From: Bacteroidaceae bacterium
Lineage (GTDB): Bacteria > Bacteroidota > Bacteroidia > Bacteroidales > Bacteroidaceae
Length of the DNA: 64,000 bases
Direction: 5' to 3'
Assembly (NCBI GenBank): GCA_017465905.1
Contig: JAFTVE010000047.1
Span: 62,001 to 126,000, forward strand
This document shows, piece after piece, positions 1 through 64,000 of this stretch (the stretch's first letter is position 1; every line of letters starts with the position of its first letter). Made by a program: the position numbers and the translations under genes. Under the pieces are notes generated by a model, which did not search any database, was not told the origin of the DNA, and saw only the letters and a list, made by a program, of their open reading frames with translations.

Positions 1-635
1 TATCCTTTGTCGAGTACCACGGCATTGCCCGTAACCATATCTGTCGCCACGCAGGCAAAGGAGCGGGGGAATGCCTCGTAGCTCATCGAATCGTGATAGG
101 CAATGGTAAGTTCAGTGAATGTATTGAGCAGGTTCTGCCCGTCGATGAGTCCTGGACGCGCCAGCACCTTGGGAAACGCGCGTTCGCTGCTTCGGCGCAC
201 TTTGATGCCAGCATCGCGATAGCGTGCATTGCTCTCAGTACGCACATTGTTGACATAGGGAACGTTCACCTGATACTTCTGTTCAGCCATACGCTGCGCA
301 TAAGGCAGCATGAAACGTGGCACATTGTTGCTCAGCAGCAGCTTCCAGTCTTGCGCCATGAGCAGCGAGTCCATCTCGTCGGCCGTATACCCTATGGAAT
401 ACAATGCCCCTATGATGGCCCCCATGCTTGTACCGGCCACGTAGTCGATAGGAATCTGCATCTCTTCGATGAGGCGTATCACCCCCACGTGTGCAGCGCC
501 ACGTGCACCACCACCGCTCAATACAAGAGCCACCTTGGGGCGTTCAGCCCCTGTGACATCACCACCCTGCTGCGCATAGCACATCGGCACCACACACAGC
601 AGCACAACACATACGGTCGCAAAAAATCTTTTCAT
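1..635 (-). CDS. Patatin-like phospholipase family protein (partial, C-terminus off window)
   Basis: Serine lipid acyl hydrolase of the patatin family, predicted to be exported. The visible 211 residues start with a signal peptide (about residues 1-22, ending CYAQ). They then show the oxyanion-hole motif GGGARG (41-46) and the nucleophile elbow GTSMG with Ser70. The catalytic Asp of the Ser-Asp dyad lies beyond the window edge. The gene is read right to left and runs off base 1, so total length is unknown; many Bacteroidota relatives carry a C-terminal Omp85-type barrel, which cannot be tested here. It follows the PorT-like gene by about 100 bp on the same strand with no clear promoter, so the two may be co-transcribed. 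Confidence 0.9.
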
Positions 636-737
636 CACATACACCTATTGTGCAGCGATAACAATCATATGCGTCGAATGTTCCCTTAGAATTTGTTCAA
701 AGCAGAAAAAAAGAAGAATGCTGCTCTAAGACGTTTG

Positions 738-1484
738 CTACTCGAAATAGAAAGTGAGCACTACGATACGGCTCGATGCCCCTTCGAGCGACTCGGTATA
801 CTTCAGCAGATTCTTATCAATGAGGTCGCTACGGTCCTTGACCAGCAAGTCGGTGAGTCCGAAGCAGAACTTAATCTCAGGAATCAGCTTGAAGAACGGC
901 AGATAGAAGTCACACCCCATGCCCAACTCCAACGCCAAGTCAAATCGCTTGGTCAGCAATGCCTTCTGCTTCTTTACGGTGAGGTCAATCATTGGGGATA
1001 GGCCTGCGACAACATAGGGGCGATAGTTGTTGAAGCGCTGGGCAGCATATTTTACATTTATGGGGACAGAGAGGTACGTGGATTTGATGTTCTGCTTCTC
1101 CTCTTTCCCGCTCTTCTGCTCACGGAAACGCACCATCTTGTCGCCAAAGTGCATGGTGGGGATGACGCGCAGTGCCAAATGCTGTGTAAGGTACCATTCG
1201 CCCAATACGCCCACCGAAAATCCCGGATTATAGGCCGCAACATCCGTAAACCACGCCTCCTCAGTGCCATCCTCTAAGGTGTGTACATACCCATTGTTGA
1301 TGAATTCGAGGTCCTGCATGTGGAGACCGAAGAGGAAACCATAGTGCCAGCGACGCATGTCGATATACGGGCGGTTCTGCACCTTGCGCTCTTGCGCAAA
1401 GTGCCTCAGCGGCAGCATGGAAAAGATTACCAATGCCACCACGCCGACTATCCAAGCATGGCTGATGTGCCTTGTAGCATTCAT
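738..1484 (-). CDS. PorT-family outer-membrane beta-barrel protein
   Basis: A 248-residue predicted outer-membrane barrel. An N-terminal hydrophobic segment (residues 12-28) is followed by the stretch YIDMRRWHYGFLFGLHMQD, typical of PorT-family proteins, and by alternating beta strands (for example GVLGEWYLTQHLALRVIP) up to a terminal VVLTFYFE strand. PorT proper is a type IX secretion component, but the family is broad in Bacteroidales and no other T9SS gene is present, so that role is not claimed. The start at 1484 (MNATRH) is preferred over one 45 codons upstream because the upstream codons do not resemble a signal sequence. It is divergent from the ferredoxin gene. Confidence 0.8.
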   Translation of the reverse strand: MNATRHISHAWIVGVVALVIFSMLPLRHFAQERKVQNRPYIDMRRWHYGFLFGLHMQDLEFINNGYVHTLEDGTEEAWFTDVAAYNPGFSVGVLGEWYLTQHLALRVIPTMHFGDKMVRFREQKSGKEEKQNIKSTYLSVPINVKYAAQRFNNYRPYVVAGLSPMIDLTVKKQKALLTKRFDLALELGMGCDFYLPFFKLIPEIKFCFGLTDLLVKDRSDLIDKNLLKYTESLEGASSRIVVLTFYFE

Positions 1485-1583
1485 ACGAATGTATAACGAA
1501 GAGGGAGCATAAATATTATTTAGACAGCGTACAAATTTGGAAGAAAAGACATGCAAAAGGGAACATCGGGTGCAGAAAAGCAT

Positions 1584-1591
1584 TACCTTTG
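1584..1591 (+). promoter_or_regulatory. Promoter -7 element for ferredoxin
   Basis: TACCTTTG matches the Bacteroidales -7 consensus TAnnTTTG and lies 35 nt before the ferredoxin start. I see no good -33 element. Confidence 0.5.
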
Positions 1592-1626
1592 CGGTGTTAG
1601 TACGAATCATTTTAAACAATAGTATT

Positions 1627-1797
1627 ATGGCTTACGTAATTAATGACGACTGTATCAAGTGCGGTACTTGCGTTGATGAGTGCCCCTCTGAGGCTATCTC
1701 TGAAGGCGATACCAAGTATGTAATCGATCCCGCTGCTTGTGTTGACTGTGGCACATGCGCTGATGCTTGCCCCTCTGAGGCTATTCATCCGGAATAA
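1627..1797 (+). CDS. 2x[4Fe-4S] ferredoxin
   Basis: A 56-residue bacterial-type ferredoxin. Two CxxCxxCxxxCP motifs are visible (CIKCGTCVDECP and CVDCGTCADACP), which bind two [4Fe-4S] clusters for low-potential electron transfer in the cytoplasm, typically to pyruvate:ferredoxin oxidoreductase, hydrogenase or Rnf partners. The start at 1627 (MAYVIND) gives the normal family length; the 30 extra upstream codons open in frame are not typical and would precede the promoter. It is a single-gene unit with its own -7 promoter and a strong terminator. Confidence 0.96.
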   Translation: MAYVINDDCIKCGTCVDECPSEAISEGDTKYVIDPAACVDCGTCADACPSEAIHPE

Positions 1798-1820
1798 TCT
1801 GATACAGCATTATGTTTTTT

Positions 1821-1856
1821 TAAGGGATGTTCAATGAAGGACATCCCTTATTTTTT
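1821..1856 (+). terminator. Rho-independent terminator after ferredoxin
   Basis: TAAGGGATGT (1821-1830) pairs with ACATCCCTTA (1841-1850) and is followed by a T-run. Confidence 0.85.
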
Positions 1857-1995
1857 GTTTCAGCTTGTCATCCCGACGCCCTCCATATTGTTCCCTTTGA
1901 CACAGAGATGCAAGCATAAAACAGGGGACAATCACTGCAATATTCCGCCAAGAGCCTCTAATACATGCTTAAAAAGCCTCAAATGCAGCGATTTT

Positions 1996-2027
1996 TTTGG
2001 CCGATTGCGCAGTAATGATTATCTTTG
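1996..2027 (+). promoter_or_regulatory. Promoter of the POT transporter
   Basis: TTTG at 1996-1999 (-33), a 20-nt spacer and TATCTTTG at 2020-2027 (-7) fit the Bacteroidales sigma-ABfr promoter exactly, about 45 nt before the ATG at 2073. Confidence 0.8.
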
Positions 2028-2072
2028 TTCGTTTTTAGAAAAATAGTATTCATTAATTAATAACACAATTTT

Positions 2073-3728
2073 ATGTTTGAAGGACAACCAAAAGGGCTTT
2101 ATGCATTGGCTTTAGCGAACACAGGTGAACGCTTTGGCTACTACACGATGCTTGCAATCTTTACTCTTTTCTTGCAAGCGAAATTCGGTTTCTCTGCAGC
2201 AGAGGCTGGACAGTTTTATTCAATTTTCTTGGCAGGTGTATACTTCTTGCCAATGGTAGGCGGTATCCTTGCCGACAAGTTTGGCTATGGCAAGATGGTT
2301 ACCATCGGTATCTTCATCATGTTCCTTGGCTACGCACTGCTCGCTATCCCCACAGGAGCCGACACCATGGGCTTGGCCATGATGATTGGTGCATTGGCAC
2401 TGATTGCTTTGGGTACAGGTCTTTTCAAGGGTAACCTTCAGGTTATGGTAGGTAACCTCTACGACGAGAGCAAATACTCAACACGCCGCGACTCAGGATT
2501 CTCACTTTTCTACATGGCCATCAACATAGGTGCAATGTTTGCTCCTACCGCTGCAACCGCAGTGACCAACTGGATTCTCGGCAAGGCAAACCTAAGCTAC
2601 CATGCACGTATCCCCGAATTGGCACACAACTTCCTCGATGGTACCATCACTCCTGAGAACCTCGCCACATTGGGACGTTTGCAAGCTGAGCAGGGCTATG
2701 TAGGACCTATGCCCGAGTTCTGTCAGGTATATCTTGACCAGTTGTCACAGGCCTACCACTACGGTTTTGCAGTAGCATGCATCTCACTGATTGCCTCTAT
2801 TGCAATCTACTATGGTTTCCGTGGCACATTCAAGCACGCAGACTATAATGCCAAGACACAGCCCAAGACTGGTGATGTTGCAGTAGAAGAACTGACTCCG
2901 AAGCAGACAAAAGACCGCCTCGTGGCTCTCGTTCTCGTGTATATCGTGGTACTCTTCTTCTGGATGGCCTTCCACCAGAACGGTGCTACATTAACATTCT
3001 TCGCACGCGACTACACACAACCTTTTGCTACAGGCTTCATGAGCCTTGGTATCAGCGTATGGAACCTTGCCGTAGCAGCCATCGCCGTATACGCTTTGTT
3101 CGGTTTATTCCAGAATAAGAACAAGATTGTCCCCGGTGCTATAGCTGTAGTCTGCTTGGCATTCCTCATATACCAATACATCGGTCTGCCCGAGTCTACT
3201 CCTATCCTGCCTCAAATCTTCCAGCAGTTCAACCCCTTCTTTGTGGTTGCTTTGACTCCCGTATCAATGGCAGTATTCAGTTCATTGGCCAAGAAGGGCA
3301 AGGAACCATCCGCACCCCGTAAGATTGGGCTTGGTATGCTTATCGCTGCTCTCGGCTTCGTTATCATGGCTGTTGCATCTATTGGCCAGCCCAACCCCAC
3401 CGCTCTCAGCGCTGGTGCCGAGGCAAATCTCGTATCACCCAATTGGCTTATCTCCACCTACCTCGTACTTACCTTTGGCGAATTGTTGCTGTCACCGATG
3501 GGTATCTCATTCGTGACCAAGGTAGCACCTCCCAAGTACAAGGGCTTGATGATGGGTGGATGGTTCGCAGCTACGGCAATCGGTAACTATCTCACCGTTA
3601 TCGGCCCCACCTTGTGGGACAAGAACATCCCTCTTTGGGTACTCTGGGCTGTAATGATTGGAGTATGTCTCATATCATTCATCTTCATCTTCTCTATCAT
3701 GAAGAAGCTTGAGGCAGTAGCCAAGTAA
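2073..3728 (+). CDS. POT/PTR family peptide MFS transporter
   Basis: Proton-coupled oligopeptide transporter in the inner membrane, 551 residues with about 14 hydrophobic segments, a normal length for prokaryotic POTs with two extra helices. The TM1 motif appears as NTGERFGYY (16-24), and the PTR2 signature region as FSLFYMAINIGAMF. In the canonical ExxERFxYY motif the first Glu takes part in proton coupling; here that position is Asn16, which may change coupling. It is monocistronic, with its own promoter and terminator. DtpT-like di/tripeptide import is the best guess; substrate is not shown by the sequence. Confidence 0.93.
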   Translation: MFEGQPKGLYALALANTGERFGYYTMLAIFTLFLQAKFGFSAAEAGQFYSIFLAGVYFLPMVGGILADKFGYGKMVTIGIFIMFLGYALLAIPTGADTMGLAMMIGALALIALGTGLFKGNLQVMVGNLYDESKYSTRRDSGFSLFYMAINIGAMFAPTAATAVTNWILGKANLSYHARIPELAHNFLDGTITPENLATLGRLQAEQGYVGPMPEFCQVYLDQLSQAYHYGFAVACISLIASIAIYYGFRGTFKHADYNAKTQPKTGDVAVEELTPKQTKDRLVALVLVYIVVLFFWMAFHQNGATLTFFARDYTQPFATGFMSLGISVWNLAVAAIAVYALFGLFQNKNKIVPGAIAVVCLAFLIYQYIGLPESTPILPQIFQQFNPFFVVALTPVSMAVFSSLAKKGKEPSAPRKIGLGMLIAALGFVIMAVASIGQPNPTALSAGAEANLVSPNWLISTYLVLTFGELLLSPMGISFVTKVAPPKYKGLMMGGWFAATAIGNYLTVIGPTLWDKNIPLWVLWAVMIGVCLISFIFIFSIMKKLEAVAK

Positions 3729-3746
3729 TCTCCAACAAGAATATAT

Positions 3747-3782
3747 GAAAATAGCCGTGCATTTCAATGTGCGGCTATTTTC
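3747..3782 (+). terminator. Terminator after POT transporter
   Basis: GAAAATAGCCG (3747-3757) and CGGCTATTTTC (3772-3782) form a perfect 11-bp outer stem extended by wobble pairs toward a 4-nt loop. Confidence 0.8.
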
Positions 3783-3791
3783 TTTGAAGAC

Positions 3792-3822
3792 TTGGGAAAA
3801 TAGGGAAAAAAGCCTATTTTTG
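3792..3822 (+). promoter_or_regulatory. Promoter of the hexosaminidase/sialidase
   Basis: TTG at 3792-3794, a 20-nt spacer and TATTTTTG at 3815-3822. Transcription would begin near 3829, so the in-frame ATG at 3831 would be almost leaderless. This favours the ATG at 3876. Confidence 0.75.
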
Positions 3823-3875
3823 CATTGTAAATGAAAAACACCTTATTCATAAACTGTATATCAACTAAAAATGCC

Positions 3876-6800
3876 ATGAGAAGAATCATCGTTACAATGC
3901 TTGTTGCATTAGCAATATTTCTGCCTAGTTCACTTCAAGCAGGTGTAGAGCATCTGCTCCCCAAAGTTCAAGTTTTGGAAAGGACGGGGAAAGCTCCTTT
4001 CATTTTGCACCGTGCAATAAACATTACATATAGTAACGGTGCAGTTCAATGTCCTTTGCTCGAAGGGTTCTTCATCGAGAATGGCTGTACTCTTGCTGGA
4101 AAGGGAGCTGCCGTCAAGGTGAGCCTCGTAAAGAGCATCAAAGGTGCTCACGACTATGCATTGCATGGATACGAGAATGAGGCGTATACACTGAAGGTGT
4201 CTGCCAACAAGATTCATATCGAGGCGGTGACGAACATAGGCGTTATTCGCGCTACACAGACACTTATGCAATTGGCCGAAGGGTGCGAGAAGGGAAATGA
4301 AACTATTGCAGCAGTAAAAATTACTGACTGGCCTGCCTTCAAGCTGCGTGGCTACATGCACGACACTGGGCGCTCGTATATCCCAGTGGACGAGCTTATC
4401 AAGCAGATAGAGTTGCTGTCGCGCTTCAAAGTAAACACTTTTCACTGGCATCTCACAGAGAATCAGGCTTGGCGCTTCGAGATCAAGGCATACCCCGAGC
4501 TTACAAGTGAGTCATCCATGACACGCCATGAAGGGAAATATTATACTCAAGAAGAGTGCAAGGCCGTAATGGCGGCAGCCAAGAAACATGGTGTCATCGT
4601 AATCCCAGAGATTGACATGCCTGGCCATAGTGACGCTTTTGAGCGTGCCATGGGATTCGGTATGCAAACAGAGAAGGGAAAGAAGGTCGTGAAGGCCGCC
4701 CTCGACGAAGTGGTAGAGGTCTTTGCCGAAGCTCCTTATATACATATAGGGGGCGACGAGGTGAGCACAACGGCAGCCTATCTCAATGAGATGATAGCTC
4801 ACGTGGAGAGCAAAGGTAAGAAAGCAGGTATATGGAACCCCATCAACGGTATCGGGCAGGATGCACTTGATGCCTCGCTTGCCCAGATGTGGGGAACCCG
4901 TGGCATAGTAGCTTCGGGCAAGGCCAATATTGATTGCCGCTACAACTACACCAACCACTTTGACGTGTTTGCCGACCTGGTAGGTATCTACAAAAGCACC
5001 ATATATTATAAGGAGAGGGGTGATGCTACCGTTGCAGGCACCATCTCGGCCTGCTGGAACGACCGCAAACTAGAATCTGTAGCCGACATTATGGCCCAGA
5101 ACAATATATATGCCAATATCATCGCATCGGCCGAACGAGGCTGGATAGGCGGTGGCAAGCACTATATTGACAATTGCAACAATGGAGGCACCAACGGTGG
5201 CGGTGGCGTGATGCTCCCCAATTCGGGCGATGAGTATGAGGCTTTTGCCGATTGGGAGCGCCGTTTCCTTTTCCATAAGGCCAATTCACTGAAGGACGAG
5301 CCCATCCCATATGTAAAGCAGTCCAACGTGCGTTGGCGCATCACTGAGGCTTTTCCCAATGGGGGAGATGCCTCAAAGGTGTTCCCACCCGAAGAGCAAA
5401 TGAACGAAGCTGGCATACTGCCCGATAACTATCAGTACAACGGAAAAACATTCCATACAGGAATAGCCACCGGAGCAGGCATCTATCTGCGCCACACATG
5501 GGGCAACGGCATTATCAACGCATACTATGATGCGCCGAACTATAACCAGACGGCATACGCTTGGACCTATGTATACTCGCCCAAGGAACAGGAGGCTGGA
5601 GCAATCATCGAGTTCCAAAACTACAGTCGTTCCGAGCAAGATCCTGCCCCTGCTGCGGGTCAGTGGGACCTTTACGGCTCCAATATCTGGCTAAACGGCG
5701 CACCTATCCCTGCTCCATCGTATGAGAATACAGGCATCAACATAAGCAACAAGGAGGTAACGCTAAAGAATGAAAATTTCTCCGCCCGCAAGCCTATTAC
5801 CGTACAACTCAAGAAAGGGTGGAACAAGGTGTTCCTGAAACTTCCCTACACCAATGCCTCCTATCGCCTCGACAAATGGATGTTTACCTTTGTACTCACT
5901 GATAAGGAGGGCTGTGAGGCACTTGATGGCCTTATCTATTCTCCCGACCAGCAGATGAGCGAGGCAGATTTTGGCAAAACTCCTGAAGTCTCCTCCGAAA
6001 AAAGTGGGGAGAGGCCCAACGAGAGACACACCCTCTATCATACACCTGATAGCAATGGCTTCCCCTACCGCATACCAGCCATTGCGGTAGCTCCCAATGG
6101 AGATATCTTCGCCATTTCAGATAATCGTCCGTGTGGCATGGACATTGGCTATGGTGAAGTGGACATAAAATGCCGTATATCTACTGATAATGGTAACAGC
6201 TGGGGCGATGAATTCTTTGTCGCTAATGGCCAGGGAGGTAGTACCAACGCGATGACTACAGGTTTTGGCGATGCTGCTATTGTTGCCGACCGCAAAAAGA
6301 ACCGCCTGTTGGTGATGATGGTGTGTGGACGTACTGTTTGCTGGAACGGTCGATGGACACCAAAGAAGAGTCTCACAGATGATGCTGTCAACCGTGTAGC
6401 TCGTCTCTACGCTACCTACAACAAAGCTGAAAAGAAATGGAAGTGGAGTCAGCCCGAAGAGGTCACCAACAGCATATACAATCTGTTCCTCGACGAAAAC
6501 AATACCCCTACCGTGTCGTCCTTATTTATCGGCTCGGGCAAGATATGTCAGAGCCGCGTCGTCAAGAAGGGTCGCTACTACCGCCTCTACTGCTCCATGT
6601 GGACCCGTGATGAAGGTAACCGTGTCATCTACTCTGATGACTTTGGCGGTTCATGGCAGGTGCTCGGCAAGGTTACCGACCGCCCCGCACCCTATGGTGA
6701 CGAACCCAAGATAGAGGAACTTCCCGATGGCACCGTAGTACTCAGTAGTCGCAAGGGAGGAGGTCGTTACTTCAACCTCTTCACCTTCGCGGATAACACC

Positions 6801-7238
6801 TATACCACGGGTACATGGGGTACGGCCGTATCGAGCAACGATGTTGCTAATGGCCTTTCTTTCGGCCGTAACAGCACCAACGGTGAGATCCTGTTGGTCA
6901 ATGCTATCCGCAAGAGCGATGGCGGCAAATGCAACCTTATGTTGCAGTCTGTGCCCACAGGAGATGGTCGTAGCAATGTGAGCATCTTCTTTAAGGAGAT
7001 GGAGTACAATACCGATGGAAGCAATGCTTATACTCCTACAACCTTTGCTCAGGGATGGACTTTGGGTCTGCAGGTCAGTGACCGTGGCTCAGCATATAGT
7101 ACCATGACCATGCAAAAGGATGGCCGGGTAGCTTTTCTCTATGAAGAGGAGCCCGGTGGATACTGTATCGTATATGCTCCGCTAAGTATTGAGCAGATTA
7201 CGAGCGGGGCCTATACCATTGATAATAAGAGCAAATAA
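3876..7238 (+). CDS. Bifunctional GH20 beta-N-acetylhexosaminidase / GH33 sialidase fusion
   Basis: Predicted exported 1120-residue enzyme joining two glycosidases. The signal peptide is residues 1-21 (MRRIIVTMLV...SLQA). Residues about 25-150 form a GH20b-like domain. The GH20 barrel follows, with HWHLTENQAWRF, EIDMPGHSD and the catalytic pair Asp294-Glu295 in IHIGGDEV. A beta-sandwich-like linker occupies roughly 480-700. The C-terminal GH33 part begins near the YRIP motif (Arg732) and has Asp boxes STDNGNSWG and SDDFGGSWQ. Together the activities would remove terminal sialic acid and GlcNAc/GalNAc from mucin-type or N-glycans. The start at 3876 is chosen from the promoter and signal peptide. 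No SusCD genes are adjacent. Confidence 0.92.
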   Translation: MRRIIVTMLVALAIFLPSSLQAGVEHLLPKVQVLERTGKAPFILHRAINITYSNGAVQCPLLEGFFIENGCTLAGKGAAVKVSLVKSIKGAHDYALHGYENEAYTLKVSANKIHIEAVTNIGVIRATQTLMQLAEGCEKGNETIAAVKITDWPAFKLRGYMHDTGRSYIPVDELIKQIELLSRFKVNTFHWHLTENQAWRFEIKAYPELTSESSMTRHEGKYYTQEECKAVMAAAKKHGVIVIPEIDMPGHSDAFERAMGFGMQTEKGKKVVKAALDEVVEVFAEAPYIHIGGDEVSTTAAYLNEMIAHVESKGKKAGIWNPINGIGQDALDASLAQMWGTRGIVASGKANIDCRYNYTNHFDVFADLVGIYKSTIYYKERGDATVAGTISACWNDRKLESVADIMAQNNIYANIIASAERGWIGGGKHYIDNCNNGGTNGGGGVMLPNSGDEYEAFADWERRFLFHKANSLKDEPIPYVKQSNVRWRITEAFPNGGDASKVFPPEEQMNEAGILPDNYQYNGKTFHTGIATGAGIYLRHTWGNGIINAYYDAPNYNQTAYAWTYVYSPKEQEAGAIIEFQNYSRSEQDPAPAAGQWDLYGSNIWLNGAPIPAPSYENTGINISNKEVTLKNENFSARKPITVQLKKGWNKVFLKLPYTNASYRLDKWMFTFVLTDKEGCEALDGLIYSPDQQMSEADFGKTPEVSSEKSGERPNERHTLYHTPDSNGFPYRIPAIAVAPNGDIFAISDNRPCGMDIGYGEVDIKCRISTDNGNSWGDEFFVANGQGGSTNAMTTGFGDAAIVADRKKNRLLVMMVCGRTVCWNGRWTPKKSLTDDAVNRVARLYATYNKAEKKWKWSQPEEVTNSIYNLFLDENNTPTVSSLFIGSGKICQSRVVKKGRYYRLYCSMWTRDEGNRVIYSDDFGGSWQVLGKVTDRPAPYGDEPKIEELPDGTVVLSSRKGGGRYFNLFTFADNTYTTGTWGTAVSSNDVANGLSFGRNSTNGEILLVNAIRKSDGGKCNLMLQSVPTGDGRSNVSIFFKEMEYNTDGSNAYTPTTFAQGWTLGLQVSDRGSAYSTMTMQKDGRVAFLYEEEPGGYCIVYAPLSIEQITSGAYTIDNKSK

Positions 7239-7269
7239 ATAGGTTTTAAGACATTTTTGTCCGTTTTGC

Positions 7270-7300
7270 TTGTGATATTAACAGATAAATCCTAAATTTG
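7270..7300 (+). promoter_or_regulatory. Promoter of psd-pssA
   Basis: TTG at 7270-7272, a 20-nt spacer and TAAATTTG at 7293-7300, upstream of psd. Confidence 0.75.
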
Positions 7301-7322
7301 CATAATTTAAATCACGTATATT

Positions 7323-8009
7323 ATGCGAAAACTACGTAAAATACGCCTTCACCAAGAGGGCACTCACCAGCTCACAGTAGGTTTCTTTGTATGGTTTGCC
7401 ATCAATGCACTGACCTACTATCTCACCTATCCCGAGTTGCGCTGGCTCTTTATCCTGATTGCTGTATTCACCACTACAGTGTATGCACTGCTCATAAATT
7501 TCTTCCGTTGCCCACCACGCCGTTTCCCAGGTGAGGAGACCGAAGGTATTGTAGTAGCTCCTGCCGATGGCAAGATTGTTGTCATTGAGGAGGTGGAGGA
7601 ACCCGACTATTTCCATGATCGCCGTCTTATGCTCTCCATCTTCATGAGCCCGCTCAACGTACATGCTAACTGGTACCCTGTGGACGGTGTGGTGAAGAAG
7701 GTGACACATGACAATGGTAAGTTCCACCGCGCTTTCCTCCCCAAGGCAAGCACTGACAATGAGCGTTCAATGGTAGTGATAGAGACTCCCGACGGACGCG
7801 AGGTTATGGTGCGCCAAATTGCAGGAGCCATGGCACGCCGCATTGTCACCTATGCTAAGGCTGGCGAAGAATGCTTTATCGACGAGCACTTCGGATTCAT
7901 CAAGTTGGGCTCTCGCGTAGATGTATACTTACCTATTGGCACCGAGGTGTGCGTTACCATGGGGCAGAAGACTACGGGTAACCAAACCATTCTGGCAAAA
8001 TTGAAATAG
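7323..8009 (+). CDS. psd: Phosphatidylserine decarboxylase family protein
   Basis: Makes phosphatidylethanolamine from phosphatidylserine at the inner membrane. The 228-residue protein is of the short type, with two N-terminal hydrophobic segments (20-35 and 40-60). His114 lies in [11 protein letters not shown]. The self-cleavage site is Gly196-Ser197 in [13 protein letters not shown], where Ser becomes the pyruvoyl cofactor. It is followed after 12 bp by pssA, which makes its substrate, so the two genes form one operon for PE synthesis. Confidence 0.95.
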
Positions 8010-8021
8010 TTTCTCAGTAGC

Positions 8022-8723
8022 ATGAATATCAAGAAGCATATACCCAATACCATTACCTGCTGCAACCTCCTCTCTGGATGCGTTGCTTCCGTGTATGCTT
8101 TCGAGAGAGTCTATCCTCTTGCATTTGCATTCATCATCGCAGGTGCGGTGTTCGACTTCTTCGACGGGCTTTCAGCTCGTGCGCTCAAGGTGAGCTCACC
8201 CATCGGCAAGGAGCTTGATTCATTGGCCGATGTCATCACCTTTGGTTTTGCGCCTGCCACGATGGTGTTTAGTTGGCTGCGCGAGTGTGCCGATACCCAT
8301 CTCGATATGTTGGTGGCTTTCGTGGTTCCCTTCTTTGCGTTTCTGCTTGTAGCCTTCTCAGCATTACGCCTTGCCAAGTTCAATGTCGATGAGCGGCAGA
8401 CGAGTTCGTTCATTGGCCTCCCCACACCTGCTAATGCCCTCTTCTGGGGTGCTCTCGTGATAGGCTCACACGACACGATAATGGAGAACCCTTACGGATG
8501 GATGCTCATAATCGCCTTGGTGTTGCTATTCTCATGGCTTTTGGTTGCCGAGATTCCTATGTTCTCACTCAAGTTCAAGAACCTTACGTGGAAGAGTAAC
8601 CGAATAGCCTATATATTCCTCCTTGTTAGCCTTGTCCTGCTCATCGTATTAGGGCTAAATGGTCTCTCGGCTGTCATAGGATGGTACATCATTCTGTCAG
8701 TTCTGACACAAAAGCGTGCCTGA
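8022..8723 (+). CDS. pssA: CDP-diacylglycerol--serine O-phosphatidyltransferase
   Basis: Integral membrane enzyme (233 residues) that makes phosphatidylserine from CDP-diacylglycerol and serine. It carries the full CDP-alcohol phosphotransferase motif: Asp45, Asp48-Gly49, Ala52-Arg53, Gly62, Asp66 and Asp70. It directly follows psd, so substrate and product enzymes of PE synthesis are co-expressed. The last codons overlap the left arm of the terminator hairpin. Confidence 0.96.
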   Translation: MNIKKHIPNTITCCNLLSGCVASVYAFERVYPLAFAFIIAGAVFDFFDGLSARALKVSSPIGKELDSLADVITFGFAPATMVFSWLRECADTHLDMLVAFVVPFFAFLLVAFSALRLAKFNVDERQTSSFIGLPTPANALFWGALVIGSHDTIMENPYGWMLIIALVLLFSWLLVAEIPMFSLKFKNLTWKSNRIAYIFLLVSLVLLIVLGLNGLSAVIGWYIILSVLTQKRA

Positions 8724-8751
8724 CCCTTTGGGGTGAACCTTTTGGCACGCT
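8713..8751 (+). terminator. Terminator of psd-pssA
   Basis: AGCGTGCC (8713-8720) pairs with GGCACGCT (8744-8751), with an inner ACCC/GGGT hairpin. The left arm begins inside the pssA coding sequence. Confidence 0.7.
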
Positions 8752-8793
8752 ATTTGTATATACCTTTACCGTAACGATAACTTTTGAAAAATA

Positions 8794-9066
8794 ATGTTTG
8801 CAAGTATATTCTTCTTTATATTCCTCTTCTTCCTACTCCTTATTATAATAGGTGGTTCCCTGCTGCGCGGTATTCTTAATCTTCTTTTCGGACGCCGCAC
8901 ACCACGCCATACATACACTGCACAGGAGGCTTATGGACAGGCACAAGGTCAGGCTCATCAGTCGACCCAGTCGCAGCAAACCTCGACCTCGACGGGTAAG
9001 AAACGCGACAAAATCTTTGATGATTCAGAGGGCGAGTATGTCGACTTCGAGGAAATCAAGGAGTAG
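8794..9066 (+). CDS. DUF4834 small membrane protein
   Basis: A 90-residue protein with a very hydrophobic N-terminus (residues 2-27), a Gln/Ser-rich linker and the C-terminal motif KIFDDSEGEYVDFEEIKE, which is the hallmark of the Bacteroidales DUF4834 family. Function is unknown. It is likely anchored in the inner membrane with an acidic cytoplasmic tail. A weak -7-like TACCTTTA lies upstream at 8761. It converges on the helix-hairpin-helix gene. Confidence 0.8.
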   Translation: MFASIFFFIFLFFLLLIIIGGSLLRGILNLLFGRRTPRHTYTAQEAYGQAQGQAHQSTQSQQTSTSTGKKRDKIFDDSEGEYVDFEEIKE

Positions 9067-9081
9067 CCTACACCATCATCC

Positions 9082-9975
9082 TCACTCAAGCGAGAGGTAA
9101 GGCCGTAACCTTTCAACATCGGCCTTGCTGAAGCCTTCTAGAAACAGTAACTGCCGGATATTTCTTATGTTGCCCTCACGCTTGCGGTACTCCACGATAG
9201 CACGTGCCTGATAGAATGTCAGATAGGGATGCGAACGAAGCTGAGTCAACGTCATGTGATTGATACGCAGCACCTCCTTTGCAGGTTCGGTTACCTGTAC
9301 CCAGTCATCAATATTCTCGGGAAGCACCTCCAGCTCATGCAACTGTGCCACATCATGGAAACCTCCTAACTGGCGGCGATAGTTCACAATCATCTGCGCA
9401 TACACTGGACCTATGCCTGGAATCCTCATCAGCTGTGTCGTGTCGGCCGTGTTAAGTTCCACGAACTCACCAGGCTTCAGTTTGTTCCGCATATACTCCG
9501 CATAGGGGTGACTCCTCCTTGTCGTGTCAGACTGTCTTGCCGATAAGCTTGCTACATCAGCCAACTTATTCTTCATGGTCTTCCTTTCCGTAGGTATGTC
9601 GATATACGGCTTCACTCGGGCAAATAGCGTATCCTTCATGCCATAAATGCGAGTCAAGTCGCTCGGCTGACGGAAGCTTCCTCCTGCTTCCCTATACCGC
9701 AGGATATTGCGTGCCACGCGGGAAGGCAGCCCTACGGAGAGCAGTTCCAGCGAATCGGCCACATTCGGATTGAAGCGGTGCATTCGTATAGCGACAACTG
9801 GTTCCTCCTTTATCGGAGTATCCAGCTGCCCAGCAACAGTATCCGTCATCTCGGCCAATCGTAACTCATCACGAGGAAGCAATGTTCTTAGGCACAGCAT
9901 TGCCACTATAGCTACAGCGAGTATGAGGATAGCCCTACGGTCGCTCTGTCGAAAGTTGAACCATTCACGCCACAT
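9082..9975 (-). CDS. Membrane-anchored helix-hairpin-helix protein (ComEA-like)
   Basis: A 297-residue protein with one N-terminal TM segment (about 14-31) and several HhH repeats. Examples are FNPNVADSLELLSVGLPSRV, ELNTADTTQLMRIPGIGPVY and INHMTLTQLRSHPYLTFYQA, each followed by an ARxIVxYR-like helix. This architecture suggests non-specific DNA binding outside or at the inner membrane, as in ComEA, but no competence genes are near and the function is not established. Its start is divergent from the VanZ-like gene. Confidence 0.8.
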   Translation of the reverse strand: MWREWFNFRQSDRRAILILAVAIVAMLCLRTLLPRDELRLAEMTDTVAGQLDTPIKEEPVVAIRMHRFNPNVADSLELLSVGLPSRVARNILRYREAGGSFRQPSDLTRIYGMKDTLFARVKPYIDIPTERKTMKNKLADVASLSARQSDTTRRSHPYAEYMRNKLKPGEFVELNTADTTQLMRIPGIGPVYAQMIVNYRRQLGGFHDVAQLHELEVLPENIDDWVQVTEPAKEVLRINHMTLTQLRSHPYLTFYQARAIVEYRKREGNIRNIRQLLFLEGFSKADVERLRPYLSLE

Positions 9976-10041
9976 CTCCGTTTACACATATAACGATATT
10001 ACAAAAAAAGTTTATAGGCAGCAAAATTAGCAGATAATTCT

Positions 10042-10049
10042 TAACTTTG
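10042..10049 (+). promoter_or_regulatory. -7 element for the VanZ-like gene
   Basis: TAACTTTG, 34 nt before the ATG. No clear -33 element. Confidence 0.5.
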
Positions 10050-10083
10050 CAACGACTTATATAAAGACTTTCACTGCATCCTC

Positions 10084-10476
10084 ATGAGTTACATAAAGAA
10101 ATATCCATTCTCCATCCTCATTATTGGTGTCATCTTGTTTCTGTCGTTCTTCAATCCCCCAGAGACACCACTCAGCACGGTCACTAATATTGACAAGGTG
10201 CTACATTTCCTCATGTACTTTGGCTTTTGTTCCGTACTATGGCTCGAGTATTTCATGAGCCACGCGCGTCCTCAAGCCTCGCGCCTGATTCCTTGGGCTA
10301 TCATAGCCCCCATACTATTCAGTGGAGTTATCGAAATAGGTCAGCAGACATTGACCCCCACTCGCGCAGCCGATTGGTGGGATTTCATAGCTAACTCTAT
10401 AGGATGCCTCACCGCAGCCCTATTCAGCCAACTCGTTACACGCCGTATGGTGAAGCGATGGAAGGAAAAGCACTGA
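10084..10476 (+). CDS. VanZ-like family membrane protein
   Basis: A 130-residue integral membrane protein with four hydrophobic segments (about 9-21, 38-57, 71-87 and 101-118). It has the VanZ-like pattern: DKVLHFLMYFGF in the second helix, then GVIEIGQQTLTPTRAADWWD and NSIGCLTAALF. Members of this family occur in many envelopes and only a few relate to glycopeptide resistance, so no resistance role is implied here. Confidence 0.85.
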   Translation: MSYIKKYPFSILIIGVILFLSFFNPPETPLSTVTNIDKVLHFLMYFGFCSVLWLEYFMSHARPQASRLIPWAIIAPILFSGVIEIGQQTLTPTRAADWWDFIANSIGCLTAALFSQLVTRRMVKRWKEKH

Positions 10477-10612
10477 AAAATCCACATTCTAAGGCGAATA
10501 CTGGATCTCAATACTTCTTTTTTCAGAATCAACACGATTCATCCAACAAACATTTCCACTACGGGAATTACAGTTTTGTATAGATGATAATACAAAGGTT
10601 GAAAAAAAACAC

Positions 10613-10620
10613 TACCTTTG
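10613..10620 (+). promoter_or_regulatory. -7 element for the GH51 gene
   Basis: TACCTTTG. It lies downstream of an in-frame ATG at 10584, so that ATG cannot be the start. This supports the start at 10638 or 10647. Confidence 0.55.
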
Positions 10621-10637
10621 CGTGTAATCCTAAAAAA

Positions 10638-13136
10638 ATGAAGATAATGAAAAGGACCTATTTGCTATGCATGATGCTTTGCGCTATCACTTTGGGTGGT
10701 AAGGCACAAACCGCGGTATTGAGTGTGGATGCTTCGCGCGAAGGAGTTACCATTAGCCCTACCCTGTATGGACTATTCTATGAGGAAATAAACCATGCTG
10801 GTGAGGGTGGCCTCTATGCTGAACTCATTCAGAACCGATCGTTCGAGGACGAGGCTCGCCCTATCCTCAATCGTCGTTTTGGGGAGAATGGCGAGGGTGA
10901 GCGTTTCGGGCGCCGTCCGGCACCGAACACGATTCCTGCTTGGGTGATGGCCGATAGTGAAGGTGCTGCATCGAAGATGGAGATTACCACCACGAACCTG
11001 CTCAATAAAGTGCAGCAGAAGGCACTCAAGTGGAGTATCACCGAAGCTTCAGCTCAGGCACCAGCAGCCATTGCCAACACGGGCTTCTGGGGCATAGAGT
11101 CGGTGAAGGGAGATACCTATACACTGACCTTTTGGGCTCGTGCCGATAAGAATTACAAGGGTACGCTCCGCGTAGGTCTGCAGAACAAGGACAGCGCAGT
11201 GTGGTATGCCGAGGCTGCTGTCAAAGGCAAGATAGGCAAGGCGTGGAAGAAGTATTCCGTTACTTTTACCCCCGAGGCTAATGCCGACTATGCCCGCTTC
11301 GTCATGGCGGCCGACATGCCAGGTACGCTGTATCTAGATATGGTATCGCTCTTCCCCCCGACGTATAAGAATCGCGTAAACGGATGCCGCAAGGACCTTG
11401 CCGAGATGCTCGAGGCCCTGCACCCGAAGTTTGTACGCTTCCCCGGTGGATGCTTCGTGGAAGGTATGTCGAAGGAGAGTGCCTATGAGTGGAAGCGCAC
11501 GGTGGGCCCGCTCGAGGAGCGCCCCGGACACTACAATGCCAACTGGCACTATCCCGTCACCGACGGTATGGGCTATCATGAGTACCTGCAACTGGCCGAG
11601 GACCTTGGTGCCGAGCCACTCTACGTGGTGAACGTGGGTATATGGCACGGCGGATTCGAACCTTACGACCGGATTGACGAGTATATACAAAATGCGCTTG
11701 ATGCCATCGAGTATGCCAATGGTGACAAGAACACCAAGTATGGCCGTATGCGTATCGCCAATGGACATCCCGAGTCCTTTAATATGAAGTATATCGAGAT
11801 TGGCAACGAGAACTACCAAGCCAATCCGCGCGAGCAGAGCGACCACTATGCTGAGCGCTACATCCAGTTCTACAATGCCATCAAGGCACGCTACCCCGAG
11901 ATGCAGGTCATTGGCAATGTCGAGTCGTGGGGTACCGACTATCCCTCGTGGCGTAATGAGCACCCCGTAGACATGCTCGATGAGCACTACTACCGATCAC
12001 CTTCATGGTTCGCCGGCAAATATCACCACTACGACAACTACGACCGCAAGGGCCCGAAGATTTACGTGGGTGAATATGCCGTGACCTCAAACTGCGGCGA
12101 GGGAAACCTCAAGGCCGCTCTTGGTGAAGCCATCTATATGATGGGTATGGAGAACAATAGCGATGTCGTGGCCATGTGTAGCTATGCGCCCGTATTTGTC
12201 AACATACATGACAAGACCTGGATGCCCGATATGATACGTTTCGACGCCGCCCACAGCTGGGGCTCGCCCTCCTACTATGTGCAGCGCCTTTTTGCCGAGA
12301 ATGTGGGTACCACAATGGTGGCTTCGGAGGTGAAGCAGACACGCCGTCCGCGTCCCTCAAAGTTCAGCGTAGGCTTTGGTTCGTGGAATACGGAGGTGGA
12401 GTATAAGGATATAGAATTGACGATTGACAACACACCATTGGCTATTGCTCCTGACCTGAATATAAAGAAGGGCAAGTGGCAAGTGAAGGACGGCGTAATC
12501 AGTCAATCGACACAGACTACCGAGTGTGTGGCCATCTGTTCCGAAGTGTTCGATGCCACCTCATATGACCTCACCCTCAAGGCCCGCAAGCAAGCTGGCG
12601 ACGAGGGCTTCCTCATCATCTTCGACTACTTTGACGAGGACAATTACAAGTGGCTCAACCTCGGCGGATGGGGCAATACCCAGCATGGTATCGAGACCAC
12701 CATGGCTGCATCAAAGAGTACGACCATTACCGCTACTGGCAACATTGAGAAGGACCGTTGGTATGACATCCGCATCGAGGTGCGCGACGAGCAGATACGC
12801 GCCTTCGTGGATGGACAGCTCGTGCATGACATTACCATCGCCACACCCGACATGCTCTATGCCAATGCGATGGTCGACAAGGAGACAGGCGAACTAGTCG
12901 TGAAAGTAGTCAACTTTGACGATGTGATGATACCCTTGCAGATGAATATCAAGGGAGCCGACATTGTGTCGAGCACCGTCACCCTGCTCACCTCAGAGAG
13001 TGGCAAGGATGAGAATACCTTTGCCGAGCCCGAGAAGGTGATACCCATCAGCACAGAGTGTAATCTGACCTTCAAGGAAAGCCTCTATATGGCACCTGCC
13101 AACTCGCTTACCGTATGGCGAATGAAGTTGGAATAG
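10638..13136 (+). CDS. GH51 alpha-L-arabinofuranosidase with flanking beta-sandwich domains
   Basis: Predicted exported 832-residue enzyme that removes arabinofuranosyl side chains from arabinan or arabinoxylan. The signal peptide is MKRTYLLCMMLCAITLGGKA. The catalytic domain starts with SPTLYGLFYEEINHAGEGG. A carbohydrate-binding-like insert lies at about 115-235. The acid/base is Glu391 in EIGNENY and the likely nucleophile Glu479 in YVGEYAV. Near residues 600-740 a laminin-G/DUF1080-like sandwich is inserted (GFLIIFDYFDEDNYKWLNL) before the C-terminal strand domain. The start follows the -7 element; 10647 is an equally possible ATG. It stands alone, not in a PUL. Confidence 0.9.
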   Translation: MKIMKRTYLLCMMLCAITLGGKAQTAVLSVDASREGVTISPTLYGLFYEEINHAGEGGLYAELIQNRSFEDEARPILNRRFGENGEGERFGRRPAPNTIPAWVMADSEGAASKMEITTTNLLNKVQQKALKWSITEASAQAPAAIANTGFWGIESVKGDTYTLTFWARADKNYKGTLRVGLQNKDSAVWYAEAAVKGKIGKAWKKYSVTFTPEANADYARFVMAADMPGTLYLDMVSLFPPTYKNRVNGCRKDLAEMLEALHPKFVRFPGGCFVEGMSKESAYEWKRTVGPLEERPGHYNANWHYPVTDGMGYHEYLQLAEDLGAEPLYVVNVGIWHGGFEPYDRIDEYIQNALDAIEYANGDKNTKYGRMRIANGHPESFNMKYIEIGNENYQANPREQSDHYAERYIQFYNAIKARYPEMQVIGNVESWGTDYPSWRNEHPVDMLDEHYYRSPSWFAGKYHHYDNYDRKGPKIYVGEYAVTSNCGEGNLKAALGEAIYMMGMENNSDVVAMCSYAPVFVNIHDKTWMPDMIRFDAAHSWGSPSYYVQRLFAENVGTTMVASEVKQTRRPRPSKFSVGFGSWNTEVEYKDIELTIDNTPLAIAPDLNIKKGKWQVKDGVISQSTQTTECVAICSEVFDATSYDLTLKARKQAGDEGFLIIFDYFDEDNYKWLNLGGWGNTQHGIETTMAASKSTTITATGNIEKDRWYDIRIEVRDEQIRAFVDGQLVHDITIATPDMLYANAMVDKETGELVVKVVNFDDVMIPLQMNIKGADIVSSTVTLLTSESGKDENTFAEPEKVIPISTECNLTFKESLYMAPANSLTVWRMKLE

Positions 13137-13165
13137 GCTTTGAAGCCTAAAAAAGTATCAAATTC

Positions 13166-13200
13166 AGGGGGGCAAACTGTCAAAAACGGTTTGTCCCCCT
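13166..13200 (+). terminator. Terminator after GH51 gene
   Basis: A 15-bp stem (13166-13180 with 13186-13200, G-rich left arm and C-rich right arm) around a 5-nt loop. Confidence 0.85.
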
Positions 13201-13243
13201 TAGTATTGCATGAATCTTTCATCTATAGGTGACCTCACGGTGT

Positions 13244-13443
13244 TACTTTTGCACCAGATTATTTGAAACAACTCAACAGGTATGATGACAATTATTTTTC
13301 AGCAAGCGTTAGTGGAAGCCAAGTCAGTATTGTTAGTACGCACCACCCGACTCTCATTACCCACATTGCCGCCATCCAAGGGTTATGATACCCCTTACCT
13401 CCGTCGCCGCAAGCAAAGTCGCACACGTGGACTCTTCGGATGA
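13244..13443 (+). CDS. Small ORF behind its own -7 element (hypothetical; coding part 13282-13443)
   Basis: A -7 element TACTTTTG lies at 13244-13251. Behind it an ATG at 13282 opens a 53-codon frame (starts MMTIIFQQALVEAK, ends RRRKQSRTRGLFG, stop at 13441). The C-terminal half is strongly basic. I do not recognise it. It sits in the 417-bp gap between the GH51 and EamA genes, and a 7-bp hairpin (13461-13479) follows. It could be a small basic peptide, a decayed gene, or a small RNA whose reading frame is accidental. Confidence 0.35.
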
Positions 13444-13460
13444 TGCAGATTATGATACTT

Positions 13461-13479
13461 TAGGTTCTTTTCGGACCTA
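13461..13479. terminator. Short hairpin between small ORF and EamA gene
   Basis: TAGGTTC (13461-13467) pairs with GGACCTA (13473-13479) with one G-T pair and a 5-nt loop. There is no strong T-run, so terminator function is uncertain. Confidence 0.4.
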
Positions 13480-13553
13480 TAAACTATGTCTGGATGATGG
13501 ATCTTGTGTTAGATACTTTATCTGTTGTATCCCGTAGGGTGGGGAGGAGTGGG

Positions 13554-14432
13554 CTATCGCCTTCCAGCAATATAGACCCCAATCAAGATGAATACAGTGC
13601 CAAGGAGAGCGATATACGTTATTGGTTCACCAAGAACAGCCACCGAGCAGGCGAGCGATACGAGAGGTTGGGTATACATATAGTTGGAGGCACGGATTGT
13701 ACCGATTTTCTCCAGTACCAAATTCCATGAATAGAAGCAGAGCATGGAGGCCACCACGGAGAGGAACAAAACATTGCCTGCAACTACGGGGCTGGTAAGC
13801 TTGTCGAGATGCAAGCCTCCACCCATCCCGGAAGCAATAAAAGGAATCATCGTAACGATACCGTAGAAGAAGACTTTGCGCGTAACGAACCAGGTAGTAT
13901 ACCGCCTGTCGAACCGACGGATGACCACACTGTATACCGCCCAAGCGAGGGCAGCCACCAAGGCAAGCGCATCGCCGAGAGGATGTATCTGAAGCACCGT
14001 ACCATTCAGTACCACGAAACCAACACCCAACAGCGCCACCACTGAACCAAGGACAAGACGCCCCGTAATGCGCTCTTTGTAGCAGAAGCTTGTAAGCAGA
14101 GCCGTGAGCACCGGAGTCACGCACACGACAAGGGCCACATTGGAGGTTATGGAGTAGTCGATAGCTGTATTCTCGGCCAAGAAATAGAGCGTACCACCCG
14201 TAAAGCCGGCCACAGCAAGTAGCAGTTCATCCATCCACGTGTCGGCCCATACCTTACGTGCGAAGATCCACGTCAGTGCATAGGCGATGATAAAACGGTA
14301 GAACATAATCTCGGGTGGAGTGAGCCCGTTGGTAAGCAGCACCTTGGTAGAGACAAAGGTGGTGCCCCACACTGCAATGGTGAGCAGCGCCAATATATGA
14401 TAGCCCACAGAGGGGCGACGACTTGATGACAT
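13554..14432 (-). CDS. EamA/DMT family transporter
   Basis: A 292-residue inner-membrane protein with ten hydrophobic segments arranged as two EamA repeats. The first begins ILALLTIAVWGTTFVSTKV and the second includes LALVAALAWAVYSVVIRR. It ends in GEPITYIALLGTVFILIGVY, a typical last hairpin of drug/metabolite exporters. The substrate is unknown. The start at 14432 (MSSSRR) is supported by a promoter just upstream on the minus strand; the longer frame would begin beyond that promoter. It is divergent from metY. Confidence 0.88.
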   Translation of the reverse strand: MSSSRRPSVGYHILALLTIAVWGTTFVSTKVLLTNGLTPPEIMFYRFIIAYALTWIFARKVWADTWMDELLLAVAGFTGGTLYFLAENTAIDYSITSNVALVVCVTPVLTALLTSFCYKERITGRLVLGSVVALLGVGFVVLNGTVLQIHPLGDALALVAALAWAVYSVVIRRFDRRYTTWFVTRKVFFYGIVTMIPFIASGMGGGLHLDKLTSPVVAGNVLFLSVVASMLCFYSWNLVLEKIGTIRASNYMYTQPLVSLACSVAVLGEPITYIALLGTVFILIGVYIAGRR

Positions 14433-14464
14433 ACCTATATGATAAGGTGACGAAAAAAACTGCG

Positions 14465-14495
14465 CAAAGTTAGCAAAACAATCGGCAATTAGCAA
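14465..14495 (-). promoter_or_regulatory. Promoter of the EamA gene
   Basis: Read on the minus strand: TTG (14495-14493), a 20-nt spacer, TAACTTTG (14472-14465). Confidence 0.75.
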
Positions 14496-14512
14496 TTGAC
14501 AAATAACAATTA

Positions 14513-14604
14513 TTTGTACCTTTGCGCACAAGCTTGCGAAGGTCGCAGCACTCGCTGTAAATAAACATTGTTTATTCGCTCGTTTTTTGTACCTTTGCGC
14601 ACAA
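14513..14604 (+). promoter_or_regulatory. Duplicated promoter segment before metY
   Basis: The 19-mer TTTGTACCTTTGCGCACAA occurs twice, at 14513-14531 and 14586-14604. Each copy holds the -7 element TACCTTTG (14517-14524 and 14590-14597). The second has TTG at 14568-14570 with a 19-nt spacer and is the better promoter. The stretch between them is AT-rich with no other feature seen. Confidence 0.7.
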
Positions 14605-14634
14605 TATAATAACCAACCTAACATATAAGATAAT

Positions 14635-15912
14635 ATGGAAAAGAAATACCGCCCCGAAACCCTCTGCGTTCAGGAGGGATGGAGCCCCAAGAAGGGTGAG
14701 CCTCGCGTGCTCCCCATCTATCAGAGCACCACGTTCAAGTATGACAACAGCGAGCAGATGGCCCGCCTCTTCGACCTGGAAGACAGCGGTTACTTCTACA
14801 CTCGCCTCCAGAACCCCACGAACGATGCCGTAGCAGCCAAGATTGCCGCCCTCGAGGGAGGCGTAGCCGGCATGCTCACCTCTTCAGGACAGGCAGCCAA
14901 CTTCTATGCCGTGTTCAACATCTGCGAGAGCGGCGACCATTTCGTTTGTTCTACCGCCATATATGGAGGAACATACAATCTCTTCAGCGTCACAATGAAA
15001 AAACTGGGCATTGAGATGACCTTTATAGATCAGAATGCTTCCGAGGAGGAGATACAGAAGGCATTCCGCCCCAACACGAAATGCCTCTTCGGCGAAACCA
15101 TCTCCAACCCCGGCTGCGAGGTGCTCGACATCGAGAAGTTTGCCCGCATCGCCCACCGCAACGGTGTGCCCCTCATCGTGGACAACACCTTTGCCACCCC
15201 CATCAACTGCCGTCCCTTCGAGTGGGGCGCCGATATCGTGACCCACTCTACCACCAAGTATATGGATGGCCACGCCACTGCCGTAGGTGGTGCTATCGTT
15301 GACAGTGGCAATTTCGACTGGGATGTCCATGCCGACAAGTTCCCCGGCCTCACCACCCCCGACGACTCATACCACGGGCTCACCTATACCAAGAGTTTCG
15401 GCAAGATGGCCTATATCACCAAAGCTACCGCACAGATGATGCGTGACCTCGGCTCCATACAAGCCCCGATGAACGCCTTCCTGCTCAACCTAGGACTCGA
15501 GACGCTGCACCTCCGCGTGAAGCGCCACTGCGAGAACGCCCAGCGCATTGCCGAGTGGCTTAGCCAGAACGATAAGGTGGCCTGGGTAAACTATAGCGGT
15601 CTGCCCGATAACCCCTACCACAGCCTGGCACAAAAATACCTTCCCAACGGTTCGTGCGGTGTTATCGCCTTCGGACTCAAAGGCTCACGCGAAGAGGCTA
15701 TCCGCCTTATGGACAGCCTGAAGCTCATCTGCATTGTCACCCACGTGGCCGACGCACGCTCCTGTGTGCTCCACCCCGCCAGCCACACCCACCGCCAGCT
15801 CTCCGACGAGCAGTTGCGCGAAGCCGGTGTAGCTCCCGACCTCATCCGTCTCTCAGTAGGCATCGAGAATGTAGAAGACCTCATTGCCGACATCGAGCAG
15901 GCATTAGGATAA
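14635..15912 (+). CDS. metY: O-acetylhomoserine aminocarboxypropyltransferase/cysteine synthase family
   Basis: Cytoplasmic PLP enzyme of the Cys/Met metabolism family, 425 residues. It would form homocysteine from O-acetylhomoserine and sulfide (direct sulfhydrylation). Visible family motifs are QSTTFKY, SGYFYTRLQNPTND, the SSGQAA phosphate-binding turn, and HSTTKYMDGH with PLP Lys208. The C-terminal half has the SCVLHPASHTHRQLSDEQL segment common to the family. Codon use is rich in GC-ending codons, unlike the flanking AT-rich promoter. It stands alone with a doubled promoter. MetY is preferred over MetB/MetC because of the overall length and QNPTND motif. Confidence 0.93.
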   Translation: MEKKYRPETLCVQEGWSPKKGEPRVLPIYQSTTFKYDNSEQMARLFDLEDSGYFYTRLQNPTNDAVAAKIAALEGGVAGMLTSSGQAANFYAVFNICESGDHFVCSTAIYGGTYNLFSVTMKKLGIEMTFIDQNASEEEIQKAFRPNTKCLFGETISNPGCEVLDIEKFARIAHRNGVPLIVDNTFATPINCRPFEWGADIVTHSTTKYMDGHATAVGGAIVDSGNFDWDVHADKFPGLTTPDDSYHGLTYTKSFGKMAYITKATAQMMRDLGSIQAPMNAFLLNLGLETLHLRVKRHCENAQRIAEWLSQNDKVAWVNYSGLPDNPYHSLAQKYLPNGSCGVIAFGLKGSREEAIRLMDSLKLICIVTHVADARSCVLHPASHTHRQLSDEQLREAGVAPDLIRLSVGIENVEDLIADIEQALG

Positions 15913-16039
15913 TCCGTGCATGATTATAAGTACAAGAATTCGCCCCGAAGCACTTTGCCTCGGGGCGAATGTCTTTACACCCTACCATCAGTTTGATTTT
16001 AAAACAAAAAAGCCCGCCTTGCGGCAGACCTCATCGTTG

Positions 16040-16114
16040 TGGGCGTTGACGGATTCGAACCGCCGACCCTCTGCTTGTAAGGCAGATGCTCTGAACCAGC
16101 TGAGCTAAACGCCC
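16040..16114 (-). tRNA. tRNA-Val(UAC), copy 2 in transcript order
   Basis: Cloverleaf on the minus strand: acceptor GGGCGTT/AACGCCC, D-stem GCTC/GAGC, anticodon stem TCTGC/GCAGA with loop CTTACAA (anticodon UAC), T-arm GGCGG-TTCGAAT-CCGTC, discriminator A. CCA is not encoded. Confidence 0.97.
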
Positions 16115-16170
16115 GAAAGTGTAAGAATACTGCTTTCGTCTCGTCCGATGAAGTGTTTGTTCCGTTGTTG

Positions 16171-16245
16171 TGGGCGTTGACGGATTCGAACCGCCGACCC
16201 TCTGCTTGTAAGGCAGATGCTCTGAACCAGCTGAGCTAAACGCCC
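16171..16245 (-). tRNA. tRNA-Val(UAC), copy 1 in transcript order
   Basis: Identical in sequence to the neighbouring copy, separated by 56 bp that are not similar to its other flank. Both are read from the promoter at 16275-16306. Confidence 0.97.
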
Positions 16246-16274
16246 GAAAGCCTTCATCGTTCTGAAAAGCGGTG

Positions 16275-16306
16275 CAAAGATATAGCTTTTTTCGATACGC
16301 GCCAAA
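16275..16306 (-). promoter_or_regulatory. Promoter of the tRNA-Val pair
   Basis: Minus strand: TTTG (16306-16303), a 20-nt spacer, TATCTTTG (16282-16275). A perfect match to consensus. Confidence 0.85.
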
Positions 16307-16362
16307 TATTTTTATGAATATTTTCGCTTCTTCGCTAATTTTTCTACTCCGTGCCACTAATA

Positions 16363-16399
16363 TTTCTGCCAAGGGGTGTATGGCACCCCTTGGCAGAAA
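16363..16399. repeat. Perfect 16-bp hairpin outside the left end of the VapE/HU unit
   Basis: TTTCTGCCAAGGGGTG (16363-16378) and its exact complement (16384-16399) around the loop TATGG. Each arm contains the decamer TGCCAAGGGG that recurs around this unit. The remaining bases from 16246 to 16464 hold only the tRNA promoter and this hairpin. Confidence 0.85.
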
Positions 16400-16464
16400 C
16401 GCGTTTTCAGCGCCATACACTACAGATTATCAGTGCAAATGCCCATATAATGATTTGCGTTTAC

Positions 16465-16547
16465 CCCTTGGCATTGGCGGTGCAAGTGGGTTTAGGGTTT
16501 AGGGTTTAGTGTTCCGTTAACTGTTCAACATTCCCCTTTCCCCTTTC
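16465..16547. repeat. Left terminal inverted repeat of the VapE/HU unit
   Basis: Three parts: an outer 26-bp block (16465-16490), three heptamers TTTAGGG, TTTAGGG, TTTAGTG (16491-16511), and an inner 36-bp block (16512-16547). Outer and inner blocks match the right repeat exactly. The inner block supplies the stop codon of the VapE-like gene. Confidence 0.9.
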
Positions 16548-17865
16548 ATCTTTCCACTTTGCGTACTGCCCAGAGCCGGCGATTGTCCACGCGCGCCTGA
16601 TGGGCACCTATCTCCTTGAGATACCACCCGAAGGTGGTGCGCTCGATGCCCTCCATGGCCGAAGGCGATATTTCGCGCAGGCAGTCGTACACATGCGTGG
16701 CCGGCCAGAGCAGCGCCTGGCGCTCCTCCATCGTCTCAGGCACCTCGCACGGCTCGAAGGTGCGGAGCAGCAGGTCCCACACACCCTGCCGGGTAGAGAA
16801 GCCCTGGTTGTGGGCTTCGATGAGGCGCACCTCGGCATCGTCAAACCAGCTGCGCTCGCCCGCCACGAGGGCCGCCAGTGCCTGGGCATAGAGCTGGGCA
16901 TGGTCTACGGGCGTAGCCACATCGATGGGCGCCTCCAGCTCCACGCAGATGAAGCGGCGGCTACCCGTCTCGTCGCGCAAGAGGTAGCGGCGGTTGCTGG
17001 TGGCGATGAACGAGGCCATGCGCTCCATCTCCTCCATCTGTCCGCGGTGGGGGCGCTTCAGCGTGATGGTGGCCAGCTGCACCAGGTTCTTCAGCGTGGC
17101 CATGCGCAGCGTCGAGAAGCGATCGAGCTCGTCCACATTGATGAGCCAGTACGAGGCCATGCGGCGCAGGCAGGTCTCCTCCTGTGCGAGGTTGAAGGTG
17201 TCGGCGAAGAACATCTGCAGCTCGGGCGGCACGATGAGCTTGGCAAACTGGCTCTTGCCCCATCCCTGCCGGCGGCTGATGATGAGCGGACACACGCTGT
17301 TGCCATACCGCCCCAGCCGTCCCTGCACCTGCGCCACCATGCCCAGCAGCCAGCGGCGCAGCCATAGCAGCTGCTGCTCATCGTGAGTGATGCGACGGAA
17401 GAGGTCGCCGATATGGTCGTGCCCATCCCACTGGGGCAGCGCATCGAGGTAGCTGCATACGGGGTGGTAGTGGGGCACCTGCTTGTAGCCCCTCACCACG
17501 GTGCGCACCAGATAGGGCTTGCTCAGCCCGATGCCCGCATGCTGCATCTCCATCAGCAGCGTGCAGCACAGCGCCTCGTCGAGCACCTGCCAAGCGGCAG
17601 TGCCACCCTCCCGCTCGCACAGCTCGTGCTCACGGCTCAGGCGGTTGTAGCGCAGGTGATAGTGCTCGGCGATGTACTCCTCGGCGCGGAGCAGGGTTGA
17701 GTCGTGTGTTGCCGGGGCAGCGTGCAGACCAAACGGCGTTTGGTCATACGTAACTGGTGATGGCTCTGGGTTCGAGCCTTCCCTTTTCATTCTTCTCTCT
17801 TTCCTCATGATGGCTGTTACTCTACTTCGCAGCCAGTTGATTACATTGACTAAAAATCTTTTCAT
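16546..17865 (-). CDS. VapE-like P-loop ATPase (virulence-associated E family)
   Basis: A 439-residue protein of the VapE / primase-associated superfamily 3-helicase-like group. Walker A is RRQGWGKSQF (Lys204, Ser205) and Walker B is WLINVDELDRF (Asp245-Glu246). Next come TLKRPHRGQ and IATSNRRYLLRDETGSRRF, the sensor-like region typical of VapE. The N-terminal 60 residues are basic and variable, and there is no primase active site, so this is the helicase/ATPase half only. The start at 17865 lies about 34 nt after a well-formed promoter. It is divergent from the HU-like gene, and the two probably act together on DNA. Confidence 0.85.
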   Translation of the reverse strand: MKRFLVNVINWLRSRVTAIMRKERRMKREGSNPEPSPVTYDQTPFGLHAAPATHDSTLLRAEEYIAEHYHLRYNRLSREHELCEREGGTAAWQVLDEALCCTLLMEMQHAGIGLSKPYLVRTVVRGYKQVPHYHPVCSYLDALPQWDGHDHIGDLFRRITHDEQQLLWLRRWLLGMVAQVQGRLGRYGNSVCPLIISRRQGWGKSQFAKLIVPPELQMFFADTFNLAQEETCLRRMASYWLINVDELDRFSTLRMATLKNLVQLATITLKRPHRGQMEEMERMASFIATSNRRYLLRDETGSRRFICVELEAPIDVATPVDHAQLYAQALAALVAGERSWFDDAEVRLIEAHNQGFSTRQGVWDLLLRTFEPCEVPETMEERQALLWPATHVYDCLREISPSAMEGIERTTFGWYLKEIGAHQARVDNRRLWAVRKVER

Positions 17866-17905
17866 AGTAACTATATAAATATGGTGTTCGTTATCGTTGA
17901 CGATG

Positions 17906-17936
17906 CAAAGATACTACATCAGAATCCCGATGTCAA
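17906..17936 (-). promoter_or_regulatory. Promoter of the VapE-like gene
   Basis: Minus strand: TTG (17936-17934), a 20-nt spacer, TATCTTTG (17913-17906). Confidence 0.8.
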
Positions 17937-17971
17937 GAGGCGATACCTCACATAAAATCAATGGAAAAGAC

Positions 17972-18002
17972 TTGCAATATTGCTTGTCTTTTCTTAAATT
18001 TG
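17972..18002 (+). promoter_or_regulatory. Promoter of the HU-like gene
   Basis: TTG (17972-17974), a 20-nt spacer, TAAATTTG (17995-18002). It implies a 5' leader of about 135 nt. Confidence 0.8.
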
Positions 18003-18018
18003 CAACTGCATTCACGTG

Positions 18019-18104
18019 TGTCTGCCCGCGACCGTACGCGCGTTTGCTCGTGTCGATACGCGCATACGTTCGCGTCCATCCGCGTGTTTGGTCGCGGACA
18101 GACA
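18019..18104 (+). promoter_or_regulatory. Long inverted repeat in the leader of the HU-like gene
   Basis: TGTCTGCCCGCGACC (18019-18033) is complementary to 18090-18104 with one mismatch. The 56-nt interval is rich in CGCG/ACGCG motifs and can fold further. In the mRNA it would form a tall hairpin just before the start region. Confidence 0.7.
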
Positions 18105-18144
18105 GCTTAAAACAAGGATTAAAATAGGAAAAACGGTAAGACCT

Positions 18145-18786
18145 ATGAGAAAGACCAAAGCAACCAAGAAGAGCGGCACCATTGCCTACCAGCTGAACCC
18201 GAAGTACGACCTCCAGGGCGAAGCCACCGAGAAGAACCCCCTGATGGGTGTGAGCGTAGTGGCCTCCACCCCAGTGACCACCAAAGAGATGGCCGAGCGC
18301 ATAGGCTTCGCCACCAGCGTCAACAAGGTCGACGTGGTAGCCGTGCTCACCGCCCTGGGGCACGAGCTGAGCCGCGCGCTGCTTGATGGGCGCACCGTAC
18401 AGATCGACGAGATAGGTTCGTTCAGCCTCAAGCTGGGCCTCAAGGAGCCCAAGTACCTTGCCGACCGCGTCACCCAGCGCGACGTCATCGTCAAGGGCAT
18501 CAGCTTCCGCCCCTGCAAGGAGCTGAAGGAGGAGCTGCGCGGTGCCGAGATTGTGAGCGGAGGCCATGCTGTGCGCACCCTGCTCACCCGCACCATCGTG
18601 GAGCATCGCCTTAGCACCTTCTTTGCCGACCACCCCTACATCTACCGCTCACAGATGGAGCAGCTGTGCGAATGCTCCAAGCACCTTGCCCTCAAGTACC
18701 TCAACGAGCTGGTCGACGAAGGCTACCTCCGCGCCCTCGGCCGCAAGAACAGCCGCTTCTATGCCCCGATGCCGGGGAGGTTTTGA
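18145..18786 (+). CDS. HU-like DNA-binding protein with C-terminal winged helix
   Basis: A 213-residue protein. Residues about 35-130 resemble the HU/IHF-like fold of Bacteroidales (TPVTTKEMAERIGFATSVN, then DGRTVQIDEIGSFSLKLGLK). The C-terminal part (about 150-213) reads as a winged helix (QMEQLCECSKHLALKYLNEL then VDEGYLRALGRKNSRFYAP). The start at 18145 (MRKTKATKK) gives a basic N-terminus; upstream in-frame codons lie in the structured leader. The gene is markedly GC-rich. It is divergent from the VapE-like gene and its stop precedes the right inverted repeat by 3 bp. A role as architectural or regulatory partner of VapE is an inference. Confidence 0.82.
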   Translation: MRKTKATKKSGTIAYQLNPKYDLQGEATEKNPLMGVSVVASTPVTTKEMAERIGFATSVNKVDVVAVLTALGHELSRALLDGRTVQIDEIGSFSLKLGLKEPKYLADRVTQRDVIVKGISFRPCKELKEELRGAEIVSGGHAVRTLLTRTIVEHRLSTFFADHPYIYRSQMEQLCECSKHLALKYLNELVDEGYLRALGRKNSRFYAPMPGRF

Positions 18787-18789
18787 GTG

Positions 18790-18892
18790 GAAAGGGGAAA
18801 GGGGAATGTTGAACAGTTAACGGAACACTAAACCCTAAACTCTAAACTCTAAACACTAAACACTAACCCACTTGCACCGCCAATGCCAAGGG
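18790..18892. repeat. Right terminal inverted repeat of the VapE/HU unit
   Basis: Reverse complement of the left repeat: inner 36-bp block (18790-18825), six heptamers on the CxCTAAA pattern (18826-18866, the last one short by a base), and outer 26-bp block (18867-18892). Both blocks are identical to the left copy; only the heptamer number and type differ. Confidence 0.9.
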
Positions 18893-18978
18893 TCAAACAA
18901 AAAATCGCTATAGGGGAGATTCCAAGAGGCGCGAGCGCGATTCCTTAATATATACAACACACACATTATCAACGCATA

Positions 18979-19025
18979 TACCCTTGGCAGAGAACTCTCG
19001 TGTACGGAGTCTCTGCCAAGGGGTA
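18979..19025. repeat. Hairpin outside the right end of the VapE/HU unit
   Basis: TACCCTTGGCAGAGA (18979-18993) pairs with 19010-19025 with one bulged G, and the loop ends extend the stem (ACTC/GAGT). The arms contain the same TGCCAAGGGG decamer as the left hairpin. A further copy follows at 19036-19045. Confidence 0.8.
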
Positions 19026-19071
19026 CAGGATGCTTTGCCAAGGGGATGGCACGCCAAGATATTGCTATCCG

Positions 19072-19494
19072 CTACTTCTTGTCCGTGTGTAGAAACAGTT
19101 TCTCAAACAGCGTAGGGTTCTCCAGTCTCACCCTTCCCAGCACACCATAGGTATTGATGAACATGGGATGCACCTTCTCGTCGGGCTCGAAGCATATCTC
19201 CACATTCTTCATCCGCATCAGCGGGTCATACTTGGGGGTGAGGTCGGCGATGTACGCCTTGAACTCGCCCTGGATGTAGCGGTACAGGATGGGCATCCCC
19301 ACCTCCTGCTTCCACATGTCATGCTCCTTGATGAAGGCCACGCCCGTGAGGCGTACGCCGAGCGAGTCGTCATACACACGCTCCATCCGCGACTCCACCC
19401 ACAGGTACTTGGGGCAGTGGATGAAGCAGCTGGCCACAAGGAACGTCACTAGCAGTCCGCCGATGACTATTACAATCTTTTGATATAGTCTCAT
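19072..19494 (-). CDS. Hypothetical lipoprotein
   Basis: A 140-residue predicted lipoprotein: basic N-terminus, hydrophobic core (about 7-20) and lipobox LVASC. The mature part has no motif I recognise; it is a single small domain with mixed charge. It lies downstream of the large barrel gene on the same strand, separated by about 100 bp with an imperfect hairpin, so it may or may not share that transcript. Confidence 0.65.
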   Translation of the reverse strand: MRLYQKIVIVIGGLLVTFLVASCFIHCPKYLWVESRMERVYDDSLGVRLTGVAFIKEHDMWKQEVGMPILYRYIQGEFKAYIADLTPKYDPLMRMKNVEICFEPDEKVHPMFINTYGVLGRVRLENPTLFEKLFLHTDKK

Positions 19495-19516
19495 AAGCGT
19501 TCTATTTATTGTTTGT

Positions 19517-19570
19517 TTAACCCGTTGGCGGAATTAAATTAGCACATACTTAATTCTTCCAATGGGTTAA
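19517..19570 (-). terminator. Imperfect 21-bp hairpin after the barrel gene
   Basis: 19517-19537 pairs with 19550-19570 (three mismatches, 12-nt loop). It follows the barrel gene's stop codon; there is no T-run on that strand, so it may be an attenuator or processing site. Confidence 0.4.
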
Positions 19571-19596
19571 TGTATTTCTTTAGCAGGATAAGTCGG

Positions 19597-22452
19597 TTAC
19601 TTCTTCTTCGGCTCACGGTTCAGGCGGTATATCACGCGGAGCATGGCGTATTGTGGTATGCTATTGTACCATGTCTCCACAAGGCCTTGTGCATTGAGTG
19701 TGCGCTGTACATTGCTTAATTGGCCAAGGATATCGAAACCTTCGATGGCAACGATGAGATTGCTCTTGGGGAGGAAACTGCGCTCGGCACGGATGTTCCA
19801 CACGAGGTTGTCATCATTCATATACTTGTCGGCATACCCACGGCGACTGTATACGGTGAAGTCGGTGGAGAGTTCAAGCAAGCCAATGTTCAAGTATCCC
19901 GACAGGCCATAGTAGAAGTCAAAGCAGTTGATATTCTCAAAGCCTGCACGCTGGCTCTCTGCATGGAGCCACTGCACGTTGCCCTTCAGGCTCAAGTCGT
20001 AATAGCTCAGCGATGCACCCTCATTGATGCGGAGGCTGCGCACACAGCTCTTGGTGCTTTCGTTCATGCCATCGATAGCTACGTAGTCTACGCTGTTGTT
20101 GTAGTTCACGCCTGTGTTGCTTGTCAATATCAGTGAGCGCTCCTCGTTCAATGCCTGTGTGATGTCAACCGAGCTGCCAGCATTCCAGTTGCCGTTGATG
20201 TTCTTGGGCTGGTAGGTACGCACACCCGTTGTGGGGTCGTAGGTAAGGCTTTGTGCGATGGCATTCATGTAGAGGTTATATTCTCCACGCCAAGTGATGT
20301 TGCGCAGTTTCTTCTCATTCGTGAAGTACCGGTGGAAGTTGAATTGGTGGGCTTGCGTGCTCTTCAGGTCGGGATTGCCGAGACGTATGGCAAGGGGATT
20401 GCTGTCATCACGTATGTCAAGAAGACGCAGCAGCGTGGGCATGCTTTCCGAATAACCGTAGGTGAGCTTGAAATCACTGTCGCTGAACTGCACGGCTGCA
20501 CCCAATGAGGTGTAGTTGCGTGTCGCCACCGTATCGATGTGTGCGCGGCGGTAATCCAGTCTGTCGTGCTGCATGTGTACCTGTGGGCGTATGGCCAGTA
20601 TGCGCGTGTCGGTCAGGAAGTATCCTACTGACAATGAAGCAAGATGCGACAAGGTCGTTTGCTGTGAGTGGTAGCTGTTTGTCGCATCCAAGGCCGCTTG
20701 CATGAGGCTGTTGCTCGATGGCAGCTGTCCCAGTTCGGGTACTGCATCGGCCGTGTTCCATCCGTCCAGATAGTCCAGACGGTAATAGTTGCGGTTACCC
20801 TGATTGTAGTTGTATTGCAACTTATATGACGGCATCAGTCGCAATTTTTTCTCACCTACAGGTATATCCAGATTATATGTCACCGTGGGCGAAGCATCTA
20901 TACGCACTTCGGGATGGTTGCTATAGCGGTTCTGGAAGTTGCGTCCACCATTGCCCGATTGGAGGTCATAGTGCGAGTAGGAGGTGTTGAGTATATTTCT
21001 GTAGTTACCTACGAAATTGACCGTCACATAATCGGGCAGGTTGCCAATCTTGATGTAGGCATCACCCTTCAGTTCGCCACGGAACATGCGCTGTCGTGCC
21101 AGCTCGGCATTGGAATAGCCGTTTATCAACGAGCGGTCAACAAACTCGCTCTTGATGCTGCTGAATAGTGTGTCGAGGATGGAATGTCCGTACCCCTCTT
21201 TCGGGTTGTCCCTGAACTCGGCACTCTGCTCCAACTGGTCGGTATTGCCGTCAGCATACTCCGTGTATGCCTTGATGTTGACATACGACTGGGGATATTT
21301 CAAGTCCAGATTGTGGTGCGATATCAGTTTGTTTCGCCTCATGTAGGAGTTCTTCGCTATGCGCTGGTAGGTATCGCCCGACTCCAAGAAGTTGACTGCC
21401 GAAGCCTTGCTCTCATGCTTGACTCCTTCATACAGTCCTTTTACATAGCTGTTGAGCTTCCATGTGTCCTGCTTGTCCTTGAGTAGCAGTTCCACACCGC
21501 CATACTTCATGTCGGTCAAGCCACTGGCTAGCCATCCAGAGTTCCAGTTGCCCGATGTGCCGGGCTCGCGCGTGTCGTTGATGTTGTTCACGTTGCCAAA
21601 TAGGGCAAGGCGCGTGTTGTCGGTAAATCTCAGACCGAACGCCTGTGCCAGCCATCGTCCGTGCGTACCATATCCCGCTTCGGCGTTGGCTATCCACCCC
21701 GTGTTGTACTCGCGCTTGAGCTGCACATCCATCACAAGCGGCAGTTCGTCGAGTACCTCCTTTCCTGTGATATAGTCGTGCTCGGGTGTCTTGTCATACA
21801 CCTTTACCTTGTCCACCATGTAGGCCGGCAGATTGTCCAGTGCCACCTTAGGGTCGCCAGTGAAGAAGTTCTCGCCATTGAGCAGAAGGCTGCTCACGAA
21901 GCGTCCGTTCACCATGATGCGCCCACCGTCGAGCTGCACACCGGGCAACTTCCTCACCAGTTCGTCGAGCATCGACCCCTGAGAGAGTTGGAACGCATCG
22001 GCATTATACACGATGGTGTCGCCACGCATCACCATGCGTATCTGTGTGGCTACAATCTCCACATCGTCCAGGTTGATGGTTGACATTCTGCGCAGTTTCA
22101 CATCCTCGAAGGGGAAATATACGGCACGTCTGTTGCCCGACAGGTGCACAGGCTGATATCCCGTATCATATCCATTGGCACTGAAACGCAATATTACATC
22201 CCGATGCTCACGTCCGAGGCTTACAATGCAGTTTACGTTGCGCTCCATGAAGTTGGCAAACTCATACGAATCCAAATCCCCCACGATAACCGTGCTGTCG
22301 GGAGCCAATACATCTATTTTCACAGGATGCAGCAGTTCATAGGTGAAAGAATCCACTACACGTCCAAAGACATATACCGAATCATTGGACTGTGCAAAAG
22401 CCGCAAAAGCCGTGCTTAAGCAGCACAAACTGAGTAAAAAATATCTTTTCAT
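19597..22452 (-). CDS. Outer-membrane beta-barrel family protein (TonB-receptor-like, OMP_b-brl_3 type)
   Basis: A 951-residue predicted outer-membrane protein: signal peptide (1-20), an N-terminal Ig/CarboxypepD-like segment (about 25-120), a plug-like part with the family signatures DTIVYNADAFQLSQGSMLDE, RKLPGVQLDGG and LLLNGENFFTGDPKVALDNL, then a long barrel rich in aromatic strands ending in MLRVIYRLNREPKKK. It lacks a SusD partner. Such proteins are often annotated as TonB-dependent receptors, but the substrate is unknown. Promoter elements are present at 22549-22581. It is divergent from a membrane TPR regulator candidate, which may control it. Confidence 0.85.
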   Translation of the reverse strand: MKRYFLLSLCCLSTAFAAFAQSNDSVYVFGRVVDSFTYELLHPVKIDVLAPDSTVIVGDLDSYEFANFMERNVNCIVSLGREHRDVILRFSANGYDTGYQPVHLSGNRRAVYFPFEDVKLRRMSTINLDDVEIVATQIRMVMRGDTIVYNADAFQLSQGSMLDELVRKLPGVQLDGGRIMVNGRFVSSLLLNGENFFTGDPKVALDNLPAYMVDKVKVYDKTPEHDYITGKEVLDELPLVMDVQLKREYNTGWIANAEAGYGTHGRWLAQAFGLRFTDNTRLALFGNVNNINDTREPGTSGNWNSGWLASGLTDMKYGGVELLLKDKQDTWKLNSYVKGLYEGVKHESKASAVNFLESGDTYQRIAKNSYMRRNKLISHHNLDLKYPQSYVNIKAYTEYADGNTDQLEQSAEFRDNPKEGYGHSILDTLFSSIKSEFVDRSLINGYSNAELARQRMFRGELKGDAYIKIGNLPDYVTVNFVGNYRNILNTSYSHYDLQSGNGGRNFQNRYSNHPEVRIDASPTVTYNLDIPVGEKKLRLMPSYKLQYNYNQGNRNYYRLDYLDGWNTADAVPELGQLPSSNSLMQAALDATNSYHSQQTTLSHLASLSVGYFLTDTRILAIRPQVHMQHDRLDYRRAHIDTVATRNYTSLGAAVQFSDSDFKLTYGYSESMPTLLRLLDIRDDSNPLAIRLGNPDLKSTQAHQFNFHRYFTNEKKLRNITWRGEYNLYMNAIAQSLTYDPTTGVRTYQPKNINGNWNAGSSVDITQALNEERSLILTSNTGVNYNNSVDYVAIDGMNESTKSCVRSLRINEGASLSYYDLSLKGNVQWLHAESQRAGFENINCFDFYYGLSGYLNIGLLELSTDFTVYSRRGYADKYMNDDNLVWNIRAERSFLPKSNLIVAIEGFDILGQLSNVQRTLNAQGLVETWYNSIPQYAMLRVIYRLNREPKKK

Positions 22453-22548
22453 AATTGCTAAGTTTTGTCTATGAGGGAACAGAAAATATATAATTTAGTC
22501 ATTAGTGTCCACTAATGTTTGTAAATAGTTTTTAATAAATTTCTGCGA

Positions 22549-22581
22549 CAAAGGTAGAGGCTTTTGTGTCCTCAATACAAA
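22549..22581 (-). promoter_or_regulatory. Promoter of the barrel gene
   Basis: Minus strand: TTTG (22581-22578), a 21-nt spacer, TACCTTTG (22556-22549). Confidence 0.75.
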
Positions 22582-22597
22582 GAAAAGAGCAAGAAAT

Positions 22598-22735
22598 CGC
22601 CTTGCAAAGACCTTTACAAATAGCTGATTTATTGTGTGTTATAACTTTGCAAGATTTTAAAACCTTGCAAGGCGGTAATGTGTGCTGTAAATCAGTGCAT
22701 TACAAACATGCTCTGCAAGGTGGTGGAATGGACAA
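22598..22735. repeat. Dispersed TTGCAAGG motifs in the divergent intergenic region
   Basis: Within the 378-bp gap are four related motifs: CCTTGCAAAG, CTTTGCAAG, CCTTGCAAGGCGG and TCTGCAAGGTGG. CTTGCAAG is a palindrome. A -7-like TAACTTTG lies at 22642-22649 on the plus strand. These could be regulator sites or a decayed intergenic repeat; no convincing ORF is present. Confidence 0.4.
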
Positions 22736-22830
22736 AAACCGCCCTAGACAGCTGATTCTATAATATCCTGCCATCGCATTTGCTTTATTGAATGGCTTTT
22801 TGTACTTTTACGGCAATAAACAGACACATT

Positions 22831-24552
22831 ATGAACACACGCAATACACTGCCACTGATATTGGCACTGATGATGGCTCTACTGACGGGATGCACCAACC
22901 GCGCAGCGATGAAGGAGCTTACATACTTAGAGACACGCATGGAAGCCAATGCTGACAGCGTGCGCACTGCACTGGCTGCCATGGATGGCAACCGGCTACG
23001 TGGTGAGGCACGAGCCTTGCACGCCCTGCTCTATAGTCAGGCACTGGACAAGTGCTATATAGACGTGGCTCGTGACTCTATCATCAGCGTGGCAACAAAA
23101 TATTATCACAACGGGAATAAGCCGTTGCGTGCATTGCAATCCTTGTACTATCATGGCAGAGTATATGAGAACGCTAATGAGCATAAAAAAGCTATTGAAC
23201 TTTATACACAGGCAATAGCATATGTAGATAATGTGACTGACTACTATATTGTGGGACTGCTTTACGCACACTTGGGACATTTATATCGTAAAGATTACAA
23301 TTATACACTTGCTTTAGAATATCTGCAAAAATCATTTGATTATTATGAATTATCGGGTAGTGAGCGGATGAAATATGTTGCAATAAGAAATATCGGCAGT
23401 ACCTATCTATATATGGAAGATGCCAAGAATGCAGAGATATACTTAAAGATGGCTTTGGAATGGGGAATTGAGCATAAAGACAAGTCCTTATGCAGTAGTG
23501 CTATCACCCATCTTATGCGACTCTATGATGCAATGGGAGAATCTGAACGCTTCTTCGATCTCTACAAAAGTAATGCATATGCGATGTATAGTGACGAAAT
23601 GAACGTAAATAGTTATTTGGCCTATCAGTATGCCTTAATAGGCGACATCAAAGCATCTGAAGAACATTTACAGAAAGCATGGCAAAAAGCAAAAAATATA
23701 AATGACACAATCATGCTGAATTACCAAGAATATAGAATTCAAAAGCAACTTGGGAACTATAAACACGCATTGGCAAAGCATGAATTACTATATGGTACTC
23801 AGGATTCAATACTTCGTATAACTCTACGACAGCCCTTACTTGCCTCCCAGCGCGACTTCTTCCAGGAACAATCAGAGCTGACGGAGTTGAAGCTACAGAA
23901 AAGCCGACAGGCGATATTTTTCATCTGTGTGGTGGCCATACTGGCAATAGCCATCATCATTATAGTATCGCGCACACGCGCACGAAAGAAACGTGAGGAG
24001 CTGGACGGCTACGTGAACCTCACCGAAGACCTGCAACGCTCGCTATACAGCAAGGAGGAGACGATAAACCGTATGGGAGCACAGCTGCAACAGCACGACG
24101 AGAAGGAACGCACCATGAGCACACGACTGGCCGACCTCATGCGTGGACGATACGAACTGCTCAACGAACTCACCAACACCTACTATGAAACCAGCGGAAG
24201 CAGAAACACCGGCAAGAGCGAAAGCAAGGCCGACCGCGAGGCCATATACCAGAAGGTGAAGAAGGCCATTGACCGCATGGCGGGAAACCGCAAGGAGATG
24301 CAGGAGCTGGAGAGCATCGTCAACGAATACTGCGACAACGCCATGGCACACATACACGCCGAACTGCCCGAGCTGCCCTACGACGACACGGTGCTGCTCT
24401 GCTACATCTATGCCGGGTTCTCAGCCAAGGCCATACACCTGTTTACCAAGAACAGCATATCGAACATCTACTCACGCAAGTCGCGCCTGAGAGACTACAT
24501 CAAACAATCTGATGCGCCCCATCGCCAGCAACTGCTCGATATGATGCCGTAG
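22831..24552 (+). CDS. Membrane-anchored TPR protein, probable transcriptional regulator
   Basis: A 573-residue protein: N-terminal lipoprotein-like signal with GCTN near residue 20, about six TPR-like repeats (for example ALQSLYYHGRVYENANEHKK and YIVGLLYAHLGHLYRKDYNY), one TM helix (AIFFICVVAILAIAIIIIVS), a coiled coil, and a C-terminal helix-turn-helix-like end (LLCYIYAGFSAKAIHLFTKN, then SISNIYSRKSRLRDYI). This resembles Bacteroidales TPR sensors with a LuxR-like tail. The start at 22831 sits below a weak -7 (TACTTTTA). A one-component regulator of the divergent barrel gene is inferred from layout only. Confidence 0.75.
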   Translation: MNTRNTLPLILALMMALLTGCTNRAAMKELTYLETRMEANADSVRTALAAMDGNRLRGEARALHALLYSQALDKCYIDVARDSIISVATKYYHNGNKPLRALQSLYYHGRVYENANEHKKAIELYTQAIAYVDNVTDYYIVGLLYAHLGHLYRKDYNYTLALEYLQKSFDYYELSGSERMKYVAIRNIGSTYLYMEDAKNAEIYLKMALEWGIEHKDKSLCSSAITHLMRLYDAMGESERFFDLYKSNAYAMYSDEMNVNSYLAYQYALIGDIKASEEHLQKAWQKAKNINDTIMLNYQEYRIQKQLGNYKHALAKHELLYGTQDSILRITLRQPLLASQRDFFQEQSELTELKLQKSRQAIFFICVVAILAIAIIIIVSRTRARKKREELDGYVNLTEDLQRSLYSKEETINRMGAQLQQHDEKERTMSTRLADLMRGRYELLNELTNTYYETSGSRNTGKSESKADREAIYQKVKKAIDRMAGNRKEMQELESIVNEYCDNAMAHIHAELPELPYDDTVLLCYIYAGFSAKAIHLFTKNSISNIYSRKSRLRDYIKQSDAPHRQQLLDMMP

Positions 24553-24592
24553 CGGCGGGCATACGCTGCATCGAGTCTGATGCCTCACAAAA

Positions 24593-24620
24593 GTGAGGAG
24601 AGGCCAAGGCCTCTCCTCAC
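24593..24620. terminator. Terminator between convergent TPR and OmpA genes
   Basis: Perfect 13-bp stem GTGAGGAGAGGCC (24593-24605) and GGCCTCTCCTCAC (24608-24620). It can serve both strands. Confidence 0.7.
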
Positions 24621-24677
24621 ACGTTGTTGTCATCAATGACGATGTCGGTATAAATCTATAATTTCTGATTTTACTCT

Positions 24678-25802
24678 TTACATTGCCTCGATGATGACGC
24701 GGCGGTTATAGGATGCGGGATCGAGGGTGGCGACTCCACCTTTGCCTTCGACGGTCAGGTTGGCTTTGTTGACACCAAGCTTAACAAGCTGGTCAGCGAT
24801 GGTCTGGGCACGCTTCATTGACAAGCTCTGGTTGTACTTTGCATCACCAGTAGCGCTGTCAGCATAGCCTATGATGTGGAGCTTCACGTTGTCCTGCTTA
24901 GCCATTGTGGCGATAGCCTTCAGGTTTACAAGATCCTTGTCGGATGCCAATGTTGCGGAATTGAGGTCAAAGAAGATTGACTGGGGAGCTGTCATGCAGT
25001 CACCGGAGATGACCTTCTCCTTCACGATTTCTTTGGGCTTCTGCGCCAGCTGGTTGCGGAGGTTGCGGTTGTTGGACTGCTCTTGAGCCAAAGCCTCGTT
25101 CAAGGCTGCTATCTCGGCAGCATTCATCATCACAAGCGAACTGATGTCGGGGCTGTTGTTCCAGGTGTCGCCACCAATCGTATAGGTGATACCGGCTGTA
25201 ACGGAGAATATGTCATCGAAAGCACGCTTGGGGCCTGTGACGCCATCCATAGACTTGTCGGCAAAGAGGGCTCCCATCTCAAGGTTGACCTTCCATGAAT
25301 CGTTGAGGCGGAATGTGTTCAAGATACCGGCATTGAAGCCAAAGGCATAGCTGTTATGGTCGAACACGCGCACGGCACCCATACCTACATAAGGAATCAT
25401 ACTGTAGAGTCGGTCGGGGTTGTAGCCCATAATCATGTTGGTCACATTCATCAAGGCATCGACGTGGAGGTTCATGTAGTCGAGCTTATCCTCGTAGCCC
25501 TGGAACTGGTAGCCGTTATACGCCAAACGCATACCCATGCCAGGAGTAAACCACTTACCAACATAGGCCAGGCCAGAGAAGGTGATACGGTCCTTGAACT
25601 CCTGAGAGCCTTCGGGATAGAGATAAGAGAACTGGGCGCCAGCATTCAAAGATATGAACCAGTTGTCCCAGAAACTGTTTGTCTGCACACTATACTTCGA
25701 GACGGGAACTTCGGCAATCTCTACTACCTCTGTTACTTGTGCTTGGCTCGCTGATACTGAGAATAATGCGGCCACAGCCATCAAACAAATCGCTTTTTTC
25801 AT
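24678..25802 (-). CDS. OmpA family outer-membrane protein
   Basis: A 374-residue protein with signal peptide (1-21), an eight-strand-type N-terminal barrel (about 45-215), a short coiled linker (AEIAALNEALAQEQSNNRNL) and a C-terminal OmpA-like peptidoglycan-binding domain. In the last domain the motif is seen as IIGYADSATGDAKYNQSLSM followed by RAQTIADQL and ending YNRRVIIEAM. It would tether the outer membrane to peptidoglycan and is probably abundant, as in other Bacteroidales. No good promoter was found in the 190 bp upstream. Confidence 0.93.
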   Translation of the reverse strand: MKKAICLMAVAALFSVSASQAQVTEVVEIAEVPVSKYSVQTNSFWDNWFISLNAGAQFSYLYPEGSQEFKDRITFSGLAYVGKWFTPGMGMRLAYNGYQFQGYEDKLDYMNLHVDALMNVTNMIMGYNPDRLYSMIPYVGMGAVRVFDHNSYAFGFNAGILNTFRLNDSWKVNLEMGALFADKSMDGVTGPKRAFDDIFSVTAGITYTIGGDTWNNSPDISSLVMMNAAEIAALNEALAQEQSNNRNLRNQLAQKPKEIVKEKVISGDCMTAPQSIFFDLNSATLASDKDLVNLKAIATMAKQDNVKLHIIGYADSATGDAKYNQSLSMKRAQTIADQLVKLGVNKANLTVEGKGGVATLDPASYNRRVIIEAM

Positions 25803-25923
25803 ACTGTTAGGTCTTTAATTTATGTTTACCAAAAAAGTCTTATGTATCGTATAAACACGAAAGATGAGATTTTGTTTTCAAAGACCAAACAATGCAAAGT
25901 CCTTTTCGGCGCCAATACGAAAT

Positions 25924-25955
25924 GAACTGCTCCTCTATAGACAGAGGAACAGCTC
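25924..25955 (-). terminator. Likely terminator of the parvulin-ostA-mutL block
   Basis: 25924-25936 pairs with 25943-25955 (11 of 13 positions) around a 6-nt loop, just after the mutL stop on the minus strand. Confidence 0.5.
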
Positions 25956-25995
25956 ATTAGAACAATACGGGCAAAGAACGCCACATGGGCTCCTG

Positions 25996-27888
25996 TCAGC
26001 TGAAGCGCTTCTCGATGTCGTTCTCCTCGATGATAGCAAAGACCTTCTTGCCATCGGGAGTGTAGGCCGGCATGTCACAGGCAAAGAGCTCATCGATGAG
26101 GGCTGTCATCTCATCCGGCGAGAGCACCTGACCTACCACGATAGCCGCCGAGCGTGCCATCGTAAGTGCCAGAGCACGATGCACCTCCTCCTTGGACACA
26201 TTGCCCTGCTCGATGGCTCCAGCAAGCATATCGCCTACCAGCGAGGAGGGATTGAGGCCTTCGATGCCTCCGGGGACACCTTGTATGGCGAATGAACCAC
26301 CGCCCATATTACTGATATCGAAGCCCAAGCCGGCGAAGTCGTCCAACAACTGCTCCATCATCATCGCTTGTGAGGCGGAGAGGGTAAGCATCTCAGGGAA
26401 CAACAATCCTTGCGAGGCACTGCGCTGCTCGCTCAACTGCGCCATGTAGCGCTGATAGAGGATTCGCACATGAGCACGGTGCTGATCCACCAGCATAAGC
26501 CCCGACTTCATGGAGGTGACTATATATCTTCCCTTGTACTGATAGCAGTCGGAGCACTTGTCGTGCATAGCTGCAGCGTCATCGAAAAGCGGAGTATCAG
26601 AAAGGGGCGACTGCTCATCGGGCAGACCGCCTCGAGTGGGTTCATCCCAAGGCAAATCCGCCTCCATAGGTTCGTCAAAGCGAATCTCCCGACCGACATG
26701 AGAGCCTTCGACACCTTTATATAGATCATTCCATCGCGTAGAGACAGACTTATGAGAGGGTGCTCCACCCTGCTTGAAAGGATTGTAGCTGCTGTCGACA
26801 GTAGGCATGGGAGGGGTGAGCGCCGCATTGCCGGAACCAAGGACGGGAATATCAGGACAATCCGCCACATCGAAATCGATGGAGGGCGCCGCATTGCTCC
26901 GTCCCAGCACCTCACGCACCGAGGCCATCAGTATCTGCCAGATGGCTTGCTCGTCCTCAAACTTGATTTCTGTCTTTGTCGGGTGTATGTTCACATCAAT
27001 GCGCGAGGGATCGACTGTAAAGTACAGGAAGTAGGGGACCTGCTCCGTAGCGGGGATGAGATGCGCATAGGCCTCCATCACTGCCTTGTGGAAATAGGGA
27101 TGACGCATATATCGGCCATTGACAAAGAAGAAGCAGTGGGCACCCTTCTTACGGGCACTCTCGGGGACGCCTACACAGCCGGTTATCTTGACCAAGGTGG
27201 TGTCAACATCCACGGAGAGCAGCTCCTGTCCCAGTTTCTTGCCAAACAGGTGCTGTATGCGTTGGCGCGATGTCGCTTGCGGCACATTGATAAGCTCCAC
27301 ATCGTTGCGGAACACAGAGAAGGCTATCTCAGGGTGTACGAGAGCTACGCGCTCTATCTCTGCCAGCACGTTATTCACTTCCGTCTGGTCTGACTTGAGG
27401 AACTTGCGTCGTGCCGGCACATTGAAGAAGAGGTTCTTTACCTGAAAGTTGGTGCCTACAGGACACATCTCCACCTCTTGGGACTCAATGCGGGAGGCTG
27501 CAATATGGATTACAGTACCCAGTTCGTCCTCGGCACGGCGAGTGCGTACCTCCACTTGCGCCACAGCAGCAATAGAGGCCAATGCCTCTCCACGGAAGCC
27601 GAAGGTGTGAAGGGCAAAGAGGTCGGCAGGGTTCTTAATCTTGGATGTGGCATGTCGCTCAAATGACATTCGGGCATCAGTCTCTGACATGCCCTTACCG
27701 TTGTCAATCACCTGAATATTGGTACGTCCGGCATCGACGAGGCGTACCTGAATGACAGTAGCCCCAGCATCAACGGAGTTCTCGACCAACTCCTTGACTA
27801 CCGAAGCAGGACGTTGAATAACCTCTCCGGCCGCAATCTGATTGGCTACCGAGTCGGGCAGCAGATGAATCAAATCTTCACTTGCCAT
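25996..27888 (-). CDS. mutL: DNA mismatch repair protein MutL
   Basis: A 630-residue MutL. The N-terminal GHKL ATPase has [26 protein letters not shown] and [10 protein letters not shown]. The C-terminal dimerisation domain starts near residue 440. The nuclease motif DQHA(x)2E(x)4E appears as [12 protein letters not shown], so both Glu positions are replaced (Val and Gln). The usual zinc-site motifs ACR/K and CPHGRP read ARSAAIVVG and TPDGKKV. By these signs the endonuclease centre is not intact. It is the last gene of a six-gene block, 6 bp after the small membrane protein gene. Confidence 0.96.
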
Positions 27889-27894
27889 GCTCTA

Positions 27895-28176
27895 TCATCT
27901 TAATATAGCGATAAGTATAAGAGCCATCACCGCCAATATCAATATGAGACGCTTGGTAGTAAGTGGAGATCCGTTCTCCCTTCTGCGCTTGAGGTGCGAG
28001 GTCTGCTCCACCATTTTACCGCGGATTCTCTCCTCGGTAGTAGGTTCTTCCTTCTGAATCATGCCCAAGTCGAGCTTCGCCTTTTCCTCTATCTTCTGCA
28101 AGCGCTCCTTGCGCTCATCTACATATATATACTGATGTTCGAACCTTCTTGGTTCGCGTGTCTTGAATATACCCAT
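27895..28176 (-). CDS. Small membrane protein of the ostA-mutL block
   Basis: A 93-residue protein: a charged, helical N-terminal two-thirds (DERKERLQKIEEKAKLDLGM) and one C-terminal TM helix (LILILAVMALILIAILR), so it is probably tail-anchored. I do not recognise a named family. It lies 6 bp from both neighbours, so it is translated from the same message as the OstA-like protein and MutL. Confidence 0.8.
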   Translation of the reverse strand: MGIFKTREPRRFEHQYIYVDERKERLQKIEEKAKLDLGMIQKEEPTTEERIRGKMVEQTSHLKRRRENGSPLTTKRLILILAVMALILIAILR

Positions 28177-28182
28177 AACAAA

Positions 28183-30096
28183 TTACTTCGATTCTTTATC
28201 AATCAATCCCTTGAGCGAAGGCAACGGTACCTCTTTACGGGATACTGCCTTCAGTTTCTCATCTTCACTCTTTCCACGCCATACCATGATGTCGTACTTG
28301 TTCATAGGACGCAGCTTGTGCAGCCAAGCGAAATTATCTAGTTTATCTTTACCCGGAGGTATCTGAGTGATGGGGTAGAACACACCGTTTGACTGGTCTG
28401 TGATGAGTAGCTTATCCACCTGGCGTTCTTTCATGAAAGCTGTAAGCAGACTGGCTTCTGTCGTGTTCATACCAAAAGCCACGCTATCGCCCTCCTCGAT
28501 GTAATAGTATACGACCATCACATTGCCTATCACATCGGACTTATCGATGGCACCATCCTTGAAGTAAGCCTTCACCTCACGACCACTGATCTGATTGTAG
28601 TGGCCGGTATCCACTTGTTCCACAATCAGAGCCTGATTCTCCACATGTGCCCACTCAACTGTGCTATCGTTCATATACACACGTATCACCTCACCCAACA
28701 CCTGCTGTGGGCCATTCCAGATGACGGGATCGTAGTACATGGTCATGCAGGTATCCAGCGAGTTGAACTCCATGGAGTCACAAACAGCCTGTACGTCCTC
28801 TCGATAGACACGTACCTTATGATAGGCTTGTATTATACGATAAACAGAATCGGTATCGGGAAAGCGAGTAAGCAAGCGCAAGGTATCGCCATGAATGTAG
28901 AGACTATCACCCTGCGAATAGTCTATGGCCACAGCACGCTGTGTGGCATAGGCCGAGTCGGACACTTCATTATAATAGGTGTAGTCTCCCGTCAGACGGG
29001 TCTTCCCGGCATAGTCATCCATCACCACATTCTCGAATGCTTCGCCATAGCCATTGATGCGGTCATAGAAGATGCTGTCACCTACCAAGCGTTTGTCCTC
29101 ATTCGTAAGCACAGAGCGATTGAGCAGTTCGGCATGCTCATCGGCCGTATAGTAGCGTCCCAACGTGGAATAGATATTGTTCTGGTCACTGTCGATATTG
29201 GATGGGCCGACGATAGTGGCAATCTGCGTCTTCGTATTATAGTGCAGAGTATCGGAGGTGAGCACAAAGTTCGGATTGGTAAGCGTCACCTCATAGTTGA
29301 ACACGGCATCGTTGGTCTGTGTGTCATACTCGCCCCACTCCGAGGTCAGCACATTGAGTGTGTCCTCCACCGTACCCCAATTGAAGTAATATCCGAGGTT
29401 GATGGTGCGGTCATAGTTCAGGCTGTCGGTCGTGAGCGTCATTTCTTTATCAATCATCACCACATTCTCGCGTACCTTGGCCAGCATCTCATCACCGCTA
29501 TAGTGGAGACGGTCGCCATAAAGAAACAGTGTGTCGCCCTGATTCATGCGCACATTTCCATAGGCATCGAGCGAATTGGAGGTTTCGTAGAAAAGGGCTG
29601 AGTCGCAATACATATACATACTGTCGTGACGGAAAGCCACATCACCTACCAATATCTGCGCATCGGGATTTATGAGTTGGTTGTAACGTGTCTCATCGGC
29701 GTGGAGGAGATATACATAGCGCTCTTTCGTGGTGTCGGAAGGAGCAGTCATCAGTGAGTCTTCCCTGACCTCCACTGGAGTAGCCGCCGGCATCTTGTGC
29801 ATCTTTCTCGCACGACTGGCCGTAGAGTCTACTGCCTCGGGCTTTTTCTGCACAGGCAGTGTCTTCTCGGTCTCTACCTTTCGGGCTGTAGGCGCACCCA
29901 TGAGAGGCGCCTCCTTCATCATCACCGGCTGCAGTTTCATGTCTACTTTGTTGAACTGCTTGGTGGAGTCAAGCTTCATCTTCTTGGGCACAGCACGCTG
30001 AGGAGCCGCTTTTTGCAGTTCCGTCTGTGCCGACATTGTGGACAAAGCCGCCCAAGCCAGCACAACAATCATCATCCATCTACGCATCATTGCCAT
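28183..30096 (-). CDS. OstA/LptA-like organic-solvent-tolerance protein
   Basis: A 637-residue predicted periplasmic protein with signal peptide (1-24) and a Pro/Lys-rich linker. The body contains repeated LptA/OstA-type beta-jellyroll strands. Examples are INPDAQILVGDVAFRHDSMY, SLDAYGNVRMNQGDTLFLYG and MLAKVRENVVMIDKEMTLTT. These repeats bind lipopolysaccharide in the Lpt bridge; the long form here is typical of Bacteroidota, and its exact role in LPS transport is inferred. It sits between surA-like and mutL genes. Confidence 0.85.
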   Translation of the reverse strand: MAMMRRWMMIVVLAWAALSTMSAQTELQKAAPQRAVPKKMKLDSTKQFNKVDMKLQPVMMKEAPLMGAPTARKVETEKTLPVQKKPEAVDSTASRARKMHKMPAATPVEVREDSLMTAPSDTTKERYVYLLHADETRYNQLINPDAQILVGDVAFRHDSMYMYCDSALFYETSNSLDAYGNVRMNQGDTLFLYGDRLHYSGDEMLAKVRENVVMIDKEMTLTTDSLNYDRTINLGYYFNWGTVEDTLNVLTSEWGEYDTQTNDAVFNYEVTLTNPNFVLTSDTLHYNTKTQIATIVGPSNIDSDQNNIYSTLGRYYTADEHAELLNRSVLTNEDKRLVGDSIFYDRINGYGEAFENVVMDDYAGKTRLTGDYTYYNEVSDSAYATQRAVAIDYSQGDSLYIHGDTLRLLTRFPDTDSVYRIIQAYHKVRVYREDVQAVCDSMEFNSLDTCMTMYYDPVIWNGPQQVLGEVIRVYMNDSTVEWAHVENQALIVEQVDTGHYNQISGREVKAYFKDGAIDKSDVIGNVMVVYYYIEEGDSVAFGMNTTEASLLTAFMKERQVDKLLITDQSNGVFYPITQIPPGKDKLDNFAWLHKLRPMNKYDIMVWRGKSEDEKLKAVSRKEVPLPSLKGLIDKESK

Positions 30097-30117
30097 CGCA
30101 CAAAGATTGGACGTTAC

Positions 30118-31470
30118 TTATTGTCTCACCCAACCGGGGTATTGGAATTCGCAGTCACACCAATTCTCATTGATGCGCACATACGTAGTCTTCTGTTTCT
30201 CTCGAATCCAATCTTCCAGCTTCTGCTGCTTCATCTTAGCTATCATCACATCCTTTATCACCTGATAGTCCTCGGAAGGTGTTGCCTTGTGTCCCTCAAC
30301 ACGATTCTTCAGTTTCACAATGGCACACACCTCTTTTCCTGTCTTCTTGTCGATCATGACAAAGGGGTTTGAAATATCACCTACCTTCATCTCATACACC
30401 ACTTTGGCCACTTCTTGCGGCAGTTCCTGCAACTCAAAACGAGAGGAAAGAGTCATCTCATTGCTCATCAAACCAAAGTTCTTGCGCGTATTCTTATCAG
30501 CAGAGAAGGCTACCGCATCATTAAACGACAGCTTTCCGCTGCGTATATCATTGGCTATGGTGTCGAGACGAGCCAATGAAGCGTTCATGCTCTCCATAGG
30601 GACTTCTGGTTTGCGCAAGATATGGCGTGCTCTCACGCGGTCGCCACGTTTTTCGATAAGCTGTATGATATGGAAACCAAATTCGGTCTCTACAATCTTC
30701 GATACCTTGCCTGGTTCAGTAAGGTTAAAGGCTACCGCTGAGAATTCGGGTACCATCTCGCCACGTCCGAAGAAATCAAGCTCGCCACCACGACGTGCCG
30801 ACTCGGGGTCCTGCGAATAGAAAACGGCCAATGTAGAGAACTGTGCCTCACCGCTATTGATGCGCTCTGTATAATCACGCAGTTCGGACTTTACTCGCTC
30901 TATCTCCTCCAAAGGAATCTCGGGCTGAAGGGTAATAATCTGTACCTCCACTTGTGTAGGTACATAGGGAATCTCTTCAGACTTCATGTTGGCAAAGCCA
31001 CGGCGCACCTCGGAGGGAGTCAGCTTGATGTTACCAAACAGCTCCTGCTGCATCTTCTCTACAACCATTCGGTCGTGAATGGTTTCGCGCAGCTCTTCAC
31101 GTATCTGTGTCGAGGTCTTGCCGAAATACTCCTCCAGCTTCTCGCGAGAGCCTATCTGGTTGACACGCATCGTTATCTCGCGCTCCACTTCGTTGAGTAC
31201 CTCCTGCTCAGTAACCTCAATACTATCGATGACAGCTTGGTGCATGAACAGTTTCTGTATTGCGAGTTGCTCGGGGATAACGCAGTTGGGATCGCCCTCC
31301 ATCGTTTGTCCCGACATCATGAAGTAGATACGCGACTGCTCTACATCAGACTTGAGTATGGCCTCATCGCCTATTACCCATACGACTTCGTCTATTACAT
31401 TATCCTGCGCTACTGTCCGTACTGCCATGAGCAGTGTGCACAGTATCATCAACAATTTGCATTTTTTCAT
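30118..31470 (-). CDS. SurA-like periplasmic peptidyl-prolyl isomerase/chaperone
   Basis: A 450-residue protein with signal peptide (1-21), a SurA-type N-domain (about 22-160) and two parvulin-like regions. The first includes FYSQDPESARRGGELDFFGR and FGFHIIQLIEKRGDRVRARH; the second is degenerate (FSADKNTRKNFGLMSNEM). Its role is folding of outer-membrane barrels. Its first 71 bp overlap the end of the preceding lipoprotein gene in another frame, so the two are tightly linked in expression. Confidence 0.9.
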   Translation of the reverse strand: MKKCKLLMILCTLLMAVRTVAQDNVIDEVVWVIGDEAILKSDVEQSRIYFMMSGQTMEGDPNCVIPEQLAIQKLFMHQAVIDSIEVTEQEVLNEVEREITMRVNQIGSREKLEEYFGKTSTQIREELRETIHDRMVVEKMQQELFGNIKLTPSEVRRGFANMKSEEIPYVPTQVEVQIITLQPEIPLEEIERVKSELRDYTERINSGEAQFSTLAVFYSQDPESARRGGELDFFGRGEMVPEFSAVAFNLTEPGKVSKIVETEFGFHIIQLIEKRGDRVRARHILRKPEVPMESMNASLARLDTIANDIRSGKLSFNDAVAFSADKNTRKNFGLMSNEMTLSSRFELQELPQEVAKVVYEMKVGDISNPFVMIDKKTGKEVCAIVKLKNRVEGHKATPSEDYQVIKDVMIAKMKQQKLEDWIREKQKTTYVRINENWCDCEFQYPGWVRQ

Positions 31471-32341
31471 TCTGATAATATTTTATTCGTCCCATTTCCA
31501 TGGACTGATTATACAAGTCATCCTTCACCTTCCTCATGAAGTCTACCCTGCGCTTATTGGCCAAAAGGTCTATGATTTCCTGTTTCGCCAGTTCGAAGGG
31601 CTTTTCCTCGCCTTTGACAACAAACTCCTCAATATGGAGGAGATAACAATAGTTCTCATCTTCCACTTCGATGTTGCGATGTTTATCAAACTCATCGCCC
31701 AGCTCGGCCAGGTTAATCGTTATCTTTCCTTCCAGTTCCGATACAGGCACCCAGTGATCATAGAAGTATTCATACATCACTGCATTGCGGAATGCATAAG
31801 ACTCCAGCTGCTCGAGTGAAGCCTCGGTATTGTCTTTATACCAGCGTTTCAGGTCTTTTAAGCCTGGAGACGTCAACGGGGCCTTAATGAAAACACCCTT
31901 TATAACTGGCTCCTCCAACATGAAGAATTGTTTGTTGGCTTCGTAATATTCCTGCAACTCCTCCTCAGAAAGCTCCTCGCTCATGTTCTGCATCAACAAA
32001 CGTTGCTCATACTCCGATAATATAAGCGAACGACGGTAGTCCTCTACCATACGTGCGATGCGCTCATCGCCTTTCACATTGAGCTCAGCCTTCTCATAAA
32101 GCAACTGTTCCTCGACCCACTTGCGCATATAGTCTTCTGCAAAAGCCATGCTGTCTGCTTTTGTGGTTCCGTAAGGAATCATCTTCTCCATATCCTCGCG
32201 ATACAGATATTTGTTACCGACCTGCATCAGAGGCTGCTTCTCGTCATGCTCCACATTCTCCTGGCAGGCAACAAACAGGAATGCCACCATCCAACAAGCA
32301 AGCGACAAATACCGTCCCCCAATGTGGAAGACAGCCTTCAT
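31400..32341 (-). CDS. Parvulin-like lipoprotein (SurA-type fold, no clear catalytic domain)
   Basis: A 313-residue predicted lipoprotein (MKAVFHIGGRYLSLACWMVA, lipobox FVAC). The rest is mostly helical, like SurA N- and C-domains (EDYMRKWVEEQLLYEKAELN), with no full parvulin signature. The start at 32341 is chosen because it begins a proper lipoprotein signal; an ATG 17 codons upstream is possible. The stop lies inside the surA-like gene. Its position between two parvulin genes suggests a helper in outer-membrane protein folding. Confidence 0.8.
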   Translation of the reverse strand: MKAVFHIGGRYLSLACWMVAFLFVACQENVEHDEKQPLMQVGNKYLYREDMEKMIPYGTTKADSMAFAEDYMRKWVEEQLLYEKAELNVKGDERIARMVEDYRRSLILSEYEQRLLMQNMSEELSEEELQEYYEANKQFFMLEEPVIKGVFIKAPLTSPGLKDLKRWYKDNTEASLEQLESYAFRNAVMYEYFYDHWVPVSELEGKITINLAELGDEFDKHRNIEVEDENYCYLLHIEEFVVKGEEKPFELAKQEIIDLLANKRRVDFMRKVKDDLYNQSMEMGRIKYYQNEKMQIVDDTVHTAHGSTDSSAG

Positions 32342-32419
32342 CCTCTGCAGAGATGCACCTGATTGTTGCTTGAGGTTCATATAACGTATCACTTCTTGGA
32401 TAACCTAATGCGCAGCAGC

Positions 32420-33847
32420 TTAATGCTTGTTTACCGTGGCCAACACCTCCGGATATAGAATTACGGGATATTTTGCGCGCAACTCTTTAACCCACAGTTG
32501 CTCCAAATGGTTCTGATAGTCGGCAGTAACAACTCCGCGCACATCTTCGTATGTATCGGGACCCTTCTTCTGCAGCTTACCCACCACACTTGTCACAGGG
32601 AAACCTGCTACAGTATCAGGGCGCTCGCCTTGCCCAAAGGCATAATAGTCGGCATATGCGTTCTTACCAGCCTTGAAGGGACCACGTACCATTCTTACCT
32701 GCATCAGCGAGTCGCTATTGAGCGATTCACGGATAACCTTTGTCCACTCTTTGCGAGGCTGCTTCTTAATAACTTTCTGCACCTGACGCAATACATCGTC
32801 ATTGAGGCAGTGCACCACGAGTCCCTGATATACGGGCTCCTCGTAGCGATATTTCTTCTTGTTCTTCTTGAAGTATTTCGCCAGGCCCTCTTCATCCTTG
32901 GCAGCCTTGTCCCATACCTCACGGGTGCTGATTTCATAGAGCAGCGAGCCCTCGTAGAACTCCTTCATCAAGAACCCAAAGTCTGGGTACTGCGCATCAA
33001 GCTCCATCTCTGCCTTTGCCAACGCCTCCTGCGGAGTGATGCCGCCGCCCATCTGCTTGGCCAACTTCACACCCATAGACTGCTTGGCATGGGCACGTAT
33101 ACCACGCTGTTCCAGGAACTTATATATTGATTCGCGATGATACTCGTAGGGTTCAAACTGCTTGCGTTCATTCATCAAGATAATGTGATAGCCCACAGGT
33201 GAGAGCACTGGCTCGCTCAGATCTCCCGGCTGCATAGCCAAAGCTGCCACCTCGAACTCCTTGAGCAGTTGTCCCTTGAACAACCAAGGCAATGCACCAC
33301 CCTCACGGGCCGTACCAGGATCTTGCGAGTGCTTTGCTGCCAGCTCGGCAAAGTCTGCCCCTGCCTTCAGAGCCTTATAGATAGAGTCGACACGGAGCTT
33401 TGCCACAGCCTGCTCTATCGGTGAAGCCTGTTGAGGTAGACGGATAAGAATATGAGATGCTCTGAACATACCGTCAGGACCGATGTTCTTGGCTGTATTC
33501 TCATAAGTGATGCGGGCCTGCTCTTCAATGAAAGCCGAGTCAATCAGATATTCCTCAGCCTGCTGTGAACGATAGTCAGCCACCTCCTTACGGAATGCCT
33601 CAGCAGTATCGAGCTGTGCATCCAAAGCAGCTGCGACCTTGAGTTTGTAGTTGACAAACAAATCCACATATTCATCTAGCGACTTCTTGTCGACCACCAA
33701 ATCTGTATTGTTCTTATTGTACGAGTATTCAAATTCTGAGCGTGTAACATCCACCCCATTTACATTCATCACAATAGGGTCCTCCGTCTGCGCCACAGTC
33801 ACTTGCGCCATCAGCACGGCCATAAAAGCCAACAACATTTTTCTCAT
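32420..33847 (-). CDS. Periplasmic peptidyl-prolyl isomerase (parvulin/PpiC type)
   Basis: A 475-residue exported protein: signal peptide (1-20), N-terminal helical SurA-like part, then a clear parvulin domain (FRASHILIRLPQQASPIEQA, HSQDPGTAREGGALPWLFKG, LSEPVLSPVGYHIILMNER) and a second helical/parvulin-like half. The start at 33847 fits the signal peptide; an in-frame ATG at 33901 would overlap the promoter. First gene of the six-gene envelope-folding block that ends with mutL. Confidence 0.9.
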   Translation of the reverse strand: MRKMLLAFMAVLMAQVTVAQTEDPIVMNVNGVDVTRSEFEYSYNKNNTDLVVDKKSLDEYVDLFVNYKLKVAAALDAQLDTAEAFRKEVADYRSQQAEEYLIDSAFIEEQARITYENTAKNIGPDGMFRASHILIRLPQQASPIEQAVAKLRVDSIYKALKAGADFAELAAKHSQDPGTAREGGALPWLFKGQLLKEFEVAALAMQPGDLSEPVLSPVGYHIILMNERKQFEPYEYHRESIYKFLEQRGIRAHAKQSMGVKLAKQMGGGITPQEALAKAEMELDAQYPDFGFLMKEFYEGSLLYEISTREVWDKAAKDEEGLAKYFKKNKKKYRYEEPVYQGLVVHCLNDDVLRQVQKVIKKQPRKEWTKVIRESLNSDSLMQVRMVRGPFKAGKNAYADYYAFGQGERPDTVAGFPVTSVVGKLQKKGPDTYEDVRGVVTADYQNHLEQLWVKELRAKYPVILYPEVLATVNKH

Positions 33848-33868
33848 ATATTTAATCTTTATTACTTC

Positions 33869-33906
33869 CAAAGTTAGCATGCTATGCACTTCAAATTGCA
33901 AAGATA
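33869..33906 (-). promoter_or_regulatory. Promoter region of the parvulin-ostA-mutL block
   Basis: Two -7 elements on the minus strand: TATCTTTG (33906-33899) and TAACTTTG (33876-33869). A plus-strand TATTTTTG at 33930-33937 is also present, followed only by a 15-codon frame. Confidence 0.6.
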
Positions 33907-34101
33907 GCGAAAAAGACAGATACAGGCACTATTTTTGCATTTTTTATTATATGGAGAATAGTAGCAATAGTAACGTCCTCAGTATACTGCGCAGCTGATA
34001 GAGATAGGGGATGGTATCATTACTAATACGCTGTAATATAATTTCAATCTTTCTGACCGTTCGCTTGTGATGACCAAGCAGTATCTGATGCTTTAAAAAA
34101 A

Positions 34102-34130
34102 TGTGAGACGTACACGAGGTACGTCTCACA
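34102..34130 (-). terminator. Terminator of SusCD locus 1
   Basis: TGTGAGACGTAC (34102-34113) and GTACGTCTCACA (34119-34130) with a 5-nt loop, followed on the minus strand by TTTTTTAAAG. The stretch 33940-34100 shows nothing else I can name. Confidence 0.85.
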
Positions 34131-34162
34131 TAAGTATGAATAATTATAATATGGTGACTTTA

Positions 34163-35047
34163 TTATTCACCGGGCCAACCTTCAACCCATTGGAACATCT
34201 CCTTACCGTCGTTGTAGCCGAGATAATAGCCTCCAACAGAAGGACCACCATAAGCCCAACCGCAGAGGATTGTATAGATGTTGCCCTCATTTGTGAATCC
34301 GCAGAAGGGCTGACCGGGATTGTAGTACATGTACCACTCACCACCTGCACTTGCTGCCTCGCCAATAGCCTGGAAAGAAGAAGCCAGTGACACTGCATTG
34401 CCCTGAGCATCAAGGATGAACTGAATGTGTGCACCAGGTTTGGGGCAATAGCTGGGCTCCAAATAGTAGTAGGGGCTGTTCAGACGATAGAGCTTGTAAC
34501 CATTCTCGTCGGTGTACTCCTTGGCATTCTCTACGGGTACGTTGGCATAGCCACCAGCCCAGTTAGAAGCCATATACACAACACCTGCGCTAACCCATGT
34601 GTAATCCTTGATTATAGAGATAGCATGGGTCTTGTTGCCTGATACTGAGTAATTGTGCTCAAAGAAGTTGACAGAGTCGACTACAAATGTAATATTGGCT
34701 GAGTAGGGAGTACCCATCACAATGTTTGCCTCGTCAATGTTTACTATAAGCTCAGCGGTATAGCTGCCGTCAGCGAATACAACGTTAGTGTCTGCTACAC
34801 TCATAATGTCGTTGTCAAATGTTACGTACAAAGGAAGCTTCTGCTCGCCTACGTTTGTGCTACGTGACAATGCTACCTTCACGTTGGGAAGTGCATCAGC
34901 TGCTGTAAGGCTGAATGTTTGCTTTGACTGTTCAAAGGAGTACTGAACCTCAGCTATCTCTGCCTTCTCCCAGTAACCTTCATCGCTACATGAGGTGAAA
35001 GCTACTGCAGCCAGCACAGTCATGAATAATGATTTATATAATTTCAT
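34163..35047 (-). CDS. SusCD-associated surface lipoprotein, locus 1
   Basis: A 294-residue lipoprotein (lipobox AFTSC, then acidic SDEG, a typical Bacteroidales surface-export signal). The first half is beta-rich (FDNDIMSVADTNVVFADGSY); the second is unusually rich in Tyr, Trp and Gly (GGEWYMYYNPGQPF, GWAYGGPSVGGYYLGYNDG). It occupies the place of a surface glycan-binding protein downstream of SusD, 38 bp away. Ligand unknown. Confidence 0.75.
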   Translation of the reverse strand: MKLYKSLFMTVLAAVAFTSCSDEGYWEKAEIAEVQYSFEQSKQTFSLTAADALPNVKVALSRSTNVGEQKLPLYVTFDNDIMSVADTNVVFADGSYTAELIVNIDEANIVMGTPYSANITFVVDSVNFFEHNYSVSGNKTHAISIIKDYTWVSAGVVYMASNWAGGYANVPVENAKEYTDENGYKLYRLNSPYYYLEPSYCPKPGAHIQFILDAQGNAVSLASSFQAIGEAASAGGEWYMYYNPGQPFCGFTNEGNIYTILCGWAYGGPSVGGYYLGYNDGKEMFQWVEGWPGE

Positions 35048-35085
35048 GTCTTTAATTCTTTTAATGGTTTATACTATTCCATTGA

Positions 35086-36669
35086 TTACTCAGTTACAGG
35101 CTGAGGCATCTTTGCTTCAGGATTGTTGCTTTCCTCGGTCAATGCGGGGTTACCTTCAATCTCGCGGAGAGGTATACGGTAGATAAGAGCTGCATCGCCT
35201 GTAGGAATATTGAATGTAAATGCTTCCTCGAATCCTGCGCCACGACGGTCAACGCCCTTGTTAAGACGCATAAGGTCGAAGTAAGAGAAGCCTTCGCCCC
35301 AGAGCTCGATACGACGCTGCATCCATACTGCATTCTGTACATCCTCAGGAGTTTCAGCACGGCAAGTGTATTCAGCATCACGATAAGTAGTAACGAAGTT
35401 CTGCAAAGTAGCAGCACCTGCAGCAGCATCACCTGCCATTGCCTGAGCCTCGGCCAACATAAGGATAACCTCCTCAACACGCATCAAAGGAATGTCGTTA
35501 GCGTTGGTAGAGGTGTAAACCTCATCCTTATATGTACCAAACTTCATCTGTGTGTAGGGGGGACAGCCTGCTGAAGCAACATATGCAGCCTGCTCGTCGT
35601 TCAAGTTGGGAGAGTAAGCCTCTTCATTGAGGAACCAACCCTTACGAACGTCAGTAGCGGGGATGGCGCCATAAAGGTTAGCGCTAATCTTACGCCATGC
35701 GCCTACAGAAGCATAACCGTAGTTGAGTGAACCCATGTGAGAGGGCCAGTTACAGATACCTGATGTTACAGGACGGTCAGTCTCAGCAACTACAACACCC
35801 CACATCCATGAGTTGTCGGTAATCTCACTCATAGTAGGCTTGCTAACCTCTTCACGTGTGTAAGGAGTAGCATCTGTAAGGTTGAGAGCCATCTGAGCAT
35901 CTTCACGAGCGTCTTCCCAATTGTTCATTACCATATTTACACGGGCACGGAGAGCGTATGCTACCTCAAGGCTTACATAGCGTTTGTCGGCACGCTTTAC
36001 AGAGGTCTTCTCCAAGAGGGCGATAGCGCCATCAAGGTCGCTCATAATCTGAGCATAAGTCTCTGCTACAGTTGAACGGGGGCAACCCTCAGAACCGGCA
36101 GCGTCCATGTTTGCCTCAGTGATGATGGGTACACAAGGCTTCTCCTCGTTGCCTACGTAAGTGTGCTGGTACATCTGAGCCAGTGCGAAGTAGTCGAATG
36201 CACGGATAGCGTAAGCCTGAGCTAAGTAGAACTGAAGGTTCTCGTCTTCTGTTTCAGGATCAATCATAGCAGTCACTGCATTTACAGAGTTGAGCTGCTT
36301 GTAATAGTTGGTCCAGTACATCTGAGTGAAGTAGTAGGTATAGTTGATATCCTCATAGGTCAAAGCCATAGAGAACCAGTTATAACCTATATCCTCAGAC
36401 ACGAGGTCGGTACCGCGAGTGTCGGTAATCAACATCATGGCAGCGTGTGAGAGGTCGTTGTGATAGCTCTCGTCGAAGTTCTTACCGAAGCCATAGAACA
36501 TAGATGTCATGGCATTCACACTCGCCTCGATACGTTCAGGATTGGCGTTGATAGTAGCCTCCTTCTGATCGGCTGTGATGGTAGAGCCCAGAGGCTCGGT
36601 GTTCATGTCGTAGCAACCTACGAGCGCAACACATGCCAAAGCCGATGCGATATATTTAATCTTTTTCAT
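35086..36669 (-). CDS. RagB/SusD family nutrient-binding lipoprotein, locus 1
   Basis: A 527-residue SusD homologue: lipobox LVGC, SusD-like TPR helices (YLAQAYAIRAFDYFALAQMY, YVSLEVAYALRARVNMVMNN) and the usual C-terminal signature (RRIELWGEGFSYFDLMRLNK then YRIPLREIEGNPALT). It caps the SusC transporter on the cell surface and binds its ligand. It follows SusC by 23 bp. No glycoside hydrolase is present in the locus. Confidence 0.95.
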   Translation of the reverse strand: MKKIKYIASALACVALVGCYDMNTEPLGSTITADQKEATINANPERIEASVNAMTSMFYGFGKNFDESYHNDLSHAAMMLITDTRGTDLVSEDIGYNWFSMALTYEDINYTYYFTQMYWTNYYKQLNSVNAVTAMIDPETEDENLQFYLAQAYAIRAFDYFALAQMYQHTYVGNEEKPCVPIITEANMDAAGSEGCPRSTVAETYAQIMSDLDGAIALLEKTSVKRADKRYVSLEVAYALRARVNMVMNNWEDAREDAQMALNLTDATPYTREEVSKPTMSEITDNSWMWGVVVAETDRPVTSGICNWPSHMGSLNYGYASVGAWRKISANLYGAIPATDVRKGWFLNEEAYSPNLNDEQAAYVASAGCPPYTQMKFGTYKDEVYTSTNANDIPLMRVEEVILMLAEAQAMAGDAAAGAATLQNFVTTYRDAEYTCRAETPEDVQNAVWMQRRIELWGEGFSYFDLMRLNKGVDRRGAGFEEAFTFNIPTGDAALIYRIPLREIEGNPALTEESNNPEAKMPQPVTE

Positions 36670-36692
36670 TTTCTTCTTTCGTTTTTAATTGA

Positions 36693-39600
36693 TTAGAATG
36701 TCAATTTAACACCAGCTGAGAATGTACGCAATGCACCGTAGGTAGCTGTGGTAGACATGGTGAATGACTGACGGGGGTCCATACCCTTGCGAGCTGCAAA
36801 GAGAGCCAAGTTGTCAGCTACACCATAGATACGCAATGAGCTGATGCCCATACCGCGGAGCCATGCCTTCGGGAAGGTGTAACCAAGAGTGATGTTGTTC
36901 AGAGCAAGGTAGTTTGAAGATACCAACCAACGGTCAGAAGACTGGTTTGTGTAGGTATCCATCATGTTGAGGCGAGGAACGTCTGTGATGCGGTTCTCGG
37001 GAGTCCATGCATTGGCAATATCCTTGTGCCAGTTCATACCAGCATTGTTACCGTCACCGTTGTGCATCAAATCCTGATAGGTGTAGTCCCAAATCTTACC
37101 ACCGAGCTGGTAAGCGAACTGTACAGAGAGGTCGAAACCATGGAACTCAAGGCTGGTACCGAAACCACCATATACCTTAGGCAAGAGGTCACCAGTAGCC
37201 TGACGGTTGGTAGACTGAGCTGTCTGAGCATCAGCAGTCAGATACTCCTCAGCCTCATGCTCGTTGAAGTACTTGATACGGTCTTCAATCTCTTGTGTTG
37301 TGGGTTCATAACCTTCTACACCAGCATTCTCTTTCTTCAATGCGGCTTTAGCCTGCTCCTGTGACATGGTAGTCTTTGCGTAGTAGAGCGCGTTACCTGT
37401 GTTGGGGTCAACACCTGCGTACTTAATCAAGTAGAGCTGGTACATAGACTTACCCTCTTCATAGATGGTAGAACCGCTGATGAACTTACCTTCGAGTTCG
37501 GGGTGGAGCTTGATAATCTTGTTCTTCACCATGGTAGCGTTACCATAAACATCCCAACGGAACTTCTTGAACTCAACGGGAGTAGCGTTCAACTCAACTT
37601 CCCAACCGTAGTTAGACATAGAACCGATGTTCATGGGGATTGAGGTATAACCGTTAGAAATAGCCACGGGCTTGTTGTAAAGCATGTCGCTGGTTGTACG
37701 GTTGAAGTACTCAACGGTACCGCTCAGCTTGCTCTTCCAAAGTGAGAAGTCAATACCAGTGTTGAATGAGTTTGACTTTTCCCATGTGATGTCCTTGTTA
37801 CCCTTGTAGGTCAACTGACCGTCAGAGAATACACCGTCAGCACCTGTCATAGCATACTGGTCGATGTAAGCATAGTAGTTACCGATGTTATCGTTACCCT
37901 GCTGACCGAAAGAGGCCTTTACCTTCAAGATGTCAACCCAGTCAACATCGTTCATGAAATACTCCTTGCTGAGTACCCAAGCTGCAGATGCTGAGTAGAA
38001 GTCACCCCAACGGTTATCGGGATGGAAACGTGAAGAAGCATCGCGACGGTATGATACGCTACCGAAGTACTTCTCATCGTAGTTGTAGTTGAAACGGCCG
38101 AAAGCACCGCGAGTAGAGTACTCGTAAGCCGAGCCACCACCACGCTTCTGGTCGATAGTGTTGTTTACAGTGTAGTCACCATCCTTGTAGAGGTTCTGAC
38201 CGCTTGCCCAGAAGTTCTCACCACGGAGGTCGTATGCCTCGTAACCGAGCAATACATCGTATGTGCTCTTACCGTAGGTCTTGGTGTAGGTAGCCAAATA
38301 CTGCTGGTTGAAAGCGTATGTACGTGTGTAGTCCTGAGCAGCAGTACCACCGTAGCTTGCGCTCTGGCCATACTTGGCGTTACCGATGCTGTGGTAGCGA
38401 GTGTTATCGATGTATGTACCGATTGATGCAGTCAGCTTCAAGCCCTTGAGGGGAGTGATCTCAGCAAACCACTTGTTGTTCATGATGTCCATCAGGTACT
38501 CCTCTGTGTTGTAGTAGAGGTCGCTGACGGGGTTAGACATTGACATCCAGTTACGTGAGAAGGGAATAGCGTCGCCAAAAGCACCAGCACCATTACCGTA
38601 GTCATATACGGGAAGGCCAGTGTTGGCATCGTGGATGATGTTGCCGTTAGCATCACGGAAGAACATAGGATAGATAGGAGCAATCTGGTTGGCAAGGTTA
38701 AATGCGTTAGCAGATGAGTTGGTAGTTGTCTGATCACCAGGGTAGCGGCTTGTGCTGTTGGTGTAAGCGATGTTAGCACCGAACTTCAACCACTTCTTTG
38801 CCTGATAGTCAACGTTCAAACGAGTAGAGATACGATCGAAGCCTGAGTTCTCGATGATACCACCATCCTCGAGGTAACCAGCTGAGAAATAGTAGCTGAT
38901 GCGGTCTGTACCACCTGAAACACCGAGGTTGTACTCTTGACGCATCTGGCTGTTGATAGTACCAGCTGTCCAGTCATCGGGAGTATAGTAGTAGTCACCC
39001 TGCTGGTAGCCGAGAGTAGCCAAAGGATTAACCTTACCGTCGAGACCGATGAGGCCGTCAGCACCGTTCAAGGTGTACATCTGATAACCAACAGCATCGA
39101 AGAGGTTAGCGTTAGCGTAAGCGTGAGCAGCAGCGGGAGAGTAGCCAAGGTTGTAGTAACCAGCATTGCGGTATGCCTGGTACAGAGTCTCCATGTAAGA
39201 GTCTGCAGTCTCGAGCACATCGTACTTGCCAATCTGGCGCTCGTTCTTACCCCACTTAGCATCGAAAGAGATGCGTGCATCGTGAGTCTTACCCTTCTTT
39301 GTTGTTACCATGATAACACCGTTGGCACCACGTGCACCGTAAAGAGCTGCAGCAGCAGCGTCCTTCAGTACTGACATGCTCTCGATGTCGGCAGGGTTGA
39401 TAGAAGAGATATCACCGTCGAAGGGGATACCGTCAACTACATACAACGGAGTGTTGCTTGCATAGAGTGAACCGATACCGCGGATACGAACGGTAGAGCT
39501 TGTACCCGGCTGACCGTTAGAGCTCAATGTCTGAACACCAGCGATAGTACCAGAAAGCGCATTGGTGATGTTAGAAACCTGACGATCCTCCAGCTTCTCT

Positions 39601-39983
39601 GCGTCAACTACTGAAGCAGAACCGGTGAAGGCAGACTTCTTAACAGTACCGTAGGCAACCACCATCACGTCGTCAAGAGCTACACCGTCTTCAGTCAATG
39701 TAACCTTGATGGTCTTGCCACGCAAAATCTTTACTTCCTGAGTAGCCATACCCATGTACGACACGCGAAGTGTAGTAGCTGAAGCAGGCACATCAGCAAT
39801 CACGAACTTACCTTCAATATCAGTAGCTGTACCCTGATCGGTACCAACAACTAATACTGAGGCGCCAATTACAGGCTCACCGTCAGCTTCCGAGTAAACA
39901 ACACCCGAAATCTGTGAGGTTTGCGCTGTTGCCAGACCGATACCACTGAGGATAAAGGTCAACAAAAATAGCACTTTTTTCAT
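36693..39983 (-). CDS. SusC/RagA family TonB-linked outer-membrane protein, locus 1
   Basis: A 1096-residue TonB-dependent transporter: signal peptide (1-20), CarboxypepD_reg-like domain (about 23-110), TonB-box-like DVMVVAYGTVKK, plug with GTSSTVRIRGIGSLYASNTP, DIESMSVLKDAAAAALYGAR and GANGVIMVTTKKGK, then the 22-strand barrel ending LRTFSAGVKLTF. It imports an oligomer delivered by SusD. No adjacent sigma/anti-sigma or hybrid two-component regulator is present; the nearest upstream gene is a tyrosine recombinase. Confidence 0.96.
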   Translation of the reverse strand: MKKVLFLLTFILSGIGLATAQTSQISGVVYSEADGEPVIGASVLVVGTDQGTATDIEGKFVIADVPASATTLRVSYMGMATQEVKILRGKTIKVTLTEDGVALDDVMVVAYGTVKKSAFTGSASVVDAEKLEDRQVSNITNALSGTIAGVQTLSSNGQPGTSSTVRIRGIGSLYASNTPLYVVDGIPFDGDISSINPADIESMSVLKDAAAAALYGARGANGVIMVTTKKGKTHDARISFDAKWGKNERQIGKYDVLETADSYMETLYQAYRNAGYYNLGYSPAAAHAYANANLFDAVGYQMYTLNGADGLIGLDGKVNPLATLGYQQGDYYYTPDDWTAGTINSQMRQEYNLGVSGGTDRISYYFSAGYLEDGGIIENSGFDRISTRLNVDYQAKKWLKFGANIAYTNSTSRYPGDQTTTNSSANAFNLANQIAPIYPMFFRDANGNIIHDANTGLPVYDYGNGAGAFGDAIPFSRNWMSMSNPVSDLYYNTEEYLMDIMNNKWFAEITPLKGLKLTASIGTYIDNTRYHSIGNAKYGQSASYGGTAAQDYTRTYAFNQQYLATYTKTYGKSTYDVLLGYEAYDLRGENFWASGQNLYKDGDYTVNNTIDQKRGGGSAYEYSTRGAFGRFNYNYDEKYFGSVSYRRDASSRFHPDNRWGDFYSASAAWVLSKEYFMNDVDWVDILKVKASFGQQGNDNIGNYYAYIDQYAMTGADGVFSDGQLTYKGNKDITWEKSNSFNTGIDFSLWKSKLSGTVEYFNRTTSDMLYNKPVAISNGYTSIPMNIGSMSNYGWEVELNATPVEFKKFRWDVYGNATMVKNKIIKLHPELEGKFISGSTIYEEGKSMYQLYLIKYAGVDPNTGNALYYAKTTMSQEQAKAALKKENAGVEGYEPTTQEIEDRIKYFNEHEAEEYLTADAQTAQSTNRQATGDLLPKVYGGFGTSLEFHGFDLSVQFAYQLGGKIWDYTYQDLMHNGDGNNAGMNWHKDIANAWTPENRITDVPRLNMMDTYTNQSSDRWLVSSNYLALNNITLGYTFPKAWLRGMGISSLRIYGVADNLALFAARKGMDPRQSFTMSTTATYGALRTFSAGVKLTF

Positions 39984-40082
39984 AAATAATGAATTTAAGT
40001 AAATAGTAATTAAATAGTTAAATATTTATTCAAACTTCAAGAGTTTCCTAATACCTATACAAGAGAAAAGAGAGAAAAATCA

Positions 40083-40109
40083 GCGCAAAGTATTCGCGCT
40101 ACTTTGCGC
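40083..40109. promoter_or_regulatory. Palindrome with mirrored ACTTTGC motifs upstream of SusC 1
   Basis: GCGCAAAGTA (40083-40092) and TACTTTGCGC (40100-40109), a perfect 10-bp dyad with a 7-nt centre. Each arm resembles a -7 element lacking one base (TACTTTG). It may be an operator or promoter for the SusCD locus. Confidence 0.45.
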
Positions 40110-40220
40110 GGAGAAATGAACGGCTCGTCCGATAGCCGAATTCCTATAGGATTCTTCCGTTCAAACAACCCATTAGGGGGTATATTTAGCTGTTTATACA
40201 TATAAATGTGTTTTAGCTTT

Positions 40221-40663
40221 TTTATCTGCCATCGTCCGCCACGATGCGTAACCACTTGTTAATATGGTTGGTATTGGCGGACACTGCGTACGATTTTCAG
40301 TGTCAGCCATAACCCGCAAGAAAAGATACCGAGGATCGCTTTATAGCAAGGTCTTTCTCGACACCTTTTGTCTGTCGTTCTCTGTTTGTTACAAGCAATT
40401 TTATTTACTGCTGCGCAAAGGCAAGGTTGCTGTTGCGCAAAGGTAACCTTGCTGTTGGGTAAGGGTAACGTTGCTGTTGCGCAGCGGTAAATAAAAACAC
40501 ACGTCCGTTTCAGAGTGGAAGCATTATGAAATCGCTTTTAGAGATATCTTAACGGCATATAATGACTGCTGATAGGCCGATGTGGACAATCGTACGCAAT
40601 GTCCGCCACTACAATATTCATATACAGAGGATTATCCTCTATTGGCGGACGGTGGCAGATAAA
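40221..40663. repeat. Symmetric repeat element 1 (two-block inverted arms around a 4 x 22-bp array)
   Basis: Outer arms 40221-40241 and 40643-40663 (21 bp, one mismatch); then about 33 unrelated bp on each side; inner arms 40275-40298 and 40585-40608 (24 bp, two mismatches). All four blocks include TGGCGGAC or its complement. A tandem array (40405-40492) lies at the exact centre. There is no gene inside. It sits in the 963-bp gap between SusC 1 and the recombinase gene. Confidence 0.85.
40405..40492. repeat. Tandem array of four 22-bp units (element 1)
   Basis: Units at 40405, 40427, 40449 and 40471, each 22 bp with no spacer. A typical 20-bp core is TTGCTGTTGCGCAAAGGTAA, with partial dyad symmetry around GCGC. 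On the minus strand some units contain TACCTTTG, a -7 consensus. Confidence 0.85.
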
Positions 40664-40946
40664 TAACCTCCTTTATATATATACGCGTACACGCGCACGC
40701 GAGATTACCTCTACTCACCATCATCAGTTCCAATTTTATAAATGTTTTGCATTTAAGAAGACTTGCTGGCTCGGCATAATCCCGCAAGCGGTTTCTGCAC
40801 TCGCTACGCTGCGTCTTTCAATTCTCAATTGTCAATTATGATGCTCTGGCATCAAGATTCCTGGCTAACTCGGCAATGATTAAGCAAGCTTTCATTGCTC
40901 CTCGCAACGCTGCGGAATTGTCAATTAAACTTGTGTTATCCTTGTG
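40664..40946. other. Intergenic DNA with CAATTGTCAATTA-type repeats
   Basis: No gene seen. The stretch holds two near copies of AATTGTCAATTA (about 40833 and 40917), a sequence type also found at 14490-14510, and otherwise looks like decayed DNA. Confidence 0.4.
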
Positions 40947-42107
40947 CTACCGCTTTCGGCATTTTTTCAACTCCTTGATGATGGTTTGGTTGATGACCTC
41001 GCAGTAGTTCATCGTCGTCTTCACGTTCTTGTGCCCGAGCAGCCTCTGCACCGTAGTCACGTTTACCCCCTGCATGAGCAGCAGGGTAGCGTTGGTATGG
41101 CGGGCACTGTGGAAGGAGAAGTGCTTGCGTATGCCTGCATGTTGGGCGATGCTCTGCAGGCGCTTGTCGACGGTCGAGTTCGACGGTAGGCGAAAGAAAG
41201 CATCTACACCCTCAGCATATTTGTCGAGCAGCGCAAGCGCCTTGCCCTCAAACAGCAGGTCGATGGGCAGGCTGATGCTTGCGCCTGTCTTCTGACTTTC
41301 CGTGTTAATCCATGTATGATTGGCTCCACGCTGAATGTTGGCAGCGGTCAGCTGCACAAAATCGGAGTATCGCAACCCCGTGTAGCAGCAGAAGAGGAAG
41401 GCATCAAGTGCGTGTCGCAAATGCTGCTGCTTGGGTGGCACAGCGAGCCGCTCAAGTTTTTCCAGTTCAAATGGTGTCAGATGAGTATGAGCGAAAGGCC
41501 GATGACTGATGCGCCGTTTATGGAAGGGATTGTCCTCCTCGCTCATCAAGCCCCGCACGATGGCTGCGTTGATATAGATGCGTAGATGGGTAAGGTGTTT
41601 GCCCACGGTGTTCGTGTGATACCCACGTGATACCAGCCACGCTTCAAATTTGCTGATGAAACCAGGCGTCAGCTCATCGAAGGCCAGCTCCTCACAGAAC
41701 TCTTTCAGCAGAAAATAAGTGGTATACCTGTTCTCCCGTGTACTCTCGCGTATACGCCCCTTCTCAATCTCACTGGCCATAAAGGGGAGGAACTGCGGTA
41801 CGCTACCATTCTTGACCTCCTCTCGCAGTGCACGCAACGAAATGTTGCGTCCGCTTTTCCATAGCGCAATCTCCTTTCCTTCCAGTTCTGTCATGCGCTC
41901 GGCTATCATCCAATTCAGTTCTTCGGCGTGAGGATGACAGCAAATCTCGCGCTTCGCATCGTCCCATTGCGTGCTATATATATAAATATGAGTAGACACA
42001 TACATGCGGCAACGCTCCAGATATGCTTCTATCTGAACGAGTCCCTTGCCGTCTGATCTCAACTGCTTCTTGCGGTTAAATACCGCCCGATACCTAATCT
42101 TTTTCAT
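40947..42107 (-). CDS. Tyrosine recombinase / site-specific integrase
   Basis: A 386-residue recombinase with the Bacteroidales arrangement: N-terminal arm-binding-like domain (1-100), SAM-like core-binding domain (about 105-205) and catalytic domain. All catalytic residues are present: Arg246 (TGLRYSD), Lys273 (SQKTGA), His333 and Arg336 (HSARHTN), His359 (LLGHKN) and Tyr368 (TTMNY). Such enzymes act in conjugative elements or as DNA invertases controlling surface genes. No other mobile-element gene is here; it lies alone between two divergent SusCD loci. It may serve as an invertase, or be an element remnant. Confidence 0.9.
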   Translation of the reverse strand: MKKIRYRAVFNRKKQLRSDGKGLVQIEAYLERCRMYVSTHIYIYSTQWDDAKREICCHPHAEELNWMIAERMTELEGKEIALWKSGRNISLRALREEVKNGSVPQFLPFMASEIEKGRIRESTRENRYTTYFLLKEFCEELAFDELTPGFISKFEAWLVSRGYHTNTVGKHLTHLRIYINAAIVRGLMSEEDNPFHKRRISHRPFAHTHLTPFELEKLERLAVPPKQQHLRHALDAFLFCCYTGLRYSDFVQLTAANIQRGANHTWINTESQKTGASISLPIDLLFEGKALALLDKYAEGVDAFFRLPSNSTVDKRLQSIAQHAGIRKHFSFHSARHTNATLLLMQGVNVTTVQRLLGHKNVKTTMNYCEVINQTIIKELKKCRKR

Positions 42108-42393
42108 GCTTATTCAATGTTAAATCCCTGTTAATAATATATTTTACAACATAGTTGTAGAAATTCCATCGCAACCCAACCTGTAGCAGAAAGAAACCGA
42201 TTTACACTTTTGACTCGCAAAAAGGATGCCATTTTCACACCACCGATATCATTAAGACAATTCCTTTCCGAATCTTTGGACGTAACATATTCATCAAAAA
42301 GGTTCACCGCGAATTGCTTTTTTACAACTTTTTTACCCTTTTCGATGTTAAAAAGCACTTTTTCGAAGCAAAAATGACGGTTTTTAAGATTTT

Positions 42394-42427
42394 TTTGCGG
42401 TTTTCTCATGGAATTCTATTACTTTTG
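42394..42427 (+). promoter_or_regulatory. Promoter of SusCD locus 2
   Basis: TTTG (42394-42397), a 22-nt spacer, TACTTTTG (42420-42427), about 60 nt before the SusC start. The rest of the 379-bp gap (42108-42393) is AT-rich without a visible gene. Confidence 0.65.
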
Positions 42428-42486
42428 CAGCTTCACAAGAGAGAATAGACAAATTAAACTATTGTTAAACTTTAAGAGAAAAATTT

Positions 42487-45400
42487 ATGAAAGGTAAATT
42501 GATGATGTTATTGGCCTGCCTCTTTATGGGTGCAAGCTTGGTAACTGCTCAAACCTCCAAGGTTACTGGCCTTGTGATTAGTGCCGAGGATGGTGAGCCT
42601 GTGATTGGTGCCTCAGTCGCAGTAAAGGGCGTACCCACTTTGGGTGCCGTTACTGACCTTGATGGCAAGTTTGTAATTGAAAACCTTCCAAGTAGCGCGA
42701 AGACTTTGATTGTTTCTTATGTGGGTATGACCACACAGGAAGTGACCATTCATCCCTACGTAAAGGTGACCATGCAGTCTGATGACGAGGTATTGGAAGA
42801 GGTTGTGATTGCTGTGCCTTACGGTACTGTAAAGAAGGCAAACTTCTCGGGTTCTGCCGCTCAGGTAACTGGTGAGAAGTTGGCTGAGATGCAGGTTGCC
42901 AACATTTCTAACGCACTGCAAGGATCTATCGCTGGTGTACAGACTACGTCTTCGTCTGGTACTCCGGGTTCAGGTTCAAGCATCTTGGTACGTGGTATCG
43001 GTTCTATCAGCGCCGGTCAGAATCCCCTTATCGTTGTTGACGGTGTACCTTACGAGGGTTCATTGAACTCTATCCCTTCACAGGACATCGAGTCATTGAC
43101 TGTATTGAAGGATGCTGCTGCCAACTCTATGTATGGTGCTCGTGGTGCCAACGGTGTAGTAATGGTAACAACTAAGAGTGGTGGCAACCGTCGTCCTCGC
43201 GTGAACTTCGATGCACGTTACGGTTTCAATACTCGTGGCGTAAAGCCCTACAACTCTGTGACAGATGCAGGTGAGTACTACGAGTTGCTGCACGAGTCTG
43301 TAACCAATCAGCTTGCTTCTGAGATGGGTTATATGGCCGCTTCGCAGTATGCCGCCGACAACTTGATTTCTGCTTATGCCAAGTATAACATTTTCAGAGG
43401 TGTTGCCAACAATGCTATTATCAATCCTTTGACAGGTAAGCTGACTGCTGAGGCTGCTGCCGCTGATCTCCTCTGGACTGACAATTGGATGAACAACATG
43501 CAAGATGGTGTTCACCAAGAGTATAACGTAAGTGTATCGGGTGGTAATGACAGAACTTCTGCTTATATGTCTGCAGGTTATCTGTCTGACGAGGGTATTG
43601 CTCCAGGTTCTGGATTCGACCGTATTTCTGTTCGTACAAAGATTGACCAGAAGATTTCTGACCGTATCAAGACTGGCATTAGCTTGTCATACGCTCGCAC
43701 CAATCGTAATTGGTTTGGTGATGAATCAAACAACTATTCAAATATCTTCATGTCATCTCAGATGATTGCCCCTATCTGTCCTGTATATCTGTACGATGAG
43801 AATGGTAACGTCATGATTGACGAGAAAACTGGTAACAAGATGTATGACTACGGTACAGAGCATGGCCGTGGCTATGCAGCACAATCTAACCCCTATGCAC
43901 AGGCTCAGGACGGTATCAATGATGATGTAACCGACAACATCAGTGCCCGTGGTTATTTCAACTGGGAGATTGTAAAGGATTTGACCGTGTCGGCCAACAT
44001 GGCATATGACGTGTTCTCACAGAATCAGATTCAGTTCACAACTCCTATTGCTGGTGATGCTGCAGCTGTTAATGGCCGTGGTTACCGTTATGCTACTCAT
44101 ACAGGCGTGTTCAATGTGAATGAATTGATTAACTGGACTCCTACATTCGGCCTCAGTGACTTGAACGTCATGTTGGGTCACGAGTCTAACGAATACGACT
44201 ATTCGTTGTTCTACGGTCACATGACCAACTTCGTGTCTCCCACCAACCCCGAATTCTCTAACGCTATTAACTATCAGGATATGAGTTCTTACTCATACGG
44301 CAAGCAGCGTGAGGGTTACTTCGGCAAGGTTGACTATGACTTCGACGACCGTTACTACTTGACCGCAAGCATTCGTCGCGATGCCTCTTCAATGTTCCAT
44401 CCCGATGCACGTTGGGGTACCTTCTGGGCTGTTGGCGGTAGCTGGCGTATTTCTAAGGAGTCGTTTATGCGTGGCGCCTCTACTTGGTTGCAGGATGCTA
44501 AGGTAAAGGCTTCTTACGGTACACAGGGTAACGACAACCTATTGAACAGTTCTGGTTACGCATTGTACAAGACTTATACTGACCTCTATTCTATCGCACG
44601 TGTTGACGGCAGTGCAGCTTTGTCTAAGTACCTTCGTGGAAACAAGGATCTCACATGGGAGAAGTCAAAAAACTTCAATGCTGGTGTCGAAGGTCGTCTA
44701 TGGAATCGCGTAAACTTTGACGCTAACTTCTTCGTGAAGGAGACTACCGACATGTTGTTCTACAGTCCTCTGCCCGCATCACAGGGTAGTCCCTCAGGCA
44801 TCTACAAGAATGAGATGGATATGAAGAACGTCGGTTTCGACTTCGAGTTGAGCGCTGACCTCTACCGTGCCGACAACGTATTGGTAACCATGGCTGTTAA
44901 TGGCCTTACCTATAAGAATGCGTTGACCAAGCTCCCCGACAGCAAGGGCACAGAGGGTTATCAGAATGGATACTACTTCCGAGAGCTCGGCAGTCCCCTC
45001 TACAACTGGTCGCTCTACGAATACGTTGGCGTAGATCCTCAGACTGGTCTTCCCCAATACAATGACTACTCTAATATCTACAAGCAGGTACAGGCCGAGG
45101 ATCCTGCTACTGGCGAACCCCTCTTCAATGAGGATGGTACTCCTGTGATGGTTGACACCGATGAAATTATTGGTGAGAAGGTAACCATAGTTAACTCTAC
45201 TGAAGGCCTTAATGACCAAGACAAGCGTCACGATGGCAAGTCTTCTATCGCAGACTTCATCGGTGGTGTTTCACTCAGCGCTCAGGTTTATGGCTTCGAC
45301 GTAGCTGTTCAGACTGCATTCCAGCTCGGTGGTTATGTATACGATGGCACATACGCTTCATTGATGACCTCTGGTGCTAATGGTCAGACATTCCATACCG

Positions 45401-45738
45401 ACATGGCCAACCGTTGGACCACTCCTGGTCAGGTAACTAATGTGCCCCGCCTCCACTACGAAGGTCCTATCGGTACCTATTCAAGCTCTATGAGCGACCG
45501 TTGGTTGACCTCTGCCTCTTACTTCTCGCTGAAGAATGTATCGGTTGGTTACACATTGCCCAAGAATCTTACCAAGAAGGCAGGTATTGAGAAAGCACGT
45601 TTCTACCTCACTGGCGATAACATTTGGCTGAAGTCGGCTCGCAAGGGTCTTGATCCACGTCAGTATGTTGACGGTTCTACTGGCTATGGCTATTCAGCAA
45701 TGAGCACATATTCAGTAGGTGCTAGCTTGGTATTCTAA
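42487..45738 (+). CDS. SusC/RagA family TonB-linked outer-membrane protein, locus 2
   Basis: A 1083-residue SusC homologue: signal peptide (1-21), CarboxypepD_reg-like domain (about 24-105), the plug entry VPYGTVKKANFSGSAAQVTG, plug motifs ILVRGIGSISAGQNPLIVVD and DIESLTVLKDAAANSMYGAR, then a barrel ending YSVGASLVF. It is clearly paralogous to SusC 1 (shared plug motifs GTVKK, RGIGS, GARGANGV) but differs through the barrel, so it probably takes a different ligand. It is followed by SusD 28 bp later. Confidence 0.96.
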   Translation: MKGKLMMLLACLFMGASLVTAQTSKVTGLVISAEDGEPVIGASVAVKGVPTLGAVTDLDGKFVIENLPSSAKTLIVSYVGMTTQEVTIHPYVKVTMQSDDEVLEEVVIAVPYGTVKKANFSGSAAQVTGEKLAEMQVANISNALQGSIAGVQTTSSSGTPGSGSSILVRGIGSISAGQNPLIVVDGVPYEGSLNSIPSQDIESLTVLKDAAANSMYGARGANGVVMVTTKSGGNRRPRVNFDARYGFNTRGVKPYNSVTDAGEYYELLHESVTNQLASEMGYMAASQYAADNLISAYAKYNIFRGVANNAIINPLTGKLTAEAAAADLLWTDNWMNNMQDGVHQEYNVSVSGGNDRTSAYMSAGYLSDEGIAPGSGFDRISVRTKIDQKISDRIKTGISLSYARTNRNWFGDESNNYSNIFMSSQMIAPICPVYLYDENGNVMIDEKTGNKMYDYGTEHGRGYAAQSNPYAQAQDGINDDVTDNISARGYFNWEIVKDLTVSANMAYDVFSQNQIQFTTPIAGDAAAVNGRGYRYATHTGVFNVNELINWTPTFGLSDLNVMLGHESNEYDYSLFYGHMTNFVSPTNPEFSNAINYQDMSSYSYGKQREGYFGKVDYDFDDRYYLTASIRRDASSMFHPDARWGTFWAVGGSWRISKESFMRGASTWLQDAKVKASYGTQGNDNLLNSSGYALYKTYTDLYSIARVDGSAALSKYLRGNKDLTWEKSKNFNAGVEGRLWNRVNFDANFFVKETTDMLFYSPLPASQGSPSGIYKNEMDMKNVGFDFELSADLYRADNVLVTMAVNGLTYKNALTKLPDSKGTEGYQNGYYFRELGSPLYNWSLYEYVGVDPQTGLPQYNDYSNIYKQVQAEDPATGEPLFNEDGTPVMVDTDEIIGEKVTIVNSTEGLNDQDKRHDGKSSIADFIGGVSLSAQVYGFDVAVQTAFQLGGYVYDGTYASLMTSGANGQTFHTDMANRWTTPGQVTNVPRLHYEGPIGTYSSSMSDRWLTSASYFSLKNVSVGYTLPKNLTKKAGIEKARFYLTGDNIWLKSARKGLDPRQYVDGSTGYGYSAMSTYSVGASLVF

Positions 45739-45766
45739 TCAATTAACGTAAAAAGATAATAAGAAT

Positions 45767-47308
45767 ATGAAATTAAATAAATATTTATCATTAGGCCTTA
45801 TCGGTATTTCGTTGGGCTTTGCCTCTTGTGCAGATGACTTCTTGACTGCCGAGGACAAGCAATACGTAGACAAGGAGGTTATTACCGAACTTTTGGAGAA
45901 TGATCCTACATTCATTGACAGTTACGTAAGCGGTATCTGGTCATGGATGTCAACATATGGTACCACATCTACTTCGCACGATGACTTTTCTGTGATGTCT
46001 GTGCTTCACGGCTGCGACATGCAGACTGAGGACATGACTATGTATTACTTCTCATGGTTTGGCTACGACTATGGCTTCGAGAACCGCTCACACGACTACC
46101 GCCGTACCAATGTGAACTGGACTACTTTCTACACCATGATTAATAAGGCAAACGAGATTATCGACTTTTTCCCCGAAGAGCCCGAAGATCCCGCTTTGCG
46201 TGGTGCATTGGGTAATGCTTACGCTGTGCGTGCATACTCATACCTCTATCTGATTCAGTTGTTCCAAGACCCTACTGTGGGTGATGAGAACAACCGCGTA
46301 TTGGCAACAGACTCACTGGGTGTACCCATTGTGGCTTCGTCTTCTGATGGCTATACTACCGAAGAGGCTGACGAACTCCAGGGCCGCAATACTGTAGCTA
46401 AGGTGTTTGAAGTAATCGAAAGCGACATCACTAAGGCTATCGGTCTTTTGGAAGGCTATGCACGTCCGTCAAAGAACTACATTGACAAGTCTGTAGCTCA
46501 AGGTATCGCTGCTCGCTATTACCTCTTGAAGCAGGATTGGACAAATGCTGCTGAAATGGCTAAGAATGCTCGCGCTGAGTATCCTATCATGAGCGGTACT
46601 GCCGAGACCAACGGTATACGCGACGGTTTCATGGATGTAACCAACAGCGAGTGGATGTGGGGATTTGACCACAGCTCTGAAACTCAGACCACTTACGCCT
46701 CATTCTTCTCACACATCTCTAACCTCGCACCCGGTTATTCAGGTATTGAATATACTGGTCGTGGTGTTGATGCACGTCTTTTCAGCAAGATGTCTGTCAA
46801 TGACTACCGCCGTGCTTATTGGTATCGTGATGGTGAAGGCAACACTCAATCCACTGCCGTAGGTGAGGCTACTGCTACAGCCCACCTGTTGCCTTGGGCA
46901 ATGCTTAAGTTCGGTTGGAATGGTGATTGGACTATGGACTACCTTTACATGCGTGCAGCTGAAATGGTACTTATCGAGGCTGAAGCATATGCTCAGCAGG
47001 GCAATACAGCTCAGGCTGCAACCGTACTTGGCGAGTTGATGGCACAGCGCGATCCCTCATGGTCTCAGGCTAATGCTACTGTTGAGGATGTATACTTGCA
47101 GCGTCGTCTCGAACTCATCGGTGAAGGCTTCGGCTATTTCGACTTGAAGCGTCTGAACAAGGGCGTTGACCGCAACTACGAGGGTAGCAACCACATGGCA
47201 GGTTATAAGTTCGTAGTTCCCCAAGACAGCGTTTGCTGGACCTACCAGATTCCGCAGAGAGAAATGCAGGAGAACTCACACATCGCTGCAGATCAGCAAA
47301 ATCCGTAA
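45767..47308 (+). CDS. RagB/SusD family nutrient-binding lipoprotein, locus 2
   Basis: A 513-residue SusD homologue: lipobox FASC followed by ADDF, helical SusD core (GALGNAYAVRAYSYLYLIQL), and the C-terminal signature LQRRLELIGEGFGYFDLKRL then YQIPQREMQEN. It is the surface lid of the adjacent SusC. It resembles SusD 1 in layout but little in the ligand-facing middle. Confidence 0.95.
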   Translation: MKLNKYLSLGLIGISLGFASCADDFLTAEDKQYVDKEVITELLENDPTFIDSYVSGIWSWMSTYGTTSTSHDDFSVMSVLHGCDMQTEDMTMYYFSWFGYDYGFENRSHDYRRTNVNWTTFYTMINKANEIIDFFPEEPEDPALRGALGNAYAVRAYSYLYLIQLFQDPTVGDENNRVLATDSLGVPIVASSSDGYTTEEADELQGRNTVAKVFEVIESDITKAIGLLEGYARPSKNYIDKSVAQGIAARYYLLKQDWTNAAEMAKNARAEYPIMSGTAETNGIRDGFMDVTNSEWMWGFDHSSETQTTYASFFSHISNLAPGYSGIEYTGRGVDARLFSKMSVNDYRRAYWYRDGEGNTQSTAVGEATATAHLLPWAMLKFGWNGDWTMDYLYMRAAEMVLIEAEAYAQQGNTAQAATVLGELMAQRDPSWSQANATVEDVYLQRRLELIGEGFGYFDLKRLNKGVDRNYEGSNHMAGYKFVVPQDSVCWTYQIPQREMQENSHIAADQQNP

Positions 47309-47335
47309 TCATTAATTACTCAATAAAAGAAGAAT

Positions 47336-48175
47336 ATGAAAAAGTTAAATATCAAATTCTTATCACTTCTCACTCTCACAGCAGGCCTTCTGGCCAGCTG
47401 TGCTGATGAGGTGGTTGTAAAGGATGAGGCAGATAAGAATATCTTCCCCACATCTACTGTTTCTGTTTCTGACATGAAACTGGTAGAGAATGGAAACAAA
47501 AGTATTGTAGTTTCTGCTGTTGTCGCCAACAGTGACACACTTAATGTGATGGAGTATGGTTTCGTTTACTCAACTAACGAAGATATGTCGGACCCTGCTG
47601 CAGTGAAGGTTGCAGTTAAGGAGGATGGCGTGATGAGCGCAAAGATTTCTATTGCTCCCAGCACTACCTATTATATAGCAGCTTATGCATATGTTCGTGG
47701 TGCTGCAGTGCAAAGTGATGCTATTGCTGTAACTACAAACGATCCCGATCCTATCACTGTAGCTTCACTGAATGGCTCAACATATTATGCTACTGGTGTA
47801 GCTGATGCATGGGGAGATTCTTGGAACATTGAGACAACATTGGTTGCAGGTGAAGGTGACTCTATTTTCGTATGCAACCTTGATCCCTATTTTGCAACCA
47901 ATGGATTCGTGGCAGCAAATGGTTACAATGTCCTTGGCGGTGTTCTGGCAGTTTCAGAAGATGGTTCTTCTGCGACTATTACATGCTCTCCTGGACAGGC
48001 TGTTGGCTATCAGGATGTCGTGTTCTATGGTTACGATATGGAAACAGGAAACATCCTTGACATCGTTATTGAGATCTATAACTATGGTCAGTCTGCAGCG
48101 CTTAAGAACTGGACTGGTACATACTCTGGTGGATGGTGGTCAATGATAAGTCCTTGTGCATTGACACTTAAGTAA
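47336..48175 (+). CDS. SusCD-associated surface lipoprotein, locus 2
   Basis: A 279-residue lipoprotein (lipobox LLASC, then ADEV). Residues about 40-140 look like one fibronectin-III-type domain of the kind with a YGFVYSTNEDM motif and STTYYIAAYAYVRGAAVQSD; the C-terminal half is beta-rich. Third gene of the SusCD 2 operon and positionally equal to a surface glycan-binding protein. Ligand unknown. Confidence 0.75.
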   Translation: MKKLNIKFLSLLTLTAGLLASCADEVVVKDEADKNIFPTSTVSVSDMKLVENGNKSIVVSAVVANSDTLNVMEYGFVYSTNEDMSDPAAVKVAVKEDGVMSAKISIAPSTTYYIAAYAYVRGAAVQSDAIAVTTNDPDPITVASLNGSTYYATGVADAWGDSWNIETTLVAGEGDSIFVCNLDPYFATNGFVAANGYNVLGGVLAVSEDGSSATITCSPGQAVGYQDVVFYGYDMETGNILDIVIEIYNYGQSAALKNWTGTYSGGWWSMISPCALTLK

Positions 48176-48197
48176 TTTATCATTACACCTATTATAT

Positions 48198-48229
48198 ATT
48201 CAGGGCACCGACGCGTCGGTGCCCTGAAT
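48198..48229 (+). terminator. Terminator of SusCD locus 2
   Basis: Near-perfect palindrome: CAGGGCACCGAC (48201-48212) and GTCGGTGCCCTG (48215-48226), extended by ATT/AAT on the outside. Confidence 0.85.
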
Positions 48230-48262
48230 TGTTTATTAAGCTTACGAATTCATAATCAGTTC

Positions 48263-48447
48263 CTAATATACCGTAGCCAGCCACTCGCTGAAGAAGTAGT
48301 CGTAGATGCGGTAGGCATCATCCTCTTGAGTTATCAAGTCGCTCTTCAACAAGCCCTTGATGGCCGACTGCACGGAGATGCCGAAGGCTGGGAGCTTTTC
48401 TTGATGAAGGCAGATGAAGTGATATGCCGTGCTATACGTCCCTTGGC
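48263..48447 (-). pseudogene. Remnant of an AAA-type ATPase C-terminus
   Basis: Directly after the yjjG stop codon, the minus strand keeps about 60 codons in one frame ending at 48263: QEKLPAFGISVQSAIKGLLK, then SDLITQEDDAYRIYDYFFSEWL. This resembles the winged-helix end of Bacteroidales/archaeal-type ATPases (the RIYDxFFxxWL pattern). No start and no ATPase domain remain, so it is a truncated gene. Confidence 0.5.
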
Positions 48448-49152
48448 CTATAAAATCTCCTTCAACTCAAGCAATGAGGTGATGGTGAAGGTGGGCTGGG
48501 GATGCTCGGGGTTTAAGTCCTTTTTGCTGATGTTGTAGAAGACCTGGTCGATGCCGACACGCTGGGCGCCCTCGATGTCCACTTCATAGTTGTCGCCTAT
48601 CATAAGTGACTCTTCTGCTGTGGATTCGGCAACTTGCAGGGCGTGGGTAAAGATGGCGGGGTTGGGCTTGTTAACTCCGATGTCTTCAGAGAGTATCATG
48701 CCGTCGAAGTAGTGGGCGATACCGGCACTCTGCATCTTGCGTGACTGCAGTTCGGTGAATCCGTTGGAGAGGATATACATTTTATATTTTGGACGCAGGT
48801 ATGTCAGTATTTCCTTGGCATGTGGCATTAGGCGACTGCCTAATGGGAGGCGCTTCATGGCTTCGTCCCAGAACTGGGCTCCGATGGCTTCGGGGTCGGG
48901 GGCTCCTACGACACGTAGGGGGTGTGAGTAGCGCTCGGCATTGAGATGCTCCTTGGTAATCTTGCCTTCAGCGTACAGTGCCCATAAGCGCAGGTTGTAC
49001 TCCTCGTATATTTCGTAGTAATGCTCAAAGCTGCGGAACCAACGGTCGTAGTCGAGCAGGTTGTATACGGCAATGTACGCTTCCCGGGAGTTGCCCGAGA
49101 AGTCGTACAGCGTATTGTCAAGATCGATGAATAGTGTCTTGTAGTGCTTCAC
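48448..49152 (-). CDS. yjjG: YjjG family noncanonical pyrimidine nucleotidase (HAD hydrolase)
   Basis: A 234-residue HAD phosphatase with helical cap. Motif I is FIDLDNTLYDF (Asp10, Asp12), motif II LSNGFTE, motif III Lys in GVNKPNPAIF and motif IV MIGDNYEVDIEGAQ. It fits the YjjG group, which hydrolyses (non)canonical pyrimidine monophosphates in the cytoplasm. It follows the coiled-coil lipoprotein gene by 5 bp, so the two form an operon; the 3' end abuts an ATPase remnant. Confidence 0.9.
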   Translation of the reverse strand: MKHYKTLFIDLDNTLYDFSGNSREAYIAVYNLLDYDRWFRSFEHYYEIYEEYNLRLWALYAEGKITKEHLNAERYSHPLRVVGAPDPEAIGAQFWDEAMKRLPLGSRLMPHAKEILTYLRPKYKMYILSNGFTELQSRKMQSAGIAHYFDGMILSEDIGVNKPNPAIFTHALQVAESTAEESLMIGDNYEVDIEGAQRVGIDQVFYNISKKDLNPEHPQPTFTITSLLELKEIL

Positions 49153-49157
49153 GAGAA

Positions 49158-50006
49158 TCAGCGTACTTGAATGACCATATAGCGCGATACACTCCAGAAA
49201 GCCACGGGGTCAAGAATGCTGAGGGTCAGCTGCTTCTCCTCGTCTTTGGTGAACTCGTATGAGCCTGTGGGGTGGGTGGTGAGTAGCTTGGCACGCTTGG
49301 AGTAGAGTGGGAACACCTTGTCTTCACGGATGTCAATCTCGGTGAAGTAGTTCTTGTTGAACTCGGTAGAGGTCAGCACCTCTCCCTTGTTCAGGATGTT
49401 TTGTTCCTTGAGCTCTTTGGCCGTGCCGTACACATACCATGCGGCATTGAGCTGGGCGGTCTGCTGTTTTATCAGCTTTTCTTGCGATTCAGCAACTTCG
49501 TGTAGTGCATTCACGTCGCCTGTGAGCATTATAACAGCACTGTCGAGCTCTGCGATGCGGATGTTCTTCCTTGCCAACTCGTTTTGTAGCGCGGTGATGC
49601 TTGCGACCTTGTCGTTAAGCTCTTGTTGCAGGTTTGCGAGGACCTTACGCAGGTTTGCGGTCTCTGTACCGCCTGATTTCAGCTTCTTTTGTAGCTCCTC
49701 AATCTGCTTGCGATTGTCGGCCAGCTTCTGCTGTATGAAGAGGATGTCTTCTTTCATGCGCTCGGTATCGGTGATGCCTTCTCCGCCTTGGGATTGGATT
49801 GACACACGTCCTTCGGCCTCGTTGATGGCACGGAATCCTTCTTGTATGTCGGCAATGGCTTGCATGGCTTGGTCGAGAGCTGCATTCTTTTCGTTCAATG
49901 CAGCGGTGAGCGAATCGTTCTGAGCTGCAAGCTCTTTCTCACGCTTTGCATTCGTGCAACTTGCGAGAGCTGCAATGCAGAGGGTCAAATAAAGAATCTT
50001 TTTCAT
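49158..50006 (-). CDS. Coiled-coil lipoprotein (possibly Cbp1-type adhesin family)
   Basis: A 282-residue predicted lipoprotein (lipobox LASC) with a long coiled coil from about 25 to 190 (KLADNRKQIEELQKKLKSGG, LQNELARKNIRIAELDSAV) and a compact C-terminal domain (LNAAWYVYGTAKELKEQNIL ... VAFWSVSRYMVIQVR). The pattern resembles the conserved Bacteroidales lipoprotein group that includes Bacteroides fragilis Cbp1, described as collagen-binding; I assign that only tentatively. It is driven by a strong promoter and co-transcribed with yjjG. Confidence 0.75.
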   Translation of the reverse strand: MKKILYLTLCIAALASCTNAKREKELAAQNDSLTAALNEKNAALDQAMQAIADIQEGFRAINEAEGRVSIQSQGGEGITDTERMKEDILFIQQKLADNRKQIEELQKKLKSGGTETANLRKVLANLQQELNDKVASITALQNELARKNIRIAELDSAVIMLTGDVNALHEVAESQEKLIKQQTAQLNAAWYVYGTAKELKEQNILNKGEVLTSTEFNKNYFTEIDIREDKVFPLYSKRAKLLTTHPTGSYEFTKDEEKQLTLSILDPVAFWSVSRYMVIQVR

Positions 50007-50043
50007 ACGTCTTTGCTTTAGTTGTTAGCACAGATTATCTGTA

Positions 50044-50075
50044 CAAAATTAGATATTCTATTTTTATTCGCCAAA
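50044..50075 (-). promoter_or_regulatory. Promoter of the coiled-coil lipoprotein-yjjG operon
   Basis: Minus strand: TTTG (50075-50072), a 20-nt spacer, TAATTTTG (50051-50044). Confidence 0.75.
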
Positions 50076-50142
50076 CAAAAGGGCTGAAAACCGTGGAATA
50101 AAGTTTTTTTAGTAAAAAGTCACATATGTAAATTAAAACTTG

Positions 50143-50150
50143 TATCTTTG
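50143..50150 (+). promoter_or_regulatory. -7 element of pta-ackA
   Basis: TATCTTTG. It implies a long leader of about 130 nt before pta, in which I see no known riboswitch fold. Confidence 0.5.
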
Positions 50151-50285
50151 CAGCTAACCGTGGAGAAATACTGCATTCGCTGAGTAGAAATATAACGCAA
50201 GCTTTATCTCTTCCCACTTGTTTATGACTATCTGATAAGGACATTCGAGACACAATAACTATATTATAACAAATAAAAAAGTACT

Positions 50286-51293
50286 ATGGATTTGTTAAGC
50301 CAGATTATTGCGCGTGCCAAGAGTAACAAGCAGCGCATCGTACTCCCCGAAGGAACCGAGGAGCGTACACTGAAAGCCGCCGACCGCCTTCTTGCCGATG
50401 AGGTAGCCGACCTGATTATTATCGGTAACTCGGAAGAGATCAAGGGACTTGCAGCCCAGTGGGGACTCACCCATCTGGACAAGGCCACCATCATCGACCC
50501 CGAGAATCATCCGAAGAAGGAGGAGTATGCCAACCTGCTCTTCGAGTTGCGTAAGAAGAAGGGCATGACACCCGAGGAGGCTCAGAAGCTGGTGACCAAT
50601 CCGCTCTATCTGGGTTGCCTTATCATCAAGGCTGGCGATGCCGACGGTCAGCTCGCAGGTGCACAGAACACTACAGGTAACGTATTGCGCCCCGCATTGC
50701 AGATTATCAAGACCGCTCCGGGCATCAGCTGCGTGTCAGGTGCTTTCGTGATGATTACCCAGACTCCGCAGTATGGCGAGAATGGCGTGCTCATCATGGG
50801 CGACTGTGCCGTGACTCCCGTGCCCGATGCTGCTCAGCTCTCTCAGATTGCCGTATGCTGCGCCGACACTGCTCGCGCCGTAGCTGGCATCGAGGATCCC
50901 CGCGTGGCTATGCTGAGCTTCTCTACCAAGGGTTCGGCCAAGCATGAGTGTGTAGACAAGGTGACTGAGGCTCTCCGCCTGGCTAAGGAGCTGGCTCCCG
51001 ACCTCAAGATCGACGGTGAGCTCCAGGCCGACGCTGCTCTTGTGCCCTCTGTAGGTGCCAGCAAGGCTCCCGGCTCTGAGATTGCCGGCAAGGCCAACGT
51101 ACTGGTATTCCCCACACTCGAGGTGGGCAACATTGGCTACAAGCTCGTGCAGCGCTTGGGTGGTGCCGAGGCTATCGGCCCCATCCTGCAGGGTATCGCA
51201 CGCCCCGTGAACGACCTTTCACGCGGCTGCTCTATTGATGACGTATATAACATGGTAGCCATCACAGCTTGCCAGGCACAGGCGGCAAAGTAA
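50286..51293 (+). CDS. pta: Phosphate acetyltransferase
   Basis: A 335-residue short-form Pta converting acetyl-CoA and phosphate to acetyl phosphate in the cytoplasm. Family features: ARAKSNKQRIVLPEGTEERT at the N-terminus, GAQNTTGNVLRPALQIIKT, and the C-terminal NVLVFPTLEVGNIGYKLVQR followed by GPILQGIARPVNDLSRGC. It is followed by ackA; together they form the acetate/ATP-generating branch of fermentation. Confidence 0.97.
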   Translation: MDLLSQIIARAKSNKQRIVLPEGTEERTLKAADRLLADEVADLIIIGNSEEIKGLAAQWGLTHLDKATIIDPENHPKKEEYANLLFELRKKKGMTPEEAQKLVTNPLYLGCLIIKAGDADGQLAGAQNTTGNVLRPALQIIKTAPGISCVSGAFVMITQTPQYGENGVLIMGDCAVTPVPDAAQLSQIAVCCADTARAVAGIEDPRVAMLSFSTKGSAKHECVDKVTEALRLAKELAPDLKIDGELQADAALVPSVGASKAPGSEIAGKANVLVFPTLEVGNIGYKLVQRLGGAEAIGPILQGIARPVNDLSRGCSIDDVYNMVAITACQAQAAK

Positions 51294-51339
51294 TTATAAT
51301 TTACAATTTGACAATTTACTATTTACGATAATAGAAGAG

Positions 51340-52533
51340 ATGAAAATCCTCGTATTAAACTGCGGTAGTTCATCCATCAAGTACAAACTCTTCGAGATGG
51401 ACACCCAATCGGTACTCGCCCAGGGCGGTATCGAGAAGATCGGCCTTCCTGGCTCATTCCTTAAGTTGACCTTGCCCAATGGCGAGAAGGTAATACTCGA
51501 AAAAGACATCCAGGAGCACACCGCTGGTGTGGAGTTTATCCTGCAGACACTCACCGGTGCCGAGTATGGCGCACTGAAGTCGCTCGACGAGCTCGATGCC
51601 GTAGGTCACCGTATGGTACACGGTGGCGAGAAGTTCAGCCAGTCGGTACTCCTCAATGAGGAGGTGTTGGCTGCTTTCGAGGCTTGCAACGACCTGGCTC
51701 CCCTGCACAATCCCGCCAACCTCAAGGGTGTGGCTGCCATCACCGCACTGCTCCCCGAGATTCCTCAGGTGGGCGTGTTCGACACCGCTTTCCATCAGAC
51801 CATGCCCGACTATGCCTACATGTATGCCGTTCCCTACGAACTGTACGAGAAGTACGGCGTGCGTCGCTACGGCTTCCACGGTACCTCACACCGCTACGTA
51901 TCGCAGCGCGTATGTGACTACCTCGGCATCAAGCCCGAAGGCACCAAGATCATCACCTGCCACATCGGCAACGGTGCGTCAATCTCGGCCGTTGTGGATG
52001 GCAAGTGTGTAGACACCAGCATGGGTCTCACCCCGCTCGAAGGTCTCATGATGGGTACCCGTAGCGGCGACATCGACGGTGGTGCCGTTACCTTCATCAT
52101 GGAGAAGGAGGGCTTGGACGCTACAGGTGTATCGAACCTGCTCAACAAGAAGTCGGGCGTTCAGGGCATCTCAGGCGTATCTTCAGACATGCGCGAGATC
52201 TGCGCTGCTGTAGACGCAGGCCATCCTCGTGCAACACTCGCACTCAACATGTATGAGTACCGCATCCGCAAGTATATCGGCTCATACGCTGCCGCTATGG
52301 GTGGTGTCGACGTTATCCTCTTCACCGGTGGTGTAGGCGAGAACCAGGACAACACACGCGAAGCTGCATGCCGCGGCCTCGAGTTCATGGGCGTAAAGAT
52401 TGACACGGAGAAGAACAAGACCGTCCGTGGCGAAGAGGCCATCATCTCTACTCCCGACTCTAAGGTTAAGGTAGTAGTCATCCCCACCGACGAGGAGCTG
52501 ATGATTGCTACTGATACGATGAACCTTCTTTAA
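51340..52533 (+). CDS. ackA: Acetate kinase
   Basis: A 397-residue cytoplasmic kinase that turns acetyl phosphate and ADP into acetate and ATP. Diagnostic motifs: VLNCGSSSIKYKLFEM (phosphate 1), VGHRMVHGGEKF, FDTAFHQTMPDYAYMYAVPY, HIGNGASISAV and TGGVGENQDNTRE. It follows pta by 46 bp in the same operon. The sequence after the stop enters a GAATTC-rich repeat. Confidence 0.98.
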   Translation: MKILVLNCGSSSIKYKLFEMDTQSVLAQGGIEKIGLPGSFLKLTLPNGEKVILEKDIQEHTAGVEFILQTLTGAEYGALKSLDELDAVGHRMVHGGEKFSQSVLLNEEVLAAFEACNDLAPLHNPANLKGVAAITALLPEIPQVGVFDTAFHQTMPDYAYMYAVPYELYEKYGVRRYGFHGTSHRYVSQRVCDYLGIKPEGTKIITCHIGNGASISAVVDGKCVDTSMGLTPLEGLMMGTRSGDIDGGAVTFIMEKEGLDATGVSNLLNKKSGVQGISGVSSDMREICAAVDAGHPRATLALNMYEYRIRKYIGSYAAAMGGVDVILFTGGVGENQDNTREAACRGLEFMGVKIDTEKNKTVRGEEAIISTPDSKVKVVVIPTDEELMIATDTMNLL

Positions 52534-52540
52534 GTAAATT

Positions 52541-52631
52541 CTGAATTCTGAATTCTGAGTATCCTTCCTCGATGCTGTTTTTAGGGTCGCGGAGCTTATT
52601 TTAGAATTCATAATTCAGAATTCATAATTCT
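52541..52631. repeat. GAATTC-rich intergenic repeat 1
   Basis: CTGAATTCTGAATTCTGAG at the left end and a run of ATAATTC/AGAATTC units at the right (52602-52631). GAATTC occurs at 52543, 52550, 52604 and 52618. The ends are partly complementary and could pair. Confidence 0.75.
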
Positions 52632-52638
52632 TGAAACC

Positions 52639-53610
52639 ATGTACGAACAACTACTAAATCTCGACCCCATAAAAATCAATTTCAGCAAGTCCGGTATGGA
52701 TATGCTGAATATCGCCTTGGCCGTCGTGATGTACGGTGTAGCCCTCGGCATCAAGCCGGGCACCTTTGCCAAGGTGTTCCGCGAGCCCAAGTCTATCCTC
52801 GTGGGGCTTATCGGTCAATGGATACTCATTCCCTCGCTCACCTTCCTCCTGATTATCATCTTCCACAAGCATATCACTCCGATGGTGGCTATGGGTATGA
52901 TTCTGGTGGGCTCTTGTCCGGGAGGCAACGTGTCGAACTTCATCACCTCCATCTCAAGGGGCAACCGCGAGCTCTCGGTATCGATGTCGGCCGTGACCAC
53001 TACGGCGGCCATCGTCACCACACCGGCCAACTTTGCCATTTGGGGCAGCCTCTACGTGCGCTACCTCAATCGCCACGCGGCCGATGCACTACAGACGCTC
53101 ACCATACCCATCTGGGATATCTTCGTCACGGTGTTCATCCTGCTCGGCGTGCCCTTGGCATTGGGCGTTCTCACCACACACTATGCCCCGAAGGTAGCCA
53201 AGGCGCTCAACAAGCCCTTGCAGTACCTCTCCATTGTGGTGTTCCTCGCTATGGTGCTGATCTCGTTCTGGAACAACTTCGACATCTTCGTCAAGTACCT
53301 CAAGTGGATTGTGCTTATCGTAGCCATCCACAACGGACTGATTCTCTTCATGGGCTATTGGCTCGGTGAGCTCTCGGGCCTGCCGCGCCCCGACCGCCGC
53401 GCCATCACCATCGAGATGGGCATCCAGAACTCGGGTCTCGGCCTCATCCTCCTGTTCAACCCCAACATCTTCCCGCCCGAACTGCAGAATGGCGGTATGC
53501 TCATCATCACCGCATGGTGGGGCATCTGGCACATCATCGCAGGCCTCACCGCCGCAGGCATCTTCCGCCTCCGCGACAGGTATAAGTGGAAAGAGGGTAA
53601 AGTTGATTAA
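52639..53610 (+). CDS. Bile acid:sodium symporter family (BASS) transporter
   Basis: A 323-residue inner-membrane protein with about nine hydrophobic segments. BASS-family signals: MYGVALGIKPGTF, GSCPGGNVSNFITSISRGN, and GIQNSGLGLILLFNPN. The family moves organic anions (bile acids, keto acids, pantoate and others) with Na+; the real substrate is not shown. Flanked by GAATTC-rich repeats on both sides, so likely a separate transcription unit, though no clear promoter was seen. Confidence 0.88.
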   Translation: MYEQLLNLDPIKINFSKSGMDMLNIALAVVMYGVALGIKPGTFAKVFREPKSILVGLIGQWILIPSLTFLLIIIFHKHITPMVAMGMILVGSCPGGNVSNFITSISRGNRELSVSMSAVTTTAAIVTTPANFAIWGSLYVRYLNRHAADALQTLTIPIWDIFVTVFILLGVPLALGVLTTHYAPKVAKALNKPLQYLSIVVFLAMVLISFWNNFDIFVKYLKWIVLIVAIHNGLILFMGYWLGELSGLPRPDRRAITIEMGIQNSGLGLILLFNPNIFPPELQNGGMLIITAWWGIWHIIAGLTAAGIFRLRDRYKWKEGKVD

Positions 53611-53740
53611 TTCTGAATTCTGAATTTTGAATTGTGACACTCCTTGTGAGAGAAAACATCGTGTGCTTAATTGTGTCATGAGCGCAAAAAACATCGCGTA
53701 CTTAATTCAGAATTCAGAATTCAACATTCAGAATTCTTAT
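53611..53740. repeat. GAATTC-rich intergenic repeat 2
   Basis: AATTCTGAATTCTGAATTTT at the left end and complementary AATTCAGAATTCAGAATTC at the right end flank about 65 bp. GAATTC occurs at 53615, 53710, 53717 and 53731. Confidence 0.75.
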
Positions 53741-53741
53741 C

Positions 53742-55031
53742 GTGCAAGTATACAATAAAAACATCGGATATACGCTTCTGCGCAGCCTTTGGGTAAACCC
53801 CATCATCAGCCTGTCGCTGCGTCGCCTTGTCGTGCGAGGCAAGGAAAACCTGCCCAAGGACGGGGCCGTCATCATCGGTAGCAACCACACCAATGCGTTG
53901 CTCGACCCCTTGGTGATACTCCGCTCGATGAACCGCGCCACCGTCTTTATGACACGTGCCGACATCTTCCGCCGTCCCCTCCTGCAGAAGGTATTCACCT
54001 TCCTCAAGATGCTGCCCATCTACCGCATCCGCGATGGCTATGCCGCCGTGAAGCAAAACGAGGAGATCATACGCAAGTGCGTCGATGTGCTCCGCCACCG
54101 CTACCCGCTGGCCCTCTTCCCCGAGGCCACACACCGCCCCAAGCACTCGCTCATGGGCCTGAGCAAAGGCATCTTCCACATCGCCCTCGAGGCCAACAAG
54201 CAGTTTGGCCATGAGAAGCCCGTCTACATCGTGCCCACCGGCATAGAGTATGGCCGCTACTTCCGCTACCGCTCCAACGCGGTGGTTACCTATGGCGAGC
54301 CCATCAACGTCACCGAGTTTGTGCGCCAGCACGAGGGTGAGGTCACCCCAGCCCGTCTGCTGGCCATGCTGCGCGAGGAGCTGGCCCGTCGCATGAGCGA
54401 GCTCATTGCCTTCGTGCCCGACACCGAGGACTACGATGCCCGCTGGGAGCTCACCAAGCTATGTACCGCCCAGTCGGCCCCCCTGTCGCCTGCCGAGCGC
54501 CTCACTCTCAACCGTACTGCCATCGCCCACATCGTGGAGAAGACCGACAGCGACCCCGAGGCCGCCCAAGCCCTCTACGCCGATGCCTTGGCATTCAAGA
54601 AGGAGCGTCGCCTGCGCCGCATACACCCCTCGTCCACCGGGCATAAGCACCCCCTCATCGCCTCCATCGGCAACACCGTGGCCCTGCTCTGCGCCCTGCC
54701 CTACTATCTCTTCTGTGCACTGGTGACCCTCCCCTCATGGGTGACCTCCCACTGCATCGTGAGCAAGCTCAAGGACAAGGCCTTCAGCAACACCGCCCGC
54801 TTGGGTGTGAACCTCGCCCTGTGGCCCCTGCTCATCATCATCTGGAGCATCGTGGCCCTGTGCACCCTGCCTCTGGTGCCCGCCCTGCTGGCCATCCTCC
54901 TGCTGTTGCCTGCCGTAGCCTTCTTCTACGACTACAACGCCTTCGCCCTCCACACCTGGAGCGACTGGCAATGGACACGGGCCAAGCACCTGCACGCCCG
55001 CCTCAAGGAGCTGCTCCGTAGGTGCAAGTGA
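53742..55031 (+). CDS. PlsC-like acyltransferase with C-terminal membrane domain
   Basis: A 429-residue lysophospholipid/glycerolipid acyltransferase. The catalytic motif is NHTNALLD (His49 and Asp55, the HX5D variant seen in many Bacteroidales members), with the glycerol-phosphate binding motif FPEATH (126-131; Gly-to-Ala relative to FPEGT). Two or three TM helices occupy about 310-400. The start is GTG at 53742 (MQVYNK), since no ATG precedes the conserved region. Probable role: second acylation step of phospholipid synthesis or acyl remodelling. Confidence 0.87.
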   Translation: MQVYNKNIGYTLLRSLWVNPIISLSLRRLVVRGKENLPKDGAVIIGSNHTNALLDPLVILRSMNRATVFMTRADIFRRPLLQKVFTFLKMLPIYRIRDGYAAVKQNEEIIRKCVDVLRHRYPLALFPEATHRPKHSLMGLSKGIFHIALEANKQFGHEKPVYIVPTGIEYGRYFRYRSNAVVTYGEPINVTEFVRQHEGEVTPARLLAMLREELARRMSELIAFVPDTEDYDARWELTKLCTAQSAPLSPAERLTLNRTAIAHIVEKTDSDPEAAQALYADALAFKKERRLRRIHPSSTGHKHPLIASIGNTVALLCALPYYLFCALVTLPSWVTSHCIVSKLKDKAFSNTARLGVNLALWPLLIIIWSIVALCTLPLVPALLAILLLLPAVAFFYDYNAFALHTWSDWQWTRAKHLHARLKELLRRCK

Positions 55032-55055
55032 TGCCTTTCGGATACAAACAATAAA

Positions 55056-55086
55056 CTCCCGACTCTCATTCCTGTAAGGTCGGGAG
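55056..55086. terminator. Bidirectional terminator between PlsC-like and DUF262-HNH genes
   Basis: CTCCCGAC (55056-55063) pairs with GTCGGGAG (55079-55086); T-rich sequence follows on both strands. Confidence 0.7.
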
Positions 55087-55087
55087 C

Positions 55088-56212
55088 TTATTTTGCTCCC
55101 TTGCGTCGGTTACAATCGCGACATAGCATTTGGCAATTTTCGATGACAGTACGGCCTCCTTCACGCCATGGGGTGATGTGGTCGCCTTCCATAAACTCGA
55201 GGTCGAACTCTTTGCCGCATATCGTGCAGCGATGGGCTTGCTGCTCCCATACGGCCAGTTTGATGTCGTCGGGGAAGGCACGCAAATCAAGATAGTGCTC
55301 ATCGCCAGTCAGCACGTAGGGGATAATGCCCTGCTTGCGCTCCACCTCACTATCGCGTATCAACTCTGATATGCGCTTGCCAAGTGCAGCGGTGTCGAGT
55401 GCTTCGCTTCCAAACTTATCATATAGCTCTGCCCAGTCGAGTCCCTTCATTATCTTCTTGAACTTCCTCATATCGAAGTTGGTGATGGCCCAGTTGAGCA
55501 CGGTTTGGAAATATGTCCATAGGTTATTGGCATTGGGGTCGTGCTGATGCTGTGCCATATAGCCGAGCAGTGTCTGTCGCTTGCCTTGACGTGTCTCGTG
55601 GTCGGCCATCCATTGAAGGGCTGTCTTTAGATAGTCCTGACGTATGGGTGTGCCGTTCACCAAATCTTTGCCGAGGCGATAGGCTCCGCAGTTCGATTTG
55701 GAGAAATGGCGCTTGGCATCGCTCACGAAGGGACCCGCATAGATAGCATTGTTTATCTCCTGCTCGTTGAGCGGCTTGCCGGCTATATTGATGGTCTTGA
55801 ACCATTCGAGCTTCTCCGATGCATCGCCCTCGCATACATATACGGTGAGTCGATAGTCGAGGATACGGCGTTGCACATCTTCGGGTTGGTTGAAGAAGTT
55901 CTTGAAGTCATACGAATACTTGCCTGCCACGTATTCACATAGTGAAAGCGTACGTTGCTGCCCATCCATTACTTCGTAGGGGCATTCGGCATCATCGCTT
56001 CGGCGTACCCAATACATCACGTTCAAGGGGTATCCACGCAGTACGGTGGTGATAACGGCTTGCTGCTCCTTCTCGCTATAGATAAACTCGCGTTGATAAG
56101 GCGGACGAATGTCGAGCAATCCATCATAGCCTCTTACGCCCTGTTCGTCGTTGTTCATATAGCCACGGGTAATCTCGCCCACGGTCACTTCTATTTGCTT
56201 AATCGTCATCAT
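55088..56212 (-). CDS. DUF262 domain protein with C-terminal HNH endonuclease
   Basis: A 374-residue protein. Residues about 1-200 are a DUF262 (GmrS/ParB-like) domain with IRPPYQREFIY and the DGQQR motif (83-87). The C-terminal 46 residues are an HNH nuclease: zinc ligands Cys329/Cys332 and Cys364/Cys367, catalytic GDHI (Asp344-His345), and Asn359. The start at 56212 overlaps the methyltransferase stop (ATGA), so translation is coupled. DUF262-nuclease proteins act in anti-phage defence (GmrSD, BrxU, SspE); a restriction role with the coupled methyltransferase is inferred. Confidence 0.88.
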   Translation of the reverse strand: MMTIKQIEVTVGEITRGYMNNDEQGVRGYDGLLDIRPPYQREFIYSEKEQQAVITTVLRGYPLNVMYWVRRSDDAECPYEVMDGQQRTLSLCEYVAGKYSYDFKNFFNQPEDVQRRILDYRLTVYVCEGDASEKLEWFKTINIAGKPLNEQEINNAIYAGPFVSDAKRHFSKSNCGAYRLGKDLVNGTPIRQDYLKTALQWMADHETRQGKRQTLLGYMAQHQHDPNANNLWTYFQTVLNWAITNFDMRKFKKIMKGLDWAELYDKFGSEALDTAALGKRISELIRDSEVERKQGIIPYVLTGDEHYLDLRAFPDDIKLAVWEQQAHRCTICGKEFDLEFMEGDHITPWREGGRTVIENCQMLCRDCNRRKGAK

Positions 56213-57300
56213 AGCTTTCTTGGATGTTTGTTGCGGATTAAAATTCGTGCATATTGACGTTCTCCTTTGACTACTCCACAACCGCCTCTATCTTGCGGGT
56301 GTGGAACATAATTTAGACTCTCCAATATTTCTTTCGGTGCAGATGCTCTTGTATTACCACAGGCTTGCCATATTATTTCAAACTGCTCCGGGTTATATTT
56401 ATCTAAGAATGTAATAGGAACTCCCATTAGTTCAGTGTAGTTGAAAGGAATATCAGCTGTTTTTCCTACATTAATAGCATTATAATTATCATAGCTTGGA
56501 TATTCTTCAGGTGAATAATGACAAACTAAATCAAGTTCCTCGTGCCGTTTATAATGATCAAGGTTGGTGAACCATCTAATTCCCTTTACACGTATATATC
56601 GCTTCCCATCGTCATCTAGCCCACATCCTGCGGCATTCATCGGATAATCATCTGGAACATTAAATTTGCGGTCGCCGCTTGTAATGCTCGGTCCTAACCA
56701 TACTTTATTATCTTTAATCAGTGGAAACACCTCTTTGTATGTAATAGCATTGACATTACCGATAATCAAAAATTTCTTCTCGTAGTCCATCAACTGCGCA
56801 ACATACTCCCTAAATAAAGAGAATGGAGGATTGGTGACCACAATGTCTGCTTGCTTCAACAATTCTATGCACTCAGGGTCACGGAAGTCACCCGTCTTTA
56901 AGGTAGTGATTACGTTCTTCTCATTCTGCAATAGGTAGCGCACATCCGATAGGTCTACTGCGCCATCGCCATTCATATCGCGCACCTCAGTAATCTCTAC
57001 CTTATAGGCAATCTTCTTGGGTTCGTCGGTAAAGTCGCCAAAGTCTATCATCAGTTCGTTTCCCTGCACGGGCGAACCATTATAGCAAGTGCAGATGAGC
57101 TTTTTCAACCCCAGCTGATTGAAGCGAAGCGCAAAGTATTTGAAGAAATTGCTTTCGTAGGGGTCGTCACAATTGCAGAGCACCACCTTGTCGCGGAAGT
57201 GTGGCCAGTAGTGTTGTAGTTCACGCTCAATGTCGGTTAACTGCGTATAGAATTCATCTTTACGCGCCAGTCGTGCAGCTGTTAGGTTTTCATTTGGCAT
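56209..57300 (-). CDS. M.EcoRI-like adenine-specific DNA methyltransferase
   Basis: A 363-residue N6-adenine methyltransferase clearly of the M.EcoRI family: RKDEFYTQLTDIERELQHYW, CNCDDPYESNFFKYFALRF, motif IV NPPF (157-160), and the distal GVPITFLDKYNPEQFEIIW. M.EcoRI methylates GAATTC; the same target here is a reasonable guess, not proven. Relative to M.EcoRI as I recall it there is an insert with an EF-hand/dockerin-like loop (DMNGDGAVDLSD, 108-119). No R.EcoRI homologue is in the window; the downstream, overlapping gene encodes DUF262-HNH instead. Confidence 0.92.
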   Translation of the reverse strand: MPNENLTAARLARKDEFYTQLTDIERELQHYWPHFRDKVVLCNCDDPYESNFFKYFALRFNQLGLKKLICTCYNGSPVQGNELMIDFGDFTDEPKKIAYKVEITEVRDMNGDGAVDLSDVRYLLQNEKNVITTLKTGDFRDPECIELLKQADIVVTNPPFSLFREYVAQLMDYEKKFLIIGNVNAITYKEVFPLIKDNKVWLGPSITSGDRKFNVPDDYPMNAAGCGLDDDGKRYIRVKGIRWFTNLDHYKRHEELDLVCHYSPEEYPSYDNYNAINVGKTADIPFNYTELMGVPITFLDKYNPEQFEIIWQACGNTRASAPKEILESLNYVPHPQDRGGCGVVKGERQYARILIRNKHPRKL

Positions 57301-57345
57301 AATGATCGATAGTCGTTATCGCACCCAACTATCAATCACGCCATG

Positions 57346-57458
57346 ACGCAATAGGGGCATAAAGAGAGCGTGATGCTCCTTATTGCGTATAGCAAGAGGC
57401 GGCGTCGGATGGAGCCTCTGTCAATCATAAGAATGCATCACGCTGAACGTGATTGCAT
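57346..57458 (-). promoter_or_regulatory. Three hairpins upstream of the methyltransferase
   Basis: 57346-57360 with 57373-57388 (ACGCAATA core); AGAGGC with GCCTCT around 57395-57420; AATGCATCACG with CGTGATTGCATT around 57432-57459 (one bulge). They may be operators or leader structures. A weak -7-like TACCTTCG lies further up at 57655-57648 on the minus strand. I see nothing in 57460-57640. Confidence 0.45.
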
Positions 57459-57709
57459 TGCTAAAATTGATTGAACAGAAGCAAACCCATACGGTTCGCC
57501 TGTCACATATTATTTCGTGCTTGTTATACCTTTTTAGAGTTTCCGACGCTCTTGGCTATACGCGAAATAATAGCGAATGCTTAAATTTTCCAATATGTCT
57601 TGTAGTCCACTTCGCCAACCTTTGGGAAGGGTGAAGGGGACAACGATGCGAAGGTACTACATTTTTCTGAGATTTGAGGTATGGATACCGCTTTTTCTCT
57701 CGGCAAGTC

Positions 57710-57910
57710 TTGTGGTTATAAAATATTACCTATGTTTGCATAAATAACCTACTATCATGGAAAAGTACAAGTGCAGCAAGCGCGATATGAGGAGACATTG
57801 CAAACCATCCGCGCCATCGGTCAGGAGCTGATGGCTGTATGACGGAAGAGCGATTACTGGTTTAGCACATTCAGGCTTAAATCCCTACCCTCAATGCGAG
57901 AGTAGGGATT
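57710..57910 (+). ncRNA. Possible small transcript (promoter, short ORF, terminator)
   Basis: A -7 element TATGTTTG (57731-57738) with TTG at 57710-57712, then an ATG at 57757 with a 24-codon frame (MEKYKCSKRDMRRHC...), and a terminator-like hairpin (57880-57892 with 57898-57910, 12 of 13 pairs). A second frame across the same bases reads QVQQARYEETLQTIRAIGQE and looks more like real coding sequence, so this may instead be the tail of a decayed gene. Confidence 0.3.
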
Positions 57911-58184
57911 GTTATTTATGAAATGCGCAACATTTACGCAAAAGTTTACGCAAAAGTTGCACTTGTAACTATTATGTAAATCAGTGCGTAATGCACCAAC
58001 TTGCGCAAATCTTTGTTTGGCTACTGTTTTTTGTTTATGGTTATGATGGATGAAACTCACAACTCATAACTCCTCTCTCCCGAAGTTTCCCCTCGTGGGA
58101 CGGTAGTAGCCCCTGTCATGATGCACATGCTTCGATTTCTTGATTTTCATAGGCGATAGGGATTTTTCTAAGGTTTCAATTAAT

Positions 58185-58272
58185 TTTCTATCTGCAGGCA
58201 GAATACTTTCTACTTGCAGATAGAATAGTTTCTATTTGCAATTAGAAACATTTCTATTCGCGAATAGAAACA
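58185..58272. repeat. Tandem array of four 22-bp palindromic units (element 2)
   Basis: Units start at 58185, 58207, 58229 and 58251. The last core, TTTCTATTCGCGAATAGAAA, is a perfect 20-bp palindrome followed by CA; the others keep TTTCTA...TAGAA with changed centres. Confidence 0.9.
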
Positions 58273-58346
58273 TTTTTCTCTTTGCCCAACAAAGATGATC
58301 TTTTGTTCCATTTTTTTTTGCAAGCTAATCTTGTTTAATAATCTGC

Positions 58347-58469
58347 AAGCGTACGGTCTGTTATCACCTGCGCACGCTCTGCGGCAAAGGCTACATCGAG
58401 CGCATCCGTCAAGGTGTATATCGCAAGGTGGTGAAGCGTGTGAACAGAAAAAACAGACCTGCAGCATAG
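58347..58469 (+). pseudogene. Winged-helix-like coding remnant inside element 2
   Basis: About 40 codons in frame to a TAG at 58467: KRTVCYHLRTLCGKGYIERI, then RQGVYRKVVKRV. The pattern resembles a short winged-helix DNA-binding segment (YHLRxLCxKGYIxRxxxGVY). No start or upstream domain is visible. Confidence 0.4.
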
Positions 58470-58660
58470 ATTTGCGCAAATTGTTGCGTTATACGCTGAA
58501 AATCATCGGAGTTGCAAGTGCAACTTTTGCGTAAACTTTTGCGTAAATACTTGCGTAAATGATGCGAGTACAATAGGGTATAGGCGATAGTAAACAGAGA
58601 ACTCCCTCTCGGATGGCCTGAGAAGGAGTTCTTTTCTTTATGATTTGTATCTCTCCGAGT

Positions 58661-59974
58661 TTAGAAGAGGTAGTTGAAGCCGATGTTGTTCCATAGCTTC
58701 TGGCCATCGCGACCATCGAGGGCGCGGGCCATCTCGAAGGAGATGACGAAGTTGCGGTTCATCACTATCTTCACACCGCATCCTGCGGTGGCGTGGAGCT
58801 TCTCTTCGTTGCCCGAGTAGAAGGGGTTGAGTGGGTTGAGCTCACCGCCTGCAGCCTTGTACGCTGCCTTCTGCTCTTCGAGGCGGTAGGGCTGGATGAC
58901 CTGACCCATGTCGAAGAAGGGGTTGAGGGCGATGTGCCAGTTCTGGTTGATGAAGCGGAAGTTGACGATGCGCCAGCGGAACTCGGTGTTGAGCCATGCT
59001 ATGCCGTTGCCCACTACGCCGTTGCGGTTGATGCCGCGCACGGAGGCGTTGCCGCCCAAGCCCTCGGTGTAGACCTTGCGGAAGAAGAGGGTGTTGAGGT
59101 TGTTGATGAAGTAGTAGGGTATCTCGCCGGCGAGCTTGGTCTGTATGCCCAGGCGGTAGGCGAAGGTGAGGCGGTCTTTCCATACGGGTACGTAGTGGCT
59201 GCCCACGAAGGTGAAGCCGAGGTTGCTGTAGCCTGCGCGGTCGATGATGTCGGGGGCGCCCACGAGGGTGGCTTCGATGTTGACACCGCGGGTGGGGTCG
59301 CTATCGTGGTCGCGGGTGTCGTAGACGAGGCCTGCCTTGAGTTGGAGCACGTTGCCGCCGTGGGCTTCGTTGTCGCGGATGAGGCCTGCGGTGCGGTAGA
59401 GGTCGTAGAGCGATACTTGGTCCTTGTACTTGTCCATGGTGACATCGCTCGTCACTATATTATAGTATCCTATACCGGCAGCCCAGTGGAGGTTGCCCGT
59501 GATGCGGCGTTGCAGGCTGGTGACAAAGCGGAACTGATTGCGGCGCATCCAGTAGAATGCCGACTTCTCTCCATCGGCCACGCCAAAGTCCGTACCGAAG
59601 TAGGGCGATGCGTAGCCGTTGAAGCCGTAGAAGTCGAACTTCTTGGCGTTGAAGTAGGTGCAGTCGAAGAAGAGCTTGCCGTCGGGGATGAGGGTCTTGA
59701 AATCGCCGTAGCAGCGGAGGAGAGATGAGCCGCCCGTGTAGGTGGAGGCCTCGAGGTTCACCTTGTAGTTGTAGGAGGGGTAGTTGGTGCCGTCGCCGTA
59801 GTTGAAGATGTCGACACAGGCGCCGTACTGGAAGCCGAGGTCGCTGTCCCAGCCCACTACGGGCAGGGGACCGAAGTTCCAACCCTTCTTGATAATCTCT
59901 TTACTGTCGTTCTCTTGTGCTGTGAGGCCGAGTGTGGCGGCGCCAATCAGCAGGATGGATAAGATGCGTTTCAT
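58661..59974 (-). CDS. Omp85/BamA-type surface antigen barrel protein
   Basis: A 437-residue outer-membrane protein: signal peptide (1-19), no POTRA domains visible, and a 16-strand-type barrel with Omp85 features, including GLVYDTRDHDSDPTRGVNIE (the DTRD motif), GNASVRGINRNGVVGNGIAW (the loop-6 region, where VRGxx is the family hallmark) and a final strand NNIGFNYLF. The lack of POTRA domains separates it from BamA; it may be a lipid- or protein-handling barrel of unknown function. Codons are GC-rich. Confidence 0.85.
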   Translation of the reverse strand: MKRILSILLIGAATLGLTAQENDSKEIIKKGWNFGPLPVVGWDSDLGFQYGACVDIFNYGDGTNYPSYNYKVNLEASTYTGGSSLLRCYGDFKTLIPDGKLFFDCTYFNAKKFDFYGFNGYASPYFGTDFGVADGEKSAFYWMRRNQFRFVTSLQRRITGNLHWAAGIGYYNIVTSDVTMDKYKDQVSLYDLYRTAGLIRDNEAHGGNVLQLKAGLVYDTRDHDSDPTRGVNIEATLVGAPDIIDRAGYSNLGFTFVGSHYVPVWKDRLTFAYRLGIQTKLAGEIPYYFINNLNTLFFRKVYTEGLGGNASVRGINRNGVVGNGIAWLNTEFRWRIVNFRFINQNWHIALNPFFDMGQVIQPYRLEEQKAAYKAAGGELNPLNPFYSGNEEKLHATAGCGVKIVMNRNFVISFEMARALDGRDGQKLWNNIGFNYLF

Positions 59975-60046
59975 AGGTTATGCGTTTTTTAGTTATGAGT
60001 CGTGAGTTGTGAGTCGTGAGTCAACTCTTCCCTCTTTTCTCTTCTC

Positions 60047-60805
60047 TTAAAAAGTTGTCTCTCCTTCGATGAAGTTCTCCATCCGCAGTTGCTCGCCGTC
60101 GAACACGGCATAGGTGCAGAGGTCGGTCCACTCGCCGAGGATGAGCAGGCGTGTGTCGCGCGAGAGCATCAGGTCGAGCTCTATGTGGCGGTGGCCGTAG
60201 ATGAAGAAGTTGATGTCGGGGTGCTGCTTCAGGTATTCCTTGGAGTAGAGGATGAGGGGTTCGTTTTGCTCGCCCATGTAGCGGGGCGCTCCCTCGCGCT
60301 CGTGCTTGAGGCGGCTGTGCTTGGCCCATTCAAGGCCGAAGTGTACGCTCCAGCGGGGATGTATGCCGGCAAAGAGCCATTGCAGTATGGGGTTGTGAAA
60401 CATGCCGCGCAGGAAACGGAACTTACGGTCGGGATCTCCCAGCCCGTCGCCGTGGGCGAGATAGAAGAGCTTGCCGCCAATATCCACCGTCATGGGCTCG
60501 TAGTGCATGATTGCACCGCACTCTTCGGTGAGGTAATTCTTGCACCAGATGTCGTGGTTGCCGATGAAGAAGTGTACCTCTACGCCACGGTCGGTGAGCT
60601 CGCTCACCTTGCCGAGGAAGCGCGTGTAGCCCTTGGGCACCACGTTGCGGTATTCAAACCAGAAGTCAAACATGTCGCCCAGCATATACACTGCTGTGGC
60701 TTTCTCCTTTATCTTGTCGAGAAAGTTTACCAGCCGCCTCTCGCGGGTACGCATCGAGGTGAGTGCGCGGCTGCCCAGATGTGCGTCGGAGATGAAGTAA
60801 ACCAT
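60047..60805 (-). CDS. lpxH: UDP-2,3-diacylglucosamine diphosphatase (LpxH)
   Basis: A 252-residue metallophosphoesterase of lipid A synthesis, cleaving UDP-2,3-diacylglucosamine to lipid X at the inner-membrane face. All metal motifs are seen: SDAHLG (Asp7, His9), GDMFDFW, GNHD, AHGDGLG and YGHRH. The start at 60805 (MVYFISDAH) is chosen because the 10 upstream codons are translated repeat sequence (GAATTC-type), not family sequence. Residues of the crown helices match Bacteroidales LpxH/LpxH-like proteins. Confidence 0.92.
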   Translation of the reverse strand: MVYFISDAHLGSRALTSMRTRERRLVNFLDKIKEKATAVYMLGDMFDFWFEYRNVVPKGYTRFLGKVSELTDRGVEVHFFIGNHDIWCKNYLTEECGAIMHYEPMTVDIGGKLFYLAHGDGLGDPDRKFRFLRGMFHNPILQWLFAGIHPRWSVHFGLEWAKHSRLKHEREGAPRYMGEQNEPLILYSKEYLKQHPDINFFIYGHRHIELDLMLSRDTRLLILGEWTDLCTYAVFDGEQLRMENFIEGETTF

Positions 60806-60810
60806 GATTG

Positions 60811-60919
60811 TTAATTCTGAATGCTGAATTCTCAATTATGAATTGCGTAGCCTATAGCGAGGGCTTATAGCGGCCTGGGCGCTTTGTTTTTTAGAATTCA
60901 TAATTCAAAATTCAGAATT
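60811..60919. repeat. GAATTC-rich intergenic repeat 3
   Basis: AATTCTGAATGCTGAATTCT (left) and a run of AGAATTCATAATTCAAAATT (right) flank about 55 bp. GAATTC occurs at 60826 and 60894. Confidence 0.7.
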
Positions 60920-60925
60920 GTGCTT

Positions 60926-61249
60926 TTACATAAATCCCAACTCTAATTTTGCCTCCTCGCTCATCATATCCTTGTCCCACTCGGGCTCGAATACGAGGTT
61001 GATGGTTGCCGATGTGATGCCCGTGATGCCCTCTACGCGCATGCGTACATCTTCCATTATGAAGTCCGCCGCAGGGCAGTTGGGGGCGGTGAGTGTCATG
61101 TCTACCTCGGCACGTCCGTCGTCCATCAGTTCGATACGGTAGATTAGTCCCAGGTCATATATGTTGACAGGGATCTCAGGGTCGTACACTGTTTTCAGTG
61201 CTTCGATGATGCGTTCTTGCAACGCCAATTTTTCATTTTCGTTCATCAT
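60926..61249 (-). CDS. SufT/MIP18-like (DUF59) iron-sulfur assembly factor
   Basis: A 107-residue DUF59 protein: LKTVYDPEIPVNIYDLGLIY, then VDMTLTAPNCPAADFI, with the conserved Cys in the APNCPAA motif, and a GITSATINLVFEPEWDKDMM end. Such proteins help Fe-S cluster assembly or carry to targets. The start is 61249 or 61246 (Met-Met); the longer frame would extend into the 73-bp repeat. The promoter sits inside that repeat, only a few bases before the start, suggesting a very short leader. Confidence 0.9.
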   Translation of the reverse strand: MMNENEKLALQERIIEALKTVYDPEIPVNIYDLGLIYRIELMDDGRAEVDMTLTAPNCPAADFIMEDVRMRVEGITGITSATINLVFEPEWDKDMMSEEAKLELGFM

Positions 61250-61256
61250 ATTGGGA

Positions 61257-61287
61257 CAAAGGTACGAATAAGCGAGCGAAATACAAA
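61257..61287 (-). promoter_or_regulatory. Promoter of the DUF59 gene inside the tandem repeat
   Basis: Minus strand: TTTG (61287-61284), a 19-nt spacer, TACCTTTG (61264-61257). Confidence 0.6.
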
Positions 61288-61409
61288 GTTTACTTTGTAA
61301 TTTTTCAGCGAGCGCGAGTACCTTCTTGGTTTTCATAAAGGTACGAATAAGCGAGCGAAATACAAAGTTTACTTTGTAATTTTTCAGCGAGCACGAGTAC
61401 CTTCTTGGT
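61258..61409. repeat. Tandem duplication of a 73-bp unit
   Basis: Units 61258-61330 and 61337-61409 differ at one base (GCGCGAG/GCACGAG). Each has outer arms AAGGTAC/GTACCTT and an inner palindrome TACAAAGTTTACTTTGTA. Confidence 0.9.
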
Positions 61410-61524
61410 AAGGCATAATGCGAATCTGGTCGCTAATGTTGCCGTATTCACAAAGAAACTGCATTATCTATAAGATTTTTGTTGCAAAATCCGTCAAAAC
61501 GTCGCGTATATGAGGAAAAAACTG

Positions 61525-61532
61525 TAATTTTG
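61525..61532 (+). promoter_or_regulatory. -7 element of leuB
   Basis: TAATTTTG, 47 nt before the ATG. No clear -33. Confidence 0.45.
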
Positions 61533-61578
61533 CCGCTTCAAGATGGAATATTGATAACAATAGGAAACGATTATAGGT

Positions 61579-62640
61579 ATGGATTTTAAGATTGCTGTGT
61601 TGGCCGGTGACGGTATCGGCCCCGAAATATCCGCCGTGGGTGTGGATGTAATGACCGCCGTATGTGAGAAGTTTGGACATAAAGTAAGCTACAAATATGC
61701 CTTGTGTGGCGCTCACGCCATCGATGAGGTGGGCGACCCCTTCCCCGAAGAGACCTTCCAGGTGTGCGAGGAGGCCGATGCCGTGCTCTTCTCTGCCGTG
61801 GGTGACCCCAAGTTTGACAACGACCCCACCGCCAAGGTGCGTCCCGAGCAGGGCTTGCTGGCTATGCGCAAGAAGTTGGGCCTCTTTGCCAACATCCGCC
61901 CCGTGCAGACCTTCAAGTGCTTGGTGCACAAGTCGCCCCTGCGTGCCGAGTTGGTGGAGAATGCCGACTTCATCTGCATTCGTGAGCTTACCGGCGGTAT
62001 GTACTTCGGCGAGAAGTATCAGGACAATGACAAGGCGTATGACACCAACTACTACACCCGTCCCGAGATTGAGCGTATCCTTCGCGTAGGTTTCGAGTAT
62101 GCCATGAAGCGTAACAAGCACCTCACCGTGGTGGACAAGGCCAATGTGCTGGCATCGTCACGCCTGTGGCGCCAGATTGCGCAGGAGATGGCTCCGCAGT
62201 ACCCCGAGGTGAACACCGACTATATGTATGTGGACAATGCTGCCATGCGCATGATTCAGGAGCCCACCTTCTTCGACGTGATGGTGACCGAGAATACCTT
62301 TGGCGATATCCTCACCGATGAGGGTTCGGTCATCAGCGGCTCTATGGGTCTGCTCCCCTCGGCCTCTACGGGCGAGAGCACACCGGTATTCGAACCCATT
62401 CATGGCTCATGGCCCCAGGCAAAGGGCCTGAACATTGCCAACCCCTTGGCGCAGGTGCTCTCTGTAGCTATGCTCTTCGAGTACTTTGGCCTCAAGGAGG
62501 AGGGCGCTCTGGTGCGCAAGGCCGTAGATGCTTCGCTCGATGCTAATGTGCGTACTCCTGAGATTCAGGTCGAGGGCGGTGCCAAGTATGGTACGAAAGA
62601 GGTAGGCGAGTGGCTCGTCGATTATATCCGTAAAGCGTGA
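61579..62640 (+). CDS. leuB: 3-isopropylmalate dehydrogenase
   Basis: A 353-residue NAD-dependent oxidative decarboxylase of leucine synthesis. Typical LeuB features: [23 protein letters not shown]-like [22 protein letters not shown], the substrate/Mg site DNAAMRMIQ and the NAD-binding [10 protein letters not shown] plus HGSWPQAKG. Here it stands alone with its own promoter and terminator; leuA, leuC and leuD are not in the window. Confidence 0.97.
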
Positions 62641-62661
62641 TAAATAATCTTAATAAATGAG

Positions 62662-62697
62662 GTGCATCGGGCCGAATGGCTTGATGCACTTTTTTTA
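62662..62697 (+). terminator. Terminator after leuB
   Basis: GTGCATC (62662-62668) with GATGCAC (62683-62689), inner GCC/GGC, and a T-run. The in-frame upstream extension of the next gene runs through it. Confidence 0.9.
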
Positions 62698-62724
62698 TTC
62701 GGCCGATTTGTGTATCTTCGCACC

Positions 62725-63546
62725 ATGAAAAGATGGATTCTTGTAGCCGTGATATTGCCGCTAACGATGCTGGCATGGGCTCAGTCGCAGGGCGAGTGGG
62801 CAAGCCGTGCCTATGCCTATATGGAGCAGGACAGCTTGGCGCAGGCCGAGGAGTGCTTCCGACATGCCGTGGAGGCCGCCCCCGCCAGCAAGCAGAATGT
62901 GATGCTGCTCACCAATCTGGGCACCGTGCAGCGCCGTCGGGGCAAGGTGCACGAGGCCATCGACTCGTATACCAAGGCATTGGGTTACTCTCCCCTCGAT
63001 GTCTCTGTCCTCATGAATCGTGCCTTGGCCTACATGACCTTGGGCAACGACGACAAGGCATATACCGACCTCTGCAACGTGCTCGATAAGCGTACCGACC
63101 ATGCCGAAGCACTCTACTACCGCGCCTTCATCTACACGGGTCGCCGCGAGTATACTGCTGCCCGAGCCGACTACAAGCGTCTGCTGGCCCTGCAACCCGA
63201 TCATGAGAACGGACTCCTCGGACTTGCCTTGCTCGACCAGCGTGAGGGACGCTTGCAAGCTGCCGAACTACAGCTGACGGCTCTTGTGGAGCGCCACCCC
63301 GACAATGCCACCTACCTGCAGGCAAGGGCCAACGTGCTCATTGAGCGTCACCTCTACGACCTTGCCTTGATTGACCTTGAGGGTGCCATTGCCCTGCAGC
63401 CTACCGATGCCTACCTCTATGTAGCCCGTGCCGAGCTCTATCTGAAGATGAAGCGCCGCACAGCAGCCAAGGCCGACCTCGACAGGGCCGTGGCGTTGGG
63501 CCTGCCCCGCATCTCGCTCGGCGAGCTATACAAGCAGTGCGAGTAG
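62725..63546 (+). CDS. Exported TPR-repeat protein
   Basis: A 273-residue protein: signal peptide (MKRWILVAVILPLTMLAWA) and about seven TPR motifs filling the rest, for example AYAYMEQDSLAQAEECFRHA, LTNLGTVQRRRGKVHEAIDS and AEALYYRAFIYTGRREYTAA. TPR arrays mediate protein contacts; no catalytic part is present. The start at 62725 lies after the terminator and a -7-like TATCTTCG. Likely periplasmic; partner unknown. Confidence 0.85.
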   Translation: MKRWILVAVILPLTMLAWAQSQGEWASRAYAYMEQDSLAQAEECFRHAVEAAPASKQNVMLLTNLGTVQRRRGKVHEAIDSYTKALGYSPLDVSVLMNRALAYMTLGNDDKAYTDLCNVLDKRTDHAEALYYRAFIYTGRREYTAARADYKRLLALQPDHENGLLGLALLDQREGRLQAAELQLTALVERHPDNATYLQARANVLIERHLYDLALIDLEGAIALQPTDAYLYVARAELYLKMKRRTAAKADLDRAVALGLPRISLGELYKQCE

Positions 63547-63609
63547 GGCAGGGGATTTGGCGTTTTGCACTTTTATTTATATATTCGCAGTCGATTAGAA
63601 CCTGTTTTT

Positions 63610-63852
63610 ATGAATAGATATGAATTTGAGGCCATCAAGGCCGAGCTTGCCCGCAACATTCTCAACTCCGACGATGAAGCTCTGATAGAGCACTTGCGCC
63701 ACTGCTATGCCGAGTCGCAGGGACAAAGTGCCCCCTGCCGCTATACGCTGAACGAGGTGAAAGCCCGTCTTCGCAGTACCGAGGCCGATGCCATTGCTGG
63801 GCGTGGATTGAGTGAAGCTGAGGTAGATAGACTAATGGAGGCGATGATATGA
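63610..63852 (+). CDS. Antitoxin of a ParDE/RelBE-type module
   Basis: An 80-residue acidic, helical protein (MNRYEFEAIKAELARNILNS, C-terminal LSEAEVDRLMEAMI). Its last codons overlap the start of a toxin gene (ATGA), the usual antitoxin-first layout. No clear DNA-binding motif is recognised by eye. The start at 63610 omits 15 upstream codons that show no conservation-like features. Confidence 0.75.
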   Translation: MNRYEFEAIKAELARNILNSDDEALIEHLRHCYAESQGQSAPCRYTLNEVKARLRSTEADAIAGRGLSEAEVDRLMEAMI

Positions 63853-64000
63853 AACTGAAGTGGCATCCTGAGGCTATCGAAGATGTTCGGAAGATAGTCG
63901 ACTATGTAAAGGAAAATTTCACGGCCGACGTAGCCTTGAGAGTGAAGGACAAGATTAACAGTTCGGCCAAACTGCTCAAACTTCATCCCTTCCTTGGCCC
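63849..64000 (+). CDS. ParE/RelE-type toxin (partial, C-terminus off window)
   Basis: The first 50 residues read MKLKWHPEAIEDVRKIVDYV, then KENFTADVALRVKDKINSSA, the N-terminal strand and helices of the ParE/RelE fold (W-x-x-x-A-x-x-D-x-x-x-I-x-x-Y). ParE poisons gyrase and RelE cuts mRNA; this start cannot tell them apart, though the helical hairpin favours ParE. It is translationally coupled to the antitoxin. Confidence 0.85.
   Translation, partial: MKLKWHPEAIEDVRKIVDYVKENFTADVALRVKDKINSSAKLLKLHPFLG

Follow-up and report, generated by a model that had tools for sequence, protein, structure and literature searches.

The 64-kb window, by which we mean the whole stretch of DNA that was analysed, contains three structures in which inverted arms enclose an array of four 22-bp units. 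Element 1 (40221-40663) is built of short, paired arm blocks around its array:

40221-40241, + strand, left outer arm block of the TTATCTGCCATCGTCCGCCA type (inverted-repeat comparison)
40271-40298, + strand, left inner arm block of the TGGCGGACACTGCGTACGAT type (inverted-repeat comparison)
40405-40492, + strand, array of four 22-bp dyad units (dyad and lag-22 score)
40585-40612, - strand, right inner arm block (inverted-repeat comparison)
40643-40663, - strand, right outer arm block (inverted-repeat comparison)

The outer blocks pair as 40222-40241 with 40643-40662, and the inner blocks, 28 nt in length, are 89% complementary; the arm layout is CTGCCA..GTCCGCCA, followed by about 30 bp and then TGGCGGACACTGCGTACGAT. 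Element 2 (57932-58548) has arms of 101 nt each (78%) and scraps of two genes:

57932-58032, + strand, left iteron arm with 12-bp iterons TTTACGCAAAAG, inner TTGCGCAAATC
58076-58150, - strand, fused scraps of an HU-HIG gene (E 0.001 and 2.8e-4 against a 0.7-kb stretch; nucleotide match)
58185-58272, + strand, array of four 22-bp dyad units (dyad and lag-22 score)
58335-58466, + strand, scrap of a DUF3987 gene, residues 491-534, 86% identical to the relative L036 (E 7e-21)
58448-58548, - strand, right iteron arm (inverted-repeat comparison)

The HU-HIG scraps correspond to about the first 18 and the last 12 codons, the two matches overlapping by about 5 codons, and the array centres, read by eye, are TGCA in three units and CGCG in one. 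Element 3 (16.4-18.9 kb), which the initial annotation had not connected to the other two, is an intact relative inside the window:

16442-16547, + strand, left arm (inverted repeat, 127 alignment columns, 77%, E 1.6e-26)
16546-17865, - strand, VapE-like helicase gene, 439 aa, with a C-terminal winged helix
18013-18100, + strand, array of four 22-bp units with weaker dyads (score 1.18)
18145-18786, + strand, HU-HIG gene, 213 aa
18790-18916, - strand, right arm, inverted repeat with 16442-16547

The array of element 3 ends 44 bp upstream of the HU-HIG gene start. Two tRNA-Val genes lie immediately outside the element.

Arrays were scored by the dyad symmetry of each 20-bp core plus the identity at lag 22, over four units. 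Element 2 scored 1.61, element 1 scored 1.40 and element 3 scored 1.18; 100 dinucleotide shuffles of the window gave at most 1.08, and the only window sites to score at least 1.0 were the arrays of these three elements. The two structures originally described, with inverted arms and four 22-bp dyad units, are thus real.

A genome search recovered a 2.8-kb relative of element 2, L036, on another contig of the window's own genome. L036 has arms of the same type as element 2; its HU-HIG gene (217 aa, leftward) and its DUF3987 gene (534 aa, rightward) diverge from an intergenic region formed by the array. Element 2 aligns to L036 in five blocks (left arm; HU 3' end; HU 5' end; array; DUF3987 end plus right arm), an alignment that marks it as a gene-less, internally deleted member of the DUF3987 branch.

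Element 1 contains no detectable gene remnants (best E 0.15), and its assignment comes from its relatives. In L185, its arms and array enclose an HU-HIG gene and a VapE-like gene with DUF3874; in L191, they surround a truncated HU gene and a VapE-like gene with DUF3874; L190 carries both L185 genes and the array, with inverted arms undetected; and in L044, element-1 arms flank a lone HU-HIG gene, the array there being another sequence. By these comparisons element 1 is a gene-less, internally deleted member of the VapE-like-helicase branch. Element 1 occurs with the same flanks in two further genomes of the genus (L177, L178). Of 201 genomes sampled across the family, 5 contain its arm pattern, and these 5 are all among the 12 of the window's genus; the reversed control pattern was present in 0 of 201.

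The plan of the family is an iteron arm, an HU-HIG gene, usually four 22-bp dyads, a divergent ATPase gene (DUF3987 or VapE-like helicase) and an inverted iteron arm, within 0.4-4 kb; in gene-bearing relatives the array usually occupies the intergenic region from which the genes diverge. The plan shared by elements 1 and 2 is inherited from such relatives. The proposal that the two represent a class with diverging sequence and conserved plan holds at many loci of the genus, where arms and arrays co-occur, and beyond the genus at one locus of another family; the class includes non-autonomous palindromic forms, gene-less copies being found alongside gene-bearing relatives, and the suggested binding of protein is probably by an HU-like protein, relatives pairing the array with an HU-HIG gene. 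In the window's own genome, an array scoring at least 1.10 lies just upstream in 8 of 20 HU-HIG matches. A ninth site, near L069 (1.16), was left out of this count; it lies on the 3' side of the gene and looks like two terminator-like hairpins.

Fifteen loci from other genomes were chosen by VapE match, a subset of all matches. L333, from G410 of a different family, combines HU, array and VapE in divergent order within a 31-bp inverted pair. In L332 (also G410) and in L334, from G005 of a second genus of the window's family, an array lies upstream of the VapE gene, and a weak HU match on the far side of that gene converges with it. L345, at 34% identity, scores a borderline 1.16 for its array and lacks an HU match; and the remaining 11 of the 15, at 25-30% identity, have no array (best 0.97). 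The 22 named DUF3987 relatives are on Bacteroidaceae or Bacteroidales MAG records, the stated sources being ruminants. VapE relatives below 60% identity occur on 29 plasmid-collection records, the commonest names being mostly Phocaeicola and Bacteroides, and DUF3987 relatives on 4. Cargo-like genes lie within the arms of L045 (a YhcG-type nuclease) and L047 (a CAAX-protease).

Two regularities of the initial annotation survived in part. The array midpoints do fall near the element midpoints here (about 7 and 12 bp), but not as a rule among relatives: the array is displaced from the centre by about 500 bp in gene-bearing L036 and by more than 100 bp in the deletion forms L189, L180 and L038, and the central position in elements 1 and 2 is partly chance. 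Exactly four units is the commonest count, but five (L139, L038, L131), three (L196) and two (L183) also occur; an array that is always central or always of four units is therefore rejected. Gene-less copies usually retain the array, a tendency biased by the retrieval of many loci through an array match. Because the gene-less deletion copy L186 has no array, L187 one unit (by eye) and L183 two, the array may be an aid, not a requirement. At L048, L049 and L146, arrays stand alone, with no arms detected.

Compensatory change in the dyad pairs was absent across 14 element-1-family arrays, where 81.6% of dyad cells were paired against a shuffled mean of 83.0% and the covariation score was reached by 498 of 500 shuffles. 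A folded RNA or cruciform role was rejected on this account; the symmetry looks instead like paired protein half-sites rather than a folded strand, which fits binding by a symmetric protein dimer.

In the DUF3987 branch, array centres track the type of HU-HIG as sequence covariation. The seven loci with C8-type HU have a TGCA centre in 28 of 28 units, whereas the eight with C15-type HU have CGCG in 30 of 32 and TGCG in 2 of 32; sorted by main centre, the C8 and C15 loci differ with a Fisher probability of 1.6e-4, in which loci of related species are not independent. These counts cover 15 of 24 rows, the others being one C16 locus (CGCG in 3 of 4 units), five L185-type loci with mixed centres (GCGC in 8 of 20 units), two window-type loci with no single array centre, and L240, which has no array. 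The covariation is to be read with the caveat that the HU gene start adjoins the array.

A second covariation, again in the DUF3987 branch, links the arm iterons to the C-terminal winged helix of the ATPase. The arm adjoins the DUF3987 gene, directly 3' of its stop codon, and the iterons on this side fall into about eight types (by eye); the winged helix changes with iteron type, while the remainder of the protein may be at least 90% identical. Winged-helix distance correlated with arm distance across 20 loci (r 0.77, partial 0.75), whereas ATPase core distance gave r 0.27 (partial 0.13); neither winged-helix value was reached in 5000 permutations, which leave in the ancestry that the loci share. 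The test covered 20 of 23 DUF3987 genes (L247, L141 and L144, below 250 aa, were left out) and compared a fixed length of 110 nt at every locus, which cuts the arm short in L233, L238 and L239.

Since the gene end adjoins the arm, this correlation could partly be linkage, and the other arm, beyond the HU gene, served as the control. An automated test of HU-side arms at first gave r 0.18 over 10 of the 11 loci with HU (L237 was dropped for a short flank, and L232 earlier for a truncated HU), a value we attribute to shared spacer in the 190-nt windows and to three loci (L240, L241, L133) whose HU lies outside the same intact element. When arms were cut by hand in seven elements of five types, L045 being represented by the inner of its two ATPase-side arms, the ATPase-side arm with which the HU-side arm had most 7-mers in common was of the same type in every case (7 of 7); for L140, the best sharing was with another element of the same type (25, against 9 for its own). 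The HU C-termini are nearly identical in L036 (arm A) and L045 (arm B) despite their differing arms. The codes at the ends and the centre are not locked together, since arm types A and E each occur with both HU types. In the VapE branch, arms lie downstream of the VapE-like gene in L185 and L191.

Searched against protein families, VapE and HU-HIG of the window hit those of phage replication and DNA binding, and the predicted fold of VapE matches PriRep1 and the SaPI5 primase-helicase (among the matches listed), which suggests, for the VapE branch, a self-loading helicase with a C-terminal DNA-binding domain. For the DUF3987 core, the structure prediction had a mean pLDDT of 41, Foldseek gave a best E of 0.34 with mostly winged-helix proteins among the higher-probability rows, and no credible match was found in solved structures. 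A relation between VapE and DUF3987 by profile was rejected (probability 0.3%, only the P-loop aligned). With so low a pLDDT for the core and no VapE homology detected, initiator function in element 2's branch is proposed by analogy. Pfam describes HU-HIG (PF18291) as an HU domain fused to winged-helix, Ig or glycine-rich parts.

Among viral contigs, the top IMG/VR VapE relative, L249, carries a 22-bp array, and the window VapE alone gave no match; a pattern scan found no relative of this DUF3987 among 31 stretches, and two HU-HIG queries found no HU-HIG near the 80 viral VapE loci kept. Two of these 80, L298 and L316, score just above 1.1 in AT-rich, low-complexity sequence.

No transposase, integrase, packaging or capsid gene was recognised among the listed ORFs of five relatives of 1-4 kb (L036, L044, L045, L185, L191; main ORFs scanned with Pfam). 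No consistent target-site duplication (TSD) was found in 13 type-C elements, three of which are one insertion in three genomes, or in 14 others; the search yielded only scattered 5-8-bp matches outside the iterons. Across 31 type-C ends, conservation extends about 22 bp beyond CTGCCA. The right flanks of L191 and L195 become homologous to other genomes 27 to 36 bp out from the same motif, which sets the boundary between these points and places it to within about 15 bp. The search for empty sites, suggested as a check at the outset, produced no clean one: left and right flanks were at separate places or around occupied sites, and in the best candidate, L195 against G072, the left flank had diverged. 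Nor did the sequences analysed contain a direct sign of replication, excision or insertion. With neither a consistent TSD nor a clean empty site, we infer mobility, including the entry of a copy into a new site, from the dispersed copies, the gene-less derivatives and the cargo.

We reason that these are gutted HU-HIG/ATPase elements, in which HU-HIG would bind the array and the ATPase the end iterons, leading to replication of the element, with deleted copies served in trans; we place the probability of this reading at roughly 70%. HU-HIG, an HU body with a winged helix, would control the divergent promoters from the array and perhaps help to pair the ends. The ATPase, a putative self-loading initiator helicase in the VapE branch, would bind iterons at both ends and start element replication, by analogy with SaPI Rep, which acts at iterons lying immediately after its gene. 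New copies would then enter new sites through a further step that is absent from these data, and intact relatives would serve those deleted copies in which the arms, and in most cases the array, survive. A bolder form of the idea, which we offer tentatively and would not favour at even odds, is a transposable element devoid of transposase: an initiator helicase with a swappable C-terminal winged helix would set the inverted-iteron ends, an HU-winged-helix protein on the four-unit array would fold the element, element-specific replication would replace DDE chemistry, and non-coding derivatives would spread in trans.

Several other readings were weighed. Phage or plasmid satellites of the PICI kind, whose excised circles would join the arms into a bipartite iteron origin and be reinserted by a recombinase encoded elsewhere, are unlikely, yet the strongest of the alternatives: the phage-family and primase-helicase matches, the array of L249 and the plasmid-collection records all point that way, against which stand the lack of recognised integrase, packaging or capsid genes in the listed 1-4 kb elements, and the viral scans, which gave no HU-HIG near the 80 VapE loci kept and no relative of this DUF3987. 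Somewhat less probable are ordinary MITEs, with ends moved in trans by an IS transposase and HU-HIG and the ATPase as cargo. Short, gene-less copies with inverted ends are indeed dispersed at several loci and have gene-bearing relatives, and BrickBuilt, for which movement by IS5 has been discussed, would be a precedent (PMC4596501); but about eight arm types (by eye) are matched to the winged helix of their own ATPase, the gene-bearing relatives encode HU-HIG with DUF3987 or VapE-like proteins rather than a recognised transposase acting on the same ends (listed ORFs of five relatives), and no consistent TSD was found. A DDE insertion sequence fares similarly, neither a DDE transposase (main ORFs, Pfam) nor a consistent TSD having been found.

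Static regulatory or partition-like sites, in which arrays and arms are operators of HU-HIG and the ATPase spread by rearrangement, we consider improbable. Partition sites often are repeats bound by small DNA-binding proteins, the array lies in a divergent promoter region and follows HU type, and the element-1 insertion is common to three genomes; against this, the arms are found where the two genes end (3') rather than at promoters, and the same arms and arrays recur at many loci, some as gene-less copies, some with foreign cargo. A chance coincidence of two unrelated repeats, for which only the dissimilar base sequences of elements 1 and 2 speak, can practically be dismissed: the scores are far above those of 100 shuffles, and the outcome that would have made the arrays isolated coincidences, arms and arrays failing to co-occur elsewhere, is refuted by their co-occurrence in the relatives.

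No description of such elements was recognised in the open-access literature, judged by titles and abstract openings; in the available text of PMC10434189, DUF3987 and HU genes appear only as expression-table rows. The closest likeness in plan is BrickBuilt, a MITE of Porphyromonas gingivalis, which is likewise of the Bacteroidales and intergenic, and in which inverted ends enclose tandem repeats of about 22-23 nt (PMC4596501). BrickBuilt, however, has 23-nt units in up to 22.8 copies, a non-repetitive leader and tail and 12-bp IS5-like TIRs, and the consulted part of that paper describes no HU/ATPase parent (PMC4596501), whereas the present elements have gene-bearing relatives, 22-bp dyads, usually four, and iteron arms of 20 to 127 bp. 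Classical IS-derived MITEs share the gene-less, inverted-ended, dispersed derivatives (PMC10969869); unlike them, the present elements gave no consistent TSD and no recognised transposase in their gene-bearing relatives. SaPI and SCC Rep proteins offer a helicase that has a C-terminal DNA-binding domain and whose gene is followed directly by short iterons (PMC7581432), but here the repeats recur inverted at both element ends, together with an HU-HIG gene and an array, and, unlike PICI and SaPI, no integrase or phage gene was recognised among the five relatives' ORFs. With the HU-HIG family (PF18291) the HU domain is held in common, tied here to a 22-bp array and inverted iteron arms.

Gene-bearing relatives whose proteins are each apparently matched to their own repeats, and in which no transposase was recognised, hint at an unfamiliar route by which DNA could spread in gut bacteria. 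If the favoured reading of gutted, trans-served HU-HIG/ATPase elements is true, the family would be a compact natural experiment in which centre and ends are each read by their own protein family, each specificity code being visible and open to domain swapping. It would also link satellite replication initiators to transposition, account for a group of repeats dispersed in gut Bacteroidales and provide an example of mobility apparently without a transposase.

The 22-bp dyad array was also found outside elements 1 and 2, the two gene-less elements in which inverted arms surround four such units. Element 3, which carries a VapE-like helicase gene and an HU-HIG gene, is a further member, which the initial annotation did not connect with its two-element observation; two tRNA-Val genes (16039-16245) lie beside it. 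The features concerned, in the window unless a fetched locus (L) is named, are:

16442-18916, element 3, an intact HU-HIG/VapE-like member bounded by inverted arms and containing a 22-bp array of its own
40735-40926, separate dispersed repeat adjoining element 1 (query positions 836-1027)
56209-57300, gene for an EcoRI-type adenine methylase, on the left side of element 2
L045:6285-7358, YhcG/DUF1016 PDDEXK nuclease gene, cargo-like, inside arms
L047:3329-3985, CAAX-type protease gene, cargo-like, inside arms
L048:3649 and L049:3257 (own genome) and L146:2263 (genome G053), solo 22-bp dyad arrays, no arms detected

The dispersed repeat beside element 1 gave dozens of matches across the genus. 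The left flank of element 2 (57781-57930) is common to the window and G053 (L128) but the right-hand one is not, which points to a probable rearrangement at element 2.

L249, the IMG/VR sequence most closely related to the VapE family of the window, carries a 22-bp array (L249:1219; score 1.28) upstream of the VapE gene, suggesting that the array may also be present on a viral or satellite contig.
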